DNA of 64,000 nucleotides, taken from NCBI RefSeq assembly GCF_024584515.1, contig NZ_CP102173.1, forward strand, positions 744,001 through 808,000, given 5' to 3'. Below, in pieces: positions 1-64,000 of the stretch. Numbering within the stretch: position 1 is the stretch's first letter; each line of letters begins with the position of its first letter. A model generated the notes under the pieces. That model saw only the letters and a program-made list of their open reading frames with translations. It searched no databases and was not told where the DNA came from. A program made the position numbers and the translations under genes. This stretch comes from Aeromicrobium wangtongii. Its GTDB lineage: Bacteria > Actinomycetota > Actinomycetes > Propionibacteriales > Nocardioidaceae.

Positions 1-679
1 GTTCCTGCTGGCCGTCACGCTGGCCGCGGGCGACCCGGTCGCCCTGGCGCAGTCCGGCACACCGGTCGCCGACGTGATCGAGAAGGTCCTCGGCTCGGTG
101 GTCAGCACGCTGCTGCTGATCATGGTGGTGCTCGCGATCTTCGCCTGCGGCATGGTCATCATGCTGACCGGGACGCGTCTGACCTGGGCGATGGCCCGCG
201 ACGAGCGCTTCCCGGGCTGGAAGGTGCTGAACAAGGTCTCGCCGCGCACCCACACGCCGTTCAACGCGACCGTCTTCTACACCGTGCTGGCCCTGGCGAT
301 CCTGGCCGTGTTCACGTCGGTGTCGTCCAACGCCCTGTTCACGCTGTTCAGCGCCGCGTCGCTGCTGCCGGCGATCATCTACGCCTCGACGGTCGTGCTG
401 TTCATCGTCAAGCGCAAGAGCCTGCCGGCGAGTGACAAGTTCAACCTGGGCCGTTGGGAGATCCCGGTGGTCGTCGTCGCGGTCGTCTGGCTGGTGTTCG
501 AGCTGTCGCTGTTCCGTGACTCCTCGTTCAAGGAGACCTGGCTGTACGTCCTGGCGATGATGGTCGTCGGCGGCATCTACCTCGTGGCACTGCTGGCCAC
601 GCGCGGTCGCGCCGCCCTGGCCATGCCCGAGATGACGTCGATCGACGCCGAGTTCGATCGGGAGGCCAACGTCTCGTGA
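1..679 (+). CDS. APC-family amino acid permease, C-terminal part
   Basis: The reading frame is open from base 2 through the left edge to the stop at 677-679, so only the C-terminal ~225 residues are present. An internal GTG at 74 is probably not the start. The protein is strongly hydrophobic with about five membrane segments. The stretch after the second one (TGTRLTWAMARDERFPGW) is typical of the loop between TM8 and TM9 in APC amino-acid/polyamine permeases. It should import an amino acid or related solute by cation symport; the substrate cannot be read from this part. Its stop overlaps the kinase start by 4 bp, which suggests co-transcription with a kinase/dehydrogenase operon and perhaps transport of that operon's substrate. 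Confidence 0.8.
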   Translation, partial: FLLAVTLAAGDPVALAQSGTPVADVIEKVLGSVVSTLLLIMVVLAIFACGMVIMLTGTRLTWAMARDERFPGWKVLNKVSPRTHTPFNATVFYTVLALAILAVFTSVSSNALFTLFSAASLLPAIIYASTVVLFIVKRKSLPASDKFNLGRWEIPVVVVAVVWLVFELSLFRDSSFKETWLYVLAMMVVGGIYLVALLATRGRAALAMPEMTSIDAEFDREANVS

Positions 680-2133
680 CCGACGGCATCGTGCTGGCGA
701 TCGACCAGGGCACGTCCGGCACCAAGGCCATCGTGGCCGACGGTGCCGGGCAGGTCCTGGCGATCGCGGAGCAGGCCATCCACCCGCGCTACCTTGGCGG
801 AGGAGCGGTCGAGCAGGACCCGGCCGAGCTGCTGGCCTCGGTCCTGTCGACCGGCCGACAGGCGGTCGCGGAGGCCGGCGTCCGCATCGACGCGGTCGCC
901 CTGGCCAACCAGGGTGAGACCGTGCTCGCGTGGGACCGCACCACCGGACAGCCTCTGTCGCAGGCGATCGTGTGGCAGGACCGCCGCTCCGAGCAGATCT
1001 GCGTCGATCGGGCCGAGCACGCCGCTCTCGTCGCGTCCCGGACCGGACTGGTGCTGGATCCGTACTTCTCGGCGCCCAAGATGCGCTGGCTGCGCGACAA
1101 CGTCACCACCGCCGGAGTCGTCACGACCACCGACACGTGGCTCGTCCACCACCTGTGCGGCGCCTTCGTCACCGACACGTCGACCGCCAGTCGCTCGCTG
1201 CTGCTCGACCTGGACACGCAGCGCTGGGACGACCGGCTGCTCGGCGTGTTCGGGCTCGAGGGCGAGCAGCTGCCGGAGGTCGTGGCGAGCGATGCCATCG
1301 TCGGCACGACGACGGCCTTCGGCCCCGAGGTGCCCGTCACCGGGCTCATCGTCGACCAGCAGGCGGCCCTGCTGGCCGAGTCGTGCCTCGAGCCCGGCAC
1401 CGCGAAGTGCACGTTCGGGACCGGCGCGTTCCTCCTGGCCCAGCTGGGGGGCACCAGCAGCCGGTCCGCCAGCGGCCTGACCACCTCGGTGGCCTGGACG
1501 CTGCGCGACAGCACCTCGTTCTGCGTCGACGGCCAGGTCTACACCGCGGCCTCCGCGGTCCGGTGGATCAAGGAGCTGGGGATGATCGCCGGCGCCCACG
1601 AGCTCGACACCGTCTCGGCTGCCTCCAGCGAGGGCGTCCTGTGCGTCCCCGCACTGGCCGGCCTCGGATCGCCGTGGTGGGACGCGACCGCCACGGCGAC
1701 CTGGACGGGCATGACGCTCAGCAGCACCAAGGGACACCTCGTCCGCTCGGTGCTCGAGGGGATCGCTGCGCAGGTCGCCGAGCTCATGCGCGCCGTCGGC
1801 GACGACATGGGCACGCCGTTGACGCGACTGCGGGTCGACGGGGGACTCACCCGGTCGAAGGTGTTGATGCAGGCACAGGCCGATCTCGCGCAGGTGCCGG
1901 TCGACGTGTACCCGTCCTCCCACGCGACACCGCTGGGCGCCGCGGCGTGCGCGCGGCTCGCGCTCGACCCCCAGCTGACGGTCTCCGAGGCAGTCGGCGA
2001 CTGGGCCGCGACGCACACCTACGAGCCACAGTGGTCCGCCGAGCAGGCGGCCGAGCATCTTCGACGCTGGGAGAGCGCGGTCACGGCGTCCCTCGGCAGC
2101 CAGAGCAACCAGGACACGAAGGAATCAGTGTGA
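676..2133 (+). CDS. FGGY-family carbohydrate (glycerol/polyol) kinase
   Basis: 485 residues, the usual length of FGGY kinases. The N-terminal phosphate-1 motif DQGTSGTK (about residues 10-17) and the C-terminal adenosine motif DGGLTRSK (about 387-394) are both present, so the ATPase-fold kinase should be active. It starts with GTG at 676 inside the permease stop (GTGA overlap), and its stop overlaps the next start in the same way. Family members phosphorylate glycerol, xylulose, erythritol and similar polyols. The following gene resembles glycerol-3-phosphate dehydrogenase, which favours a glycerol-like or short polyol substrate, but this is inferred from context. The specificity residues were not resolved. 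Confidence 0.85.
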   Translation: MTDGIVLAIDQGTSGTKAIVADGAGQVLAIAEQAIHPRYLGGGAVEQDPAELLASVLSTGRQAVAEAGVRIDAVALANQGETVLAWDRTTGQPLSQAIVWQDRRSEQICVDRAEHAALVASRTGLVLDPYFSAPKMRWLRDNVTTAGVVTTTDTWLVHHLCGAFVTDTSTASRSLLLDLDTQRWDDRLLGVFGLEGEQLPEVVASDAIVGTTTAFGPEVPVTGLIVDQQAALLAESCLEPGTAKCTFGTGAFLLAQLGGTSSRSASGLTTSVAWTLRDSTSFCVDGQVYTAASAVRWIKELGMIAGAHELDTVSAASSEGVLCVPALAGLGSPWWDATATATWTGMTLSSTKGHLVRSVLEGIAAQVAELMRAVGDDMGTPLTRLRVDGGLTRSKVLMQAQADLAQVPVDVYPSSHATPLGAAACARLALDPQLTVSEAVGDWAATHTYEPQWSAEQAAEHLRRWESAVTASLGSQSNQDTKESV

Positions 2134-3551
2134 GCACCAACGAGCACGGACGCACGTTTGACGTCGTGGTGATCGGCGGCGGCATCGTCGGCGCCGCGAT
2201 GGCCCGAGAGCTCGGGGCGACCTCGCTGGACGTGGCGATCCTCGAGGCACGCGGAGATGTCGGCGACGGGACCTCGAAGGCCAACACCGCGATCCTGCAC
2301 ACCGGATTCGATGCGAAGCCCGGCACCCTCGAGTCGCGCCTGGTCGCTCGCGGGTACGACCTGCTGGGCGCCTATGCCGAGCAGGTGGGCATCCCGGTCG
2401 AGCGCACCGGCGCGATCCTCGTGGCGTGGACCCTGGAGGAGCTGGCTGCCCTTCCCAGCCTGAAGGAGAAGGCGGAGCAGAACGGGTACGACCGCTGCCA
2501 GATCATCGACGCCGATGCCGTCTACGCCGAGGTGCCCGATCTCGGAGAGGGGGTCCTCGGTGGGCTGACGGTCCCCGGTGAGTCGATCATCTGCACGTGG
2601 ACGACCAACCTGGCGCTGGCGACCGAGGCGGTCGACCGTGGCGTGACCCTGTTGACCTCGCACCGCGTCGAGGGGCTCGAGCGCTACGGGCGCCGCACCC
2701 GCCTGATGACCGACCAGGGACCGGTCACCGCCACCTGGGTCATCAATGCGGCGGGTCTGGGCGCCGACTGGATCGACGAGATGTTCGGTCATCACCGGTT
2801 CACCGTGACGCCCCGGCGCGGCGAGCTGTTCGTGTTCGACAAGCAGTCCCGCCCCAAGGTGCCCAAGATCGTCCTGCCCGTGCCGTCGTCGAAGGGCAAG
2901 GGCGTCCTGGTCAGTCCCACGATCTACGGCAACGTGATGCTCGGCCCCACGGCCGAGGACCTGCACGACCGCACCGCGACCGGCACCTCCGAGGACGGCT
3001 TCGCCTTCCTGCTGGAGAAGGGCGGCCGGCTGATGCCCACACTCCTGGACGAGGAGGTCACCGCCTCGTACGCCGGGCTCCGCGCTGCGACCGAGCACGG
3101 CGACTACGTCATCGAGCTGGATGCCGAACAGCAGTACCTGCTGCTGGGCGGCATCCGGTCCACGGGCCTGACGGCGGGCATGGCGATCGCCGAGCACGCG
3201 ACGGGCCTGCTGGCCGACGCCGGAGTGGACGTGACGCCGCGGCCGGAGTCGTCGTTGCCCGAACCGCCGCTGATGCCTCACATCGGTGAGGCCGGCGCTC
3301 GTCCGTACCAGGACGACGAGCTCATCGCCGCCGATCCCGCCTATGGCGAGATCGTCTGCTTCTGCGAGCGCGTCACCCGAGGCGAGGTGCGCGATGCGTT
3401 CTGCTCCAGCATCCCGCCGACCGATCTGGACGGGCTGCGCAGACGCACCCGGATCATGAACGGACGTTGCCAGGGCTTCTTCTGCGGCGCCAACGTCCAG
3501 GCACTGCTCGACAGCGCAGGCACCAGCACCGAGACGGAGGCAGCACGATGA
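2130..3551 (+). CDS. GlpA-like FAD-dependent dehydrogenase with BFD [2Fe-2S] tail
   Basis: 473 residues from GTG 2130, which overlaps the kinase stop. The reading frame stays open far upstream, but the Rossmann motif GGGIVG falls at residues 16-21 only with this start. A DAO-type FAD domain fills about residues 11-370. The C-terminus carries a four-cysteine BFD-like cluster: CFC near residue 410 and CQGFFC near 447, expected to bind [2Fe-2S]. This layout matches anaerobic-type glycerol-3-phosphate dehydrogenase subunit A relatives. The enzyme probably oxidises the phosphorylated polyol made by the preceding kinase and passes electrons through the iron-sulfur tail to the next gene product or the membrane. 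The exact substrate is unknown. Confidence 0.8.
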   Translation: MSTNEHGRTFDVVVIGGGIVGAAMARELGATSLDVAILEARGDVGDGTSKANTAILHTGFDAKPGTLESRLVARGYDLLGAYAEQVGIPVERTGAILVAWTLEELAALPSLKEKAEQNGYDRCQIIDADAVYAEVPDLGEGVLGGLTVPGESIICTWTTNLALATEAVDRGVTLLTSHRVEGLERYGRRTRLMTDQGPVTATWVINAAGLGADWIDEMFGHHRFTVTPRRGELFVFDKQSRPKVPKIVLPVPSSKGKGVLVSPTIYGNVMLGPTAEDLHDRTATGTSEDGFAFLLEKGGRLMPTLLDEEVTASYAGLRAATEHGDYVIELDAEQQYLLLGGIRSTGLTAGMAIAEHATGLLADAGVDVTPRPESSLPEPPLMPHIGEAGARPYQDDELIAADPAYGEIVCFCERVTRGEVRDAFCSSIPPTDLDGLRRRTRIMNGRCQGFFCGANVQALLDSAGTSTETEAAR

Positions 3552-4786
3552 TCGAGCACGTCCGAGTGGCCATCATCGGCGGCGGCCCGTCGGGGCTGAC
3601 CGCGGCAGCCGCCCTCGCCGGCCGCGTCGGCGGAGAGGTGCGGGTGTTCGAGCGCGAGGCCGAGGCCGGCGGCATCCCCCGGCACAGCGACCACCCGGGG
3701 TACGGCATCCGCGACCTCAAGCGGTTCATCTCCGGGCCGGACTACGCCCGACGCCTGGTGCGGTCGGCCGTCGATGCCGGAGCGGTCGTGGAGACCGGGA
3801 CGATGGTGACCGGCTGGAGCGGTCCGCGCCGCTTCGAGATCACCTCGCGGCGCGGTCGGCGTGAGATCGAGGCTGATGCCGTGGTGCTCGCCACCGGCGC
3901 GCGCGAACGGCCACGCCCGGCGCGGCGCATCCCCGGCGACCGCCCCGATGGCGTGCTCACGACCGGTCAGCTCCAGAACCTGGTCCACCTGCACCACCGC
4001 GGAGTCGGCTCCCGGGCCGTCGTGGTCGGCGCCGAGCTGGTCAGCTGGTCGGCCGTGCTGACCTTGCGCGAGGCCGGTTGCGAGCCCGTCCTCATGACCA
4101 CCGAGCACCCGAAGTCGGAGTCGTACGCCGCATTCCGCCTGGCCGGACGCCTCGCGCTGCGCGTCCCCGTCGCCACGCGGACGCGCCTGGTGAGCATCGC
4201 CGGGCGCGGCCGCGTCGAGTCGGTCACCCTGGAGGACATCGACACCGGCCGGCGGCGGGTCGTCGCGTGCGACACCGTGGTGACGACCGGTGACTGGATC
4301 CCCGACAACGAGCTGGCCCGGGCAGCCGGTCTGCGCATGGATCGCGCGACCCGGGGGCCCGAGGTCGACATGAGCCTGGCGACGTCGCAGGAGGGCATCT
4401 TCGCGATCGGCAACCTGGTGCACCCGGTCGACACCGCGGACGTCGCGGCGCTCGACGGCCGGCACGTGGTCGAGGCCGTGCTGCGGAGCCTGACCGGCGA
4501 CGGAACACCGGCGACGGGTCCGCGCCTGCAGATCGACGCGCCCCTGCGGTGGATCTCGCCCCAGCGCCTCGATCTCGGGCACGCCCCCTCACGCGGCAAG
4601 CTGCTGCTGTGGAGCGATGAGCTGGTCCGGTTCCCGGTCGTCGTGGCCGAGCAGGGCGGCCGTGAGATCGGCCGGGTCAGGCCGCCGTGGCCGTGCGCGC
4701 CGGGACGCGTGTTCCGCGTGCCGTTCCGCCTCCTGGCGAAGGCCGATCCGGCGGCGGGCGACGTCACCGTGCGCCTCGCACGCTGA
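3548..4786 (+). CDS. FAD/NAD(P)-binding oxidoreductase, partner of the GlpA-like enzyme
   Basis: 412 residues; ATG at 3548 overlaps the previous stop (ATGA). The dinucleotide motif GGGPSG lies near residues 11-16, and a second TGARERPRPARR segment near 117-128 is typical of the thioredoxin-reductase-like pyridine nucleotide oxidoreductases paired with GlpA-like proteins. A C-terminal FAD segment (GIFAIGNLVHPVDTADVA) is near 283-300. The last ~60 residues may replace the separate small DUF1667-type subunit found in some operons. It probably shuttles electrons between NAD(P) and the GlpA-like partner. It is the last gene of the operon; 31 bp later the truncated yyaL gene begins. Confidence 0.72.
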   Translation: MIEHVRVAIIGGGPSGLTAAAALAGRVGGEVRVFEREAEAGGIPRHSDHPGYGIRDLKRFISGPDYARRLVRSAVDAGAVVETGTMVTGWSGPRRFEITSRRGRREIEADAVVLATGARERPRPARRIPGDRPDGVLTTGQLQNLVHLHHRGVGSRAVVVGAELVSWSAVLTLREAGCEPVLMTTEHPKSESYAAFRLAGRLALRVPVATRTRLVSIAGRGRVESVTLEDIDTGRRRVVACDTVVTTGDWIPDNELARAAGLRMDRATRGPEVDMSLATSQEGIFAIGNLVHPVDTADVAALDGRHVVEAVLRSLTGDGTPATGPRLQIDAPLRWISPQRLDLGHAPSRGKLLLWSDELVRFPVVVAEQGGREIGRVRPPWPCAPGRVFRVPFRLLAKADPAAGDVTVRLAR

Positions 4787-4817
4787 AGGCAGGGGCAGAT
4801 GGTGGCAGGCTGAGTCG

Positions 4818-4866
4818 GTGACCAACCGACTCGCTGATGCCACCAGCCCCTACCTCCAGCAGCAGG
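4818..4866 (+). pseudogene. yyaL: yyaL-type DUF255 thioredoxin-domain gene, 5' stub only
   Basis: GTG 4818 opens a frame reading VTNRLADATSPYLQQQ, which is the conserved N-terminus of the DUF255/YyaL (spermatogenesis-associated protein 20-like) family, normally followed by HADNPVDWW and some 650 further residues. Here homology stops after 16 codons, near base 4864-4866. The following sequence is relaxase DNA in the opposite orientation. The frame continues into foreign sequence and stops at 4980-4982. The gene is therefore cut by a rearrangement or insertion; the rest is not seen next to it, although a possible 3' remnant lies near 57961-58071. Confidence 0.7.
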
Positions 4867-6871
4867 CCTCGTCGATCATCACCAACGTTCCGGCCCCGCT
4901 GCGGTTCAGCATGGAGTCCGGCGCGGGGTGGTCGAGCGCGTGGATCAGCTTGGCCACGGTGCCGGTAGTGGCACCAGTCTGATCGCCGAGCGTGGCTGAT
5001 GGGGCAAGGCCGATCACGTTGCCGCCGCCGTCCTCCCGCGCCCTAGTCAGCGCCCGCATCGCGGTGGTCCTGCCCGTCCTGGCCGTAGCGATCCCTAACT
5101 GGACCCGTACGCCGTAGTCGCCATCTGGCGCACCAGCGCCGTCTGACCGGGATTCGACGCAGTGCCGTGGGCGCCGCATTCGGCGAGTGCGAGGTCGACC
5201 ACGTCGTCACCGACGCGCGCGCCCCCGGTTCGTCCTGATGCGTCGACGATGCGTTGCTCAGCGTCCAGGACCGCCTCGCTCGTGAACAAGTCGCTCCCGG
5301 CGACGTGATAGACGCTGGACCCGTCACGACGCAGTAGATCGGTGGGCGCGCGGATCTGGTCCCGGTCAGTCGCCAACGACACGGAACGATCGACCGCCCC
5401 GTCGACGATCAGCTGGACCAGATCACCCACCCGGTCCGCGGCGACATTGGCGGACCGGACCCGGCGCTGCGCTTCGGCACGCAGATGCCAGGTCTGCCAC
5501 GTCGCACGTCGCTGCTGAACCTGCCCCAGCACGACCTCGGTGCGCTCGTTCACCCATCGGGCGGTGACCCGAACCCCAGCAGGTTCGCCGCGAAATAGTG
5601 CGCCGTTGGCCATCCGGTTGACAGCTTCGCTGCTGCCAAGAACCTCCACCGCCTGCTCATGCCAAGTGCCGCGTTGTTCGGCGAATCTGCGCGGCTCGTG
5701 CTTGGCATCACGGGTCTCAAGCGTTGCCTGCTGCGCCAATCCGATCGCCTCGACCGGGGTGGGTGGGCGCCCATGGGTGCGGAAATCGGTCGCTAGCACC
5801 GACCTGCGTGCCTCGATGCCGACCCGCCTGGACGACCATCGCGCGTTCAGCTGAGGGTCAACGCCGACGATCTCCCGGACGGGGCGTTTGCTTGCATCGG
5901 TTGCAGGTCGTTCGGCGAACCTGACGCGGAGCGCCTCGGTGAGTTGGCGTTCCAGCGGTGTAGGTCTCGGAGGCAGCGACGCCAGCCTTGAACAGCACCC
6001 GTCCATCGATCGCCAACCACCTGCCATCCATCGTCTGGACCTTGTTTGCGACAGCCACATGGGTGTGGAGATCGGGATCCCCGGCGCGTGAATCCCGATG
6101 GGTGAACGCCGCAGCGACCAGTCCTGTGACGTCGACCTGTTGCAGCCCGTTGGTGCCGGTCCGGGTGAACAGCGCCTCGGCCTCGATGACGCCCAGAGCA
6201 TCCCGAACGGCGGCATCGTGGGCGCGCTCGATCGCTGCAGATGTCGGGGGATCGGTGATCGCCCACAGCGCCGACACACTTTTGACGGGCGAGAAGGTCA
6301 GGTCATGACCCGCGACGGCGGTCGTTCGGCCGCGTCAGCCGTGCCACCACCGCTGACAGCTCCCGCGCATTCTCCGGCGGCCGGCCATGCTCGCGCTCGA
6401 ACGCTTCGGTCGCTACCTCGGTGCGTATGCGCGCACGATCCTCGAGGCTGACCTCTGCGTCGTGTGACCGGCCAGCCGCAACGTTGAGTTCTTCCAGACT
6501 TCGTGCGACCTCGACGTGAAAGGCGGGAACGTCGTTGTCATACACCTTGAACGGCGTCCCGAGTCGCCGCGCCATTCTGACTCCTGTCGCGCTGGCAGAC
6601 ACATCCAGCCAGCCATCCGTGCGTCCGCGAGGGGGTGAGATGCAAAAGCGAACAGAGCCTTCATTTGCCCGGCCGTCACGGTGTCTCCGACCCCGAGTCC
6701 TTCGAGGTTCCCCAGGCCGGAGCCGGTCCAGCGGCCCGGCGCCTCGCCCTTCTCGGAGTAATACGACGACAGGGACGAGCGACCCAACTTGGTCGAGTCC
6801 TGTACCGCGACCTGCACCGGGTCAGGTAGCCATTCTGACCCGGCCGTCAGCTCGTGCAGCGACATCGTCAC
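4867..6871 (-). pseudogene. MobF-type conjugative relaxase/helicase (TraA/TrwC-like), decayed and truncated
   Basis: Read right to left, the N-terminus MSLHELTAGS (ATG at 6865, upstream GTG at 6871) and the following SSYYSEKGEAPGRWTGSG are typical of actinobacterial MobF relaxases. The catalytic TrwC region follows: FSPVKSVSALWAI near 6270-6300 and the metal-binding histidine motif DPDLHTHVAVANK near 6065. The C-terminal part is a RecD-like helicase: a Walker A relative (ATARTGRTTAMRALT, the usual GxxGxGKT altered) near 5070 and LVMIDEA near 4880. The frame breaks near 6590, 6300, 5955 and 5100, and the gene ends abruptly at the yyaL stub just after Walker B. The protein cannot be functional. 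It marks a former conjugative plasmid or ICE. Confidence 0.8.
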
Positions 6872-7177
6872 GTCGCCGCAAGGTCAGCGTTCGCCCACCA
6901 GCGGCTACAGATTCAAGTTCAACTACCCGAGATGCAAAAGGTGTGTCGGTTGTCAGTTGTTTAGGGTCGATGACGTCGCTAGAGGAACGAGAGATAACTA
7001 TGGTGTTGCGATATTTCGATGTCGCGGGGTGAACGGTGCGATCCACTGGAGCGTGCACCGTGGTGTGTTGAGAACGGTCTCAGCTGCGCCGCACCGGAGT
7101 GGCGCAGGTCGACGCTACGCAGCTCGTCGCAGCGCTTGTCGGGACCCCAATCCTGCACGAGTCGGGATCGACATGGA
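6872..7177. other. 306-bp stretch without a recognised gene
   Basis: This separates the relaxase N-terminus from the 3' end of glcD. No frame resembles a known protein, and the open frames crossing it lack ribosome binding sites. It would contain the promoter of the dead relaxase gene. I see no convincing terminator for glcD, repeat or RNA gene. Confidence 0.4.
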
Positions 7178-8587
7178 TCAGACGACGTCAACATCCAGGA
7201 CAGCGCCGGGATTCAAGATTCCTTGAGGATCAAGGGCAGCTTTTACCCGGTGGTTGAGAGCAAGGACGTTGGGACCGAGATAGTCGCCGAGCCACGGCTT
7301 CTTGAGCCGTCCTACGCCGTGCTCGCCGGTGATCGTTCCGCCGAGGGCGATTGCGAGGTCCATGACCTCGCCATAGGCGGTCTGTGCGCGCGCTCTCTCA
7401 TCGGCGTCCATGGGGTCGAAGACGATGAGGGGGTGGGTGTTGCCGTCGCCGGCGTGCGCAATGACCGCGATTGTTACCTGACGCGCCTCCGAGATCGCCT
7501 CTATGCCGCGGACCAGGGAGCCGAGCTCCGGCAGGGGGACACCGACGTCCTCGAGTAGGAGGGATCCCTTCTGCTCGACGGCTGGGATCGCCATGCGGCG
7601 CGCCACCACGAATGCCTCGCCCGTCTCGAGGTCGTCGGTCGAGAAGACTTCCGTGGTGTGGTTGGCCTCGCAAATCGCGGTGATCTCGGCGATCTCGGCG
7701 GCGGCGTGGGTATCTGGCTCGTCGGACTGGATGATCAGCATGCCCTCGGCCGAGCAGTCCAGGCCCATCTTGGTGACGTCCTCGACCGCGTTGATCGTGG
7801 TCTTGTCCATGAACTCGAGCATCGACGGGCGCATGCGTCTAGTGATGTCGAGGACTGCCTGCGTCGCGTGGTCGAGCGAGGCGAACGAGGCAACGAGTGT
7901 CGAGGGGGGGCGCTGAGCCGGGACCAGCCGGAGGACGACCCGGGTGATGACGCCGAGCGTTCCTTCGCTGCCGACGAACAACTTGGTCAGCGAGAGTCCT
8001 GCGACGTCTTTGAGGCGGGCGCCGCCGAGCTCGACCGCGGTGCCGTCGGCGAGGACGACTGTGAGGCCGAGGACGTAGTCGGTCGTGACGCCGTACTTGA
8101 CGCAGCACAGGCCGCCGGCATTGGTCGCGACGTTGCCGCCGATCGAGCAGAACTCGAACGACGAGGGGTCCGGCGGGTACCAGAGGTCGTGGGCGGCCGC
8201 GGCGGCCTTGACCTCGGCGTTGAACGCTCCCGGCTGCACCGTCGCGGTGCGGGTCACGGGGTCGATCTCGATATCGCGCATCAGGTCGAGGGCGATGATG
8301 AGGCACCCGTCGATCGCGGACGAGCCCCCGGACAGGCCCGATCCCGCGCCGCGGGGCACGATCGCGAGGCCGTGTGTGGCGGCGAACCGGACGGTGGCCT
8401 GTACGTCCTCGGTGCTCGTCGCCCGGACGACGGCCAGCGGCACACCGGCCGAGGGATCATTGGCGCGATCCCAGCGGAAGGCGTCCATCTTCACCGGCTC
8501 GGTCACAACGCAGCCATCGGGAAGCACCGCTATCAGTGGGGTCAGGTCCACGCGCGTCTCGACGCTCGGACTCGGTAGTGCGGACAT
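7178..8587 (-). CDS. glcD: FAD-linked glycolate/lactate oxidase GlcD
   Basis: 469 residues, the usual GlcD length. The N-terminal FAD-binding type-4 domain contains PRGAGSGLSGGSSAIDG (about residues 78-94) and the GGNVATNAGG segment (about 150-160). The C-terminal FAD-oxidase domain carries the signature GEHGVGRLKKPWL near 435-447. It oxidises glycolate, or another 2-hydroxy acid, to glyoxylate. No separate GlcE or GlcF is next to it, so it may act as a single-subunit enzyme or use partners elsewhere. The gene faces away from iclR and glcB; with malate synthase G it makes a glycolate-to-malate route. A TTCC-N7-GGAA dyad immediately before its start suggests IclR control. Confidence 0.88.
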   Translation of the reverse strand: MSALPSPSVETRVDLTPLIAVLPDGCVVTEPVKMDAFRWDRANDPSAGVPLAVVRATSTEDVQATVRFAATHGLAIVPRGAGSGLSGGSSAIDGCLIIALDLMRDIEIDPVTRTATVQPGAFNAEVKAAAAAHDLWYPPDPSSFEFCSIGGNVATNAGGLCCVKYGVTTDYVLGLTVVLADGTAVELGGARLKDVAGLSLTKLFVGSEGTLGVITRVVLRLVPAQRPPSTLVASFASLDHATQAVLDITRRMRPSMLEFMDKTTINAVEDVTKMGLDCSAEGMLIIQSDEPDTHAAAEIAEITAICEANHTTEVFSTDDLETGEAFVVARRMAIPAVEQKGSLLLEDVGVPLPELGSLVRGIEAISEARQVTIAVIAHAGDGNTHPLIVFDPMDADERARAQTAYGEVMDLAIALGGTITGEHGVGRLKKPWLGDYLGPNVLALNHRVKAALDPQGILNPGAVLDVDVV

Positions 8588-8598
8588 CTGATTGCCTC

Positions 8599-8613
8599 TT
8601 CCATCATGCGGAA
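8599..8613. promoter_or_regulatory. IclR-type operator in front of glcD
   Basis: TTCC-ATCATGC-GGAA lies 12 bp before the glcD start. A near copy with the same outer bases sits before glcB at 9558-9572 (14 of 18 bases shared or similar over CTTCCA-N5-CGGAAAC). An overlapping GGAA-N6-TTCC follows at 8610-8623. TTCC/GGAA dyads are typical of IclR-family operators, and an IclR gene lies between the two sites. Confidence 0.6.
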
Positions 8614-8651
8614 ACTAACTTCCGAAAAGTTAAGACAGATCGATTAGGATG

Positions 8652-9452
8652 TCAACGATTCGAATTCAGGCTGCCGGTCAAGTCGGCCGCGAGAGTGGCC
8701 GCTGCCTGGCGCAGCAGCGGCACCGCGCGGTCGACGACCTCGTCGGTCATCCGGCCCAGCGGTCCCGAGACAGAGATGGCCATCCAGGACGCGGTGCCGG
8801 TGGGGATTGGAACCGCTACGCAGCGCACGCCAAGCTCCTGCTCCTCCTGGTCAATCGAGAATCCCCGTTCGCGGACAGCCGCCAGGGATGCGCCGAGAGC
8901 GACCTCGTCCGTGATCGTGTGGGGCGTGTATGCAGGCATGCCGACCCGACGCACGATCGCCTGGACCTGGGCGGAGTCGAGTTGGGCGAGCAGTGCCTTG
9001 CCGACGCCGGTGCAGTGCAGCTCGACGCGCCGACCGACCTCGGTGAACATGCGCATCGAGTGGCGTGATGGGACCTGGGCGACGTACTCGGCGTGATCGC
9101 CGGAGAGGACCGCGAGGTTGGCGCTCTCGCCGAGCTGGTCGACGAGCCCGGCGAGCACCGACTGCGCATTGGCGCCGACGGTTGCGCCTGCCGCGATGCC
9201 GAGCGGTACCAGCCGGTAGCCCAGGGCGTAGCGACGGTTCGGGAGTTGGCGCATGTAGCCGCGCTCGATCAGGGTCTTAAGCAGTCGGTGGATCGTGGGC
9301 AGCGGGATGTCCGAACCTGCGGCGATCTCGCCGATGGCCATCTGGCCGCCACCGGCGGCCACGATCTCGACCAGGTCAAGCGCTCGCTGCACGGACTGGA
9401 CACCGCCTGTCGACCGCGGGACCGCGGTGACGTGCTCGCTGGCCTGGGTCAT
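8652..9452 (-). CDS. IclR-family transcriptional regulator of the glycolate module
   Basis: 266 residues from ATG 9452, which is preceded by GGAGG at a 3-4 base gap; a longer frame reaches 9644 but would run through the glcB promoter, so the short start is chosen. The N-terminal winged helix-turn-helix covers about residues 20-85 (VQSVQRALDLVEIVAAGG..., then IPLPTIHRLLKTLIERGYM as the recognition region). The effector-binding IclR domain fills about 100-260 and ends with SWMAISVSGPLGRM. The gene lies between glcD and the divergent glcB. Matched dyads before glcD and glcB suggest that it controls both; glyoxylate, glycolate or a related small acid would be a likely ligand. Confidence 0.85.
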   Translation of the reverse strand: MTQASEHVTAVPRSTGGVQSVQRALDLVEIVAAGGGQMAIGEIAAGSDIPLPTIHRLLKTLIERGYMRQLPNRRYALGYRLVPLGIAAGATVGANAQSVLAGLVDQLGESANLAVLSGDHAEYVAQVPSRHSMRMFTEVGRRVELHCTGVGKALLAQLDSAQVQAIVRRVGMPAYTPHTITDEVALGASLAAVRERGFSIDQEEQELGVRCVAVPIPTGTASWMAISVSGPLGRMTDEVVDRAVPLLRQAAATLAADLTGSLNSNR

Positions 9453-9508
9453 GGTCCTCCACTGTCGTCGCGCTTGGCCGTCACTCTGGTTCGAGGTCGC
9501 AGGCTTGG

Positions 9509-9549
9509 TTGACATCGAGACCGACGAGTGTCTACATTCCATGATGTAG
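9509..9549 (+). promoter_or_regulatory. Promoter of glcB with downstream dyad
   Basis: A TTGACA -35 (9509-9514) is followed after 18 bp by a TACATT -10 (9533-9538). The dyad CTACA-N8-TGTAG (9532-9549) covers the -10 and predicted start, so a bound repressor would block initiation. The stretch lies within the unused longer reading frame of iclR. Confidence 0.55.
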
Positions 9550-9557
9550 ATGGATAC

Positions 9558-9572
9558 TTCCACCATACGGAA
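9558..9572. promoter_or_regulatory. IclR-type operator in front of glcB
   Basis: TTCC-ACCATAC-GGAA, 21 bp before the glcB start and just downstream of the predicted -10. It matches the site before glcD (8599-8613) in both arms and most of the spacer. Confidence 0.6.
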
Positions 9573-9593
9573 ACATGATGCAGGAGGCAAGAG

Positions 9594-11774
9594 ATGGCCC
9601 AGCGTGTTCAGGCGGCCGGGCTCAGCGTCGCCGCCGAGCTCCACCGCTTCATCGAGGACGAGGCCTTAGTCGGGACGGGCATCGCGCCGGCGGCATTCTG
9701 GGCGGGCGCCGATGCGATCGTGCACGATTTTGCCCCTCGCAACCGCAAGCTGCTGGCCCGGCGCGAGGAGCTTCAGGCCGAGCTCGACGCCTACCACCTC
9801 GGCCAACGCGGGATGCCCATCGACCCGACCGCGTACGAGGCATTCCTCCGTGAGATCGGCTATCTGGTCGAGGGGCCGGAAGATTTCACGGTCGGCACGA
9901 CAGGGGTCGACGTCGAGATCGCCGCGCAGGCAGGTCCACAGCTCGTCGTCCCATTGCTCAACGCGCGATTCGCGGTCAACGCCGCCAACGCCCGGTGGGG
10001 CTCGCTCTACGACGCGCTATATGGGACCGACGTCATCGCCGACGACGGGGACCTAGCCCGCGGATCGTCCTACAACACGGCGCGGGGCGCCGAGGTCATC
10101 GCCCGTGGGCGGAGCATGCTCGACGCGTATGTGCCGCTCGAGGGAGCCTCTCACGCCGACGCGACAGCGTACGCGATCGACGCCAACGGGCTAGCCGTGA
10201 CCGTCAAGGGCCAAATGTTTCGCCTGGCGCACCCTTCGCAGCTCGTCGGTCACCGCGGCGACGGCTCGGCGCCCGAGGCAATCGTACTGGTTCACCACGA
10301 CCTGCACCTGGAGATCCAGATCGACCGCGCCCACCCGATCGGCTCGACCGACGCCGCCGGCGTCAAGGACATCGTCCTGGAGTCGGCGATCAGCACGATC
10401 ATGGACCTGGAGGATTCGGTCGCCGCGGTCGACGCGTCCGACAAGGTCCAAGGCTACCGCAACTGGCTGCAGCTCATGCAGGGCACGCTGTCCGAGGAGG
10501 TCAGCAAGGGTGGGACGACGTTCACTCGCACAATGAACCCCGACCGCACGTGTATCTCGCCGTTAGGCGACGAGGTCGTCCTCCACGGCCGTTCGCTGCT
10601 GTTCATCCGCCAGGTCGGGCACCTCATGACCACCGATGCGGTGCTCGACCGCGATGGCAACGAGGTCCCGGAGGGCATTCTCGACGCGATCGTCACAGCG
10701 GTTGGATCTTTGCACGACCTGCGCAGGGAAGGCGGGCTGGCCAACTCCCGTGCGGGTGCGATGTACGTCGTCAAGCCCAAGATGCACGGGCCCGAGGAGG
10801 TCACCTTCACCGACGAGCTGTTCGGCCGGGTCGAGGACGTCCTCGACCTGCCCCGCCACACAATCAAGGTCGGCATCATGGATGAGGAGCGTCGCACGTC
10901 CGTCAACCTCAAGGCCTGCATCTATGCCGCCCGTGATCGCGTCGCGTTCATCAACACGGGCTTCCTGGACCGCACAGGAGACGAGATTCACACCTCGATG
11001 CAGGCTGGTCCCGTCGTCCGCAAGGCCGACATGCGCAGTCAGTCGTGGATCAAGGCTTACGAGGACTCCAACGTCGACATCGGCCTGGCCTGCGGCCTGC
11101 AGGGGCGCGCCCAGATCGGCAAGGGCATGTGGGCCGCTCCCGACAGCATGGCTGCGATGGTCGAGCAGAAGATCGCCCACCCACAGGCCGGTGCGACGTG
11201 CGCATGGGTGCCGTCGCCGACTGCGGCGACGCTGCACGCGATGCACTACCATCAGGTCGACGTGCAGGCCCGCCAGCGCGAGCTCACGGGCGGGCGTCGC
11301 GCCACCCTCGCGGAGCTGCTGACGATCCCACTCGGCGATCCCGCCGACTGGTCGGACGACGATCGTCAGGCCGAGCTGGACAACAACATTCAGGGTGCGC
11401 TCGGCTACGTTGTGCGCTGGGTCGACGCGGGTATCGGCTGCTCCAAGGTCCCCGACATTCACGGCGAGGCTCTGATGGAGGACCGTGCCACGTGCCGGAT
11501 CTCGTCCCAGCACGTCGCCAACTGGCTCCTGCACGGCGTCGTCACGACCGACCAGGTCGAGGAGACGCTGCGTCGCATGGCGGCCGTCGTCGACAGCCAG
11601 AACGCCGGCGATGCCGACTACGTGCCGATGGCGCCGTCGTTCGACGGCCAAGCCTTCCTGGCGGCGCGCGACCTCATGCTCCTAGGCGGCGACCAGCCCA
11701 GCGGCTACACGGAGCCGATCCTGCACCGCCGCCGCCAGACCGTGAAAACCACCGACCGAAGGATCGTCTCATGA
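9594..11774 (+). CDS. glcB: Malate synthase G
   Basis: 726 residues, the typical length of the single-chain G isoform. ATG 9594 has AGGAGG six bases upstream. It condenses glyoxylate with acetyl-CoA to malate. The N-terminal segment [20 protein letters not shown], the Mg-binding region [13 protein letters not shown] (about residues 266-278) and [10 protein letters not shown] (about 308-317) are all as in malate synthase G, and the C-terminal domain is complete. It probably removes glyoxylate produced by GlcD. Its stop overlaps the start of the GlcG-like gene by 4 bp. Control by the neighbouring IclR is indicated by the dyads upstream. Confidence 0.95.
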
Positions 11775-12199
11775 CGCTCGACCTCGACACCGCCCGAACG
11801 ATCGTCGCGGGTGCCCGCGCCCACGCCGCCGACGCCGGCTTCAAGCCGCTCACCGTCGTCGTGCTAGATGCCGGGGGACACGTCCTCGCCGTTGAGCGCG
11901 AGGACGGATCGTCCAACAAGCGCTTCGAGATCGCTTTCGGCAAGGCGCACGGAGCTGTGTCGCTGGGAATGGGCTCACGGGCGCTGATGGCACGGGCCGA
12001 ACAGCAGGCCTACTTTATCGCGGCCGCGACGTCGGCGATCGGGGGTGCGCTCGTGCCGGTACCAGGTGGCGTACTTGTCAACGACGCGAGCGGCGCGCTG
12101 ATCGGAGCGGTAGGGATCTCAGGGGAGTCTTCCGACAACGATGAGGCTGCTGCAGTGGCTGGCGTCGAGACGGCTGGTCTGTCCGCCGTCACCGGCTGA
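11771..12199 (+). CDS. GlcG/HbpS-family (DUF336) protein
   Basis: 142 residues, the usual size of GlcG/HbpS proteins. ATG 11771 overlaps the glcB stop. The sequence is alanine- and glycine-rich, with family features [20 protein letters not shown] near residues 28-47 and [22 protein letters not shown] near 98-119. HbpS binds haem in Streptomyces and GlcG occurs in glycolate operons, but the biochemical role of GlcG is not settled. Its position directly after glcB supports a role in glycolate use. It is the last gene of the unit; transposase remnants begin 24 bp later. Confidence 0.8.
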
Positions 12200-12222
12200 T
12201 CATGGTGATCGGGCTGTTGGGT

Positions 12223-12479
12223 TCATGGACATCGGAGCAGGTTCAGACTCCGGGCGAACTCGCCGTTCAACGTCGGCCGCAAATGCGCCACCGTGTCGCC
12301 CTCGAAGAACCCAGCTCGGCCTCGACCTCGTCGCCGGCCTCACGGATCTCGATCGAGGACCACAGCAACGGAGAGGGCTTCGTCGTTGACATGCTTTTGA
12401 TCTGATCGGTGGCCTTCACACCCTTCAGATAACGGGCGATCGATGCCGGCGACATCGCCAACAACTCGGCACGCACCAA
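12223..12479 (-). pseudogene. Transposase/integrase (rve-type) fragment
   Basis: Read in reverse, the segment gives LLAMSPASIARYLKGVK and STTKPSPLLWSSIEIR, then after a one-base shift near 12312 GFFEGDTVAHLRPTLNGEF. These match the linker and start of the DDE domain of a transposase family with an integrase catalytic core. The start of the gene and the catalytic domain are missing, so it is a dead relic that marks past IS activity at the left edge of the catabolic island. Confidence 0.7.
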
Positions 12480-12861
12480 AGGTCATACCGGTCGATCCCG
12501 CAGGCGAGTTCACCATGAGGCTTCAGCCCACCGAGCTGGAGTCGCATCGACGCGGCGAGGTAGTTCCGGAATTGGCCACCCGAAGCGGCCTACGCCCGCT
12601 TCAGTGTCTTCAAGGTGTCGTAAGAGTACTTCAGTGCCCGCGGCTTCCTCGGCTTGATCGCGACCAGCCCGTCACCTCTATGATCGGGTCCTCAACCAGG
12701 CCATTATCCTTCTTCGAACTCACCTACGCCTCGGCGTACCTGCCGCGAGACGACATCGACAGCTCATTTCCCATGCCAATCAAGCATCGCCGTTACGCGG
12801 GCATCCCTACGTGAGGCACGGAGATTATTTCGCGGGTACTTTCATGAGTCTCGTCGATCCA
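12480..12861. other. Intergenic stretch without a recognised gene
   Basis: Open frames here are short or lack ribosome binding sites and family resemblance. It is probably IS-derived or rearranged sequence between the transposase relic and the promoter of the first island gene. Confidence 0.4.
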
Positions 12862-12891
12862 TTGACCATCTAGTCTATTATTGCTACCTTA
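12862..12891 (+). promoter_or_regulatory. Promoter with island operator (site 1)
   Basis: TTGACC (12862-12867), 17 bp, TACCTT (12885-12890) forms a sigma70-type promoter about 60 bp before the monooxygenase start. The operator TATTAT-TGCT-ACCTTA occupies 12876-12891, overlapping spacer and -10. The first ~24 bases closely match the promoter at 19992. Confidence 0.65.
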
Positions 12892-12953
12892 GCTAAGAAG
12901 CTCGTTGCGATGTCGCTGAGCTAACTTATGCCAACGCTGCGAAGGGACTAACC

Positions 12954-14168
12954 GTGACTGCAAGCACCTCTGTGACGACGCCGAACGAGGGAGAACCGCG
13001 ACGTGCCAGTAGTAAGCCGTTGCAGCAGAGAGTTGCTGAAGCCTGTGAGGTCGTGCGCAGCGAATCGGCAGCGAGTCGCGCCGGAGGTCGACTGACCGAC
13101 AAGGCAGTCGAGGCAGTGATCGGGGCTGGGCTCCCGTGGCTTCTCGTGGCGACCGACCTAGGGGGCGACGGGTGTGGCCTGGAGGAGTACTTCGGCGCCA
13201 TTGAGGACCTGACGTGCGCGGACGGGTCGGCTGGCTGGACAGTGATGGCTGCGTCGGGAGGTAACGGCATCGCCTCGTCTTCCATTCCACCTGCGGCCGC
13301 CGAACGCATACTCGGCCCAGAGTCGCGCGGCATCATTGTGGGTGCTGCGGCACCCACAGGGAAGGCCGTACCGACCGAGGGTGGTTACCTGATGTCCGGG
13401 CGCTGGCAGTTCGGGAGCGGCGCTAGCTTCGCCACACACTTCGTAGCGGGATGTCTTCAGATGGACTCCGACGAGCAGCTAGTAATGAAGGACGGCAACC
13501 CCGTTCTCCTAATGCCGATCATCCCGCGCGAGGAAGTTGTCACTCACGTCAATTGGGACGTGGTGGGCTTGCAAGCCACCGCTAGTTGGGACTACGAGTT
13601 TACCGACGTCTTCGTGCCTCATGACCAGATCGTCGACCTGACGGACCCCAAGACGTACCGGGCCGAGCCTACTCAGAGAATCGGGTTCTTGGTTCGGGTC
13701 TGGGCGGGTCACACCGCTGTTGCTCTCGGATTTGCGAAGCGGGCGCTGGGTGAGGTCGCAACCATCACCCTTTCCAAAACCCGGGTCGGCTATGGAAAAT
13801 CGGTCGCGGACTCAGACATCTTCAAGCACGAGTTCGCGCAGCGTGTCATGAGTTACGAGGCCGCGCGGGCGGTAATCGTGAAGGCTCTCGTGGCAGCGGA
13901 GGAAGAAGCAGGATTGCACGGCTCGGTGTCGGCGGCCTCTCACGACCGCTTGAGAGTCAGCAACGCGTGGGTTGCGCAGGTCTCCGACGAGATCGTGCAA
14001 TGGGCCTACTCGTGGTCTGGCTCGGTGGCAGTACGGCGTCCAAGTGAGATTGCCAATGTCCGCGACGATTCGGCGGTAGCGGCCACCCACCTTTACGTCG
14101 ACCGGATCAATCTGGTGGAGGGTGCCTCGACACTTCTCACCGATTGGGCAACCAAGTCTTCCAGCTAG
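12954..14168 (+). CDS. Flavin-dependent monooxygenase, acyl-CoA dehydrogenase fold (HsaA/DszC-like)
   Basis: 404 residues from GTG 12954, with AGGGA nearby. The whole length matches the acyl-CoA dehydrogenase-fold oxygenase components of two-component flavin monooxygenases: ADGSAGWTVMAASGGN near residue 90-105, GRWQFGSGASFATHFVAGC near 149-167, a D-x-F-V-P segment TDVFVPHDQIVDLT near 217-230 and C-terminal THLYVDRINLVEGA. It has no acyl-CoA dehydrogenase WCQGFSEP motif. Such enzymes hydroxylate with reduced flavin supplied by a separate reductase; the only candidate here is at 35280. It is closely similar in layout to the paralogue at 36004. It is the first gene of the island, separated from the rest by IS debris, and has its own operator. 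The substrate is unknown. Confidence 0.8.
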   Translation: MTASTSVTTPNEGEPRRASSKPLQQRVAEACEVVRSESAASRAGGRLTDKAVEAVIGAGLPWLLVATDLGGDGCGLEEYFGAIEDLTCADGSAGWTVMAASGGNGIASSSIPPAAAERILGPESRGIIVGAAAPTGKAVPTEGGYLMSGRWQFGSGASFATHFVAGCLQMDSDEQLVMKDGNPVLLMPIIPREEVVTHVNWDVVGLQATASWDYEFTDVFVPHDQIVDLTDPKTYRAEPTQRIGFLVRVWAGHTAVALGFAKRALGEVATITLSKTRVGYGKSVADSDIFKHEFAQRVMSYEAARAVIVKALVAAEEEAGLHGSVSAASHDRLRVSNAWVAQVSDEIVQWAYSWSGSVAVRRPSEIANVRDDSAVAATHLYVDRINLVEGASTLLTDWATKSSS

Positions 14169-14433
14169 CCACTACCTGCGAAAGGCGAACTCGTCGTGAC
14201 CCGTCGAGCGAATGGCACGGCCGAACCCAGAATTGGTGGAACTCACAGTTTCGCCATCACTGGTGCGGAGTGCGCTGCTGCGTAGCCGAGCAACCCGGGA
14301 CCCGGGACCCGGAAGAATAACCGATTGATGAGCTCGTCTCCGTTGAGTCGGGTTCAAGATTTCGGTGCCGGACCGCCCAGGCCTTGGTTGACACCTTGAC
14401 CTGTGAGGAATTCCTCGCTGGAAGGATGTTGAC

Positions 14434-15040
14434 CATGCCCGAGCCGTATCCCCCGAGTTGCGCGAGGACGTCGTGGCCGTGGCCCGCAAACTTGGGGTCC
14501 CGTTGAAGTAGACCCCGAAGGACTTCGGGATCTCTGAGGTCTGCTTGTCGAACTGCTCGAACAAGGAAGACGTCGAAGCCAGCACACGCCCCGGTCTTGA
14601 TGACGCTGACCTCAAAGAGAAGCGTGAGGTCAAGAAGCGGGTGTATCTGCTGGAGCAGGAGGATGAGGTTCTACGACGTCCTGCGGCATAGTTGTCGCAG
14701 GCGAATCTGCCGGGAGAATAATCCTCCCGCTCGTCCGTGAGCTGGGCCGCGGCCGGTGCCCCATCAGGGTGCCGGCCGCGGTGGTGTGCAGGGTTCTGGA
14801 AGCTCAGTAGGCGGGCGCACCACCGGTGGGTCGCCGAACCGGTCAGCCAGCACGATTTCGATGATGCGCACGCAATGAACGCGTTGCGTGAAATCCATGA
14901 GGACGATTACGCATTGGGTGCCCGGTTCCTGACCGACGAGCTGGCGACGTGGGGATTTCCGCCTCTGAGAGCCGAGTTTGGGTGCCCTGCTCCATGGCAG
15001 GCGTGTTCACGTCGCACCTGTCGGAAAAGTTCGAAAAATG
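14434..15040 (+). pseudogene. IS3-family transposase, 5' half, heavily decayed
   Basis: After ATG 14434 the translation, pieced together over frame changes, reads as IS3 OrfA (ELREDVVAVARKLGV, KDFGISE, then KKRVYLLEQEDEVLRR) with an in-frame TAG near 14497 and another near 14688. OrfB begins around 14700 (LSQANLPG, then the RVLEAQ and WVAEPV stretches) and continues to VFTSHLSEK near 15020. Several stops make it inactive. The catalytic DDE core is absent; the matching 3' end lies at 16763-16888, beyond the IS21 relic. Confidence 0.72.
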
Positions 15041-15079
15041 AAGGCCTCTGGTCCGCTGTTTTAAAGTTTGCCGGGTCTT

Positions 15080-15794
15080 GGGTTCTGTTGTTGGGCAGGG
15101 TGTCGATTCTGCGTTTGCGTGGCCGGTATCTGGCGCCTTTGAGGGTCAGGATGTCGGCGTGCTGGACGACGCGGTCGTTTATTGCTGCGGCGGCGTGGTC
15201 GCGAAACACGCCGCCTCAACCGTTGAAGGACAGGTGCGATGTCAAGATCAGCGGGGCATGTTCGTAGCGGCAGTTGACCTGCTGGAAGAACAGGTTCGCG
15301 GTGTCTTGCTCGTAGGGCAGGTACCGACTTCTTCGACGACGATCAGCCCGTAGCGCCGCAACCGTGCGAGGCCGTCCGGTAGTCGTCCGGCGCGGTGACC
15401 GAGTGAGTCGGGTGACCCACTCGGTCACAGTCGTGAACAGGACCCGGTGCACGATGTTGCGTGCTCCCGTGAGGAACCCGCCAGTTGCCAGTGATGCGAC
15501 CTGCGGACGACCTGCTGGTTGGGCGTCCCAGTCGAACTCCTCGATTGTTTTGCGGCTACAGAATTCGGCGACACGGACCGGCAACCTTGTGCCCGAGGCA
15601 TTGCGGGCTGCGGCCTCACGATCCAGCACGGCGGCGAGGTATTCCTCGTGGGTCCAACCGGTGTCACGGGCGTGATCGGCCAGCCGGGCGGCGGCTTCGG
15701 TGATCCGGGATGCCTTCAGTGCCCCAGCGAGATGGGTCAACTGCTTGCGCGCCTCGGTTGCGTCGCTGCTGGCCTTCTCTGCGTGGGTCGTCAT
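15080..15794 (-). pseudogene. istB: IS21-family helper ATPase IstB, decayed
   Basis: ATG 15794 starts a frame with the usual IstB N-terminus (ARKQLTHLAGALKASRITEAA) and CSRKTIEEFDWDAQP. After GGFLTGARNIV it jumps directly to HRVLFTTVTEWVTRLT: the roughly 20 residues holding the Walker A loop (GPPGTGKTHLA in relatives) have been deleted. The frame stops at 15216, and the C-terminal piece (INDRVVQHADILTLKGARYR) continues in another frame to about 15080. The protein could not hydrolyse ATP. It forms an istA-istB pair with the relic to the right. Confidence 0.8.
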
Positions 15795-16660
15795 CAGGCC
15801 ACCTCACCGTCGGTCAGGCCAAAGGCGCGGTCGTAGTCAGTCAGGTCCCGCACCATCTCAAGATCCGGATCTGGTGCTGTTCGGGGTCAACCGAGTAGTC
15901 GTTGCTGTCGACGCGGACGTTGTAGTCACGCCCAACCGGACCAGGTTGACCCACCCGTGGGGCCGGTGCCACCGGCGGCAGCATTGAAGCCCGATCAGCA
16001 TTGATCCGGCCCAGCGGGCGGGCTTGAGGGTCTGCACGATCCGGGCGTCCGCCTTGGTCAACCAGTCGGCGAACTGGGCGTTGAAGTCGGCCGGGGATGT
16101 GAACTCACGCCCGGGCATGAAAGACTTCTCGAAGAACCCGTTGCGTCGCTCCACGACACCTTCGCACTCAGGGGCATACGGCTTGAGCGGCCTCATCGTG
16201 GTCGCGAGCGTGCCAGCGAACGCCCCCACGCCCCGTGTGGCGTTTGCCGCGACCGATGCCGGACTCGCTGTCTCAGATCAGCCTGCGTGGGACACGCCCG
16301 ACTTGCTGAAGCAGCTCCCCCATCCCCAGCAGCAGGTCAGCGGTGTGATGGGTTGGGATCATTCGGCCAGTCGTGAACTGCGAGTGCGCCGCAGTGATCA
16401 CCAGGTCCGGCAGCAACGTTTCCGAACCGTTTTCGAGCGGGATCTTCTTCGGCGGGAACCGCAAGTCACATTGGGCTGCGTCTCCCCTGCAGCCAGATCA
16501 TCCGACCCGCCGGATTGAGTGGTTGATGATCAGGACGCTGCCTCCGGACGTTGTCACGGAACCCGGTGATCGATCCGGTCCAGCCGACTCGCTCAGCGAT
16601 CACCGCGGCCGGTATGTCCGGCACCGTCACCAGCTGTTGCCGCACCAACGGCTCGAACGG
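15795..16660 (-). pseudogene. istA: IS21-family transposase IstA, decayed
   Basis: Three frame-shifted pieces read in order from right to left: DIPAAVIAERVGWTGSI near 16600, then FPPKKIPLENGSETLLPDLV near 16440 with RVPRRLI at 16280, then RPLKPYAPECEGVVERRNGF near 16180 and the C-terminal part to 15858. Together these are the DDE transposase of IS21, lacking the first ~100 residues and broken by stops. The loss of the N-terminus next to the IS3 3' end fits a deletion after insertion. Confidence 0.75.
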
Positions 16661-16762
16661 CGCAAACGATGTCGGCGCCGCCGCCCTCTCGTACTTCGGC
16701 GGCCGGTCCGAAGCCAACACCCGCTCGACCCTCGACCCTCCAACGAAGGCTCGTGGCGCGGT

Positions 16763-16945
16763 GTCGAAGACGTCGAATTGAAGACCCTGAACTGGGTCGA
16801 CTGGTTCAACACCCAACGCTTTCACGAAGCACTCGACGACCTGACACCGATGGCCGCCGAGGAACTTCACTATGCTACAAGAAACTAGCTCCAGCCGACC
16901 GGCTGAGCCACCAAATTCAGCCTCCGGAAACTCCGGGGCAGTTCA
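16763..16945 (+). pseudogene. IS3-family OrfB 3' end and terminal inverted repeat
   Basis: The frame ending at 16888 reads NWVDWFNTQRFHEALDDLTP, the conserved C-terminus of IS3 OrfB transposases. At 16921-16945 lies a typical IS3 end which in reverse reads TGAACTGCCCCGGAG. Orientation and family agree with the 5' half at 14434-15040, so the two halves probably belong to one element split by the IS21 insertion. Confidence 0.65.
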
Positions 16946-17044
16946 GTTGCGAAGAGCCCTTAATTCTGGCTGCCCGATGTGAGGATATTTGTTCGGGATG
17001 AGTCGCCGGCAAATCGTGAATTGTCACATGGAGTGCAGTCGCGA

Positions 17045-17116
17045 GGGTGTCCAGATCGGTGTCCATGTTCGGTCTCGAAGGTTCGAGATTGGGTTGGGAC
17101 GCCGATCTGGACACCC
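17045..17116. repeat. Long near-perfect hairpin with an inner hairpin
   Basis: Arms at 17045-17064 and 17097-17116 are 20 bp with one mismatch. The 32-bp loop contains a second perfect dyad, TCTCGAA-GG-TTCGAGA (about 17072-17087). There is no T-run after it. It lies between the IS3 end and the converging SDR gene. It could be a bidirectional terminator, a cruciform recombination site or an IS/MITE relic. Confidence 0.6.
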
Positions 17117-17244
17117 GAGCACTCAATCGGTGCAGCCACGCCGGTCATACCCCTCGGACTCACTCATCTGGTCTGATTCTCTTTGTTGCCCGAGTTTGCG
17201 CGTAGGTGTGCTGACCCCCAATGTTCTCCAGTCGTCAGCCGGTC

Positions 17245-18078
17245 TCAGGAGGACGTTTCACTCCGCTTCTGGGCCGCTACGCGACGTAGATATGACATGT
17301 AGCCGACAGAGACACGACTTCCTCCGTTGACGGGGATCACTGCGCCGGACAGCCAGGCTGTTTCGTCTGACGCCAAGAAGGCCACGACCGGTCCGATGTC
17401 GTCAACGACGCCCAGTCGACCGAGGGGCACAGAGTCAATCTGCCGTTGGCGTCGCTCAGGTGTGTTCATGACCCCGACGTCAGTCTCGTCAAGTTCAGTC
17501 AGGACCAGTCCTGGTGCGACACAGTTCACGCGGATGCCGAGGTGACCCCATTCGACTGCCATCGTTGCGCTGAGGTTTTCGACTGCTGACTTAGCCGCGC
17601 CGTAGTGACCCGTATTCGGATTTGGCTGGGACGCGCTCCGTGAAGTGATGTTGACCAGGCTCCCGCCTGATGTCATGACTCTGGCGGCTGTCTGACAAGC
17701 GAAGAACGTGGCCTTCAGGTTGAGGTCGACAACTCGGTCCCACCTGCCCTCGTCGATGTCAAGGAGGGGACCGACGTCGTCGGGACTTGCGCTGCCGGCA
17801 TTATTGACCCAGCAGTCGATCGCCCCGAATCGTTGAAGCGTGAAGTTGGCAAGGTCCTGCGATGCACTCGGTTCGGTAATGTCCTGGACCAAAAACTCTG
17901 CTTCGGCGCCCGCTGCGCGGAGCTCATCTACGGTGTTGCGCAGAGCGTCAGCCGAGCGCCCTGAGACCACAACTGCGCTCCCATTCTGCGCGAGGGATTT
18001 GGCGATTCCCCGTCCGATGCCGCGACCACCTCCGGTAACCACCGAGGTCTTGCCTGCGAGGTTGAACATGTTCCTCAT
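17245..18078 (-). CDS. Short-chain dehydrogenase/reductase (SDR)
   Basis: 277 residues from ATG 18078; ATG 18069 is an alternative. Classical SDR: TGGGRGIG near residues 16-23, VNNAG near 91-95, the catalytic serine in NITSRSAS and YGAAK near 163-167. It has a ~25-residue extension at the C-terminus beyond the usual end. It should interconvert an alcohol and a ketone (or a 3-hydroxyacyl-CoA and 3-ketoacyl-CoA) with NAD(P). It diverges from etfB and shares the operator at 18095, so the two units are probably regulated together. It is the only island gene apart from the NTF2-like one on the reverse strand. Confidence 0.85.
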   Translation of the reverse strand: MRNMFNLAGKTSVVTGGGRGIGRGIAKSLAQNGSAVVVSGRSADALRNTVDELRAAGAEAEFLVQDITEPSASQDLANFTLQRFGAIDCWVNNAGSASPDDVGPLLDIDEGRWDRVVDLNLKATFFACQTAARVMTSGGSLVNITSRSASQPNPNTGHYGAAKSAVENLSATMAVEWGHLGIRVNCVAPGLVLTELDETDVGVMNTPERRQRQIDSVPLGRLGVVDDIGPVVAFLASDETAWLSGAVIPVNGGSRVSVGYMSYLRRVAAQKRSETSS

Positions 18079-18094
18079 TTCGTTCGAGAGATGC

Positions 18095-18110
18095 TAATAT
18101 AGCTATGTTA
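18095..18110. promoter_or_regulatory. Island operator shared by SDR and etfBA (site 2)
   Basis: TAATAT-AGCT-ATGTTA; with flanking C and G the 18-bp dyad has only one mismatched pair. It lies 17 bp before the reverse SDR start and 96 bp before etfB. Confidence 0.65.
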
Positions 18111-18205
18111 GCCTACTTACATCTAGTGTCCCAAGCCTCTGACTGACTCGACACCACATCAGTTGCGGTATCCGGGTCACACGCTGCCCGAAGGAGAGTG
18201 TTGGC

Positions 18206-18982
18206 ATGAAAATTGTTGTCGCTGTGAAGTATGTCCCCGACGCGACGGCTGACCGGACCTTCAGCGCCGATAACACCGTCGATCGTGTTGGTGTCGACGG
18301 TTTGCTGTCAGAGCTCGATGAGTATGCGGTGGAGCAGGCGCTCCAGATCGTCGAGGCCGGCGACGGTGACGTCACCGTGCTGACCGTCGGTCCTGAGCAG
18401 GCTGCTGATGCGGTGCGCAAGGCCCTGCAGATGGGTGCGGACGCCGGCGTCCACGTGCAGGACGACGCGATCCACGGATCCGATGCGTTCGCGACCTCGC
18501 TGGTCCTGGCCAAGGCGATCGAGAAGCTCGACTACGACCTCGTCGTGTTCGGCATGGCGTCGACCGATGCGGGTATGGGTGTCGTTCCGACGCTGGTGGC
18601 CGAGCGTCTGGGTCTGCCGGCTGTCACGTACGCCAACGAGATCACGGTTGACAGCGACACGGTCAAGATCGTCCGCGACGGTGATGTCGCCACGCAGGAG
18701 ATCGAGGCCACCGGCAAGCTCGTGCTGTCGGTCACCGACCAGACCGGCGAGGCTCGTTACCCGTCGTTCAAGGGCATCATGGCTGCCAAGAAGAAGGACG
18801 TCCAGGAGTGGACGCTGGAGGACCTGGGCATCGACGCCGGTTCCGTCGGCCTGGACAACGCCTGGACGAAGGTCGAGTCCTTCGAGCCCCGCCCGCCGCG
18901 CACCGCCGGCGAGATCGTGACCGACGAGGGAGACGGCGGCGCCAAGCTCGTCGAGTTCCTCGCCTCCAAGAAGTTCGTCTGA
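18206..18982 (+). CDS. etfB: Electron transfer flavoprotein, beta subunit
   Basis: 258 residues, normal EtfB length. ATG 18206 is preceded by GGAGAG. N-terminal MKIVVAVKYVPD and the AMP/FAD-side segment (VFGMASTDAGMGVVPTLVAERLGLP near 111-135) are typical. With EtfA it collects electrons from acyl-CoA dehydrogenases and passes them to ETF-quinone oxidoreductase. Its position in a cluster with six acyl-CoA dehydrogenase subunits suggests a dedicated ETF. By eye its codon use is more G/C-biased at third positions than that of its neighbours, like chromosomal actinobacterial genes, so the pair may have been recruited separately. Confidence 0.95.
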   Translation: MKIVVAVKYVPDATADRTFSADNTVDRVGVDGLLSELDEYAVEQALQIVEAGDGDVTVLTVGPEQAADAVRKALQMGADAGVHVQDDAIHGSDAFATSLVLAKAIEKLDYDLVVFGMASTDAGMGVVPTLVAERLGLPAVTYANEITVDSDTVKIVRDGDVATQEIEATGKLVLSVTDQTGEARYPSFKGIMAAKKKDVQEWTLEDLGIDAGSVGLDNAWTKVESFEPRPPRTAGEIVTDEGDGGAKLVEFLASKKFV

Positions 18983-19010
18983 GAAGACTCGACGGAAAAA
19001 GGGATTTGAC

Positions 19011-19958
19011 ATGACTGAAGTACTCGTACTGATCGACGCCGTCGACGGCAAGGTCACCAAGCCGTCGCTCGAGCTGCTCACGATCGCCCGCCGCATCGGC
19101 GAGCCGTCCGCGATCGTCTTCGGAGCAGCTGACAACGGCGTCCTTGCCGAGTACGGCGCCGAGAAGATCTACACCTTCGACGACGCCGCGTTCGGTGAGT
19201 ACCTCGTGGGCCCCAAGGCCGAGGCCCTCGCGCAGCTGGTCTCCGAGAAGTCCCCGGCCGCGGTGCTGGTCGGCGCTTCGACCGAGGGCAAGGAGATCGC
19301 TGCTCGGGTCGCGCTCAAGACCGAGTCGGGTCTGATCACCGACGCGGTCGACGTGCAGGTCGATGCTGGCACCGTCACCACGACCCAGTCGGTCTTCGCC
19401 GGCAACTTCACGGTCCAGGCGCAGGTCAGCCAGGGCACGCCGGTCATCGCGGTCAAGCCAAACTCTGCTGCCCCCGAGGCCGTTGCCGGTGCCGGTGCGG
19501 TCGAGGCCGTGACGGTCAGCATCTCCGATGCTGCCAAGGGCGCGAAGATCACCTCGTCGAAGGAGAAGGCCGCTTCGGGTCGTCCCGAGCTGACCGAGGC
19601 CGCGATCGTGGTCTCGGGTGGCCGTGGCACCGCCGGTGACTTCACCGATGTCGAGGCGTTCGCCGATTCTCTCGGTGCGGCTGTGGGCGCAAGCCGTGCG
19701 GCGGTCGACTCCGGCTGGTACCCGCACTCGTTCCAGGTTGGTCAGACCGGCAAGACGGTCTCGCCGCAGCTGTACGTCGCCAACGGCATCTCGGGTGCGA
19801 TCCAGCACCGCGCCGGCATGCAGACGTCCAAGACGATCGTCGCGGTCAACAAGGACGACGAGGCGCCGATCTTCGAGCTCGTCGACTTCGGTGTCGTCGG
19901 AGACCTCAAGGCCGTCCTGCCCCAGGCCACCGCCGAGGTCGCCAAGCGCAAAGGCTGA
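19011..19958 (+). CDS. etfA: Electron transfer flavoprotein, alpha subunit
   Basis: 315 residues, complete. It starts at ATG 19011, 28 bp after etfB. The N-terminal domain ([18 protein letters not shown]) is followed by the C-terminal FAD-binding domain with VVSGGRG near residue 201-207, [11 protein letters not shown] near 226-236, and the signature [20 protein letters not shown] near 249-268. It forms the ETF heterodimer with EtfB. No terminator is obvious after it; the next promoter begins 34 bp later. Confidence 0.95.
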
Positions 19959-19991
19959 ATCGATGGTGAAAGCCGCAGGACGAGGCGCACG

Positions 19992-20021
19992 TTGACTATC
20001 CAGTCTATTATTGCTATAATA
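19992..20021 (+). promoter_or_regulatory. Strong promoter with island operator (site 3)
   Basis: TTGACT (19992-19997), 17 bp, TATAAT (20015-20020) is a near-consensus sigma70 promoter. The perfect dyad TATTAT-TGCT-ATAATA covers 20006-20021, so the bound regulator would cover the -10 and exclude RNA polymerase. It should drive the long operon from 20171, with a ~145-base leader. Confidence 0.75.
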
Positions 20022-20125
20022 CATATAACGTGCGAATAGTCAGAGGCTCCGCAAGAGCGAAATTTTGAGTGGAACGACAGGCCGACTGTTCCACCGTCGC
20101 GAGCGCTACCGCCATGACATGGCAC

Positions 20126-20141
20126 TAAGAATGCTATAATA
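20126..20141. promoter_or_regulatory. Second island operator before the first acyl-CoA dehydrogenase (site 4)
   Basis: TAAGAA-TGCT-ATAATA: right half perfect, left half degenerate, also readable as CTATAATAG. It lies 30 bp before the start codon and ~120 bp from site 3. It may be a second promoter (TATAAT at 20135) or an auxiliary operator. Confidence 0.5.
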
Positions 20142-20170
20142 GTGCATGTTGGGCACGAGGAGGAGTTGCT

Positions 20171-21319
20171 GTGTTGATGCAGACCGAAGCCGGCGAGTTG
20201 CGGACGAAATTGCGGGCGATGATCGATGAGCGTCTCCCCGCAGACTTCGTCGGCTCGTTCACGGGAGATTCGAAAGACCTGGCCACTGCGGAGGACTTCT
20301 GTCGGCAGCTGGCGGAAGACAAACTGCTGTGCATGGCATGGCCCGAGGCGTACGGTGGCCAGGACGCCGGTCCGTGGCTTCAGACCATCGTGCGCGAGGA
20401 GATGTGGGCACATTTCGAACCCCGAGGCGCGCAGTATATGGGCGTCAACTGGGTGGGGCCGGTCATCATGCGACACGGCACGGAGGAGCAGAAGAGTGAG
20501 CACCTTCCGAGGATCAGCGCCGGAGAAGTGATTTGGTGCCAAGGATTCAGTGAGCCCGAAGCGGGATCGGATTTGTCTGGCCTTCGAACCACCGCGACGC
20601 CCGACGGCGACGGATACCGCATCAATGGTCAGAAGGTGTGGACGTCTTACGCGTCCATCGCCGGCTGGTGCTTCCTGTTGGCCCGCACCGAACGCAATCC
20701 TGCTGATCTGCGTTCTGGAATCACTGTTTTTCTCGTCAAGACTGACTCGCCTGGATTCTCGGTTCGACCTCTCGACTCGCTTGTGGGTCACATGCATCTG
20801 AATGAGGTCTTCTTCTCTGATGTGTACGTGCCAGCCTCGCAGGTGCTCGGTGAGGTCGGCCAGGGCTGGCGCATCGTCATGGAGGTCTTGGCGTACGAGA
20901 GGCTCGGTATCGCGAGATACTCCAAATGCGATCGTCTCCTCGCCGAGGTGCGGACGCATCTCGGCGAGGAGTGGAATGACGTGCCGTCAGGCCTTCGTGA
21001 GCGATGGGTGCGAGCACTGGTCAGAACGAGACAGTCTCGGCTCCTGGCCTACCGGGTAGTCGCCGCGCAGGCGGCGGGTCATGTAGACCCGGCCGACGTC
21101 GCGGCTTATCGCATAGCTGTCACTGTGCTCGACCAGGAGGTGTCGGAGATTCTCACTGAGATCGTCGGGCCCAAGGCGCTGTCGCCTGGCCTGACCGAAA
21201 GTAAACTCGTCCGAGCGGTCGAGGACCACTGGAGATACGCGCTTGCGGGAACCGTGTCGTCAGGAACCATCGAGATGCAGCGCCGGGCTTTGGCGCGGGC
21301 AATCCTGGCCCCCGCATGA
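20171..21319 (+). CDS. Acyl-CoA dehydrogenase, large (FAD-loop) subunit of a heteromeric enzyme
   Basis: 382 residues from GTG 20171 (ATG 20177 is an alternative), with GAGGAGGAG upstream. The acyl-CoA dehydrogenase FAD/substrate motif [17 protein letters not shown] lies near residue 123-139 and GQKVWTSYA near 156-164. It lacks the R-x-QFG-x-(P/S)-(I/L) motif that completes the FAD site. That motif is carried by the following 315-residue gene (4-bp overlap). Such split pairs are known from alpha2beta2 acyl-CoA dehydrogenases of steroid side-chain breakdown (FadE26-27, FadE28-29 type). First gene of a long operon. Confidence 0.82.
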
Positions 21320-22263
21320 GGACACAGCTCCCCCACGAAGGGGTGGACTTCGGTGACGCCATGTCATCCGCACTGCGACGTGCGGGCGGCACCGACCTCG
21401 TCAAGCGTGCAGTCACCGAGCCAACGGTGCGGACCGTCGAGATTCCGGCCCTGCTTGAGCGGGCTGGTCTCGGTGACATCAATCCGTATAGCGGTGACAT
21501 CAATGAGATCGCTGCGGCGGCCTATGCCTGCCGAGCGGCTGGCGCGGTCGCGCTTCCCTTTCCGATTGTTGGACAGCTCGCAGGCGCCCAGTCGGCCTTG
21601 GGTCTCGTGCTCGTCTCGCGGACGCAGCCGGTCGTCGACCATGTTGACCTGATGACCGGGTGGCAGGCTGTCGACCGGTTCGGCAGCAGAACTGACGTCG
21701 TCGGTGCTGTGGAGTCCGCGAGGACGATCAGCGCACCGTTTGCAGGCATCGCTAAGACGACGACCTGGTCCGAGGGCGAGATCAGCCCAGTTCTCGTCTA
21801 CTTGGTCCTCGAATGCTGGTCCGTTTTGGGCAGTCTGGAGTCTGCCCTTGCGCTCTCGGTCCAGCACGCAAAGGACCGAGTTCAGTTCGGGTCACCTCTG
21901 TCGCGCTACCAAGCCATCCAATTCCAGATTGCGGACGCGTATGTCGAACTGGGCGGTCTTGAGGTCATTGTCGAGCAGGCTGTCGCCTCGTATGCATCTC
22001 ACGGTGCGCAGAGCCTGACCGACATCGTGGCCGCCAGGGTCGCCATGCTCGAGGCGGCTGAGAAGTGCCTGCGTGTGGCCCACCAGATTCACGGCGCAGT
22101 CGGCTTCACGGACGAGCACGATCTCGCGTGGCTGAGTCGGCACGGTCACATCGCCCGCCGCTCGCCCCTTGGTGTGTCGGGCACCCTCGCCTGGGCAGCT
22201 GAGTCGATCGAACGGCACGGATTCGATGGCTTGTTCCCCGTGATGGGCGCCGGGCGTGAGTGA
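21316..22263 (+). CDS. Acyl-CoA dehydrogenase, small (QFG) subunit of a heteromeric enzyme
   Basis: 315 residues; ATG 21316 overlaps the previous stop. The N-terminal half is short and lacks the WCQG motif. The C-terminal half has KDRVQFGSPLSRYQAIQFQ near residues 183-201 and the late segment HQIHGAVGFTDEHDL near 257-271. The complementarity to the 20171 gene (FAD loop there, QFG here) suggests one alpha2beta2 enzyme with fewer active sites than subunits. It probably dehydrogenates a bulky CoA thioester. Which subunit carries the catalytic glutamate should be settled by alignment. Confidence 0.8.
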   Translation: MRTQLPHEGVDFGDAMSSALRRAGGTDLVKRAVTEPTVRTVEIPALLERAGLGDINPYSGDINEIAAAAYACRAAGAVALPFPIVGQLAGAQSALGLVLVSRTQPVVDHVDLMTGWQAVDRFGSRTDVVGAVESARTISAPFAGIAKTTTWSEGEISPVLVYLVLECWSVLGSLESALALSVQHAKDRVQFGSPLSRYQAIQFQIADAYVELGGLEVIVEQAVASYASHGAQSLTDIVAARVAMLEAAEKCLRVAHQIHGAVGFTDEHDLAWLSRHGHIARRSPLGVSGTLAWAAESIERHGFDGLFPVMGAGRE

Positions 22264-23488
22264 GACGGGGTGGCGTCACGCCAACGACTTGCTGGATGAC
22301 CTTTTCCCTTTGAGGGAGAGTGCAGCCGCCACTGCTCTCCGGGGTGAGTTCAGGGCCTGGCTGAAGGCCAATCTCACCGGTCGGTTTACCCCACTGATAG
22401 GCCGGGGCGGTGCGTGGGATGAGGAGAATTTCTCGCTGAATGTCGAGTGGGAGCGTCATCTCGCAGCCGAGGGGTGGGCTTGCATTACCTGGCCCAAGGA
22501 ATTTGGGGGGCGCTCGGCCGGAGCGGCCGAGCTGTTCGCGTATCGCGACGAGTACTTCCGAGCGGGCGCTCCGGAGCGGGTGAACTTCCTGGCGGAGGAC
22601 CTCGTGGGCCCTACCCTCATGAAGCACGGCACGCCCGAGCAGATCGACCGATTCCTGCCGCCAATGCAGCGGGCGGAGGAGATGTGGTGTCAGGGGTACT
22701 CCGAGCCGGATGCTGGTTCGGACCTCGCGAACATCCGGACCCGCGCACGCCTCCAGGGCGATACATGGGTCATCGACGGCCAAAAGACATGGACGAGCCT
22801 TGCCGCCAGAAGTGACTGGTGCTTCGCGCTGGTTCGCACTGAGCAGGGTTCCGCGCGGCGCGCGGGGTTGTCGTACCTGCTGATCCCCATGGATCAGCCT
22901 GGCATCGAGGTGAGGCCCATTCGGCAAATGACCGGCTCCGCCGAGTTTGCCGAGGTATTTTTCGACGGGGCGGTCACGTCGGCGGAGAATGTCGTGGGTG
23001 CTGTTGGCGAGGGCTGGTCGGTAGCGATGGCGACACTCGGGTTTGAGCGCGATTGGTTCATGAGCCGCTACTTTCGGTTCGCTCGAGATCTCGCGGTGAC
23101 CGTGGACTACGTACGAAATACGCTCGGCGACCCGCGGGCCTTCGAGGAGCGGATTGTCCGGTCGTTTACCGAGCTCGCAGCCTTTAGAGCAATTGGCCTG
23201 CAGACCTTGGCTGCGCACGAAGCAGGGGAGTCAACGTCGCCGCTCACGTCGCTGACGAAGCTTTTCGGGAGCAGTTGGCACCGCGATCTAGGTGAACTGT
23301 CCTTCAGTGTCCTCGGTGCTGCTGGCGCGCAGACGCATGATCAGAACACCGTTGAGCACGCGCTTCAGCGCACATTCCTGTACAGCCGCGCGGAGCCCAT
23401 CTTCGCGGGGACCAACGAGATCCAGCGCAATATCATCGCTCGGCGGATGCTCGAGCTGCCGTCCAGCACAGCGGGGAGCCGATCATGA
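22256..23488 (+). CDS. Acyl-CoA dehydrogenase, large (FAD-loop) subunit
   Basis: 410 residues from GTG 22256, overlapping the previous gene by 8 bp. It carries WCQGYSEPDAGSDLANIRT near residue 142-158, GQKTWTSLA near 175-183, and the C-terminal AEPIFAGTNEIQRNIIARRM near 381-400, but no RxQFG motif. Like 20171 and 29556 it belongs to the large type of split acyl-CoA dehydrogenase. Its natural partner may be the small-type subunit at 25899, three genes downstream, or the adjacent 21316 subunit. It is followed by an enoyl-CoA hydratase with a 4-bp overlap, consistent with consecutive beta-oxidation steps. Confidence 0.8.
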   Translation: MSETGWRHANDLLDDLFPLRESAAATALRGEFRAWLKANLTGRFTPLIGRGGAWDEENFSLNVEWERHLAAEGWACITWPKEFGGRSAGAAELFAYRDEYFRAGAPERVNFLAEDLVGPTLMKHGTPEQIDRFLPPMQRAEEMWCQGYSEPDAGSDLANIRTRARLQGDTWVIDGQKTWTSLAARSDWCFALVRTEQGSARRAGLSYLLIPMDQPGIEVRPIRQMTGSAEFAEVFFDGAVTSAENVVGAVGEGWSVAMATLGFERDWFMSRYFRFARDLAVTVDYVRNTLGDPRAFEERIVRSFTELAAFRAIGLQTLAAHEAGESTSPLTSLTKLFGSSWHRDLGELSFSVLGAAGAQTHDQNTVEHALQRTFLYSRAEPIFAGTNEIQRNIIARRMLELPSSTAGSRS

Positions 23489-24282
23489 ATGACACACCAG
23501 TTGTCAGCACCATCGTTGAGGGGGGCGTCGCGACAGTCACGTTCTCGAGGCCTCCGGTTAATGCCGTTGATCGCGCGGCATACGGTGCGATCCGTGACGC
23601 ATTTCGTGAATTCACCGATCGCACCGACGTCAAAGTCGTAATCTTCACAGCCACCGGCGACCGTGCGTTCATGGCTGGCGCCGACGTGAAAGAGCAGCAC
23701 CGGCTCGCGGTTGAGGGTCCTGGTTCGCTGCCCGTGAGTGATCGCCTCGATCGCGGGCGACTTGTCCGCGACTCGCTCTGGTCGCTGCGGGATTGCCCCG
23801 TACCGGTGATCGTGGCCATGAATGGTCCCGCGATCGGCGCGGGCCTCGCCTACGTGGCGATGGCCGACATCGTTGTCGCTGCAGAGGGGACGACACTAGC
23901 TGCCACAGAGATTGACGTCGGGATGCTGGGGGCCACAGCACATATGAGCCGGCTCGTTGGTCCGTTCCGGACGCGGGAACTGTTTTACACGGCGAGCCAT
24001 GTTTCGGTGGACGAACTAGCCGCGCGTGGCACCGTGAGCCGCGTCGTCCCGCGTCAGCAGCTGCTCGCGGCAGCCAACGAGATCGCCGCCGAGATCGCAC
24101 AGAAAAGCCCACTGGCCATCCGGCTGGCCAAGGAGTCGATGAATCGTACGGAAGGCCTCGCTTTGGAGGACGCCTACCGGCTTGAACAGGATTACACGAA
24201 CCGGCTCCGCCAGTTCGAGGATTCGGCCGAAGCGCAGCGCGCTTTCGTCGAAAAGACCGAACCAGACTGGAAGTGGATCTAA
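23485..24282 (+). CDS. Enoyl-CoA hydratase (crotonase family)
   Basis: 265 residues; ATG 23485 overlaps the previous stop. The oxyanion-hole segments AFMAGADVK near residue 63-71 and MNGPAIGAGLAY near 112-123 are present. Both hydratase glutamates appear kept: one in ATEIDVG (about 146) and one in RELFYTA (about 166), so it should hydrate a trans-2-enoyl-CoA to the 3-hydroxyacyl-CoA. Of the three crotonase genes in the island this is the only one with the classical pair. It lies between acyl-CoA dehydrogenase and acyl-CoA synthetase genes in one operon. Confidence 0.85.
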   Translation: MNDTPVVSTIVEGGVATVTFSRPPVNAVDRAAYGAIRDAFREFTDRTDVKVVIFTATGDRAFMAGADVKEQHRLAVEGPGSLPVSDRLDRGRLVRDSLWSLRDCPVPVIVAMNGPAIGAGLAYVAMADIVVAAEGTTLAATEIDVGMLGATAHMSRLVGPFRTRELFYTASHVSVDELAARGTVSRVVPRQQLLAAANEIAAEIAQKSPLAIRLAKESMNRTEGLALEDAYRLEQDYTNRLRQFEDSAEAQRAFVEKTEPDWKWI

Positions 24283-25902
24283 ATGGTTGCGCTTACTGCG
24301 ACGGCACTCAATCCGCTGACCGATCACTATGCGCAGACCGGCGCGATTGGCAGCACTCTGGTCTGGGAATTGCTGCGCGATCTCGCTGAGACCAACCCCA
24401 ATGATCTGGCGATTGTCGATGGTGATGTCCGCCTTACCTTCGCGGAGTACTGGTATCGCGTTGAGTCGCTTGCTGTCTCGTTGACGTCGTTGGGTGTTGG
24501 CCCGGGCACGTGCGTTGTCTACCAGCTACCCAATTGGTGGGAGCACCTGGTGGCCCATCTGGCCATCGTGCGTGCAGGCTCGGTGGCGGTCCCTGTCGTG
24601 ACTATGTTCCGCGAGCACGAACTGCGGCACATCTTCGCCGAACTTGAACCGTCATGCGTCATCGTGGCAGGGCAGGCGAGTGACATCTCCCCGGCTGCCG
24701 TCGCACGGCGTTCGTTGGCCGACGCCGGACACGACTGTCCCTTGGTGGTGGTACGACCGCTTGAGGTTGACGGACTCGACTTCGCTGACCTGCTGGCCGC
24801 GGCGCCGGATCCATCCGTGATCGCTCCGCCTGCGTCGCCCTCGGATGTGTGCGCGGTCATCTACACCTCGGGCTCGACAGGGTCACCCAAGGGGGTACTC
24901 CACACCCATCAAACGCTGCTGTGCGACGCAAAGTCACGGATTGATGACTTCGGCATTACGAGCGCCGACGTCATTTTCATGCCCTCGTCTTTGGCGCACA
25001 TCGCCGGACTGTCCTACGGGGCGCACCTGCCGCTCCTGGCAGCGCTGCCGACCATCGTTGTCGATCGCTGGTCGCCAGTCGACGCAGTAGAACTGATCGA
25101 GCGTCACCAGGCGACGATCATGAATGGCGCACCCCTGATGCTCAGGGGCTTGACCGAGGAATACGGCCGATCCGGGCAGAAAAGCCGTCTGCGGGTGTTC
25201 GCCTGCGGAGGCGCTGACGTCTCCGAGCAGTTGGTTCATGACGCCGCGAGAGTGCTCGGGAGCTTTGTGACGCGCGCCTACGGCTGTAGCGAAATTCCGA
25301 CTTTGACCTGGGGAGGTCTGAAAGACGATCCCGCGCGGGTAGCCAGCACGGATGGTCGCGCGATCGGCGCGGTCGAGCTTCGTGTGGTGTCGGACGACGG
25401 CTCTATCCTCGGCGTCGACGAGGTAGGCGAATGCGAAGCCATCGGACCGGAGCGGTGCGTGGGCTACGTGGACCCGGACCTCAATTCGGAGTTGTTCACG
25501 GCCGACGGGTGGGTCCGGACCGGCGACCTGGTATCGATCGACGCTGACGGCTACTTGACCGTCCGCGGTCGTAAGAAGGACATCATCGTGCGCGCGGGGG
25601 AGAACATCAGCGCTCGGGAAATCGAGCTGTTGCTGCTTGACCACCCGGATGTCGAGGACACAGCGGTCGTACCCATCCCAGATGAGCGTCTTGGTGAGAA
25701 GGCCTGTGCGTTCGTCGTGTTGGGGGAGGGGCGGCGCCTCGAACTGGACGATGTGAAGCAGTACTTTGCGGCGCAGGGGGTGGCCAAGATCAAGTGGCCC
25801 GAGTCGCTGCGTGTCGTCGGCGCGCTCCCACGCACTGGGTTCGGCAAGGTCGACAAGCCCCAGCTGCGAAGCATGCTGGCGAAGGAGAATGCGGACCGAT
25901 GA
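24283..25902 (+). CDS. Acyl-CoA synthetase (AMP-forming, FadD-like)
   Basis: 539 residues; ATG 24283 directly follows the hydratase stop. ANL superfamily: P-loop YTSGSTGSPKGVLHTH near residues 194-209, AYGCSEIPT near 332-340, the adenylation motif DGWVRTGD near 408-415, GRKKDIIVRAGENIS near 429-443 and the C-terminal lysine in TGFGKVDKPQL. It should activate a carboxylic acid to its CoA thioester through an acyl-AMP. It resembles cyclohexanecarboxylate/short-chain type synthetases in layout, but the acid pocket cannot be read. It overlaps the next acyl-CoA dehydrogenase gene by 4 bp. A second synthetase is at 49460. Confidence 0.87.
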   Translation: MVALTATALNPLTDHYAQTGAIGSTLVWELLRDLAETNPNDLAIVDGDVRLTFAEYWYRVESLAVSLTSLGVGPGTCVVYQLPNWWEHLVAHLAIVRAGSVAVPVVTMFREHELRHIFAELEPSCVIVAGQASDISPAAVARRSLADAGHDCPLVVVRPLEVDGLDFADLLAAAPDPSVIAPPASPSDVCAVIYTSGSTGSPKGVLHTHQTLLCDAKSRIDDFGITSADVIFMPSSLAHIAGLSYGAHLPLLAALPTIVVDRWSPVDAVELIERHQATIMNGAPLMLRGLTEEYGRSGQKSRLRVFACGGADVSEQLVHDAARVLGSFVTRAYGCSEIPTLTWGGLKDDPARVASTDGRAIGAVELRVVSDDGSILGVDEVGECEAIGPERCVGYVDPDLNSELFTADGWVRTGDLVSIDADGYLTVRGRKKDIIVRAGENISAREIELLLLDHPDVEDTAVVPIPDERLGEKACAFVVLGEGRRLELDDVKQYFAAQGVAKIKWPESLRVVGALPRTGFGKVDKPQLRSMLAKENADR

Positions 25903-26990
25903 CGCTCACCGATGAACAGTATGAGTTGCAAGCAATCACCCGGGACGTTCTTCAGCCTTATGCGCCGGGTGGAGGATCCTGGTCGGCCGAAGGGTTGTCT
26001 GCTGAAGATTCGTCCGCCATCTGGAAGCTCCTCACTGAACAGTTGGGCATCGGGGGGCTCGGCACCGCTGAGCGCGACGGTGGCGTCGGCGGCACCCTCG
26101 TGGACCAGCTCGTCGTGATGGAGGAGCTCGGCAGAGCACTCGTCCACGTGCCCTTCCTCGCGTCATCGGTCGTCAGCGCCCACGTGCTTCAGGAGGGTTC
26201 GAACGCTTTCGCACGAGAGCTGCAGGTCGCGATCAGCGCGGGACGCGTCGTGGCTACGACCTTGAACCCCGCGGATACGACCGTGCAGACGGCCGGACCC
26301 GAAGAGGCAGCCGTGAGCGGCCACCTGGACATGGTTCTCGACGCGGATCTCGCCGATTGGATTCTCGTGCCGTCCGGCCCAGATGACCCGGAAACTCTCT
26401 GGGCCATCGATACGCGTAAGAGGGGCGTCACTATCCGCGCACGCGATGGCATCGACCGAGGCTGGTCTGTGCAGAACGTCGATCTTCGGGGCGCAGCAGC
26501 GCGAAGAGTCCGGCTTTCAGTCTCCGCGCACACAGCGCTGAAGGATGCGGTGGCCCTGCGCGACCTGGCAGCCGCGGCAGAGGCTGTAGGAATCGCACAG
26601 GGCGCACTGTCCCACACACTCATGTATGTCAAGCAACGCCGGCAGTTCGGCCAGCCGATCGGTTCGTTCCAGGCCGTGCAGCACTCCTGTGCGGACATGT
26701 TGGTGTCGGTTGAGTCCTCCCGCGTACTCATCAAGGAAGCCGCCGTCGCTTTTCCGAGTTCAACTGGGCACCGCGAACTGCTCGCATCGACGAGTGCGAC
26801 GTATGCCATGGACGCTGCGCAGGCGGTGTGCGGTGCCGCGATTCACTTGCACGGAGGTATCGGCTTTACGTGGGAGCATTGGGCACACCGATACTTCAAG
26901 CGAGTCGCGGCACTTCGGTCGATGACGACCCCCCGGACGCGTCACCATTGCCGAATTGTCGATGCGCTACTCGGGGGAGCGGGATCATGA
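25899..26990 (+). CDS. Acyl-CoA dehydrogenase, small (QFG) subunit
   Basis: 363 residues from ATG 25899, which overlaps the synthetase stop; the frame is open further upstream inside the synthetase gene, but MTLTDEQYELQ is a normal family start. It has the small-type layout: no WCQG FAD loop, a C-terminal RRQFGQPIGSFQAVQHSCAD near residues 247-264, and HLHGGIGFTWEHWAHRYFKR near 317-336. It is expected to pair with a large-type subunit, most simply 22256. It overlaps the thioesterase start by 4 bp. Confidence 0.82.
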   Translation: MTLTDEQYELQAITRDVLQPYAPGGGSWSAEGLSAEDSSAIWKLLTEQLGIGGLGTAERDGGVGGTLVDQLVVMEELGRALVHVPFLASSVVSAHVLQEGSNAFARELQVAISAGRVVATTLNPADTTVQTAGPEEAAVSGHLDMVLDADLADWILVPSGPDDPETLWAIDTRKRGVTIRARDGIDRGWSVQNVDLRGAAARRVRLSVSAHTALKDAVALRDLAAAAEAVGIAQGALSHTLMYVKQRRQFGQPIGSFQAVQHSCADMLVSVESSRVLIKEAAVAFPSSTGHRELLASTSATYAMDAAQAVCGAAIHLHGGIGFTWEHWAHRYFKRVAALRSMTTPRTRHHCRIVDALLGGAGS

Positions 26991-27808
26991 CCGAGACGTG
27001 GTCGCAAGTCTTTCCGACGGTCAAGGTGGACGACGAGTTCGTGGCAAGCGCGCCGCTGCGCGCAGACGGAAGTCCACGAAGCTTCGGTGGCCATCTGACT
27101 GCGATCGCGGTCTCCGCTGCCGGACAACGATTCGCCTCTCACCTGCCCCACTCGGTGCACGGCTACTATCTGCGGCCCGTCTTGTCAGGAAGCGAGATCG
27201 CGGGACGGCTGGTTGTTCTCGGCGAGGGACGGCAAGTCTCACGGTGTCAGGTCACTCTGAGCGTTAGTGGAAAGCTCGTCTACGTGGCGGTAGTCTCCCT
27301 GCACGCACCACAAGAGATCGCTACGTCCGACTCCGATCAGCTCGTTGTGCCGGCGGTCCCGTCGCCGAGTGAAACTGAGCCGCTTGAGCTCTTTCCAACG
27401 GCGGCGACAGCGGCATGGTTCGAGCAGCGCCCGGTAAGCGCCGAACCGATGCGGATCTGGGTTCGATCGGCCCAGCCACTTCCTGCCGACCCGTGGACGT
27501 CATACGCCGCGATCGCGAGCATGACTGACATCGGCCTGGTTCGGGCTGCGGATCCGGCTGCTGCTCAGGATGTGAGCGATGAACACGGCCAGCCGGAGGG
27601 CGTGACCCTCGAGCACGCGCTCTGGTTCCACCAGAGGCCTGACGCCGCAAGTTGGAATCTACTCGACGCAACCGGCATCCGTAGCAGCGACGGCCGCGCC
27701 CTCGCGCAAGGGCGTCTGTGGTCACAAGACGGCACGCTGTCCGCGACGTTCGTGCAGGACGTGCTTGCGCGTCCTGCCAAGAGCCAAACGATGAAAGGTG
27801 CGAAATGA
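26987..27808 (+). CDS. Acyl-CoA thioesterase II-like (TesB) protein
   Basis: 273 residues from ATG 26987 (ATGA overlap). Double-hotdog TesB-type: an FGGHLTAIAVSAAGQ segment near residues 35-49, HGYYLRPV near 60-67, and the C-terminal VTLEHALWFHQRPDAASWNL (the TesB SLDHAMWFH-like motif) near 205-224 followed by GRALAQGRLW. It hydrolyses acyl-CoA to acid and CoA. In this operon it may release a CoA-bound intermediate or free CoA from dead-end products. Start codon and length agree with the family. Confidence 0.83.
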   Translation: MTETWSQVFPTVKVDDEFVASAPLRADGSPRSFGGHLTAIAVSAAGQRFASHLPHSVHGYYLRPVLSGSEIAGRLVVLGEGRQVSRCQVTLSVSGKLVYVAVVSLHAPQEIATSDSDQLVVPAVPSPSETEPLELFPTAATAAWFEQRPVSAEPMRIWVRSAQPLPADPWTSYAAIASMTDIGLVRAADPAAAQDVSDEHGQPEGVTLEHALWFHQRPDAASWNLLDATGIRSSDGRALAQGRLWSQDGTLSATFVQDVLARPAKSQTMKGAK

Positions 27809-28704
27809 ATCTCCGAGGCAAAGCTGTCGTGGTGACGGGTGCGGGGCAGGGCATCGGCAAGGCTTACGCCCGGGCGATCCTTGATGAGGGCGGGTCCGTT
27901 GTGGCGAACGACATCGATGATGATCTGCTTGCGCAGCTGGCTGAGGAGTGGGCCGTCGATTCCGACCGACTGGTCACCCACCGCGCGGATATCACAGACT
28001 GGACCGCTGCGGAAGGCCTCATCGCTGCATCGACGGCGTCATTCGGGCGGCTCGACGGCCTCGTCAACAACGCCGGTGTCTACGATGTGCGTCGCGCCGA
28101 CGAGAACGACGCGGCAGTGATCCGTCTGCAGGTCGATGTCAACGTGCTTGGCACGATGTACTGCGGCATTCACGCGATGCGCTCCATGCTCAAGCAGCAG
28201 GGCGGGTCCATCATCAACACGACGTCAGGAGCGATGGTCGGGCTACCGCTGCGAGGCATCTACAGTGCGACCAAAGCGGCAGTGGCGGCATTGACGTGGT
28301 CGTGGGCACAGGATTTGCAAGGCACCAATGTTCGGGTGAATGCTATTTCCCCCTTGGCTAGGACGCGCCAACTGGACGTCGCGGCCGCCTATCTTCAAGT
28401 GGATCACGATCAACTGATGCGCAATATCCCCCCAGAGGCGAACGCGCCGATCATCACCTACCTGCTTTCGGACGCCGCCGATGACATCCGCGGTCAGATT
28501 GTCCGCATTAGCGATGATCTGCTCACGCTGATCCACAAACCTGACGTGGTGCGACCCGGAGTCCACCTCCCTGCGAGCACGATTGAGGCAGTGGGGGAGG
28601 CGTTCGACGAAGAACTGCGCCATCATCTGGAGCCCGTGGGCGCTCCGAACTGGTCCCCGGTCGGCGGGCAAACGACTGTCACGGCGAAGGCGACGGCGCG
28701 GTGA
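27805..28704 (+). CDS. SDR family dehydrogenase with C-terminal extension
   Basis: 299 residues; ATG 27805 overlaps the previous stop. Cofactor motif TGAGQGIG near residues 11-18, an NNAG at about 86-89, serine in NTTSGAM near 138-144, and YSATK near 151-155. The last ~60 residues (from ISDDLLTLIHKPDVVRPG) go beyond the usual SDR end and resemble extensions of 3-hydroxyacyl dehydrogenase-like SDRs. It likely oxidises the 3-hydroxyacyl-CoA formed by the hydratase upstream, although it could act on a ring alcohol. It lies in the same operon. Confidence 0.83.
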   Translation: MNLRGKAVVVTGAGQGIGKAYARAILDEGGSVVANDIDDDLLAQLAEEWAVDSDRLVTHRADITDWTAAEGLIAASTASFGRLDGLVNNAGVYDVRRADENDAAVIRLQVDVNVLGTMYCGIHAMRSMLKQQGGSIINTTSGAMVGLPLRGIYSATKAAVAALTWSWAQDLQGTNVRVNAISPLARTRQLDVAAAYLQVDHDQLMRNIPPEANAPIITYLLSDAADDIRGQIVRISDDLLTLIHKPDVVRPGVHLPASTIEAVGEAFDEELRHHLEPVGAPNWSPVGGQTTVTAKATAR

Positions 28705-28782
28705 CTGCGCCCTTGGCGGGCCGTGCCGCATACGGGGCTCTCGGCAATTCAGCCCATCGCTCAGATTCATAGGGAGATCGAC

Positions 28783-29559
28783 ATGAGCATCATCTACGAA
28801 GAGTATGTGCGCGACTTCCGTGGACTGGGATTCCTCGATAACGACGTCGCCGTCGTCACGGGAGGTAGCAGCGGCATTGGACGGGCCGCAGCTCTGAGCC
28901 TGGCCCGGTCCGGGCTGCACGTGGCGATCCTAGACATTGACGAGGCCGGCGCGATGCAGACCAGAGCCGATATCGAGTTGATGGGCGGCGCCGCATCGGT
29001 CATCCGCATCGATGTCAGTGACGTCGACTCGATCAAGGCGGCGTTCCGTGAAGTCAACGAGCTCGGCCCGTGCAAGTACCTGTTCAACAATGCCGGCCCC
29101 GCCAGCCAGAGCGACGCGCCGATCATGGAGAGCGTTGACGTCGCAATCGGTTCGATGGTCAACGTGGCCGAGGAGTGGATCTCCACCTGCCGCTCGACGG
29201 CCGAGAGCGTGGTCTTCACATCCTCCGTGGTCGGCAACTGGTTGGCCGGTAGCGGCCTTGTGCAGAGCTTCTACCCCATCGCGAAGGCAGGGATCGCCTG
29301 GTACGGCAAGCACCTTGCGGTCCGCGAGGCCGGCACCTTGCGATCGAACGTGGTTGCGCCATCATTCACGTTGACCCCCCGCACCGAGCCGTGGCTGTCG
29401 ATGCCGGGCTATCAAGCGCAGATTCAGCGCAACCCCATGAAGCGGCCGGCGCTGCCCCACGAGATTGCGAACGTCGCGTGCTTCCTGCTTTCGCCCGCGG
29501 CATCCTTCGTCAACGGGACGATCACTCCTGTGGACGGTGGCTTGGTGATCGCGTCGTGA
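28783..29559 (+). CDS. Short-chain dehydrogenase/reductase
   Basis: 258 residues from ATG 28783 with GGGAG at seven bases upstream. TGGSSGIG near residues 26-33, FNNAG near 98-102, serines in VFTSSVVG near 145-152 and YPIAK near 167-171 keep the SDR catalytic set. It begins with about 15 residues before the Rossmann fold. It overlaps the following acyl-CoA dehydrogenase by 4 bp and should be co-transcribed. The substrate is not evident; an alcohol or 3-hydroxyacyl-CoA is expected. Confidence 0.83.
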   Translation: MSIIYEEYVRDFRGLGFLDNDVAVVTGGSSGIGRAAALSLARSGLHVAILDIDEAGAMQTRADIELMGGAASVIRIDVSDVDSIKAAFREVNELGPCKYLFNNAGPASQSDAPIMESVDVAIGSMVNVAEEWISTCRSTAESVVFTSSVVGNWLAGSGLVQSFYPIAKAGIAWYGKHLAVREAGTLRSNVVAPSFTLTPRTEPWLSMPGYQAQIQRNPMKRPALPHEIANVACFLLSPAASFVNGTITPVDGGLVIAS

Positions 29560-30773
29560 CCCTCAAGCCATACGTTGACCTCCGCCTCGACCTTAGTGAG
29601 GCGGGCGTGGAGCGTTGTGCCCGTCAGGGTGACCATACTGATCTCGAGGCTAGCTTCACGCGCTGGATGGTCCAACATGCCGATGAGCTGCGTCCGTATC
29701 TGGAGCCTGGCCCCGTCGACGTCGTCGAGGCGAACGATCTGCATGCGGGCTTGATTCGACTGCTTGATCGTGACGGCTGGATGCGGGTGGGCTGGCCTGA
29801 GGAGGTCGGCGGTACCGGGGGTGACATCGTCCAGCGAGCGACGATTTACGACCTTCTCGGCCGCGGCGGGGTCGCGATCCCAGAGCGCCTCTACCCTTTG
29901 GAGATCCTCGGACCAACTCTGCTTTCATTCGCTCCCGACATGGCCAAGGAGATGCTGCCTGCGTACCTTGCAGGTGACGAGTTCTGGTGCCAGGGATTCT
30001 CCGAGCCCGAGGCGGGCAGCGATCTTGCGTCACTGCGGTGTCGGGCGGAGGAAGTGAGCGACGGCTTCATCGTGCGTGGTCAGAAGATCTGGACGAGCAA
30101 TGCGCAACTGTCGACGCGGTGCATGCTTCTTGCCCGAACGGGTGAGCCGGATAGCCGCCATCAGGGACTGACAATGTTCATGGTCGACCTCGACTCGCCA
30201 GGAGTGGAGATCCGAACAATTCGAGCTGCCACCGGCGAGGACCAGCTATGCGAGGTGTTTTTCGACCACGTGCATGTCCCGTCCGACAGGGTCATAGGCG
30301 AGGTCAACGGCGGCTGGGCTGTGACGATGTATCTGCTGCAATTCGAGCGGAGCATGTACGCGTGGATGCGTCAGGCAGTGCTGCACGAGAGGGTCCACCA
30401 CATCCTTGAACAGCTGCCCGCCGACCGAGTCGCTCCGTTCGACCGGATCGGTGAACTGTACCTGGCCGTTTCATCGCTGCGCACTCGTTCGTTGAGGACC
30501 GTCGAGCGGCTTGCCAGCGGTGACTTTCTCGGCCCGGAGGTTTCGGTCGACAAGCTGCTTCTGTCGACGGCAGAGCAGCTGGCTTGCGACGTTGCCCGTG
30601 AAGCTTTGTTCCCGCTGCTCGAGACAGGTGAAGGCGAATGGGCCGACTACTGGAGGTCGTCGTGGTATTTCTCGCGGGCCGCCTCGATTTTGGGCGGAAC
30701 AAGCGAGATTCAAAAAGGAATCGTCGCCCAGCGCCTGCTGGGTATGCCAAGGGAGGAACCACGTGGACGCTGA
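29556..30773 (+). CDS. Acyl-CoA dehydrogenase, large (FAD-loop) subunit
   Basis: 405 residues from GTG 29556 inside the SDR stop. [19 protein letters not shown] lies near residues 144-162, GQKIWTSNA near 176-184, and SILGGTSEIQKGIVAQRLLG near the C-terminus. There is no RxQFG motif; that is supplied by the next gene, which begins 11 bp before this stop. With 30763 it forms the third apparent split acyl-CoA dehydrogenase of the island. It begins with a longer N-terminal segment (about 55 residues before the first helix of the fold) than 20171. Confidence 0.82.
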   Translation: MTLKPYVDLRLDLSEAGVERCARQGDHTDLEASFTRWMVQHADELRPYLEPGPVDVVEANDLHAGLIRLLDRDGWMRVGWPEEVGGTGGDIVQRATIYDLLGRGGVAIPERLYPLEILGPTLLSFAPDMAKEMLPAYLAGDEFWCQGFSEPEAGSDLASLRCRAEEVSDGFIVRGQKIWTSNAQLSTRCMLLARTGEPDSRHQGLTMFMVDLDSPGVEIRTIRAATGEDQLCEVFFDHVHVPSDRVIGEVNGGWAVTMYLLQFERSMYAWMRQAVLHERVHHILEQLPADRVAPFDRIGELYLAVSSLRTRSLRTVERLASGDFLGPEVSVDKLLLSTAEQLACDVAREALFPLLETGEGEWADYWRSSWYFSRAASILGGTSEIQKGIVAQRLLGMPREEPRGR

Positions 30774-31707
30774 GCTTGCAAAGGATGTGAAATCGGCCCT
30801 GGAGGCTTCCCTGGCGGAGGTAGCGGCGGGGCAGGACGTGGTCGATATTCTCCCCAGCCTCGGATGGTCAGAGATCCAAACCCTCGACCGCCCGGGTGCG
30901 GATCGTCTGTTGTTCGACGTCCTTGGGCGCAAATTGGCCGGTGTCAGGGCGCTCGATGAGCTCATTGTCCACCGCGTTTTCCGTGCGGGCGCTCTCGAGC
31001 TCCCGGAGGGCGCGCGTGTCGTGCTGCCACACCCTGATCCGCGCCTTGGTCACCACGGGGTGCTGGCTAGCTCGTGGGACGGTTCGGGCGTGGTGGCCGT
31101 GCCTAACGTGACTGCAGATGCGGGGACCGAGTGGTGGATTGGTGACGCCGCCAACGCCAAGGCCGTGGCGTTCGGAGGCTGGGACGACTCGCTCGGTTGG
31201 TCATTGGTCGACGTCGCGGCCTTCGGATCGTCCGATGGGGTACGAGTGGGTGGTACTCGCGCGCAGGATGCGTGGGAGACAACGCTGACCGCCGGCCGTA
31301 CGGCCTTCGCCCAGATGCTGGCGTCGATATGCTCATCCATGATTCAGATCGCTGCCGAGCACGTCGCCCAGCGAGAGCAGTTCGGGCGTTCCATTGGGTC
31401 GTACCAAGCTGTGCAGCATTCGCTCGCTCTTGCGCACGTGGCGACAGAAGCTGCGCAGCGCGGCGTTGATGTGGCTTGGGTTGAGCAGACAGCGTGGTCC
31501 GCCCAAGTGGCCAAGGCGCTGGCTGGTCGGGCGCACGACACCGTCTCCCGTGTGACGCAGCAAATCACCGGCGGGATGGGAATGTCGTGGGAATTCCCCT
31601 TGCATCACTATGTCCGACGAGGTGCGGTGTTTAACGCGATGCTCGGCACCGCTGCTGCTCAAACGTCAGATCTTGGACGCTCGCTGGTCATCGGGAGGCC
31701 ATCATGA
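30763..31707 (+). CDS. Acyl-CoA dehydrogenase, small (QFG) subunit
   Basis: 314 residues from GTG 30763 with GGGAGGA at five bases; this start is preferred to longer upstream frames that run through the previous gene. It has the small-subunit layout: short N-terminal half, then QREQFGRSIGSYQAVQHSLA near residues 204-223 and ITGGMGMSWEFPLHHYVRR near 268-286. Partner of the 29556 large subunit by overlap and by complementary motifs. It overlaps the next crotonase gene by 4 bp. Confidence 0.82.
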   Translation: MDAELAKDVKSALEASLAEVAAGQDVVDILPSLGWSEIQTLDRPGADRLLFDVLGRKLAGVRALDELIVHRVFRAGALELPEGARVVLPHPDPRLGHHGVLASSWDGSGVVAVPNVTADAGTEWWIGDAANAKAVAFGGWDDSLGWSLVDVAAFGSSDGVRVGGTRAQDAWETTLTAGRTAFAQMLASICSSMIQIAAEHVAQREQFGRSIGSYQAVQHSLALAHVATEAAQRGVDVAWVEQTAWSAQVAKALAGRAHDTVSRVTQQITGGMGMSWEFPLHHYVRRGAVFNAMLGTAAAQTSDLGRSLVIGRPS

Positions 31708-32516
31708 ATGACGCAGATGCGTCCCCCGTCCTGTTCACGAAGGACGACGAAGGTGTCGCCGTCCTGACGCTGAATCGGCCAGACCGGCTGAATGCGTACA
31801 CCCCTGAGTTATGCGCCGGGATCGTGACCGCCGTTGATACCTACCTCCGTGACGATGCACTGCGGGCACTGATCATCACCGGCGCCGGTCGTGGCTTTTG
31901 CGCTGGTGGTGATATCAAAGGTGACACTCCTGAGTTCCTCGAGAATCGGGCCATGCAGCTTGGTGAGGCCAAGTCGCTCCGACAGGACATGCATGCCGTG
32001 TGTCGGGCTATCGCTGGCGTCGACAAGCCGATCATCGCTGCGATCAACGGTGTGGCGATCAGCGGCGGTCTCACGCTCGCGTTGATGTGCGACGTGCGAC
32101 TGGCGGGGACGAGCGCGCGCCTTGGGGACACCTCTGGGCGAGCTGGAATGATTCCTGACGAGGGCGGCGCGTGGGCCTTCCCGCGCGCAATGGGCTATGA
32201 CCGGGCCTGGCTGATGGTTGCGACACAGGAGCTGCTGACAGCTCAGGATGCTGTCGCGTGCGGCCTGGTCACTCGAGTTGTCCCCGATGAGGCGCTGATG
32301 GATGAGGCGATCGCTCTTGCCCGGCGTATCTCTCAAGGAGCCCCGATCGCTCAGCGCATGGCGAAGCGACTAATGAGAGCCGGAGCAAACCAGTCGTTGA
32401 GCGATGCACTTGATGCGGCTGGGATCGCTGCCGAGATCGTGATCCACACTGACGACGCCACCGAGGGAAAAGCCGCGTTCCGTGAGAAGCGCGCGCCGCG
32501 CTTCACCGGAAGGTGA
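31704..32516 (+). CDS. Crotonase-family enoyl-CoA hydratase/isomerase
   Basis: 270 residues; ATG 31704 overlaps the previous stop. Oxyanion-hole segments FCAGGDIKG near residues 66-74 and AINGVAISGGLTLALM near 113-128 are kept. The first classical glutamate position is replaced: DTSGRAGMIPDEGGAW near 144-159, with acidic residues in the DEGG loop instead. The second site reads DRAWLMVA. It therefore may be an isomerase, a C-C hydrolase or a hydratase with another acid/base arrangement. Same operon as the acyl-CoA dehydrogenase genes. Confidence 0.82.
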   Translation: MNDADASPVLFTKDDEGVAVLTLNRPDRLNAYTPELCAGIVTAVDTYLRDDALRALIITGAGRGFCAGGDIKGDTPEFLENRAMQLGEAKSLRQDMHAVCRAIAGVDKPIIAAINGVAISGGLTLALMCDVRLAGTSARLGDTSGRAGMIPDEGGAWAFPRAMGYDRAWLMVATQELLTAQDAVACGLVTRVVPDEALMDEAIALARRISQGAPIAQRMAKRLMRAGANQSLSDALDAAGIAAEIVIHTDDATEGKAAFREKRAPRFTGR

Positions 32517-32557
32517 TACATATGCCAATGCCTCCGCAGGATCAAGAAAGGTACAAC

Positions 32558-33301
32558 ATGACTGGCGACGATGTCCTGTTGGTCGAGAAGCGTCCTGGCG
32601 GCGTTGCCGTGGTCACGCTGAACCGACCTACAAAGCTGAATGCGATCGATGACGCCTTGCACAATCGGCTGTCGGCCGTGTGGGGGGAGCTGACACTTGA
32701 TCTCTCGGTGCGAGCGGTCGTGCTGACGGGATCTGGCCGTGCCTTCTGCGCTGGCGGAGACTCCTCAACCTTTCCATTCGGGGAAGACCCGGAGAAAGTC
32801 CGCCGTGTCCGCATGAGCAGTGTGCGAGACATCGTCGATCACATGGTCGGCTTCCCGCTCCCCGTGATTGCGGCGGTGAACGGCGCAGCCGTAGGTTTGG
32901 GTGCCACTCTTATCTCGCTCTGTGATCTGACGGTAATGTCTGAGGAGGCCTTTCTCAGTGATCCGCACGTCAGCGTTGGAATGGTTGCGGGTGACGGCAA
33001 TGCCGTCACCTGGCCATTCCTGATGAGCCTGGCTCGTGTGAAGGAATTCCTCTTCACGGGGGATCGCATCCCCGCCCCATTGGCGCTGGAACTGGGACTC
33101 GTCAACCGGGTCGAACCGGCCGCTGAAACGCTCGACGCGGCGATCGCATTGGCCCAGCGGCTCGCCGACCAGCCAACTCAGGCCGTCCAGCAAACGAAGC
33201 GGCTGGTCAATATGCATCTACGTCAGGCAGCCGGACTCATGATGGACATGGCCGTGGCGCTCGAGACAGAGTCGTTCTCGAACCTATCAGCGCCGAGATG
33301 A
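32558..33301 (+). CDS. Crotonase-family enoyl-CoA hydratase/isomerase
   Basis: 247 residues from ATG 32558, chosen because AAGAAAGG lies seven bases upstream and MTGDDVLLVEKRPG is a normal family start; GTG 32513 and ATG 32522 are in-frame alternatives that overlap or follow the previous gene. FCAGGDSST near residue 65-73 and AVNGAAVGLGATLISL near 107-122 form the oxyanion hole. The catalytic loop reads SDPHVSVGMVAGDGNA, with histidine at the usual glutamate position and an aspartate in AGDG, as in a distinct crotonase subgroup. Probable last gene of the operon that began at 20171, unless transcription continues into the esterase gene. Confidence 0.8.
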   Translation: MTGDDVLLVEKRPGGVAVVTLNRPTKLNAIDDALHNRLSAVWGELTLDLSVRAVVLTGSGRAFCAGGDSSTFPFGEDPEKVRRVRMSSVRDIVDHMVGFPLPVIAAVNGAAVGLGATLISLCDLTVMSEEAFLSDPHVSVGMVAGDGNAVTWPFLMSLARVKEFLFTGDRIPAPLALELGLVNRVEPAAETLDAAIALAQRLADQPTQAVQQTKRLVNMHLRQAAGLMMDMAVALETESFSNLSAPR

Positions 33302-33422
33302 GCGCCGTGGCGGGCGGCTATATGAGACTGGTTTGTCATTCGGATTGGAAGGGGTGTTCCGGCGCGCACCGTAAGCGCGGCGGCACAGAGCTAACGATCA
33401 CGGTGTCGACGGGACGTGACAC

Positions 33423-34307
33423 GTGTCAGATCTAGACCCTGCTTTGGCGGCCCGCCGGATTGAGCTCGACGCGGCCATGGCCACACAAGCGATTTCGCCT
33501 CAGGTCTCTTGCACGTCCGTGAGAACTGATGACTTTACTGCCATTCTGTTAGAACCTGTCTCGGTCCCGGACGATCTGACGATTCTTTACTTTCACGGCG
33601 GGGGGTTCAGGCTCGGAACGGCCAACGGTTGGGCGCCATTTCTCAGCCGGCTTGCCGAATCAGCTGGCGTAGCGGTGTTGGCGCTGGACTATCCGTTGGC
33701 ACCTGAATATCCCTATCCTGCTGCTCGCGTCGCAGGACTTGCGGCGTTTCGCTGGTTGCTCAAGCACCGGTCAAGGGTTGTCATTGGTGGCGACTCGGCA
33801 GGGGGAAACTTAGCGTCGTCAGTCGCCCTCGCCATCAACGGATCCTCAGCGCGCACGGCTCACGCCGGCACAATCCTCTTTTCCCCTTGGGTGGACTTGA
33901 CGCTGACGAATGAGAGCTTTCGTCGGTGCGGACGTCCTGGGCAATTCTCGGAGGCGGTCGCGCGCGAGTGTGTAGACATGTATGCCGCTGGGGAGGACGT
34001 TCGAACGACGGAACTTTCCCCAGGCTTGGGCGACTGGACGGGCCAACCGCCCCTGCTCATCGAGGTAAGTAGTACCGAAGTCTTGCGGGATGACGCTCGC
34101 AATCTTGCTAGGTCAGCGATCGCTTCGGGGGTGCAGGTATGGTTTCGCGAAGTCGCCGATCAGCCGCACGTATGGCAGATCGACGACCCGTCCTTGATCG
34201 CCGTGCAGGCTTCGATGCGAATGGTGACGGACTTCATCAGCTCCGTACGGGCAGGTCCGGGGTTCACGTCCCATCAGCGTTTCATGCATCCTTCGGACGA
34301 GAGGTAG
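33423..34307 (+). CDS. Alpha/beta hydrolase, hormone-sensitive-lipase type esterase
   Basis: 294 residues from GTG 33423. The HSL-family oxyanion motif YFHGGGF is at about residues 57-63, the nucleophile serine in GDSAGG at about 123-128, and the histidine in QPHVWQ near 253-258; the aspartate lies in the segment after [14 protein letters not shown]. It hydrolyses an ester of a small to medium acid or alcohol. With a Baeyer-Villiger enzyme in the same island it is a candidate to open a lactone or ester made by that enzyme. A 120-bp gap without an island operator precedes it, so it may belong to the upstream operon. Confidence 0.82.
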
Positions 34308-34311
34308 TCGA

Positions 34312-35109
34312 GTGACCAATCCAATGATCGATCTCACCGGTCAGCGCGCAATCATCACCGGTTCGAGCCGCGGAATTGGGCTGGCCGTTGCTGAACTGTT
34401 TCTCGAGCTTGGTGCGTCAGTGGTGATAACGGGCCGCGACGTCGCCCGCTGCACGGAGGTCGTGGCGAGGTTGGGCGATCGCCACCACGGACGAGTCGTT
34501 GGCTACCCAGGTGATGTCGGCAATAAGGACTACATCGACGCGCTGGTCGAGTTCTCGTCGACTACCTGGGGTGGACTGGACATCGTCGTCGGAAATGCCG
34601 CAGTAGCGAAGCCCGGAAGCGTCTCATCGGTGAGCGAAGCCGACTTCGAGGAGATGTTGAGATGCAACCTTTACGGCAATGTCTGGCTGGCACGAGCCGC
34701 GCTTCCGCACATGATCGACGGGGGAGGCGGCGCCATCGTCTTGGTCTCCTCAATAGGCGCGGTGCGAGGAGCGGACCGGATGGGTGCGTACTCGCTCGCG
34801 AAGGCAGCGGAACTTGCTCTAGTGCGCACTCTGGCCGTGGAGAACGGACGGTATGCGGTGCGTGCAAACGCCGTGGCTCCAGGGCTGGTCGGTACCAGCG
34901 CTGCGGCGGGACTGTGGCGAGATGAACCGGCGCGGTTCGCCTCGTTCGAAGCTCGCAACCCCACAGGTCGGATGGCGCGCCCGGAGGAGGTCGCGAAATC
35001 GATCGCGTTTCTCGCCAGCCCAGCGGCTTCGTACATCACCGGGCACACACTCGTAGTTGATGGAGGCTCAAGCATCACCCTGGACCCACTGATGGGCACG
35101 CACGCATAG
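34312..35109 (+). CDS. Short-chain dehydrogenase/reductase
   Basis: 265 residues, 4 bp after the esterase gene; it starts at GTG 34312. TGSSRGIG near residues 16-23, GNAAVAK replacing the usual [12 protein letters not shown] with the serine near 144-151 and YSLAK near 161-165. The C-terminus [12 protein letters not shown] is typical. It should oxidise or reduce a ring or side-chain alcohol/ketone. It is the last gene before the operator at 35151. Confidence 0.84.
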
Positions 35110-35150
35110 TCGCTCAAACTGGCGGAAAAGTCTCACTTAGTCAGCTACAG

Positions 35151-35166
35151 TATGATCAGTATCATA
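35151..35166. promoter_or_regulatory. Island operator before the flavin reductase (site 5)
   Basis: TATGAT-CAGT-ATCATA: both half-sites perfect. It is 114 bp before the start codon, preceded by a weak TCACTT-like -35. ATGATAAG directly after (35170) may be a partial further half-site. Confidence 0.65.
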
Positions 35167-35279
35167 GCGATGATAAGTGGTATGGGCCGAGCCGAATCTG
35201 TCGAAGTGGGCGGGGCGGGCTGCAAGATCTGCCCGACGAAACGAAAAGCCACACAGTACGTCAACGATGGAGGGCTGGC

Positions 35280-35861
35280 ATGTCGTCAAGTGCGATACAG
35301 AATGCGAACGGACACGACCTCGACCATGAAGCGGAGTTGCGCGACAGATTCCGTGAGGCGATGGCTCAGGTTGTGTCCTCCGTCATGGTGGTGACCGCAA
35401 TCGAGGATGGGCACCCTCACGGCACGACGGTGAGTGCATTCTCGTCCTTATCGATGCAGCCTGCTCAAGTGCTGATCGCTCTGGATCAGACATCAAGACT
35501 CTTAGGTCGAATCGAAAGGGTGGGATGCTTCGGCGTCAACATCCTCGCTTCTGACCAGGGTGAGTTGGCCTGGGCCTTCGCTGGCAAGGGGGATGACAAG
35601 TTCGGCGGCGTTGGCTGGGACCCATCCTCCGGTTCGGCGCGTATACGGGGAGCGGCCGGGTGGGTCGCGTGCCGTGTGCACGCCCTGCTACCTGGCGGGG
35701 ACCACGTGATCGTCGTTGGCGACATCCTTGACGCTCGAAGCCATGGTCGTACGCCACTTTCTTACCAGGATCGAACATTGGGCGTACACCTCCCCAATAC
35801 AGCGCCGGCCCCAAGCCCGTATCGCGGAGGCGACGCTTTCCGCGGGCTCGCTTGGGAGTAA
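35280..35861 (+). CDS. Flavin reductase component of a two-component monooxygenase
   Basis: 193 residues from ATG 35280 with GGAGGG at a short gap. Flavin-reductase-like domain: FREAMAQVVSSVMVVTA near residues 25-41, GTTVSAFSSLSMQPAQVLIALDQTS near 49-72 (first 20: GTTVSAFSSLSMQPAQVLIA), FGVNILASDQ near 85-94, and the C-terminal DRTLGVH/YRGG segments. It uses NAD(P)H to make FMNH2 or FADH2 for a partner oxygenase, as HsaB does for HsaA. Two potential partners exist, 12954 and 36004; the latter is adjacent. It has its own operator. Confidence 0.85.
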   Translation: MSSSAIQNANGHDLDHEAELRDRFREAMAQVVSSVMVVTAIEDGHPHGTTVSAFSSLSMQPAQVLIALDQTSRLLGRIERVGCFGVNILASDQGELAWAFAGKGDDKFGGVGWDPSSGSARIRGAAGWVACRVHALLPGGDHVIVVGDILDARSHGRTPLSYQDRTLGVHLPNTAPAPSPYRGGDAFRGLAWE

Positions 35862-35929
35862 GCGGCATTCGACCCCACGAGCTCCCTACGAAAACGTAAG
35901 TGGCTCAGCCCACCTATCGACATCTGCGC

Positions 35930-35945
35930 TATTATAGCTATAATT
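35930..35945. promoter_or_regulatory. Island operator before the second monooxygenase (site 6)
   Basis: TATTAT-AGCT-ATAATT; the central 14 bases ATTATAGCTATAAT are a perfect palindrome. It lies 59 bp before the start codon. TATATT (35945-35950) may be the -10. Confidence 0.7.
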
Positions 35946-36003
35946 ATATTATTACGACGATGTCGGATGGCAACAAATCGGCGCCCCAATGTGGAGGAAA
36001 CAT

Positions 36004-37197
36004 ATGAGCGAAATCGATGTGTTGAGTTCTTCGCGGGTTGAGGGCGCCGGTACCGGACTGATTGATCGGGCTCGTGGCATTCGTGAGATCCTCTCAGCCG
36101 AGGCGGCTGGCGCCGAAACGAACGGGCAACTGAGCCAACGCGCCGTGGAGGCCATGGTAGGGGCCGGGCTTCCGTGGTCCCTTGTTCCGGAAAAATGGGG
36201 CGGAAGCGGCGTCACTGACATCGTTGAGATGCTCGATGTTCTCGAGGAGGTCTCGTACGCCGACGGCTCGGCAGGATGGGTCCTGATGGCCACGGCCTTC
36301 GGAAATGACATGGTGGGTTCCATTCTGGATCCCGAGACCGCTGAGTCGATGGTGGGATCTGAGACCAGGGGGATCGTTTGCGGCGCAGTCGCGCAGACCG
36401 GCCGCGCCGATCGTGTAGATGGCGGGTACAAAGTGAGCGGTCGCTGGCAGTTTGGCAGCGGAGCGAACTATGCAACCTTCTTCGTTGCAGGCTGCGTGGG
36501 CTACGACCGTGACGGGCGGCAGATGACTCATGAGGGGAACCCGGCGTGGATCCTCCCGCTCATTCCGGCCCACGACGTTGAGTTGCTCGGTAACTGGAAC
36601 GTTAGCGGTTTGCAGGGAACGGCAAGTTGGGACTATGCGGTCAATGACGTGTTCGTTCCGGATGCACGCATCATCGAATTGCCGTCGCCCGACATTCGGC
36701 GCCAAGATTCAGTTTTCCGCCTCGGCTTCCTCTCGTGCGTCTACGCTCAGCACTCAGGCGTTGCCCTTGGCGTTATGAAGCGCGCGTTCGCGGAACTAGC
36801 CTCAGTCATTGCGGGCAAGAAGCGGGTCGGGTACGAAGGAACGATCGGTGAATCGCCGGTGTTCCTTTATGAGTTTGCTCGAAAGGAAGCCGAGTATCGC
36901 GCGGTTCGCGCTGGCACGCGTGAGGCCTTCGACGAAGTACAGAACAGTTTTGCGAAGAACGGGTCAGTCAGCGATCTCGATATGGCCAAACTCCAGGTCA
37001 CGTGTGCCTGGATGACGCAGTCGGCGATGGAGTTGGTTGCCTGGTGCCACTCGTGGGGAGGATCTGCCAGTGTCCGAGAGCCCAGTGTGCTGTCGCGGTG
37101 CCTTCGTGACATTTCAGTCGCCGGCAATCATCTCTACGTCGATCGCATCAACCTTGTCGGCGGCGCAGGCCGGATTCTTCACGACTGGCGAGAGTGA
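36004..37197 (+). CDS. Flavin-dependent monooxygenase, acyl-CoA dehydrogenase fold (HsaA/DszC-like)
   Basis: 397 residues from ATG 36004, chosen because GGAGGAAA lies three bases upstream; an upstream ATG (35989) is in frame but overlaps that site. Same fold and motifs as 12954: ADGSAGWVLMATAFGND near residue 81-97, GRWQFGSGANYATFFVAGC near 141-159, FVPDARIIELP near 213-223 and HLYVDRINLVGGAG at the end. It should hydroxylate a cyclic or aromatic-like substrate with reduced flavin from the adjacent reductase. Two such oxygenases with one reductase suggest two hydroxylations sharing it. No extradiol dioxygenase is found, so the product fate differs from steroid ring A cleavage by HsaABCD. Confidence 0.82.
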   Translation: MSEIDVLSSSRVEGAGTGLIDRARGIREILSAEAAGAETNGQLSQRAVEAMVGAGLPWSLVPEKWGGSGVTDIVEMLDVLEEVSYADGSAGWVLMATAFGNDMVGSILDPETAESMVGSETRGIVCGAVAQTGRADRVDGGYKVSGRWQFGSGANYATFFVAGCVGYDRDGRQMTHEGNPAWILPLIPAHDVELLGNWNVSGLQGTASWDYAVNDVFVPDARIIELPSPDIRRQDSVFRLGFLSCVYAQHSGVALGVMKRAFAELASVIAGKKRVGYEGTIGESPVFLYEFARKEAEYRAVRAGTREAFDEVQNSFAKNGSVSDLDMAKLQVTCAWMTQSAMELVAWCHSWGGSASVREPSVLSRCLRDISVAGNHLYVDRINLVGGAGRILHDWRE

Positions 37198-37294
37198 GGA
37201 CGTGCGAGCTGCGTCGTCAATGACCGCTGCGCACGGCTGACCCCTTAGGCAACTGGACGTCTCCTCGCAATGGCGGGAGCGGAACGAAAGAACG

Positions 37295-38407
37295 GTGGCT
37301 GCAGTGATGCCAGGAGTTGGGACGAAGAAGCTCGTGCGGCACGTGTCATTTGACTCGTCGGCGGGTGTATCCCTTGCGTCGTCGCCGCTCGGCAGGGCCC
37401 CGGAAGGAGGACTTCTGGCTCGCGTCACCATGGCGGGCGTATGTGGGACAGATGCTCACCGGATTCGAGGAGCACTCGCACCCACGCCCGAACCAGTTTC
37501 CTTCGGTCATGAAGCGGTCGGAGTGGTGATTGAAGTTGGAGCGGGGACGGTCGCCGATTGGGTTGGATCACCCATCGCCGTGGGTGATCGCATCGTCTGG
37601 TTCCCGGCCAGCGGATGTCGAAGGTGTTATGCATGCATCGTTTTGCGCAACGAAAGCATGTGCGAGGGACGAGCATGGCCTCCTCCGTCGGCAACGCCAA
37701 ATGCAGCTGGCTTTCGCGAGGTGGCGGTTCTCCATCCGCATATCGTGTTCAGAAAAATTGACAGTTCAGTGCCTGATGAAGCGTTGGTGGCATTCGGTTG
37801 TGCCCTGCCGACCGCTGTCGCAGGTGTGGAGCGTCTTGGCGGGATTCCCGTCGCCGGCAATGTGGTCGTCCAAGGCTCGGGCCCTGTTGGACTGGCGTTC
37901 GTCCTTTTAGCCCGCCTAGCGGGCGCTCGTAACATCATCCTTATCGGGGCGCCGTCCGCGCGACTCGCACTGGGTGTGTCATTGGGTGCGACGGCGGTGT
38001 TCGATATCGCAACGACGAGTGTCGCGGAGCGCCGGGCGGCCGTGCTCGAGGTGACTGGCGGACGCGGGTCAGAGGTGGTGATCGAGGCGGCCGGCCAACT
38101 GACGGCATTCCCGGAGGGACTGAATCTCGTCGCTCGCAGCGGGCGCTACTTGATCGCGGGGCTGTACGCGGGGGACGCAACTGTCGACTTCAACCCGGTG
38201 GCGGTGAACCGCGGCAACCTATCGATGCTTGGGAGCCTCGTGGTCAACGCGGAACATATGCTCCGGGCAGTCGAGCTGGTCGACATGTACCACGAGACCT
38301 TTGACTTCAAGCGGTTCGTCGACCAGCGGTTCTCGCTCTCGAGCACCCACGCGGCCATTGATTCGATGGCTCGCGGCATGGCCACAAAGGTCGTCATTGT
38401 GCCCTGA
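37295..38407 (+). CDS. Zinc-dependent alcohol dehydrogenase (MDR family)
   Basis: 370 residues from GTG 37295; GTG 37304 and ATG 37307 are alternatives. The catalytic-zinc region MAGVCGTDAHR and GHEAVGVV (about residues 46-80) and the structural-zinc cysteine cluster CRRCYACIVLRNESMC (about 108-123) are complete. The NAD-binding motif GSGPVGL is near 192-198. It oxidises an alcohol or reduces a carbonyl. It follows the monooxygenase by 97 bp without an island operator, so the two are probably co-transcribed; it may act on the hydroxyl formed by that enzyme. Confidence 0.83.
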   Translation: MAAVMPGVGTKKLVRHVSFDSSAGVSLASSPLGRAPEGGLLARVTMAGVCGTDAHRIRGALAPTPEPVSFGHEAVGVVIEVGAGTVADWVGSPIAVGDRIVWFPASGCRRCYACIVLRNESMCEGRAWPPPSATPNAAGFREVAVLHPHIVFRKIDSSVPDEALVAFGCALPTAVAGVERLGGIPVAGNVVVQGSGPVGLAFVLLARLAGARNIILIGAPSARLALGVSLGATAVFDIATTSVAERRAAVLEVTGGRGSEVVIEAAGQLTAFPEGLNLVARSGRYLIAGLYAGDATVDFNPVAVNRGNLSMLGSLVVNAEHMLRAVELVDMYHETFDFKRFVDQRFSLSSTHAAIDSMARGMATKVVIVP

Positions 38408-38482
38408 GCCAGTGGCCGATGGTCCTTGGCTGGTCCCACACCAAAGCGACATTACTTTGCCCAATATCTAGGTAATCAAAGC

Positions 38483-38498
38483 GATGATTGCTATCATA
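38483..38498. promoter_or_regulatory. Island operator before the cyclase gene (site 7)
   Basis: GATGAT-TGCT-ATCATA, one mismatch to consensus. TATCAT at 38492-38497 can be the -10. A ~200-base leader follows before the start at 38702. Confidence 0.65.
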
Positions 38499-38502
38499 GT
38501 GT

Positions 38503-38701
38503 GATGTTGGTTACTGTAACGCAGATCGCCCGCCTGCCCCTCGTAAGGGGCGGTTGCCGGGCGGGTGTGTTGCCCGAGCCTGCGATGTGGGCGGACGTCT
38601 ACTTACGCCTTAATCGCCGCTGGGATTCAAAAAACAGCTGACTCTGACTTCTCGGCGACTGGCGAGAAGGCCCAAACATCCGATCTTGACGGGACAGGTG
38701 A
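38503..38701 (+). other. Structured leader of the cyclase operon with a short frame
   Basis: The leader holds a nested hairpin: outer arms CCCGCC/GGCGGG (38529-38534 and 38560-38565) around GCCCCT-CGTA-AGGGGC (38536-38551). ATG 38503 opens a 45-codon frame to 38641 that begins within a few bases of the predicted transcription start. I cannot tell whether it is translated. There is no T-run, so attenuation is only a possibility. Confidence 0.4.
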
Positions 38702-39607
38702 GTGAACGTGACCACAGAAACCAATAGTTGGGGGCGCTGGGGTGCCGACGACGAGCGAGGCGCGCTTAACAAGCTGACGGAAGAGAACGTTATGTCGGCT
38801 GTGCGCGCAATTGCCACCGGTCGCTCCTATCAGCTGGCCATTCCGATCCAGCACGCAGGAACTCCTGTTCTGGACTATCGCGGAGCTCCGCACAGACTCA
38901 CGCTATCCAGTTGTCACGATCCTGAGATGTTCTCGGGGTACGGAGCGCCAGCTGGCACTGGCGCGAACGAGGACATCCTGATGATCGCCTGCCACAACGG
39001 CACCCACATGGACTCGCTCTCCCACGTATTTGCAGACGACAAGATCTACAACGGATTCGCCGCTGAAACGTTTAAGCCGAATTCGGGTGCATCTCGCGCA
39101 GGAATCGAGAAGTGTGGTCCGGTCATCGGGCGGGCTGTGTTCTTGGATATCGCTGAGCTTCACGGCGTGTCCTCCCTGGCCGCGGATGTCGTCATCACGG
39201 CCGACGACATTATCGCTGCTGAGCGGCGACAGGAGGTCGAGATTCGACCTGGCGACATCGTGTTGTTGCGTACGGGCTGGATGGAGGCGTATTTCGAGGC
39301 GACCTCCCGCGGTGAAACCCTGCCGTTTGAACAGCCGGGAATTGGCAAGTCGGCGAGCAAGCTACTGGTCGAACGCGACGTCGCTGTGGTTGGTTCCGAC
39401 AACTGGGCGGTCGAATCGATCCCGTCAGACGGTGGCTTCCTCGAGGCGCACATCGAGCTGCAGGTTAGGCACGGTATCCCATTCATCGAGGGCCTGACAC
39501 TTGGGGAACTGAGCCGCGACAAGGCGGGCTACGGCTTCTTTGTCGCAAGTCCCCTACCCATTACCGGCGCAAGCGGTTCGCCGGTCAATCCGGTCTTCAT
39601 CGCGTGA
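38702..39607 (+). CDS. Cyclase-family (kynurenine-formamidase-like) metal hydrolase
   Basis: 301 residues from GTG 38702 (GTG 38708 is an alternative). The metal-binding signature HNGTHMDSLSH lies near residues 98-108, and the C-terminal EGLTLGELSRDKAGYGFFVASPLP is typical of the cyclase/KynB-like family (first 20: EGLTLGELSRDKAGYGFFVA). Known members hydrolyse amides, 1,3-diketones, lactones and isatin; the family uses a Zn or Mn centre. In this island it could open a ring made by the oxygenases or a cyclic diketone. It is followed by an SDR and ABC transporter genes and is probably first in that operon. Confidence 0.8.
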   Translation: MNVTTETNSWGRWGADDERGALNKLTEENVMSAVRAIATGRSYQLAIPIQHAGTPVLDYRGAPHRLTLSSCHDPEMFSGYGAPAGTGANEDILMIACHNGTHMDSLSHVFADDKIYNGFAAETFKPNSGASRAGIEKCGPVIGRAVFLDIAELHGVSSLAADVVITADDIIAAERRQEVEIRPGDIVLLRTGWMEAYFEATSRGETLPFEQPGIGKSASKLLVERDVAVVGSDNWAVESIPSDGGFLEAHIELQVRHGIPFIEGLTLGELSRDKAGYGFFVASPLPITGASGSPVNPVFIA

Positions 39608-39674
39608 CGTACGTGGAGTTTCCTGCGGACGCATCAGTCCGACGGTCCTGCCTATCTTCAGGAGCATGATTCAG

Positions 39675-40415
39675 ATGAGCAGCATCAAAGTGGCAATAGT
39701 CACGGGCGCAAGCTCAGGTATTGGTCGAGCGATCGCAACCACATTGGCGAGCGAAGGGTGGGCGCTAGCGCTTGTCGACAGCGCCAAGATGACAGAAGAC
39801 CCACCTGTGAGCAAGGGCGACCGGAAGAGGGTCTTGACCTTTCAGTGCGACGTCACCGATGAGGCGGGGGTCAAACACGTCATAGACTCCGCCGCCGAGC
39901 AACTGGGCGGAATTTCGGCGCTCGTCAACTCGGCTGCTGTGTCGCTCCTTGCGGACTCGCACAATATCGAGAACGTGTCTGTCGACGACTTCAGGCGCAC
40001 GATCGATGTCAACCTCACAGGCACCTTCATCACGTGCAAATATGCCATGCCTTGGCTCAGGCAGAGCAAGGGTTCGATCGTCAACCTCGCGTCAACCGCT
40101 GCGATTCTCGGTGGACCCAGCACGGCATATCCATCGAGCAAGGGCGGAGTCGCAGCCCTGACACGCAGCATCGCTCATCAGTATGCGTCGGTCGGTGTTC
40201 GCTGCAACGCGGTACTGCCTGGTCCGACCGACACGCCCATGCTTGACCTGGCAGAGAAAAAGGGCGCATTTGATCCCTCGAAATTCCCAGGGATGCTTCC
40301 ACGCAAAGCGGAGGCCCGCGAGATCGCTGAACTCGTCGCATACCTGGTTTCGGATAAGGCCGGGTTCATTACCGGATCGTCGGTCGTCATCGATGGAGGA
40401 CTTTCAAGCTCATGA
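39675..40415 (+). CDS. Short-chain dehydrogenase/reductase
   Basis: 246 residues from ATG 39675, which has AGGAG ten bases upstream; ATG 39666 lies one base from that site and is less likely, and the longer frame from 39540 overlaps the cyclase gene. TGASSGIG near residues 9-16, VNSAAV instead of NNAG near 84-89, NLASTAAI with the serine near 133-140, and YPSSK near 147-151. It should interconvert an alcohol and a ketone. Same strand as and close to the cyclase gene. Confidence 0.82.
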   Translation: MSSIKVAIVTGASSGIGRAIATTLASEGWALALVDSAKMTEDPPVSKGDRKRVLTFQCDVTDEAGVKHVIDSAAEQLGGISALVNSAAVSLLADSHNIENVSVDDFRRTIDVNLTGTFITCKYAMPWLRQSKGSIVNLASTAAILGGPSTAYPSSKGGVAALTRSIAHQYASVGVRCNAVLPGPTDTPMLDLAEKKGAFDPSKFPGMLPRKAEAREIAELVAYLVSDKAGFITGSSVVIDGGLSSS

Positions 40416-40539
40416 GCGAAAGTACAGCCCGCATTGACGGGCACGACCGGGCATGTGCCCGAGGGCTAACGCCCGTCTACAAACTGGGAGTGATGAGCAG
40501 TGATCGAATCGTCGTCCTTCACCGAGGGGTTGGATCGTC

Positions 40540-41592
40540 GTGAACGGACGCGATAAACCAAAGGTCATCGACGTTCCTGCTGCTGAGCAAAATGCAGCGC
40601 CTGGAGGCGTCGAGACTGCGTCGCCTGGACCGGGATGGCGGCAACTGCTCCAGACAGGCAGCGGTGACGCGCTTCGGACCTACGGGATACTCGGAGCACT
40701 TGTCGTGTTGGTGATCGCCGCAAGTGTCCTGTACCCAGGATTTCTCGATTCGGGAAACCTCCGAAACATTCTCTCCCAGAACGCAGCCCTCGGCATCGCC
40801 GCAGTTGGGGTCACTTTCGTCATAATTGGTGCCGGATTCGACCTATCCGTCCCGGCCGTAGTGGGCATTGGCGCGGTGGTGTCTGCCAAGCTGTCTGATG
40901 GTTCAGTGGTGATGGTGCTCCTGACTGTGATTATGGCAGGTCTCGTTTGCGGCCTGATCAACGGACTCATCGTCACGCGCCTGCGGGTCAACCCGTTCAT
41001 CGCAACGCTCGGGACGTCGTCGATCTTTACCGGCGCGACGCTCCTGTACGCGAGCGGCACATCGATCTCAATTTCGGACCCCACCTTCATTAAGATTGGC
41101 CAGCAGGACTGGTTCGGTCTGCGGATCTCGGTCTGGATCATGCTGTTCATCTTTTTGATCGCTGGAATTGTCTTGTGGAAGACGACCTTTGGTCGTGCCG
41201 TTTATGCCATCGGCGGCAACTCCGAAGCCGCTCGTCTCGCAGGCGTCAGGGTTGACCTCGTTCGAACGACGACGTACGCGCTCAGCGGAGTGACCTCAGC
41301 CCTCGCCGGATTTGTGATCGCATCGACCCTTCTGGTCGGTCAACTGGATGTCGGCCAGTCCGGTTATGCGCTGCAGGCGATCGCGGCGGTCGTCATCGGT
41401 GGGTGTTCCCTGTTCGGCGGTATGGGAGCGATCTGGCGGACAGCGGCCGGTTTGACGCTGCTGGCAGTTCTCACGAATCTATTTAATGCACTGGCAATCC
41501 AGTCTGCATGGCAGTCCATTGTGCAGGGTGCGATCCTGATCGTGACGGTCGGCATCGATGTGGCGACCCGTTCCGGACGAGGCCGTTCGTGA
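40540..41592 (+). CDS. Ribose-type ABC transporter permease (RbsC family)
   Basis: 350 residues from GTG 40540, with a ~50-residue cytoplasmic N-terminus followed by 8-10 membrane segments. The family segments FLDSGNLRNILSQNAALGIA near residue 68-87, GAGFDLSVPAVVGIGA near 103-118, NPFIATLGTSSIF near 152-164 and GRAVYAIGGNSEAARLAGV near 218-236 identify a CUT2 permease (BPD_transp_2). It overlaps the ATPase gene by 4 bp. It forms an importer with the next two genes. CUT2 systems usually import pentoses and similar sugars, but here the setting suggests a catabolic substrate or a conjugate. Confidence 0.88.
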   Translation: MNGRDKPKVIDVPAAEQNAAPGGVETASPGPGWRQLLQTGSGDALRTYGILGALVVLVIAASVLYPGFLDSGNLRNILSQNAALGIAAVGVTFVIIGAGFDLSVPAVVGIGAVVSAKLSDGSVVMVLLTVIMAGLVCGLINGLIVTRLRVNPFIATLGTSSIFTGATLLYASGTSISISDPTFIKIGQQDWFGLRISVWIMLFIFLIAGIVLWKTTFGRAVYAIGGNSEAARLAGVRVDLVRTTTYALSGVTSALAGFVIASTLLVGQLDVGQSGYALQAIAAVVIGGCSLFGGMGAIWRTAAGLTLLAVLTNLFNALAIQSAWQSIVQGAILIVTVGIDVATRSGRGRS

Positions 41593-43151
41593 CCGCGAGC
41601 TTGGGAGGCGCGGGGGGACGCCCCGGGAGCGCTCTCGCCGTAGAGATTGCGGGAGTCGGCAAGAAGTTCGGGTCAACGACGGCACTTAGCGGGGTTGACC
41701 TCGAGATTGAGGCTGGAACTATCCATGCTCTTGTGGGGGAAAACGGAGCTGGGAAGTCGACGTGTCTGGGCATCATCGCGGGTAGGATTTCGCCGTCGTC
41801 GGGACGCGTCAACATCTTTGGACAGCGGTTCACATCAGGTCAGCCACGAGCAAATCGCGCTGCGGGAGTCGCTGCCGTTTACCAAGAGCTGACCATCCTG
41901 CCGAACCTCAGTACTCAAGCGAATGTCTTTGTCGGCAATACGCGAAGCCGATTCGGTTGGTTGTCCGAGCGGCGGATGCGTGATGAGTATGTGGCTCTTT
42001 GCGCAAGGACCGGAGTAGCGAGCTTCCCGGACGTCTTGGCCGGTACTTTATCGGTGGCGGACCAGCAGATGCTGGAGATTCTCCGCGCGGTTGCAGCTGA
42101 GTCCAAGATTGTGTTGTATGACGAGCCCACAGCCTCCCTCGCACCAGCCGAGCGCGACGCTTTGGTGCGGACCATGCTGGCTCAGCGCGGTCGTGGCGTC
42201 ACCCAGGTGCTTGTCAGCCACAATCTCGATGACGTCGTCGAGATCGCGGACCGGGTCACAGTATTTCGTAACGGACAACTGGTGCGCACGTTCGAACGCG
42301 ATGAAGTGACCAAACCGTTACTCGTTCACGCGATGCTCGGCCGAGAGTTGGAGCAGAAACTGGGTCATCCTGGTCGGGCGGGGAGTGAGGGACGCGACGG
42401 ACAGCCCAGCGCGATCACGGTGAACGACATGCATGTCGGCACCTTCATCCGAGGTGTTGGACTCGACGTGCGCAAGGGGGAGATCGTAGGGATAGCTGGG
42501 TTAGTCGGCTCTGGGCGGTCCACCGTTCTACGTGCGCTAGCAGGGCTTGAGCCTCGTGCCAGCGGACAGATGAAGATGAAGGGGCGCGAAGTCAGGTGGC
42601 CCCACTCTCCTCGAGCCGCGCTGGCTCTTGGCGTGGCGATGTCGCCAGAAGATCGAAAGGGCAGCGGTCTTGTGCTCGGGCTTTCCGGGACCGCCAATAT
42701 CGCGCTCGGGTCTCTGTCTCGGTTCTCGCGCTTGTCCTGGTTCAGCGAGAGCAAGGCACGCGTATCCGCGGGTGAACTTGGAAAGCGCCTTGGGCTGGAT
42801 CCGTCTCGGCTGGAAGAACCCGTCGGCCAACTTTCGGGAGGAAACCAGCAGAAAGTACTACTTGCCCGCGTTGCACTGGCCAATCCGGATGTGCTGCTTA
42901 TTGACGAGCCAACGCGGGGCATCGACGTTGGTGCGAAGGCAGAGATCATGGCGCTCCTTGAGCAATTCGCCAGCGAGGGGATGGCGATTGTCGTCGTCTC
43001 GTCTGAGATCGAAGAGCTACTCGCGATCGCAGATCGGCTACTGGTACTCCATGACGGTCGGCTCGCGGGGAGTTTCGACAACGGATCGAAGAACGTACAG
43101 GTGTCTGACGTTTTGTCGGCGGCCTTCGGCCTGGTCGGTACTGACAACTAA
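41589..43151 (+). CDS. Ribose-type ABC transporter ATP-binding protein (RbsA family, two NBDs)
   Basis: 520 residues from GTG 41589, overlapping the permease stop. Two fused nucleotide-binding domains: the first has Walker A GENGAGKST near residues 51-59, a degenerate signature LSVADQQM and Walker B VLYDEPTAS; the second has a Walker A relative GLVGSGRST near 304-312 (lysine replaced by arginine, usual in this family), signature LSGGNQQKVLLAR near 415-427 and LLIDEPTRGIDVG. It energises the importer with the neighbouring permease and binding protein. Confidence 0.88.
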   Translation: MTASLGGAGGRPGSALAVEIAGVGKKFGSTTALSGVDLEIEAGTIHALVGENGAGKSTCLGIIAGRISPSSGRVNIFGQRFTSGQPRANRAAGVAAVYQELTILPNLSTQANVFVGNTRSRFGWLSERRMRDEYVALCARTGVASFPDVLAGTLSVADQQMLEILRAVAAESKIVLYDEPTASLAPAERDALVRTMLAQRGRGVTQVLVSHNLDDVVEIADRVTVFRNGQLVRTFERDEVTKPLLVHAMLGRELEQKLGHPGRAGSEGRDGQPSAITVNDMHVGTFIRGVGLDVRKGEIVGIAGLVGSGRSTVLRALAGLEPRASGQMKMKGREVRWPHSPRAALALGVAMSPEDRKGSGLVLGLSGTANIALGSLSRFSRLSWFSESKARVSAGELGKRLGLDPSRLEEPVGQLSGGNQQKVLLARVALANPDVLLIDEPTRGIDVGAKAEIMALLEQFASEGMAIVVVSSEIEELLAIADRLLVLHDGRLAGSFDNGSKNVQVSDVLSAAFGLVGTDN

Positions 43152-43239
43152 GAACTCGGGTCCGGAGAGGCGGCAGTTGAAAGTCGTCGCCGGATGTTCA
43201 ATCAAATCACCGAAGGTCGAGAGAATAGGAACAGGGTCA

Positions 43240-44337
43240 ATGATTTCAAGACGACTTAGTGCAATCACAGCCGGCGTTGCCGGCTGTCTTCTCATGGCAG
43301 GGTGCGGCTCTTCAGGATCATCTGAAGGACAGGACTTGTCGGGTTCCGGCGACTCAGTGTCCGTCGATGTGGGCCTGTCTTCGCCAATTAAGGTTTCGGG
43401 CGAGCCTAATATCGCGGTGCTGGTACCTGGGCTTTCGACTCCGTACGGAGCCGCGGTGGTGGAAGCCGTCAAAGCGCGGGGCGCGAAGTACGGCTTCGAA
43501 GTGACAGCCTTCGACGGTAAGTTCGACGCGCAGACGCAGGTCCAGCAAGTGCAGAATGCGATCACGCAGAAGAAGTTCAACGCGATGATTATCGTCCCGC
43601 AGGTGTCCGCCCTGCTGTGCAAGCCGTTGACCCAGGACGCACCTGCGGCCAACATCGTGGTAGTCACTGTGGACACGCCTGTGTGCGACGCCGGCGAAAC
43701 CAGCGATATGTCAAAGGTGGCAGTGCCGGGGGTGCTTGCGCAGGTTGGTGACTCAGGTACGACCGGAGCTTTCATCGCCGGGATGAAGACCGCGCTCACC
43801 AAGTATCCCGACAACAAGAATGTTCTCCTCATCACGCCACCTACGGGCACATCGAACCACACCCAAACCGTGGACGCGTTCGATGAGGCACTCAAGCCAG
43901 CTGGCTACAAGGTTGTCGCCGAGACGGTCACAGCTGATTACTCGACTGCGAGCGGGTTGAAGGGGACACAGGATGCGCTTCAAGCCCATCCGGAAATAAA
44001 CCTGATCCTCGGCCCTTATGCGCCCGTATCGTACGGAGCTTCTCTCGCCACGAAGGCCGCGGGTCGGGAGGACATTCCCATCATCGATTCCGCAGTGGGA
44101 GACAAGCTCTCCATGCAGTGGATCCAAGAGGGCAAGATCGACGCTGGTGTAACAGACTTCCCCCAGTTGATGGCGAGCGGAGCAGTTGATGCCTTGAAGG
44201 ACGCATTCGAGGGCAAGGATGTGCCGCGGGTCATCACGACTGCGGAGGGCGAAGGGCCGAAGCCTGAGACGAAGGAAGGAACCTTTGTCATTGTCACACC
44301 AGACAACGTCGAACAGTGGATGAAGTATAGCTACTGA
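43240..44337 (+). CDS. Ribose-type ABC transporter substrate-binding lipoprotein
   Basis: 365 residues from ATG 43240; the frame upstream lies inside the ATPase gene. Signal peptide with positively charged start (MISRRLS), hydrophobic core and lipobox LMAGC (cysteine about 21), followed by a Ser/Gly linker. The periplasmic-binding-protein type-1 fold shows in PNIAVLVPGLSTPYGAAVVE near residue 60-79, DAQTQVQQVQNAITQKKFNA near 97-116 and the C-terminal domain. Lipid-anchored outside the membrane, it delivers the ligand to the permease. The ligand is unknown. Gene order permease-ATPase-binding protein is complete. Confidence 0.85.
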   Translation: MISRRLSAITAGVAGCLLMAGCGSSGSSEGQDLSGSGDSVSVDVGLSSPIKVSGEPNIAVLVPGLSTPYGAAVVEAVKARGAKYGFEVTAFDGKFDAQTQVQQVQNAITQKKFNAMIIVPQVSALLCKPLTQDAPAANIVVVTVDTPVCDAGETSDMSKVAVPGVLAQVGDSGTTGAFIAGMKTALTKYPDNKNVLLITPPTGTSNHTQTVDAFDEALKPAGYKVVAETVTADYSTASGLKGTQDALQAHPEINLILGPYAPVSYGASLATKAAGREDIPIIDSAVGDKLSMQWIQEGKIDAGVTDFPQLMASGAVDALKDAFEGKDVPRVITTAEGEGPKPETKEGTFVIVTPDNVEQWMKYSY

Positions 44338-44360
44338 ATCACGGTAGTTCTTGAGGCGTG

Positions 44361-44404
44361 AGGTCGGGCCTTGTCCAGCTCTGAGCTTGGGCAGGGCCCG
44401 ACCT
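44361..44404 (+). terminator. Hairpin terminator after the ABC transporter operon
   Basis: AGGTCGGGCC and GGCCCGACCT form a perfect 10-bp stem; the 24-base loop holds further imperfect pairing (CCAGCT/AGCTTGG). It begins 24 bp after the stop of the binding protein. There is no T-run, as often in high-GC actinobacteria. Confidence 0.6.
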
Positions 44405-44410
44405 ACCAGG

Positions 44411-45190
44411 ATGAGCGGGGATTCTAGCGTGCAGAGATTGAGACGCGCCGTGTTCAGTGAGTTTCAGAAGCATCGCCTCGAGGAGATGATGAAGTACGGG
44501 TCCACCCAACCGAGCGTCGGCGGCGCGCTCATCAACACGGTGGAAGCGGTGCCGGGTCGGGAAGTCTCTTTCAACCGGTGGTAGGAGGACGACCACTTTA
44601 TCTCGGGCGCCATGGTGTGGCCGTGGTGGTTCGCTGGCAAGCGACGGATTGCCACTGCCGAGCTGAAACGTATTCGGCAACCCGCTGTTTCTGACCTCGT
44701 GGATCCCATCACCACAGGCACCTTTTTGCACACGTACTTGATTAGCAGCGGTCAAATCGACGATGCCGAGTATTATGCCGTCGGAGCCGTGGAAAGATTG
44801 GCGGCGGACGGTCGGATGCGCGATTCGTCCGACCGTGTGCACGTCTATTCTCATTTTTGCGATTGCTTGGGCGTCGGCTACGCCAAGGGGTTCGAGCCCC
44901 GGGACGTTCACGCGCTGAACTACCTATTCGGGTATGCGGTGCTCGAGGTTGTCGACGCACCCAGCGTCGAGGGGAAAGAAGCGCTCGGGCATTGGCTGAG
45001 ATCGCAGCATCTTCCGCAGAAGCTCCAGTCCGGCATGTCGATGTGTCTATTGTTCTCCCCTCGGCCCCCCACCTGACAAACCTGCCACCCGACATCCTCA
45101 AATCGGCCGCCCAGCACCTTTGCCGACGGCGTCAATCCGCTCGAAGAACCAGATCATCGTGATTCGCCCTTCGTGGTGGCCGAGACCTGA
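44411..45190 (+). pseudogene. EthD-like protein gene with in-frame amber stop and 3' frameshift
   Basis: From ATG 44411 the frame reads to a TAG at 44582-44584, then continues without further stops in the same frame to 45074. The sequence across it, FNRW-stop-EDDHF, would read FNRWWEDDHF with one base change, like the FN-x-W-(Y/W)-x-x-x-H core of EthD-type dimeric alpha+beta barrel proteins. Near the end the frame is lost again; DGVNPLEEPDHR continues in another frame to the stop at 45188. Coding character on both sides of the TAG and the conserved motif at the break point argue for recent decay rather than two genes. The original function is unknown; a regulatory or readthrough amber is possible but less likely given the second break. 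Confidence 0.6.
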
Positions 45191-45248
45191 CTCCGAGGTT
45201 CCTCAAGTAGAAGCCAGCTCGGAGACTGACGGTTTCCTGGTTGAAACG

Positions 45249-45644
45249 TCATTCGGCCCGCGTGACTCTGTTCGTGATTCGCCAGCCGGCGCTGGTCCGC
45301 GCCAGCGTGTCATCGTAAACGCCGAAGACGAGCGGCGTGGGTATCTCGGCAACCTTCCCGAGTACGACGAAGTAGCTTGTCGCTGTGGCGTGGTCCCCGT
45401 CGATGTCGACGCTGAGAGGCGTGACGAAATGGCGTGTATGCGATCCGGGTCCTGCGGTGCCAGCGGATCGACGGCCCTCAGCGCCCTCGGTAATGGCGGT
45501 GATTCCAGCCACAGTGCCAGCTGAATTCTCGACTAGAGCGTCGTCAGAATAAACGCTTGCGTAGGCCTCGAGCGGCAGTTCGTCTGCGACAAGAGCCGCC
45601 CGAACGATGAGATTGCGGATCGACTGCTCTTCGTTGGCTTCCAT
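45249..45644 (-). CDS. NTF2-like (SnoaL/ketosteroid-isomerase fold) protein
   Basis: 131 residues from ATG 45644, preceded by GAGGAGAACAG. The small alpha+beta cone fold is suggested by the N-terminal helix EEQSIRNLIVRAALVADE, YSDDALVENSAG near residue 32-43, TRHFVTPLSVDIDGDHATA near 70-88 and the final GWRITNRVTR, all typical of SnoaL-like proteins. The family includes isomerases, cyclases, dehydratases and non-catalytic binders. It diverges from the 45755/45841 unit and shares the operator at 45718, so it belongs to the island regulon. The catalytic role is unassigned. Confidence 0.8.
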   Translation of the reverse strand: MEANEEQSIRNLIVRAALVADELPLEAYASVYSDDALVENSAGTVAGITAITEGAEGRRSAGTAGPGSHTRHFVTPLSVDIDGDHATATSYFVVLGKVAEIPTPLVFGVYDDTLARTSAGWRITNRVTRAE

Positions 45645-45717
45645 AGCTGTTCTCCTCGCGGACTCAATCCGCCTTTGTTAGATCGGCTGGTCTATCGACA
45701 AACTACGCTGCGACAGT

Positions 45718-45733
45718 TATCATAACTATTCTA
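45718..45733. promoter_or_regulatory. Island operator between NTF2-like and SDR units (site 8)
   Basis: TATCAT-AACT-ATTCTA, embedded in GTTATCATAAC, itself a palindrome. It lies 74 bp from the reverse start and 22 bp before the small frame at 45755, so it can serve both directions. Confidence 0.6.
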
Positions 45734-45754
45734 GCCTAGATAACAGGGAGTTGC

Positions 45755-45844
45755 ATGAATCACTCGATCTGCTGGCCGCCGGCGGGGACGTCGCTGGAGA
45801 TTGCGGGCTATCGCTCACTTGACACCGGCTGGACGTTGGTATGA
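45755..45844 (+). CDS. Small ORF (29 residues) coupled to the following SDR
   Basis: ATG 45755 has AGGGAG four bases upstream, the best ribosome binding site in this unit. The product starts MNHSICWPPAGTSLEIAGYR and ends with a stop (45842-45844) that overlaps the SDR start as ATGA. The SDR start itself has no visible ribosome binding site. I do not recognise the peptide. Either it is a leader frame that feeds ribosomes to the SDR by coupling, or a real small protein. A similar arrangement occurs at 51985. Confidence 0.5.
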   Translation: MNHSICWPPAGTSLEIAGYRSLDTGWTLV

Positions 45845-46713
45845 GCGCCTCTGGCAGCTTCATCGATCAACTCGCGGGGCTCGACGGCAAGACAGCCGTA
45901 GTGATCGGCGGCGCGGGCGGCCTGGGTGGCTATGCGACGTGGGCGCTGGCGCGTGCTGGCGCGCGTGTCGTATCTCTTGACAAGGTTGATGCCGACCTCC
46001 ATCAGTTCGATGCCGCAAGTCTTGCAAACATTGAGTTCATTCAAGGCGATGCGCGAGACGCGGACGATCTGCAGCGGACATTTGTCGCGGCCGGCCCGCG
46101 AGTAGATGTTTTGGTGTGCGTAATCGGTGGAAGTTTCTTCGCAGAGTTTGAATCGTTGAGTGAGAACGCCGTCCAGAGCCTGGTGACACTGAACTTCTTG
46201 GCCCCAGTCGACGCGATCAGAGCCGCACTCCCCTTGATGAAGACCCATGGGGGATCGGTCATCACGATCACCTCCACCGAGGCTCATCGGGGATGTCCTC
46301 GGATGTCGATCTACGCGGCCATGAAGGCTGCCATGACCAGCATGACCGCAACGCTTGCAGTCGAGCTGGGCCATGCGGGGGTGCGGTTTAACACAATCGC
46401 TCCCGACGTGGTCCAAACGCCGAATCTGGAGCGACTGCTTCAAGAAGAATCGTATCCGGATGAGGCGGTGCAGCGTCGATATCGCGCGAGCGTCCCGCTT
46501 GGCCGCCCAGGCGTTCGGGAAGATTTTGTGGGCGCCGTGTTGTTCCTGGCGTCGGACTTGTCGAAGTACGTGACGGGGCAAGCGTTGAAGGTCGACGGTG
46601 GAACGTCGGCGGCACCGGGGTTCATGAATTGGGACGAACACGGATGGTTCTGCTTCCTGCCCATGGAGGTCAGTGCCGCGATAGGCGAGCGTGTGCCAGA
46701 TCAGACGTCCTGA
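45841..46713 (+). CDS. Short-chain dehydrogenase/reductase, long C-terminal tail
   Basis: 290 residues from ATG 45841. The Rossmann motif is GGAGGLGG near residues 23-30; NNAG is replaced by CVIGGSF near 97-103; the serine is in ITSTEAHR and the active-site pair YAAMK is near 159-163. After the usual end (KVDGGTSAAPG) comes a 30-residue tail with NWDEHGWFCFLP. It should act on an alcohol/ketone; the tail could form a substrate lid. It is translated by coupling to the small frame before it. Confidence 0.8.
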   Translation: MSASGSFIDQLAGLDGKTAVVIGGAGGLGGYATWALARAGARVVSLDKVDADLHQFDAASLANIEFIQGDARDADDLQRTFVAAGPRVDVLVCVIGGSFFAEFESLSENAVQSLVTLNFLAPVDAIRAALPLMKTHGGSVITITSTEAHRGCPRMSIYAAMKAAMTSMTATLAVELGHAGVRFNTIAPDVVQTPNLERLLQEESYPDEAVQRRYRASVPLGRPGVREDFVGAVLFLASDLSKYVTGQALKVDGGTSAAPGFMNWDEHGWFCFLPMEVSAAIGERVPDQTS

Positions 46714-46739
46714 CGCCTTGCCGGTGCGGCCGGCGGGGT

Positions 46740-46755
46740 AATTATCACAATAATA
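46740..46755. promoter_or_regulatory. Island operator before the third SDR/BVMO unit (site 9)
   Basis: AATTAT-CACA-ATAATA: good half-sites but an atypical centre, so weaker than the others. It lies 107 bp before ATG 46863. Confidence 0.5.
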
Positions 46756-46765
46756 ACGATGTACT

Positions 46766-46789
46766 CGTGGGATGGGTGTCTATCCCACG
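46766..46789 (+). other. Perfect hairpin in the leader of the SDR/BVMO unit
   Basis: CGTGGGAT-N8-ATCCCACG, an 8-bp perfect stem 10 bp after operator site 9 and ~74 bp before the SDR start. It may stabilise the mRNA 5' end or bind a regulator; no T-run follows. Confidence 0.45.
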
Positions 46790-46862
46790 CTGAAAGTGAA
46801 TGGAGCGGGGACATGGTTGGAGACATCAGGGTGACAGTTGGTCACAAACGAGATGGGACACG

Positions 46863-47663
46863 ATGATGGCGCAGACTGACGTGCTTGGCCTCGATGGTGC
46901 GGCGGCGATCGTGCTTGGAGTCGGACCCGGCATGGGGCTGGAGACCGTGCGGGTTTTGGCCTCTGCCGGCGCCCGTGTCACATGCGTCGACCTTCAAGAA
47001 GATATCGCCGAATCCGCCAAGGAGCTTGCCGCCGAGCTAGGTAGTGAAGGTATGGCTTTGACCGGGGATGCCACCGATCGGTCATTCGTAGATTCGGTCG
47101 TCGAGCAATCTGTGTCGCGATGGGGACGACTCGACAGTTCAGTCTCCATCATAGGCAGGAACCAACTGGCAACGCTCGAAGAATCGACGGACGAGAACTG
47201 GACGTCCAACTGGGACATCAACCTTCGACCTCCGCTTTTGTTGACCCAAGCGTCCGCCAAAGCCATGAAAAAGCAAGGTTCGGGCAGCATCGTTGTCATC
47301 ACGTCTATTAACGGAACCCTGTCGTCGCCTCGCGCCGCGGCGTACGGCGCCGCCAAGGCCGGACTGGTGTCGATGATGAGGACGGCGGCTGTCGAGTTTG
47401 GACGGTCCGGAGTCCGCGTGAATGCTATTTCACCCGGGGTCGTCTTGACTCCACGTATCTCTTTCTTGGCCGGCTCCGAAGAAGGGGCGCAGTTCGAAGC
47501 AAGAATTCCTATGGGAAGACTCGGTTCGCCTCACGAGATCGCGAACACCGCCTTGTTTCTCGCTAGTCCGATGTCGTCCTATGTGACGGGCCAAGTCATC
47601 GGCGTCGATGGGGGCGCGTCGGTTGCTTACCAGCTTCCGACGCCGGAGTGGAAGCAGCACTGA
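46863..47663 (+). CDS. Short-chain dehydrogenase/reductase with altered cofactor loop
   Basis: 266 residues from ATG 46863 (ATG 46866 is equally possible); an upstream ATG at 46800 would add an unlikely 21-residue extension through the leader. The usual TGxxxGIG is replaced by LGVGPGMG near residues 18-25, NNAG by IIGRN near 94-98; ITSINGT (serine) and YGAAK near 161-165 are kept. It should still bind NAD(P). It is probably co-transcribed with the BVMO gene 150 bp downstream, since no island operator lies between them. It could supply the ketone substrate of that enzyme. Confidence 0.82.
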   Translation: MMAQTDVLGLDGAAAIVLGVGPGMGLETVRVLASAGARVTCVDLQEDIAESAKELAAELGSEGMALTGDATDRSFVDSVVEQSVSRWGRLDSSVSIIGRNQLATLEESTDENWTSNWDINLRPPLLLTQASAKAMKKQGSGSIVVITSINGTLSSPRAAAYGAAKAGLVSMMRTAAVEFGRSGVRVNAISPGVVLTPRISFLAGSEEGAQFEARIPMGRLGSPHEIANTALFLASPMSSYVTGQVIGVDGGASVAYQLPTPEWKQH

Positions 47664-47813
47664 AGTCACCGAGGGCTCCGGCCGCGAGCGACTGGAGGGC
47701 TCCCCACCTCTTCGCACAGTCGGCGCGATGGCGCCGAACCGCACAGGCACGCCGGCGCGGCCGGTGAGGGGGCCGAGGTCCTTATCCACGCACTACTGGA
47801 AGAAGAGGCAAGT

Positions 47814-49310
47814 ATGTCCATGACCGATACCGGGCGTCGACGTGACAAGGCGAGTTCGGGCGCACCGTGGCCACGGATTTGCATCGTAGGCGGTGGGCTG
47901 GGAGGCATCGGAACCGCTGTAAAGCTCAGACAGGCCGGCTACGAGCAGTTCACCATCTTTGAGTCCTCGTCGGGGCCTGGTGGAACCTGGCACACGAATC
48001 GTTATCCCGGATGCGAAGTTGACACCAGCTCCAAGGGCTATTCGTTCTCGTTCATGGACTACCCCTGGTCGAGCACGCACGCCAGACAGCCCGAGCTGCT
48101 TGGTTACGCGGAAGCCATGATTGAACGCTTTAACCTCCGCGACCGGTTTCGGTTTAACACTCGCGTCGTGGAGGCGCGTTGGGACGATGGTCGCGGCGCC
48201 TACTCAGTAATTCTCGAATCAGGAGAGACGCTCGAGTTCGATGTCCTGGTCAGTGCGGTCGGGATGTTCGCGTTGCCGAACATTCCGCAGTGGCCTGGAA
48301 TGGAGAGCTTCGGTGGCGAAATGTTCCATAGCTCTCAGTGGCCGGAATCGATCGATCTCAGCGGCAAGCGTGTGGCTGTGGTGGGTACCGGGAGTACAGC
48401 CTCGCAAATCGTCCCTGAGGTGGCGCAGGTTGCCGAGACGGTCAAGGTATTCCAGCGGCAGCCAGGGTGGATCCTGCCCAAACCCGTCCGAACCTTCGAC
48501 GACGCGGAGAAGCGTCGAATCGGACGACGGCGCTTGCGGCGCAAAGCCCGACGGGCTCTCATGTTTTGGGAGTACGGCGTTGCCGCCAAGGGGTTCACAG
48601 TGGGTTCACGCCAGCATCGGAAAATGACGGGGATAGCTCTGGAATATCTCGACTCCGCTGTTACCGACCCGGTGATCCGTCAGGCGTTGACACCGTCGTA
48701 CCCGTTTGGCTGCAAGCGGCCCATCAAGACCTCCGGGTTTCTTGAGTCATTTAACAGGAGCGACGTTGAGTTGGTGGCGCAGTCAGTCACTGCGGTCTCC
48801 CCGTCCGGGCTGATCGACTCAGCGGGAAAGGAGCACCCGCTTGACGCAGTCATCATCGCTACCGGATTTCATGCTTCGAAGTACCTCGCCACCTTGCCGG
48901 TGTACGGGTTGGATGGCGTCGAACTGCAAGAGGCGTGGGATGGAGACCCTCAGGCGTTTCTGGGCATCACCGTTCCGCGTTTCCCCAATCTCTTCATCTT
49001 GTACGGCCCTAACACCAACGGTGGCGGTCCCATCACGTCTCAGATCGAACGTCAGATCGAGTTCACCGTTCGAGCTATTCGGCGCGCTGAGAAGCTGGGA
49101 CGGCACACGATTCTGACAGATCCCTCCGCCTTGACGTCCTTCGTTGCGGAGGTGGATCAGCTCAACGCACAGGTGCAGTCGGCAGCGGATGCGGGATGCA
49201 ACAACTACTACGTGTCCGAATCTGGCCGCAATGTCACCCAGTGGCCGACGAGTCACTTGCGATACATCCTGGCCCTCAGACGTGGGTTCGGGCGGCTCCG
49301 TTTTCAATGA
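47814..49310 (+). CDS. Flavin-containing Baeyer-Villiger-type monooxygenase
   Basis: 498 residues from ATG 47814 with AGAGG six bases upstream. FAD motif GGGLGGIG near residues 26-33, GTWHTNRYPGCEVD near 57-70, the Baeyer-Villiger fingerprint FGGEMFHSSQWP near 166-177, NADPH motif GTGSTASQIV near 191-200, and the late ATGF segment near 351-354 are all present. It should insert oxygen next to a ketone using NADPH and O2, giving an ester or lactone. It is a prime candidate for the ring-opening step of the island, with the esterase or cyclase-family hydrolase acting on the product. Length is normal for group-B BVMOs. Confidence 0.86.
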   Translation: MSMTDTGRRRDKASSGAPWPRICIVGGGLGGIGTAVKLRQAGYEQFTIFESSSGPGGTWHTNRYPGCEVDTSSKGYSFSFMDYPWSSTHARQPELLGYAEAMIERFNLRDRFRFNTRVVEARWDDGRGAYSVILESGETLEFDVLVSAVGMFALPNIPQWPGMESFGGEMFHSSQWPESIDLSGKRVAVVGTGSTASQIVPEVAQVAETVKVFQRQPGWILPKPVRTFDDAEKRRIGRRRLRRKARRALMFWEYGVAAKGFTVGSRQHRKMTGIALEYLDSAVTDPVIRQALTPSYPFGCKRPIKTSGFLESFNRSDVELVAQSVTAVSPSGLIDSAGKEHPLDAVIIATGFHASKYLATLPVYGLDGVELQEAWDGDPQAFLGITVPRFPNLFILYGPNTNGGGPITSQIERQIEFTVRAIRRAEKLGRHTILTDPSALTSFVAEVDQLNAQVQSAADAGCNNYYVSESGRNVTQWPTSHLRYILALRRGFGRLRFQ

Positions 49311-49400
49311 TGCAGGCGCCCCCCGCGATGTCCTGGGTGCTCGTCGCGCGAACGACCTCGGTCGGTGCGCCTCGGACGCGGAATTACCCACAGCCGAGGC

Positions 49401-49419
49401 AATTAATACTATTATAGTA
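49401..49419. promoter_or_regulatory. Island operator before the second acyl-CoA synthetase (site 10)
   Basis: AATTAA-TACT-ATTATA (49401-49416), overlapping the near-perfect palindrome TACTATTATAGTA (49407-49419). A possible -35 TTACCC (49384) and -10 TACTAT (49407) are 17 bp apart. It ends 40 bp before the start codon. Confidence 0.6.
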
Positions 49420-49459
49420 GATTTACCCGAGGCGAAGTTGCCTCGAAGATTTAGGAGAA

Positions 49460-51013
49460 ATGCGCACCATGCTCCCCAGCGTCTTGCATTATTTGGAAAG
49501 TCACGCACACGCCGATCCAGGAAGGCCCTTGATCCTCGATGCTGGGGGAGACCTGTCGTACTCGGAGGTTCGGTCTCGGGCGCGAGCGCTTGCTGACTCT
49601 CTCCGAAGGGAAGGGGTAGGGGCTGGCGACAGAGTCGTGCTCTGGCTGCCCAACAGTCCTGAGTGGGTCATTGTTGGCCTGGCTGTTCAGTACGCTGGCG
49701 CCATCGTCGTTCCTATCAACACCCGGTGGACCGTGTCGGAAGCCGCCTATATCCTTGAAAAGACCCGAGCGAGAGCAGTCGTGGCATCGGAAAAATTTCT
49801 CGGCAGAGATTATTTGACCGAGATCGAGTCATTCGCAGGAGAATTCCCGTCCCTCGAGCTGTTCATCTCCGTTGATGGCGATAGCACGCGACAAGCCACG
49901 GTCGCTTCGCTGATTGATCAAGGTTGTGCGTCCGACCCTGCAATCGATGCGCAACTCAATCGTGTGGCCCCCGGTGATACGAGCGACATCATGTTCACGT
50001 CCGGCACCACGGGGCTTCCCAAAGGCGCCAAGATCACGCACGGGTCGACGCTCGCAGCGATCTTGGGGGCCAACGAGCGTCTGCTCCTCAGGCCAGACGA
50101 CCGGCAACTCATTGTTAATCCATTTTTCCATATGTTTGGCTACAAGCACGGGTGGAGTTATTGTGTCGTGATCGGCGCGTCATTCTACCCCGAACCCGTC
50201 TTCGATCCCGCCCGGGCCGCCGATATAATCGAGAAGTTTCGAGTGACGGTCTTTTCGGGTCCGCCGACGCTCTTCGAATCATTGATGGCGCTCCCAGACT
50301 TTGAGTCGCGCGACTTCAGCACCCTTCGCTTCAGTCTGACTGGGGCGACAAATGTTCCGCCGGACACGGTGCGAAAACTGCAATCTGCCCTGGGTATCGA
50401 TCATGTAGCAAATGGCTACGGCCTTACGGAATCGACAGCGTGTGGCACCCACACCTCGATCGATGACGATATCGAGGTGGTCGCGACCACCACCGGTCGG
50501 CCGCTTGACGTCCTCGAATTCCGAATCGTAGGGCCCGACGGCGCAATGTGCGACGTTGACGAACCTGGCGAGATCGAAATCCGAGGACCCGTACTGATGA
50601 GCGGGTACTTCGAGGATGACGCAGCCACCGCCGCGACGATCGATGCCGACGGATGGCTGCACACTGGCGACATCGGCGCTGCCGACGCTGCGGGCAACAT
50701 CCGAATCGTCGGTCGCCTCAAGGAAGTCATCATCGTTGGCGGGTTCAACGTGTACCCGGCAGAGGTGGAGCGAGTGTTAAATTCTCATCCCTCCATCGCG
50801 AGTTCTGCTGTTGTGGGCGTGCCCGACGATCGCCTAGGGGAGGTCCCCGTGGCCTACCTCGAGGTGACTGAGCCGCTAGAAGGTATGGAGAAATGGTGCC
50901 GCGAGAGGTTGGCCAATTACAAGCAGCCCCGGGAGTTCATCTTGGTGGACCAGATGCCTCGCAACGCGATGGGGAAGATCGTCAAGTCCGACCTGCAGAA
51001 GTGCGGCGCGTAA
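49460..51013 (+). CDS. Acyl-CoA synthetase (AMP-forming, FadD3-like)
   Basis: 517 residues from ATG 49460 (AGGAG two bases away) or ATG 49469 (11 bases away); the second is a credible alternative. ANL motifs: FTSGTTGLPKGAKITH near residues 179-194, YGLTESTACGTH near 320-331, DGWLHTGD near 396-403, GRLKEVIIVGGFNVYPAEVE near 417-436 and the catalytic lysine in RNAMGKIVK near 503-511. In layout it resembles the FadD3-type synthetases that activate ring-derived propionates in steroid degradation. It should activate a different acid from the 24283 enzyme. It has its own operator and promoter. Confidence 0.87.
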   Translation: MRTMLPSVLHYLESHAHADPGRPLILDAGGDLSYSEVRSRARALADSLRREGVGAGDRVVLWLPNSPEWVIVGLAVQYAGAIVVPINTRWTVSEAAYILEKTRARAVVASEKFLGRDYLTEIESFAGEFPSLELFISVDGDSTRQATVASLIDQGCASDPAIDAQLNRVAPGDTSDIMFTSGTTGLPKGAKITHGSTLAAILGANERLLLRPDDRQLIVNPFFHMFGYKHGWSYCVVIGASFYPEPVFDPARAADIIEKFRVTVFSGPPTLFESLMALPDFESRDFSTLRFSLTGATNVPPDTVRKLQSALGIDHVANGYGLTESTACGTHTSIDDDIEVVATTTGRPLDVLEFRIVGPDGAMCDVDEPGEIEIRGPVLMSGYFEDDAATAATIDADGWLHTGDIGAADAAGNIRIVGRLKEVIIVGGFNVYPAEVERVLNSHPSIASSAVVGVPDDRLGEVPVAYLEVTEPLEGMEKWCRERLANYKQPREFILVDQMPRNAMGKIVKSDLQKCGA

Positions 51014-51068
51014 CTGAGTCGCGGGGTGTTTCCCGTCGCATGGGCGCGCCATCAACGTCCGCTGCTAT

Positions 51069-51093
51069 TAGGATAGTTGCTATGGCAATCCTA
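51069..51093. promoter_or_regulatory. Island operator before the GntR gene, autoregulatory (site 11)
   Basis: GATAGT-TGCT-ATGGCA (51072-51087) inside a larger dyad TAGGAT...ATCCTA (51069-51093). It diverges from consensus and lies 20 bp before the gene, consistent with weaker autoregulation. Confidence 0.55.
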
Positions 51094-51113
51094 GTGTCGG
51101 TGAGGTTTCTGTG

Positions 51114-51863
51114 ATGGCAAACGAACGAGTCAAGCATGTGCGGGTCGCAGACACGTTGGCTGACGACCTGCGAACGCGCATATTCAGCGGCGCGTTGAAG
51201 GACGGAAGACTCCCTCCGCAGCACCAGCTCGCAGAGGAGGCGGGTGTCGGTCTCGTGTCTGTTCGAGAAGCTCTGAGAATTCTCGAGTCGGAAGGCCTGA
51301 TCTTCATTAAAAGGGGCAACCAGGGCGGTGCTGAAATTCGGCGTCCGGACCCTCGCACAGCGTCGTTCTCGCTGGGGTTGGTGCTCCAAAGCACTGGGAC
51401 AACACTCGCGGAACTGAGTGCAGCGTTGCGAGCGTTCGAGCCGTACTGTGCTCGCATGTGCGCGGGGTCGGACGACTGCGCGCAGATCGCAGACGAGCTG
51501 GAACACATCAATGATGAGTTGTCTGGTCTCATCGACGACGCCAATGGATTTACGCCGGCGGCACGACGATTCCATGCCAGGCTAGTTGAATTGTGTCCTA
51601 ACCGGGCGGTTGCGCTGGTGGTCCAATCCCTCGTCGACTTATGGAGCATCCAAGAGGACCAGTGGGCGCGCCGAATGAACGATGCTCGTGCGTACCCGGG
51701 CCCAAAGTACCGAATCGACGTGGTGAGCGTGCACGGCCGGCTAATCCAAGCCATCAGAGATGGAGACGAGGACGAAGCTGAGCGTACCGCGAGTTCCCAC
51801 CTCCACGCAACGCAGTTGTACGTCATGCAGGGTCGAGAGCCAGAGGGCGTGCGGGTCACCTGA
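51114..51863 (+). CDS. GntR-family (FadR/FCD subgroup) transcriptional regulator
   Basis: 249 residues from ATG 51114 (GTG 51111 adjacent). The N-terminal winged helix covers about residues 5-75: LADDLRTRIFSGALKDGRLP and LAEEAGVGLVSVREALRILE, then GLIFIKRGNQGGAEI as the wing. The C-terminal helical FCD domain (about 90-240) holds RFHARLVEL and VVSVHGRLIQAIRDGDEDEA with the histidines and acidic residues expected for metal/ligand binding. It is the only regulator gene of the island, and an operator of the same family precedes it, so it is the best candidate for the protein binding all the TATNAT-WGCT-ATNATA sites. The ligand may be a CoA thioester or acid intermediate; this is inference. Confidence 0.85.
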   Translation: MANERVKHVRVADTLADDLRTRIFSGALKDGRLPPQHQLAEEAGVGLVSVREALRILESEGLIFIKRGNQGGAEIRRPDPRTASFSLGLVLQSTGTTLAELSAALRAFEPYCARMCAGSDDCAQIADELEHINDELSGLIDDANGFTPAARRFHARLVELCPNRAVALVVQSLVDLWSIQEDQWARRMNDARAYPGPKYRIDVVSVHGRLIQAIRDGDEDEAERTASSHLHATQLYVMQGREPEGVRVT

Positions 51864-51952
51864 ATCCGCGTGCATTGGCGCGACGAGCTCGACAGAGTCT
51901 CGGCGCTGAACTTTGCAGCTCTGGTAATTGGGCCATGGTGACTAGCTAGCGC

Positions 51953-51968
51953 TATCATAGCTGCAATA
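51953..51968. promoter_or_regulatory. Island operator before the MFS unit (site 12)
   Basis: TATCAT-AGCT-GCAATA: left half and centre perfect. It lies 16 bp before ATG 51985. Confidence 0.6.
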
Positions 51969-51984
51969 GCGATGGAGGCGTCAG

Positions 51985-52191
51985 ATGCGCGAGGTCGAAT
52001 GTGTGCGAGCCGGAGCGGCCAAGGCTAGCGGTGTCTTTGGACGTGTGATCGCTCCCGGTGAAACTGCGGCTGAACCACGGCGTCCGTCCTTATCAGGCCC
52101 CACCGAAACAAAGCTGTCTTGGCGTCCCAGAGATCCCCATAGGCTCCCGCTGGGAGTCGGCATGCCTCTTCTTGGGTGGAACGAGGGGTGA
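51985..52191 (+). CDS. Small ORF (68 residues) coupled to the MFS gene
   Basis: ATG 51985 has GGAGG six bases upstream, directly after operator site 12. The frame runs to a stop at 52189-52191 that overlaps the likely MFS start GTG 52188. The product (start MREVECVRAGAAKASGVFGR) is rich in Arg, Pro and Gly, has no membrane segment or signal peptide, and resembles nothing I know. It might be a genuine small protein, or a leader frame that delivers ribosomes to the MFS gene. Codon use was not tested. Confidence 0.45.
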   Translation: MREVECVRAGAAKASGVFGRVIAPGETAAEPRRPSLSGPTETKLSWRPRDPHRLPLGVGMPLLGWNEG

Positions 52192-53402
52192 GTGCTGCCG
52201 AAACGCCGCCGGTGCTCGCTAGCGCTCGACGCCCCTGGGTGGTGATCTTTGACAGAAAGTTCGGCGCGCTGTTCTGGGGAAAGCTTCTGAGTACCACCGG
52301 AGTGTGGATGCACAGTGTGGTTGCAGCGATTGTCGTCTTCGACACCACCGGCTCGACCCTGTTGGTTGGACTGATTACGGTCGCGCAGTTCAGTCCCCAA
52401 CTCCTGTTGACGATGCTGAGCGGAAAGTGGGCAGATCGGGGGAATCTGCGCGCCCAGATTGTGGCTGGCCGGGTCCTGTCGGCGTGCGGATCGGTTGGGC
52501 TGGCGATCTGGATCTGGTGGGCTAGTCCCAGCGGAGACGCGTTGGCGGCGAGTGTCATCGTCTCTTCTGTCGTCGTTGGGGTGGGGTTCGTGATCGGTGG
52601 GCCGGCTATGCAGTCGATCGTGCCATCCTTGGTGAGGCCCTCTGAACTCGCTTTGGGGGTGACGCTGAATTCTGTGCCACTGACCGCTGGGCGGATAGCC
52701 GGGCCAATTATCGGCGCGACTATGTACCGTGACGGATCCCCTGCGCTCGTCTTTCTTGTTGCTGGCCTGTGTCACCTCCTGTTCGCTGTCGCGGCGGCAA
52801 CGCTTCCGCCGACTGACCGGCGATTGAATGGATCCGACGATGATGACTCGATCAAGGCCGCGCTGGCCTATGTTTGGCGAGATCGCAAACTCTGCATCCA
52901 GTTGGTCGCGGTGGCGGCGATTGGGTTTGGTGCAGAGCCTTCCTTGACGTTGGCGCCCGGGCTTGCGCGAGATGTGGGACTGGGGGCCGAGTTTGTGGGC
53001 CACCTTTCTGCCGCCTTCGGTGTCGGCGCAGCACTCGCGCTCATAGTCGTGTCGTGTTGGTCGACACTTCGACCCTCGGTAGCAGGTTTGGTCGGCCTAT
53101 CAGTGACGAGTATCAGTCTCTTAGGTGCTGCGTTGACGAGGGACCCGGTCGCGCTGCTTTTGTGTTTCGTCCTGGGCGGTGCAGGCTTCTCGAGTTCTTT
53201 GGCCGGCTTCACCACGTTGATACATGGACGTGTGCATGACAGGTACCGGGGCCGTGTCATGGCGCTCTGGTTGCTCGGATTCATTGGTTCTAGGCCGATA
53301 GCAGCGGGAATAGTCGGCGGACTGGGCGAAATTGCCGGAGTGGCACTCGCGTTCGCCATCGTGTCTGTCGTAGTGGGCGGCGTGGCTCTCGCGGCGCGAT
53401 GA
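52188..53402 (+). CDS. Major facilitator superfamily transporter
   Basis: 404 residues from GTG 52188; GTG 52176 is an in-frame alternative, but the GTGA overlap with the small frame before it favours 52188. About 10-12 membrane segments are visible, with an early GKLLSTTGVWMHSVVAAIVV and the loop GKWADRGNLRAQIVAGRVLS (the family GxxADRxxRR-like loop between TM2 and TM3). A hydrophilic central loop with SDDDDSIKAA follows TM6. It belongs to the MFS_3-like (enterobactin exporter-type) group. It could import or export a pathway compound; direction cannot be decided from sequence. Confidence 0.83.
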   Translation: MSAAETPPVLASARRPWVVIFDRKFGALFWGKLLSTTGVWMHSVVAAIVVFDTTGSTLLVGLITVAQFSPQLLLTMLSGKWADRGNLRAQIVAGRVLSACGSVGLAIWIWWASPSGDALAASVIVSSVVVGVGFVIGGPAMQSIVPSLVRPSELALGVTLNSVPLTAGRIAGPIIGATMYRDGSPALVFLVAGLCHLLFAVAAATLPPTDRRLNGSDDDDSIKAALAYVWRDRKLCIQLVAVAAIGFGAEPSLTLAPGLARDVGLGAEFVGHLSAAFGVGAALALIVVSCWSTLRPSVAGLVGLSVTSISLLGAALTRDPVALLLCFVLGGAGFSSSLAGFTTLIHGRVHDRYRGRVMALWLLGFIGSRPIAAGIVGGLGEIAGVALAFAIVSVVVGGVALAAR

Positions 53403-53449
53403 CTAGCCGCGCCCCATCGTCCGTGGCGCCGTCGCTTCGGCAGTATGGC

Positions 53450-53465
53450 TATGATAGCTATCATT
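53450..53465. promoter_or_regulatory. Island operator before the epimerase unit (site 13)
   Basis: TATGAT-AGCT-ATCATT; the central 14 bases ATGATAGCTATCAT are a perfect palindrome. TATGAT at 53465-53470 may be the -10. It lies 77 bp before the start codon. Confidence 0.7.
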
Positions 53466-53541
53466 ATGATACTATGGGGCGAGCGAGGTCCCGTACGGGT
53501 TCTAGGTTCGATTCCGCCGTTTCATACTTGGGAGTCTTTTG

Positions 53542-54432
53542 ATGCGCGTGTTCGTCGTGGGTGCCAACGGGTATGTCGGACGCCATGTTGCTCGGGCCTT
53601 TTCGGCTGCGGGCCTAAGTGTCCTCGGATCTGTCCGTAAGAACGCAGCTCAACTGAGCGAGGAGCTACCCGGAGTGGTTCTCCGCCAGATGCCCGAGGTT
53701 GACGAACTAGCGGTCCGCCGAATCGTCGCAGAGTCGGACGCTGTTGTTATTGCTGCTCAACTAAACTTGCAAGAAGAGAATGAGCTGTATCGACGATTCA
53801 TCGCCGCAATGGATGGATCGGGCAAGACGCTCATTATGATCAGCGGGACATCTGTTCTAACTATCCGATCTGGAGGCGCAGAGGACTCCAGAAGGTTTGC
53901 TGAGGACGATCCATTCTCTCCGCTTCCCTGGCTAATCGGTCGTGTTGATACCGAAAACGATGTGCGGACAAGCGCGGCCCGAGGCGTGCGTGCCATGGTG
54001 ATAAGACCGCCACTGATTTTTGGCAACGGCGGAAGTACTCAGATCCCGTTGCTGTTTGAGTCGGTGCGGAAGACCGGGTTCGCGTGTTACGTGGGTGAAG
54101 GGCTCAATCGGTACTCCTACGTACACGTTGAGGATCTCGCCGAGTTGGTGGTGGCGGCGGTGGCTCGAGGCACAGCGGGCGCGCTGTATCACGCGTCGGT
54201 GGGCGATATTCCATCGTTCAGGCACCTAGCGGAATTGATTGCTCAGCGCTTCGGGTGTCAGACGCGCAGCCTCACACTCGACGAAGCCACGCAGCTCTGG
54301 GGCAAATTCTCTGCCCACGTAGGGCTGGGGGGCAACAGCAGGACGCTGGCACCACGCGCGATGCGCGATCTCGGCTGGGAACCTCGTCGGCTCGACATCT
54401 CTAGTGACGTCCTAGCAGGTCCGTATGCCTGA
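53542..54432 (+). CDS. NAD(P)-dependent epimerase/dehydratase-type (extended SDR) protein
   Basis: 296 residues from ATG 53542, with GGGAG seven bases upstream. The extended-SDR cofactor motif GANGYVG lies near residues 7-13, RPPLIFGNG near 158-166 and YSYVHVEDLAELV near 192-204. The usual YxxxK is not evident (the region near 130-150 reads SPLPWLIGRVDTEND), so classical epimerase chemistry may be altered. Such proteins act as 3-beta-hydroxysteroid-dehydrogenase-like or nucleotide-sugar enzymes, or as redox-sensing proteins. First gene of the last unit of the regulon. Confidence 0.75.
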   Translation: MRVFVVGANGYVGRHVARAFSAAGLSVLGSVRKNAAQLSEELPGVVLRQMPEVDELAVRRIVAESDAVVIAAQLNLQEENELYRRFIAAMDGSGKTLIMISGTSVLTIRSGGAEDSRRFAEDDPFSPLPWLIGRVDTENDVRTSAARGVRAMVIRPPLIFGNGGSTQIPLLFESVRKTGFACYVGEGLNRYSYVHVEDLAELVVAAVARGTAGALYHASVGDIPSFRHLAELIAQRFGCQTRSLTLDEATQLWGKFSAHVGLGGNSRTLAPRAMRDLGWEPRRLDISSDVLAGPYA

Positions 54433-54486
54433 CAAGGGATGCCCGCTGGCACCGACTCAGTGTCATTCTGAGTACACCGCGAGAAA

Positions 54487-55649
<1,163 letters not shown>

Positions 55650-55655
55650 CCGAAC

Positions 55656-56352
55656 TGGTGACGACGACGACCTCGCGGCCGTCGTGATCGCGCCGATCCA
55701 GAGCGAAGGTGGATTCATCGTCCCGGCCGACGGCTTCCGCCCGGCACTGAGTCGGTGGTGCACCGCCAATGGTGTCGTGTGCATCGCCTACGAGGTCCAA
55801 ATTGGTTTCGCCCGCACCGGCGCGATATTCGCCTGCGACCACGAGGACGTCATGCCCCCTCTGATCGTCACGGCCAAGGGCATCGCCGGCGGCCTGCCGC
55901 TCTCGTCCGTCGCTGGCTGCGTCGACATTATGGACGCCGCGCACGTGAGCGGGCTGGGCGGCACGTACGGCGGCAACCCGATCGCGTGTGCCGCGGCCCT
56001 GGCCACGATCGAGACCATCCGAGGCGGACGGACTGCTCGAGCGCGCCCGCCAGATCGATCAGCCGATGCTCGACGCCCTGCAGCGGCTACAGAGCGAGGA
56101 CGACCGGCTGGGCGCCGCCCGTGGACGCGGCGTGATGATCGCGGTCGAGCTCGTGAAGTCCGGCACCGACGAACCCGATGCCGAGTTCGCCCGGACTGTC
56201 GCGGCGAGCGCGCACCAGGCGGGCGTGATCGTGTTGGCCTGTGGGACGTACGGAAATGTCCTGAGATTCCTGCCACGCGTGCCCTCACCGATGAGCTCCT
56301 CGCCGAGGCGCTCAAGATCCTCACCACCGTCTTCAAGGAGTCCATCTCATGA
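55656..56352 (+). pseudogene. gabT: 4-aminobutyrate aminotransferase, truncated and frameshifted
   Basis: Homology starts abruptly at about codon 190 of a normal GabT (DDLAAVVIAPIQSEGGFIVP) just after the nitronate monooxygenase stop, so the N-terminal half is gone. The PLP-lysine region TAKGIAGGLPLSSVAG remains, but the conserved DEVQxGFxRTG reads YEVQIGFARTG: the aspartate that holds the pyridine nitrogen is tyrosine (codon 55789-55791). One inserted base near 56019-56020 shifts the frame to EADGLLERARQ, and a second shift near 56270 restores the original frame to the stop at 56352. The gene is dead. It overlaps gabD by ATGA as an intact gabTD operon would. Confidence 0.82.
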
Positions 56353-57779
56353 CCACCGACATCTTCATCGACAACCAGTGGATCGCGGGAGCCGATGGGA
56401 CGTTCGATGTCGTCGACCCCGCGACGGGCGAGGCGATCCGGCCGGTCTCGAACGGCGGCACGGCGGATGCGAGGGCGGCCGTCGATGCGGCTGCGGGGGC
56501 GTTGGTGTCTTGGCGCAATGTGGCGCCTCGTGAGCGTGGCGAGATCCTGCGCAGGACGTTCGAGCTGATGATCCGCGATTGTGACGAGCTGGGTGAGCTG
56601 ATCGCGGCCGAGAACGGCAAATCTCTCATCGATGCGAAGGGCGAGGTGACGTACTCGGCCGAGTTTTTCCGCTGGTTCGCCGAGGAAGGCGTCCGGATGG
56701 GCGGCGACTACGGCACGGCTCCGGCCGGCGGCACGCGAACGGTCGTGACGCATCATCCTGTCGGCGTCGCGGCGCTGGTCACGCCGTGGAACTTTCCCGC
56801 GGCGATGGCCGCTCGCAAGATCGCCCCAGCACTGGCTGCCGGATGCACGGTCGTTTTGAAGCCCGCCTCGGAGACGCCGCTGACCGCGTTCGCGATGGCG
56901 AAGCTCATGGTCGAGGCCGGGGTTCCGGCAGGTGTGGTCAACATCGTGCCGTCGAAGTCCGCCTCGAAGATCGTGGGCGCGTGGATGGAGGATCCGCGGG
57001 TGCGGCTGATCTCCTTCACGGGCTCGACGGGGATCGGGCAGATGCTGCTCAAGCAGGCCGCCGACCGGGTCATCAACTCCGCGATGGAGCTGGGCGGCAA
57101 TGCGCCGTTCATCGTGACTGAGGACGCCGATATCGACGAGGCCGTGGCGGGCGCGATGATCGCGAAGTTCCGCGGCGGCGGCCAGGCCTGCACTGCGGCC
57201 AACCGGCTCTACGTCCATGCCGAGGTCGCGGCGGAGTTCACCGCCAAGCTTGGCGCAAAGGTTGAGGCGCTGACCGTCGGGCAGGCCAGCGAGGGCTCGG
57301 ACATCGGCCCGTTGATCAACGCCGCAGCCGTCGACAAGACCCAGAAACTGCTGGATGGTGCGATCGAGGCCGGCGCGCGGGTCGCGCACCAGGCACCGAT
57401 CCCGGCCGGCAGCAAGGGGTTTTACTTTCCGCCCACGGTGCTCGTCGACGTCCCGGCGGATGCCGAGATCGTGCGCGAGGAGATTTTCGGGCCGATCGCA
57501 CCGATCGTCACGTGGACGTCCGACGAGGAGGTCATCGCGCTGGCCAATGACACCGAGATGGGCCTTGCGGCGTACCTCTACGCAGGTGAGCTGCAGCGCG
57601 CGATCCGCCTCGGCGAGTCGATCGAGGCGGGCATGGTCGGCATCAACCGCGGCCTCGTTTCAGACCCTGCGGCACCGTTCGGCGGCATGAAGCAAAGCGG
57701 CATCGGCCGTGAAGGAGCCCGCGTCGGCCTCGAGGAATTCCAAGAGACCCAGTACCTCAGCATCGCCTGGCCCAATTGA
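56349..57779 (+). CDS. gabD: Succinate-semialdehyde dehydrogenase (NAD(P)+)
   Basis: 476 residues from ATG 56349, complete. Aldehyde dehydrogenase family: substrate/cofactor segment TPWNFPAAMAARKIAPALAA near residues 144-163, glutamate in MELGGNAPFIV near 246-256, catalytic cysteine in GGGQACTAANR near 277-287, and EEIFGPIAPI near 375-384. The GabD-like sequence and the gabT remnant before it point to succinate semialdehyde as substrate, feeding succinate to the TCA cycle. Since gabT is broken, its expression may now depend on promoters from the island unit upstream. A strong hairpin terminator follows two bases after the stop. Confidence 0.88.
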   Translation: MTTDIFIDNQWIAGADGTFDVVDPATGEAIRPVSNGGTADARAAVDAAAGALVSWRNVAPRERGEILRRTFELMIRDCDELGELIAAENGKSLIDAKGEVTYSAEFFRWFAEEGVRMGGDYGTAPAGGTRTVVTHHPVGVAALVTPWNFPAAMAARKIAPALAAGCTVVLKPASETPLTAFAMAKLMVEAGVPAGVVNIVPSKSASKIVGAWMEDPRVRLISFTGSTGIGQMLLKQAADRVINSAMELGGNAPFIVTEDADIDEAVAGAMIAKFRGGGQACTAANRLYVHAEVAAEFTAKLGAKVEALTVGQASEGSDIGPLINAAAVDKTQKLLDGAIEAGARVAHQAPIPAGSKGFYFPPTVLVDVPADAEIVREEIFGPIAPIVTWTSDEEVIALANDTEMGLAAYLYAGELQRAIRLGESIEAGMVGINRGLVSDPAAPFGGMKQSGIGREGARVGLEEFQETQYLSIAWPN

Positions 57780-57780
57780 C

Positions 57781-57803
57781 GCGCTGCCGTCTCGTGGCAG
57801 CGC
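57781..57803 (+). terminator. Hairpin terminator after gabD
   Basis: GCGCTGCC-GTCTCGT-GGCAGCGC, a perfect 8-bp GC-rich stem immediately after the gabD stop (57777-57779). No T-run. Confidence 0.65.
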
Positions 57804-58071
57804 GATGGCGGCGACAAGACACGCCTCACGCTGATGTGGAGGCCCATGGGCTATTCGTGGCACGTCGACATCGTCGACACGGAAGCGCAGCTCAGAGGCT
57901 CAGCGGCGACGTCCTGAAATCAACATCTCAGGCATGCCCGCAACCTCTTCCCGCCTCACTCAGACGGGCGTTGCTAGCGCGAAAGCGATTTGGGTTGCGC
58001 TCGGTCCGGCATCCCGGTGCCACGGTCTGATGCCGGTCGGGTCGATGCTCGTCGCCCTGGCTGCGGACTAG
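57804..58071 (+). pseudogene. Intergenic stretch; possible yyaL 3' remnant near its end
   Basis: No complete gene is visible. From 57961 a frame reaches a TAG at 58069-58071, overlapping the convergent trhA stop, and ends SMLVALAAD. In related genomes yyaL precedes trhA and runs toward it, and a 5' yyaL stub lies at 4818 on the same strand. The tail would fit the gene's last residues, but only about 10-15 residues are comparable, so this is weak. Confidence 0.3.
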
Positions 58072-58769
58072 TACTGCTGGTACGCCAGCAGGCTGACGCC
58101 GATGTAGTGCACGATGAACGCCGCGATCGTGAAGGCGTGGAAGATCTCGTGGAAGCCGAAGTACGTGGGTGACGGATCGGGCCACTTGAAGCCGTACACG
58201 ATGGCGCCGAGCGTGTAGAGCACGCCGCCGCCCACCAGCATCACCATGACGGCGGTGGAGGAGTTCTCGACGAACTCCGGGAAGTACAGCACGGCTGCCC
58301 AGCCCAGCACGAGGTACAGCGGGACGTACAACCAGCGCGGAGCGCCGATCCAGAAGATCTTGAACGCCACACCCAACAGGGCGCCGCTCCACACCAGCGT
58401 CAGCATGATCGTGGCGTGTCTCGGTGTCAGCAGCAGCAGCGAGAACGGAGTGTAGGAGCCGGCGATCAGCAAAAAGATGTTGGCGTGGTCGAAGCGTTTC
58501 CAGAAACCTCTGACGCGGTCGTTCCAGGTGCCGCGGTGGTACACCGCGCTGACGCCGAACAGCAGCATCGAGCTGACCATGAAGACCGCCACGCCGACGC
58601 GGACGCGCACGTCGTCCGCGATCACGAGCATGACGATGAAGGCGAAGAACGCCACCGGCAGCGTGACGGCGTGCAGCCAGCCGCGCAGCTTGGGCTTCAT
58701 CTCGTCGACGGTCTCCCGGATGCGATCCGACGTCTCCTGGACGACGCCCTCGTGACCGTGGATGCTCAT
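58068..58769 (-). CDS. trhA: PAQR-family membrane protein TrhA (hemolysin III type)
   Basis: 233 residues from ATG 58769; seven membrane segments. The conserved metal-site motifs are present: SAVYHR near residues 74-79, RFDHANIFLLIAGSYTPF near 91-108 and FGFHEIFHAFTIAAFIVHY near 203-221. Bacterial members (YqfA/TrhA) are linked to membrane energetics and lipid homeostasis; the historical hemolysin III name does not prove haemolytic activity. It lies in a typical actinobacterial setting next to the divergent isoprenyl transferase, with 77 bp between the start codons. Confidence 0.88.
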   Translation of the reverse strand: MSIHGHEGVVQETSDRIRETVDEMKPKLRGWLHAVTLPVAFFAFIVMLVIADDVRVRVGVAVFMVSSMLLFGVSAVYHRGTWNDRVRGFWKRFDHANIFLLIAGSYTPFSLLLLTPRHATIMLTLVWSGALLGVAFKIFWIGAPRWLYVPLYLVLGWAAVLYFPEFVENSSTAVMVMLVGGGVLYTLGAIVYGFKWPDPSPTYFGFHEIFHAFTIAAFIVHYIGVSLLAYQQY

Positions 58770-58846
58770 GGTTCAAGACTATGGCACCTGAGCGAGTCAC
58801 CGGATGGGCCGTCAACGGCAGATGTGGTCAGCGTTACGCTGCCATC

Positions 58847-59608
58847 ATGGGAGTCAGCGATCTGGCCTACGGCGTCTATGAACGACGCCTCGCCAAGAGC
58901 CTCGATCCGGCCAAGCTCCCGCGCCACGTCGGTGCCATCGTCGATGGAAACCGGCGTTGGGCCAAGCGTGGTGGCGCGAACTCGGAGGCCGGTTATCAGG
59001 CCGGTGCCGACAAGATCTTGGAGTTCGCCCAGTGGTGTGACGACCTGGGGGTCGAGATCGTCACTCTGTGGCTGCTGTCGACCGATAATCTTCAGCGACC
59101 CGCCGCGGAGGTCAACAGCATCCTGGCGGCCGTCGAGTCGTTGATGGAGCGGATCGCCGCCGACGGGCGCTGGTCGCTCGCGCTGATCGGCAACCGCGAC
59201 ATGCTCCCGGCGGAGTCGGCTGCGCGGATGAAGCGACTCGCCGACGCCACGGCCGGCGTCCAGGGCATGCGCGTCAACATCTGCGTCGGCTACGGCGGAC
59301 GCCAGGAGCTGACCGACGCGATGCGCTCCCTGCTGCTCGACCAGGCCGCGAAGGGGCGATCGCTGGAGGAGGTCGCCTCCACCCTCGAGGTCGACCACAT
59401 CGCCGAGCACCTCTACACGCGCGGGCAGCCCGATCCGGATCTGGTCATCCGGACGTCGGGGGAGCAGCGCCTGTCCGGATTCCTGCTGTGGCAGAGCGTG
59501 CACTCGGAGTTCTACTTCAGCGATGTCCTGTGGCCGGCGTTCCGCCACGTCGACCTGCTGCGTGCGATGCGTTCGTACGCGGCCAGGGAGCGCCGCTTCG
59601 GCGCCTGA
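58847..59608 (+). CDS. cis-Isoprenyl (polyprenyl) diphosphate synthase, UppS family
   Basis: 253 residues from ATG 58847; the frame is open back to 58781 but MGVSDLAYGVYERRL is the normal start of the short actinobacterial paralogue. Diphosphate-binding aspartate in VDGNRRWAKRGG near residues 34-45, then GADKILEFAQWCDDLGV near 54-70, LIRTSGEQRLSGFLLWQSVH-like signature (VIRTSGEQRLSGFLLWQSVH near 199-218) and FYFSDVLWP near 221-229. It condenses isopentenyl diphosphate in cis to make short or long polyprenyl diphosphates used as cell-wall lipid carriers. Whether it is the Z-farnesyl or the long-chain enzyme is not decided. Confidence 0.9.
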   Translation: MGVSDLAYGVYERRLAKSLDPAKLPRHVGAIVDGNRRWAKRGGANSEAGYQAGADKILEFAQWCDDLGVEIVTLWLLSTDNLQRPAAEVNSILAAVESLMERIAADGRWSLALIGNRDMLPAESAARMKRLADATAGVQGMRVNICVGYGGRQELTDAMRSLLLDQAAKGRSLEEVASTLEVDHIAEHLYTRGQPDPDLVIRTSGEQRLSGFLLWQSVHSEFYFSDVLWPAFRHVDLLRAMRSYAARERRFGA

Positions 59609-59612
59609 ACGC

Positions 59613-59814
59613 TGACGCGTGGGTTACGCACGCTGACGCGTGGCTTGCGTCCGGTGAGGCGTGGGTTGCGTGCCGTGACGCGTGGGTTACGGCCGGTGAG
59701 GCGTGGGTTGTGGCTGCCACCGGGTGTACCTAACCCACGCGTGAGCGTGCGTAACCCACGCGTCAGCGTGCGTAACCCACGCGTGAGCGTGCGTAACCCA
59801 CGCGTCAGCGTTTG
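59613..59814. repeat. Mirrored array of nine 21-bp repeats
   Basis: Five direct units begin TGACGCGTGGGTTACGC (59613, 59634, 59655, 59676, 59697; some TGAGGCG variants). After a 13-base centre (59718-59730) follow four units in reverse orientation beginning TAACCCACGCGT (59731, 59752, 59773, 59794). The whole can fold into one long hairpin. Every unit is a multiple of three, so all frames read as seven-residue repeats, but this looks non-coding. It lies between the isoprenyl transferase stop and the PhoH gene. Confidence 0.85.
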
Positions 59815-59982
59815 GCGGGGGTTGTTCACATGGATGTCACGTGGCGCTGCGCGTGTCGTCCGGGGAAACGCGTTGCGACGGTCGTACGTTCGGGGTGTGT
59901 TGAAGCTCGCGCCTGAGCCCGGATCCCCTACCCACGAGTAGGGTCCGGCGCAGGCGCGCGCGGGCCCGTTGAGGAGTCAGCT

Positions 59983-61308
59983 GTGGCCGCATCGCGCACG
60001 TCCGAGACCCCGAGCTCCACCCGCCGCACCTATGTCCTGGACACGAGTGTCCTGCTGGCAGATCCGAATGCCGTCACCCGGTTCCACGAGCACGAGGTGG
60101 TCATACCGGTCGTCGTCATCAGCGAGCTGGAGGGCAAGCGGCACGATCCCGAGCTCGGCTACTTCGCCCGCAGCGCCCTGCGCTTCCTGGACGACCTCCG
60201 GGTCCAGCACGGCACCCTGGACGTCCCGTTGCCGATCGGCGACGAGGGCGGCACGATCCGCGTCGAGCTCAACCACACCGACCCCTCGTCGCTGCCGTCC
60301 GGATTCCGTCTCGGCGACAACGACACCCGCATCCTGTCCGTCGCCCGCAACCTGGCCAACGAGGGCCTCGACGTCACGATCGTGTCCAAGGACCTGCCGA
60401 TGCGGGTCAAGGCCTCGGCGGTGGGGCTGGTCGCCGAGGAGTACCGCGCCGAGCTGGTCAAGGAGTCGGGCTGGACCGGCATGCGCGAGCTCGAGATCGA
60501 CACCGACGACCTCGACGTCCTGTACGAGACGGGCACGTTGGACCTGCCCGAGGCGCGTGAGCTGCCCTGTCACACCGGGCTCGTCCTGCTGTCCGGCAAG
60601 GGCAGCGGCCTCGGCCGGGTCACCGCCGACAAGGAGGTGCAGCTCGTCCGCGGGGACCGTGACGCCTTCGGCATCCACGGACGCTCAGCGGAGCAGCGCG
60701 TCGCCCTCGACCTGCTGCTCGACCCCGACATCGGCATCGTGTCGCTCGGCGGGCGCGCCGGCACCGGCAAGTCGGCGATGGCCCTGGCCGCGGGGCTGGA
60801 AGCCACGATGGAGCGCGGTCAGCACAAGAAGGTCGTCATCTTCCGCCCGCTGTACGCCGTCGGCGGCCAGGAGCTCGGCTACCTGCCGGGCAGCGAGTCC
60901 GAGAAGATGGGCCCCTGGGGCCAGGCGGTGTTCGACACGCTCGGCGCCGTGACCTCGCCGGCGGTGATCGAGGAGATCCTGGACCGTGGGATGCTCGAGG
61001 TGCTGCCGCTGACCCACATCCGCGGTCGCTCCCTGCACGACTCGTTCGTCATCGTCGACGAGGCCCAGTCGCTGGAGCGCAACGTCCTGCTGACGGTGCT
61101 GTCGCGCATCGGGGCCAACTCCAAGGTCGTCCTGACCCACGACGTCGCCCAGCGCGACAACCTCCGCGTCGGCCGCCACGACGGGGTCGCCGCCGTGGTC
61201 GAGCGGCTCAAGGGGCACCCGCTGTTCGCCCATGTGACGCTGACCCGCTCGGAGCGTTCGCCGGTCGCGGCGCTGGTCACCGAGATGCTGGAGGATCTCA
61301 CCTTGTGA
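59983..61308 (+). CDS. PIN-domain/PhoH-family ATPase (PhoH2)
   Basis: 441 residues from GTG 59983. N-terminal PIN domain: [19 protein letters not shown] near residues 16-34, VISELEG near 46-52 and [15 protein letters not shown] near 109-124, with the acidic residues of a metal nuclease site. C-terminal PhoH ATPase: Walker [13 protein letters not shown] near 256-267 and Walker B FVIVDEAQ near 353-360. PhoH2 proteins are reported as RNA helicase/RNase fusions. Length and layout are normal. A strong hairpin terminator follows. The mirrored repeat array precedes it and may hold its promoter or the upstream terminator. Confidence 0.9.
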
Positions 61309-61329
61309 TCTGACTCCTCGACCAGCATT

Positions 61330-61378
61330 GGAGGGCCCTTTTCGTGCGGCGGAGCCCGGCTGCCGGAAAGGGCCCTCC
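61330..61378 (+). terminator. Hairpin terminator after the PhoH gene
   Basis: A 12-bp perfect stem (GGAGGGCCCTTT and AAAGGGCCCTCC) with a 25-base loop, 22 bp after the stop. The T/A stretches are inside the stem, so it can work in either direction. Confidence 0.7.
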
Positions 61379-61402
61379 CTCTGTGGCAAAGTTGCGCCCG
61401 TG

Positions 61403-62659
61403 ATGGCCCCAGGGAGACCCGCGTCACGGTGGCAGCGCCGCGCAGCGGGTGTTGTCGTCGCGTCCCTGATGTGCGCGCTCGCGGCCTGTGGGGGCGGGTC
61501 CGACGCCGACCGCGCGGCCCCCACCGTGACCTGGTTCGTGGGTCCGGACCGGCTCGACGCCGACCTGCTGGCGGCCGCCTGCACCGACGAGGCGGCCGGG
61601 GCGTTCACGATCCGGGTGGAGCAGCTGCCCGCCGATGTCACGGATCGGCACGCGCTGCTGGCTCGGCGGCTGCTGGCCGAGGACTCGTCGATGGACGTGC
61701 TGAGCCTCGACACCGCCTTCACCACAGAGTTCGCCTCAGCGGGATTCCTCACGCCCGTCCCACCCGCCCAGGCCCAGGCAGCGAGCGAGGGCATCGTGCC
61801 GGCTGCCCTTGCCGCAGCGACCCTCGACCACCGGCTCGTCGCCGTGCCGTGGTTCCTCGATCCGCAGGTGCTCTGGTTCCGCGGCAACACCGCCGAGCGG
61901 GCCGGGCTCGACCCGTCCAAGCCGATCAGCTGGGACGACCTGATCGCGGGGGCCCAGCGCATCGGCGTGACGGTCGAGATCGAGGACCGCGACGACAGCG
62001 GTCTGGCGGAGTGGGTCAATGCGCTGGTGGCCGGCGCCGGCGGCAGCCTGCTGACGGGTCAGGGACGGTCGGCGACGGCGGGCCTCGACTCCGAGGCCGG
62101 ACGGGCCGCCGCATCCATCGTCGAGCTCTACCACCAGGCCGGCGTCGGGCCGGGGCCCTCGGCCGATGCCCTCACCCGTTTTGCCGGTTCGTCCGGTGGG
62201 TTCCTGCTGGCCTCCACGTCGGCGATCGCCGATCCGGCGCTGGCCGCCGTCCAGTCCGACATGCGGGCCACGACCTACCCGGTCGTCGGCGACGCCGTGG
62301 TCGCGCCGCTGGCCGGTGTGGCGCTCGCCGTCCCGACGCACGCGAAGCACCCCGAACAGGCCTTCGCCGCCATCGCCTGCCTGACCTCGCCGACGGCCCT
62401 GCAGCAGCTCGCGACGGGATCGCAGCACAGCGCGAGCCGCTTGGCGACCTTCGACGATCCGGGCGTCACGGCCGGGTTCCGCGGCAGGGACGCCGCCCTC
62501 GCCTCGGTCACGACCGGCGTCACGGCTCCGGCGACGCCGTACTGGGCGCAGGTGATCGATGCGATCGACGAGACCTGGCGGCGCGACGTCAACCAGGACG
62601 AGACGCCCGTTGCCTCGCAGGCCGAGGTCGTGGCCGCGATCAGGGGAGAGCTGCGATGA
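61403..62659 (+). CDS. ABC sugar-transporter substrate-binding lipoprotein (LpqY-like)
   Basis: 418 residues from ATG 61403 (GTG 61400 is adjacent). Signal peptide with Arg-rich start (RPASRWQRRAAG), hydrophobic core and lipobox LAAC (cysteine about 28). The rest is a type-1 extracellular binding protein: FIRVEQLPADV-like strand, LSLDTAFTTEFASAGFLTPV near 93-112, VPWFLDPQVLWFRGNTAERA near 149-168. It captures a sugar or oligosaccharide outside the membrane. The order binding protein - permease - permease resembles the LpqY-SugA-SugB trehalose system of mycobacteria, but specificity is not proven. Confidence 0.85.
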   Translation: MAPGRPASRWQRRAAGVVVASLMCALAACGGGSDADRAAPTVTWFVGPDRLDADLLAAACTDEAAGAFTIRVEQLPADVTDRHALLARRLLAEDSSMDVLSLDTAFTTEFASAGFLTPVPPAQAQAASEGIVPAALAAATLDHRLVAVPWFLDPQVLWFRGNTAERAGLDPSKPISWDDLIAGAQRIGVTVEIEDRDDSGLAEWVNALVAGAGGSLLTGQGRSATAGLDSEAGRAAASIVELYHQAGVGPGPSADALTRFAGSSGGFLLASTSAIADPALAAVQSDMRATTYPVVGDAVVAPLAGVALAVPTHAKHPEQAFAAIACLTSPTALQQLATGSQHSASRLATFDDPGVTAGFRGRDAALASVTTGVTAPATPYWAQVIDAIDETWRRDVNQDETPVASQAEVVAAIRGELR

Positions 62660-63477
62660 AGGCCTGGCGCTGGCTGATGCCGGCCGTGCTCGTGCTGCTG
62701 CTGGTGACGGCGTGGCCGATCGGCCGGGCGGTGTGGCTCTCGTTGACGAGCCGCCCGCTGACCGGAGCGGACGACCGCGGCTTCGTCGGCCTGGACAACT
62801 ACGTCGACGTCCTCTCGAGCCGCACCTGGTGGCTGGCCGTGGCGGCGACCCTGGTCATCGTGGTGGCGGTCGTGCTCGTCCAGCTCGTGCTCGGGCTGGC
62901 CTTCGCGGCCGCGCTGCAGCGCCTGACCGCCGTGTGGCCCGTGACCCGGGTGCTGGTGCTGCTGCCGTTCGGCCTGCTCGCGGTCGTGTCGGCCGTCGTG
63001 TGGCGGGACGCCGTCACGACCGGGTTCGTCGCGGACTGGTTCGGCCTCGACGACGTCGGCCAGCTCGGGTCCCTCGTGGGTGTCGTGGCCGGCGAGGTGT
63101 GGCGCGGCACCGGCATCACGGCCGTGATCCTGCTGGCCGGGCTGCTGCGGGTGCCGCGCACCCTCATGGCGTCCGCCATCGCCGACGGGGCCACGGCCCG
63201 CCAGCGCTTCACCCGTGTCGTCCTGCCGGCGATGGGCCCGGCGCTCGCGGTGGCCACGACGTACCGCGCCCTCGACGCCCTCCGGATGCTCGAGGGGCCG
63301 CTCGTGGTCGACGAGCCCGGCGCCACGGTGCGGACGGCACCGTTCCTGGTCTGGGACACCACGTTCAGCTCCTTCGAGCTGGGCCTGGGAGCGACGATGT
63401 CGATCCTCCTGCTGCTGATGGCCGCTCTGCTGGCGGCCTTCCTCGTGCCGGTCCTGCGGGTCAGGAGGGTCCTGTGA
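62656..63477 (+). CDS. ABC sugar-transporter permease (SugA-like, CUT1)
   Basis: 273 residues; ATG 62656 overlaps the previous stop. Six membrane segments with the cytoplasmic coupling motif SAIADGATARQRFTRVVLPA near residues 173-192 (EAA-type loop). Segment FVGLDNYVDVLSS near 43-55 is the usual periplasmic loop of MalF-like permeases. It pairs with the following permease. The start overlaps by 4 bp, and its stop overlaps the next GTG. Confidence 0.88.
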   Translation: MKAWRWLMPAVLVLLLVTAWPIGRAVWLSLTSRPLTGADDRGFVGLDNYVDVLSSRTWWLAVAATLVIVVAVVLVQLVLGLAFAAALQRLTAVWPVTRVLVLLPFGLLAVVSAVVWRDAVTTGFVADWFGLDDVGQLGSLVGVVAGEVWRGTGITAVILLAGLLRVPRTLMASAIADGATARQRFTRVVLPAMGPALAVATTYRALDALRMLEGPLVVDEPGATVRTAPFLVWDTTFSSFELGLGATMSILLLLMAALLAAFLVPVLRVRRVL

Positions 63478-64000
63478 CTCCTTCGGTGCGCTCACGTCTG
63501 TTGGCCGCGGCGGCCTCGTTCGCCCTCGGCTTCGCGATCGGCAACTACGGCGTCCTGATGATCGCGACACCCGACCGATGGCTGTGGGTCGTCGTGGCGG
63601 TGGCCCTCATGCTGACCGGTGCGCTCGGCGTCCTGTTCGCCGACACGCCTCGCCGCATCTCCTTCTGGGCCGTGCTGGGCGGGGAGCTGTTCATGGTGTT
63701 CACGCTCGTCCCGCTGCTGTGGACGTTCCGGGTGGCCACCACGCCGGCAGAAGTGACCCCGCGGACGCTGTGGCCCCAGGACGTCACCTTCGCGGCGTTC
63801 GGTGACGCGATCTCGTCGGACGTCCTGCGCGACGCCGCCGGGACGTCCTTGCTGGTGGCGGCGCTCGCGACCCTGATCGCGATGCCGCTGGCGGTGTCGG
63901 CGGCCTACGCCCTGGTGCACCTGTCCGCGCCGGGACGCCGCTACGTCTACGGATTCGTGGTCGCGGCGCTGCTGATGCCGGTGCTGGCACTGGCCGGTCC
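63474..64000 (+). CDS. ABC sugar-transporter permease (SugB-like), 5' part
   Basis: GTG 63474 overlaps the previous stop and has AGGAGG five bases upstream; the frame is open to the right edge (175 codons seen). Three N-terminal hydrophobic segments come before the permease core, including LMIATPDRWLWVVVAVALML; this is an extra N-terminal region compared with standard MalG-like permeases. Then FAAFGDAISSDVLRDAAGTS precedes the first core helix. The EAA loop lies beyond the window. It probably completes a CUT1 importer with the two genes before it. Confidence 0.8.
   Translation, partial: MTPSVRSRLLAAAASFALGFAIGNYGVLMIATPDRWLWVVVAVALMLTGALGVLFADTPRRISFWAVLGGELFMVFTLVPLLWTFRVATTPAEVTPRTLWPQDVTFAAFGDAISSDVLRDAAGTSLLVAALATLIAMPLAVSAAYALVHLSAPGRRYVYGFVVAALLMPVLALAG

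Follow-up and report, generated by a model that had tools for sequence, protein, structure and literature searches.

Genes and candidate operators at the locus

The window, by which we mean the whole 64,000-nucleotide stretch of the Aeromicrobium wangtongii genome analysed here, holds an island of about 34 genes. A profile scan of the island ORFs returned six acyl-CoA dehydrogenases, three crotonase-type proteins and two ligases, alongside ETF, HsaA/HsaB-like oxygenase parts, SDRs, a TesB-like thioesterase, an esterase, a cyclase and a BVMO; transport is represented by a ribose-type ABC transporter and an MFS protein. The features relevant to control of these genes are as follows.

12954..54432, predicted controlled island: genes under the candidate operators, of breakdown type by profile matches
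20171..21319, plus strand, acyl-CoA dehydrogenase gene acd_20171, first gene of the long run 20171-35109
51111..51863, plus strand, gntR: 250 aa, GntR (PF00392) and FCD (PF07729) domains, helix GVGLVSVREAL; proposed operator reader
12876..12891, TATTATT-GC-TACCTTA, before the HsaA-like monooxygenase gene 12954
18095..18110, TAATATA-GC-TATGTTA, between the divergent SDR gene (17245-18078, minus strand) and etfBA (18206, plus strand)
20006..20021, TATTATT-GC-TATAATA, top score; before the long run of acyl-CoA dehydrogenase genes (20171-35109)
20126..20141, TAAGAAT-GC-TATAATA, second candidate operator for the same run, 30 bp before acd 20171
35151..35175, TATGATC-AG-TATCATA-GC-GATGATA, three boxes; before the HsaB-like flavin reductase gene 35280
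35930..35945, TATTATA-GC-TATAATT, before the HsaA-like gene 35989; -35-like TCGACA 16 bp upstream of TATAAT
38483..38498, GATGATT-GC-TATCATA, before the cyclase/SDR/ABC-transporter gene run (38702-44337)
45718..45733, TATCATA-AC-TATTCTA, between the SnoaL-like gene (45249-45644, minus strand) and the SDR gene 45841 (plus strand)
46740..46755, AATTATC-AC-AATAATA, before the SDR gene 46800
49401..49416, AATTAAT-AC-TATTATA, before the FadD3-like ligase gene 49460
51069..51093, TAGGATA-GT-TGCTATG-GC-AATCCTA, three-box array before gntR; candidate autoregulatory element, replacing 51072
51953..51968, TATCATA-GC-TGCAATA, before the MFS gene 52176
53450..53474, TATGATA-GC-TATCATT with a third box GATACTA (4/6), before the epimerase-like gene 53539

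The BVMO gene at 47814 comes after the SDR gene 46800 and has no site of its own.

Confinement of the motif to the island

A sequence-only reading of this DNA had proposed 13 A/T-rich dyads as an island-wide regulon, and all 13 sequences are present where it placed them. How unusual is their repetition? With the pattern TATNATWGCTATNATA at up to three mismatches, the window gives 26 strand matches against 0.36 expected, and none of 100 dinucleotide shuffles of the window reached that number, in keeping with the earlier view that chance is an unlikely source. Extended to the full 3.69-Mb genome, this search returns 28 strand matches that fall at 15 places, of which 14 are inside the island (window 12876-53465); rather than being equally common elsewhere, the outcome that the earlier reading had set against itself, the motif is nearly confined to the island, which supports the idea of an island-wide regulon. 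At up to two mismatches all ten genomic places are in the island, the looser TATNATNGCNATNATA (at most two mismatches) puts 13 of its 15 places there, and the reversed control pattern of TATNATWGCTATNATA yields two forward and four reverse matches genome-wide. Neither genome-wide pattern search finds a place in the window flanks, in line with the earlier reading, which had noticed none in the flanking operons.

We also built a symmetric matrix from all 13 listed sites and scored it over the window. Twelve sites reach 18.7-28.7 bits, with the best non-overlapping window position at 8.0 bits; these twelve are strong and lie outside genes. The thirteenth, 51072, scores 8.3 bits, a background value, and is the sole listed site missed at up to three mismatches. 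A sequence-only covariance model gave five strand matches at three places in the whole genome, all in the island (best E 1.7), and no match in 11 other genomes or records at the sensitivity of so short a model; we set it aside as a scan tool, the motif being too short for useful E-values.

Phased boxes over promoter-like hexamers

The motif is best read as phased 7-bp boxes (TATNATA), one per 9 bp, rather than as the plain 16-bp dyad first described. There are usually two boxes per site (7-2-7) and three at 35151, where boxes begin at 35151, 35160 and 35169 and the overlapping register at 35160 scores higher (22.2 bits) than 35151 itself (18.7 bits). A third box in the 9-bp register is clear only there (5, 6 and 5 of 6); it matches at 4/6 at 20006, 53450 and, on the upstream side, 38483, and at 3/6 at 35930.

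With 35160 replacing 35151, all 13 sites fall outside called genes, in an island where 3,877 of 37,533 non-IS bases are intergenic by ORF calls (a list from which the SnoaL-like gene, found later, is absent). The placement of sites before gene groups or between divergent units holds, with 18095 and 45718 lying between divergent genes, the latter because of the SnoaL-like gene at 45249-45644 on the minus strand. The second box overlaps a -10-like hexamer, agreeing with TATAAT in at least four of six positions at 11 of the 13 sites and exactly at 20006, 20126 and 35930. A -35 match of at least 5/6 accompanies it at 12876, 20006 and 35930 (3/13, compared with 1% of random positions). The -35/-10 overlaps reported earlier for 20006 (TTGACT-17-TATAAT) and 12876 (TTGACC 17 bp upstream of TACCTT) are both there. 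By eye, larger palindromes may surround 20006 (GACTAT..ATAGTC, the left arm overlapping the -35) and 35930 (CGACATC..GATGTCG).

Could the sites be nothing more than A/T-rich promoter cores with a duplicated -10, brought in with an imported island of lower GC that has no dedicated regulator? The island's G+C of 0.59-0.65, compared with 0.64-0.73 in the window flanks, and the frequently good -10 in the second box speak for this. However, one -10 suffices for a promoter, which has no need of another box in dyad symmetry at a distance of exactly 9 bp; the window matrix moreover also works on gntR loci from another genus (see below). We reject promoter cores as the whole explanation because the pattern hardly occurs elsewhere in the genome, with a single one of its 15 places (at most three mismatches) outside the island, and give this reading very little chance of being right.

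Boxes lying over -10-like hexamers are consistent with repression, as predicted from the overlaps. That the GntR protein binds these sites but activates, or acts in both directions, with an incidental -10 overlap, appears unlikely to us: -35 matches of at most 4/6 at 10 of the 13 sites are of a kind common in activator-dependent promoters, but a protein on the -10 normally blocks RNA polymerase, and NanR, which has the closest characterised operator type, is described as a repressor in PMC8012715.

A GntR-type regulator in the island

What reads these boxes? The product of gntR matches PF00392 at 47.3 bits (cut-off 27) and PF07729 at 56.5 bits (cut-off 24.3), which makes it a member of the FCD (FadR) subfamily, and no second regulator turned up in the scan of island ORFs, in line with the sequence-only reading. 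A candidate site before gntR itself is likewise seen, in the form of the array at 51069-51093; this array is no copy of the island motif, being spelled differently, with outer arms unique in the genome, and gntR may be autoregulated through it. Relative searches found no GntR relative above 48% identity, hence no clear orthologue; two relatives on genome contigs (24 and 38% identity) were too poor and were left out.

In eight genomes of another genus, the GntR helix reads SLVSLREAL, near-identical to GLVSVREAL in the window protein. At 16 bits or more, the window matrix finds 18 sites in 158,094 bases of the eight gntR loci, which, since these loci are orthologous, represent some three or four independent promoter positions rather than 18. 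The same threshold gives two sites in 400,000 control bases (20 stretches from four of the eight genomes) and, for 49 other gntR loci with 942,707 bases in total, six; lowering the threshold to 13 bits brings the three counts to 26, 4 and 16. None of 200 column-permuted matrices reached 18 sites. The sites lie 2.8-4.5 kb upstream of gntR in 8/8 loci, about 2.4 kb downstream in 7/8 and, at 12 bits or more, 48-111 bp before gntR in 6/8; L085 and L105 have no site of at least 12 bits just before gntR. L043, from a M. branderi plasmid, shares the SLV helix but lacks any site of at least 12 bits, and L037, L042 and L045 reach 17-22 bits despite differing helices. Perfect matches to TATNNTNRYTATNTTA, a pattern written from the sites of these eight genomes themselves, are all (16/16) in the gntR locus genome-wide. 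Only perfect matches are specific: with up to one mismatch there are 34 matches compared with 22 for the reversed control, and of the 18 that carry one mismatch only 6 are found within about 25 kb of gntR.

An alternative is that the sites are operators of a regulator encoded elsewhere (another GntR, a LuxR/NarL-type or a ribbon-helix-helix protein), the island GntR reading only the 51069 array. The element next to gntR is indeed spelled unlike the other 12 sites, and the genome encodes seven further GntR relatives at E of at most 0.001. NarL-type regulators use heptamers in a 7-2-7 layout, as seen in the island sites. Against this stand the similar box and near-identical GntR helix in the other genus, where boxes surround gntR, and the lack of another regulator among the island ORFs scanned; we think it improbable that the reader is encoded elsewhere.

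We favour the local GntR. It is probable, in our judgement, that the FCD-type protein encoded at 51111 binds and represses the island's gene groups via phased boxes at the -10 and is released by a pathway intermediate. Its domain make-up, the lack of another regulator among the scanned island ORFs, similar boxes beside a near-identical helix elsewhere and the 9-bp phasing support the earlier assignment of this protein as the regulon's regulator. The island would then be one regulon with its own local regulator, which would bind arrays of 7-bp A/T boxes (TATNATA) 9 bp apart (7-2-7, in some cases with three boxes), located at the -10 region of almost all gene groups in the island. We infer direct binding, cooperative occupancy of adjacent boxes, repression rather than activation, an inducer and the transcription units themselves; an intermediate of the pathway encoded there, acidic or CoA-linked, would probably free the protein. 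If true, this offers a testable regulator-operator pair with twelve strong natural candidate operators, and an example of how a pathway that arrives in a new host together with its regulator and operators could stay controlled.

Comparison with known systems

NanR of E. coli, an FCD GntR repressor with a (GGTATA)3 operator and a small catabolic regulon, is the closest known system (PMC8012715). Its model NF003011 is the best NCBIfam match of the window GntR (74.5 bits, below the cut-off of 260). As described in PMC8012715, its operator consists of short boxes, two or three in number and closely set at a fixed distance; tight binding needs a minimum of two. The island sites, with their 9-bp period, share this layout. 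The boxes themselves differ: GGTATA occurs in none of the 13 sites. Of the four likely base contacts that this paper names, three differ in the window GntR (Arg59 to His, Arg69 to Leu, Asn89 to Arg), and loss of these residues would fit island boxes without GGTATA or GT/AC. The N-terminal extension of about 32 residues that is described as giving NanR cooperativity (PMC8012715) is absent from the window protein, which has no room for it because the GntR domain starts at residue 14; the alignment begins at NanR residue 38 and window residue 18.

FadR/PdhR/LldR-type operators are TKGT/ACMA (GT-N-AC) palindromes, with exceptions named (PMC4494728). These regulators share with the window GntR the subfamily, with the island sites palindromic A/T-rich operators, and in many groups a further half-site, 7-12 nt away from the centre, that resembles the island's third box. 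The GT/AC boxes usual in this source are missing from the island sites (TATNATA), which makes the proposed operator atypical for the subfamily. The helix arginine that contacts G in FadR and is present in PdhR, NanR and LldR is Leu in the window GntR. A search of PMC papers, few of them subscription ones, found none with any of six literal operator spellings, and among the papers listed for GntR/FCD regulators none describes such a system, judged by title and abstract opening.

Some island ORFs match HsaA, HsaB, FadD3 and IpdE2 models, all below cut-off, and in this the island resembles KstR/KstR2 regulons. KstR and KstR2 control many acyl-CoA and ring-degrading genes in actinobacterial steroid catabolism; both are TetR-type and use other operators. 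The island differs in its FCD GntR gene and TATNATA boxes, and we discarded a KstR/KstR2 reading, there being no TetR-type regulator gene among the matches listed for the scanned island ORFs.

Helix, box spelling and a linked gene

Relatives with a SYPS helix (16 loci) carry 27 NATNCTT/AAGNATN box pairs (at least 9/10) in 334,979 bases, compared with one in 198,820 bases of nine SLV loci and six in 400,000 control bases, under a rule made after seeing the sites and with control stretches from the near-identical-helix genus (g43) rather than SYPS genomes. A pair lies within about 100 bp of gntR in 14 of the 16 loci. Despite the other spelling, the 9-bp period is common to the window sites and the relatives' loci. 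A count of near-perfect 16-bp dyads (at least 7/8 pairs, at least 8 A/T, intergenic) came to five for the window and 0-4 for 20 other loci; since the boxes of relatives are spelled differently, this measure proved too blunt.

Of the 58 loci compared, 26 have a homologue of acd_20171 (at least 50% identity) in the neighbourhood of the gntR relative: 15/16 SYP, 7/9 SLV, 3/3 SGP/SAP, 1/18 SRP and 0/12 other loci, with 0/20 in control stretches. Across genomes, this GntR branch is seen to associate with 9-bp-phased boxes and an acyl-CoA dehydrogenase gene.

We would give an even chance to a broader proposal: that an FCD GntR lineage gave up the GT/AC-reading arginines and reads 7-bp boxes every 9 bp; that a two-position helix change (YP versus LV) goes with a box change from NATNCTT to the all-A/T TATNATA-like form; and that such regulators, which move together with an acyl-CoA dehydrogenase gene, are able to bring a whole imported island of catabolic genes, a dozen gene groups in all, under control as a private regulon. 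This suggests a helix-to-box code for a GntR branch outside the GT/AC rule; if true, an L-V to Y-P exchange would switch preference between TATNATAGCTATNATA and AATACTTATAAGGATA. In the tree, the window GntR groups with the SYPS proteins (99/96) on a long branch, and a topology that places it with the SLV proteins survives the AU test (p-AU 0.21).

A confined set of putative operators

The sequence-only reading had proposed thirteen AT-rich dyads as a regulon spanning the catabolic island (about 12954-54432; sites are named by start position), and had placed each before an island transcription unit or between two divergent ones. All 13 sequences are present and all fall outside called genes (35160 being taken for 35151), within the intergenic 10.3% of the island. 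The one at 51072 scores at background: with a symmetric matrix from all 13 sites, 12 reach at least 18.7 bits, 51072 reaches 8.3, and the best unlisted window position (7001) reaches 8.0. With up to three mismatches allowed, TATNATWGCTATNATA matches the window 26 times, both strands counted, where 0.36 matches would be expected. Across the complete, single-contig 3.69-Mb genome, of which the window is bases 744001-808000, the strand matches number 28 and fall at 15 places; 14 of these lie in the island, and the other, with 3 mismatches, is at 298013. A looser pattern finds 2-11 places in each of nine same-genus genomes, mostly G/C-richer variants. The proposal of a real, island-confined set of putative operators is right in substance.

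Gene groups of the island and their sites
gene 12954: site 12876
divergent genes 17245/18206: site 18095
gene group 20171-35109: two sites, 20006 and 20126
gene 35280: site 35151
gene 35989: site 35930
gene group 38702-44337: site 38483
SnoaL-like gene 45249-45644 (-), divergent from SDR gene 45841: site 45718 between them
gene 46800: site 46740
gene 49460: site 49401
gntR, 51111-51863 (+): own element, 51069-51093
MFS gene: site 51953
gene 53539: site 53450

The 97-150-bp gaps ahead of 33423, 37295, 40540, 43250 and 47814 hold no site, and we tentatively assign the five genes to the group that precedes each.

Anatomy of the putative operators and overlap with promoter-like hexamers

Because TATNATA is itself symmetric, the 16-bp dyad amounts to two 7-bp boxes 9 bp apart, usually with GC as spacer. 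In this register, mean matches (of 6) are 4.7 and 5.2 for boxes 0 and 1, 2.5 for box +2 and 1.8 for box -1; the remaining registers give 0.7-1.5, with a background of 1.25. A third box is clear at 35151-35175 (5, 6 and 5 of 6) and matches 4/6 at 20006, at 53450 and, upstream, at 38483.

The second box matches TATAAT at 4/6 or better in 11 of 13 sites, perfectly in three. The suggested overlap with a -35/-10 pair stands for 12876 and 20006, where TTGACC or TTGACT lies 17 bp upstream of the -10-like hexamer of the second box; the repression read from it is a prediction. At 35930, TCGACA lies 16 bp upstream. Such -35 matches (at least 5/6) occur at 1% of random positions, and the other ten sites match 1-4 of 6. 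Called start codons follow the sites by 24-208 bp. Since the putative boxes lie over the -10, GntR would be predicted to repress the island gene groups.

By eye, inverted arms (CGACATC..GATGTCG, 35918-35965) flank the 35930 operator and similar ones (GACTAT..ATAGTC) surround that at 20006, possibly forming a larger palindrome.

The island's GntR as probable reader

The island holds one regulator, the GntR+FCD protein at 51111. As described in PMC4494728, FadR uses Arg35 and Arg45 to contact G. In the account of NanR in PMC8012715, Arg59, Arg69, Arg73 and Asn89 are thought to contact bases, and the protein binds as adjoining dimers, requiring at least two rightly spaced boxes. Aligned, the four NanR residues are His, Leu, Arg and Arg in the window GntR, which would fit boxes without GT/AC. 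The box arrays suggest, by analogy, a NanR-like logic, although the NanR extension that confers cooperativity is absent here.

Relatives were sought in plasmids and in overlapping genome sets (58 relatives, 391 from the order, 394 from the class and 341 from the family); in all those found, identity over most of the protein stays at or below 48%. In 36 same-genus genomes, the top relative is 38% identical (E 1.5e-44; next, E 4.8e-26), and the regulator therefore looks private to A. wangtongii. We compared 58 loci around higher-scoring relatives (up to 20 kb each, plasmids 40 kb). Nine carry the recognition helix SLVSLREAL, close to GLVSVREAL in the window protein. Eight of these nine come from one other genus (g43), and each of the eight holds 2-3 sites of at least 16 bits by the window-trained matrix, 18 in all over 158,094 bases. 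The 49 loci whose helices differ (942,707 bases) contain 6 such sites, and 20 fixed-place control stretches (400,000 bases, four of the g43 genomes) contain 2. With 200 matrices whose columns were permuted, the count averages 1.16 and never rises above 13. In the ninth locus, from an M. branderi plasmid, the window-trained matrix finds none above 12 bits.

The g43 sites recur in place: 2.8-4.5 kb upstream of gntR in 8/8 loci (mostly TATTTTT-AC-TATCTTA), about 2.4 kb downstream in 7/8 (e.g. TATTTTT-AT-TATGTTA), and 48-111 bp before gntR in 6/8 at 12 bits or more, within TATTTAT-AC-CATTACT-GC-TAAAATA. Across the eight whole genomes, all 16 perfect matches to TATNNTNRYTATNTTA lie in the gntR locus; allowing one mismatch adds 18, of which six are no further than about 25 kb from gntR, and the reversed control has 22 matches at up to one mismatch. 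Judged from these sequence comparisons, the reader of the island operators is most probably the island's own GntR. One g43 locus (L088) also holds genes for an aldehyde dehydrogenase, a KshA-type Rieske protein, ligases, a CoA transferase, an SDR, a luciferase-like enzyme and acyl-CoA dehydrogenases.

A second spelling and the element at gntR

Sixteen of the 58 loci carry the helix SYPS[VI]REA and, near their gntR, 9-bp-phased boxes of another spelling, such as AATACTT-AT-AAGGATA-GT-AGGATTG (L087) and AATCCTT-AT-AAGGATT-GC-TAGTATT (L101). Defined as NATNCTT/AAGNATN with at least 9/10 fixed bases, overlapping registers counted, such pairs number 27 in these loci (15/16 have one; in 14/16 it is about 100 bp or less from gntR). 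The nine SLV loci contain 1, and 400,000 control bases of g43 genomes contain 6. On a Rhodococcus plasmid (L044), boxes of this type stand before gntR, before two substrate-binding-protein genes, and between divergent oxidoreductase and acyl-CoA dehydrogenase genes. SLV and SYPS loci both have 9-bp-phased boxes, differently spelled, so the spacing is common to both groups and the spelling varies with the helix. High window-matrix scores at L037, L042 and L045, all with other helices, and at the SYPS locus L083 (21.0) do not fit a simple helix-to-box code.

In L037, from a same-genus genome, TATCTTAGCTATCATT (20.7 bits) occurs at 5580 and 11885, some 4.5 kb from the gene of a GntR protein that retains Arg in its helix (GRVT), against the helix code. 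In L045, a Novosphingobium plasmid, three boxes (TATTATA-GC-TAACATT-GC-AATGTTA, 14381-14405) lie 5.6 kb from the gene of a 40% identical GntR with another helix (SPPC).

The window gntR had been credited with an island-motif site of its own; there is no TATNATA pair there, and a different spelling is found instead. At 51069-51093, TAGGATA-GT-TGCTATG-GC-AATCCTA forms three 7-bp boxes at a 9-bp period with inverted outer arms. TAGGAT-N13-ATCCTA, its arms picked post hoc after inspection, has a single location in the genome, even when one mismatch is tolerated; its reversed control likewise has one match per strand. The arms resemble boxes of the SYPS relatives, but the stretch reaches just 6/10 under the box rule. 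In the tree, the window GntR groups with SYPS (support 99/96) on a long branch, but the data are also compatible (p-AU 0.21) with a tree that places it among the SLV proteins.

Gene partnership and island content

The acyl-CoA dehydrogenase gene at 20171, which is the first one downstream of the top-scoring site, has a homologue of at least 50% identity near gntR in 15/16 SYP, 7/9 SLV and 3/3 SGP/SAP loci (groups by recognition helix), 1/18 SRP loci, 0/12 other loci and 0/20 control stretches (best 41.5%).

The island begins with an HsaA-like monooxygenase gene (12954) and ends with an epimerase-like gene (53539); G+C is 0.59-0.65 from 12 to 56 kb and 0.64-0.73 outside. It encodes an ETF, six acyl-CoA dehydrogenase ORFs, three crotonase-type ORFs, a TesB-like thioesterase, two acyl-CoA ligases, several SDRs, an HSL-type esterase, an HsaB-like flavin reductase, a second HsaA-like protein, a Zn-ADH, a Pfam 'Cyclase', a ribose-type ABC transporter, a BVMO and an MFS protein. 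Because most NCBIfam matches of island ORFs are under their cut-offs, no substrate is assignable; our guess would be a cyclic or terpenoid/steroid-like acid.

The transporter genes (40540-44337), of ribose/arabinose type within an acyl-CoA catabolic island, share a gene run with cyclase and SDR genes. Between them and the SnoaL-like gene, about 0.9 kb (44340-45240) is without a recognisable gene; the ORF at 44612-45076 has no Pfam match. Decayed insertion-sequence remnants occupy 14170-17160, between the first island gene and an SDR gene:

15216-15794 (-), truncated IstB-like piece
16373-16885 (+), integrase-core end piece

These remnants fit an imported island.
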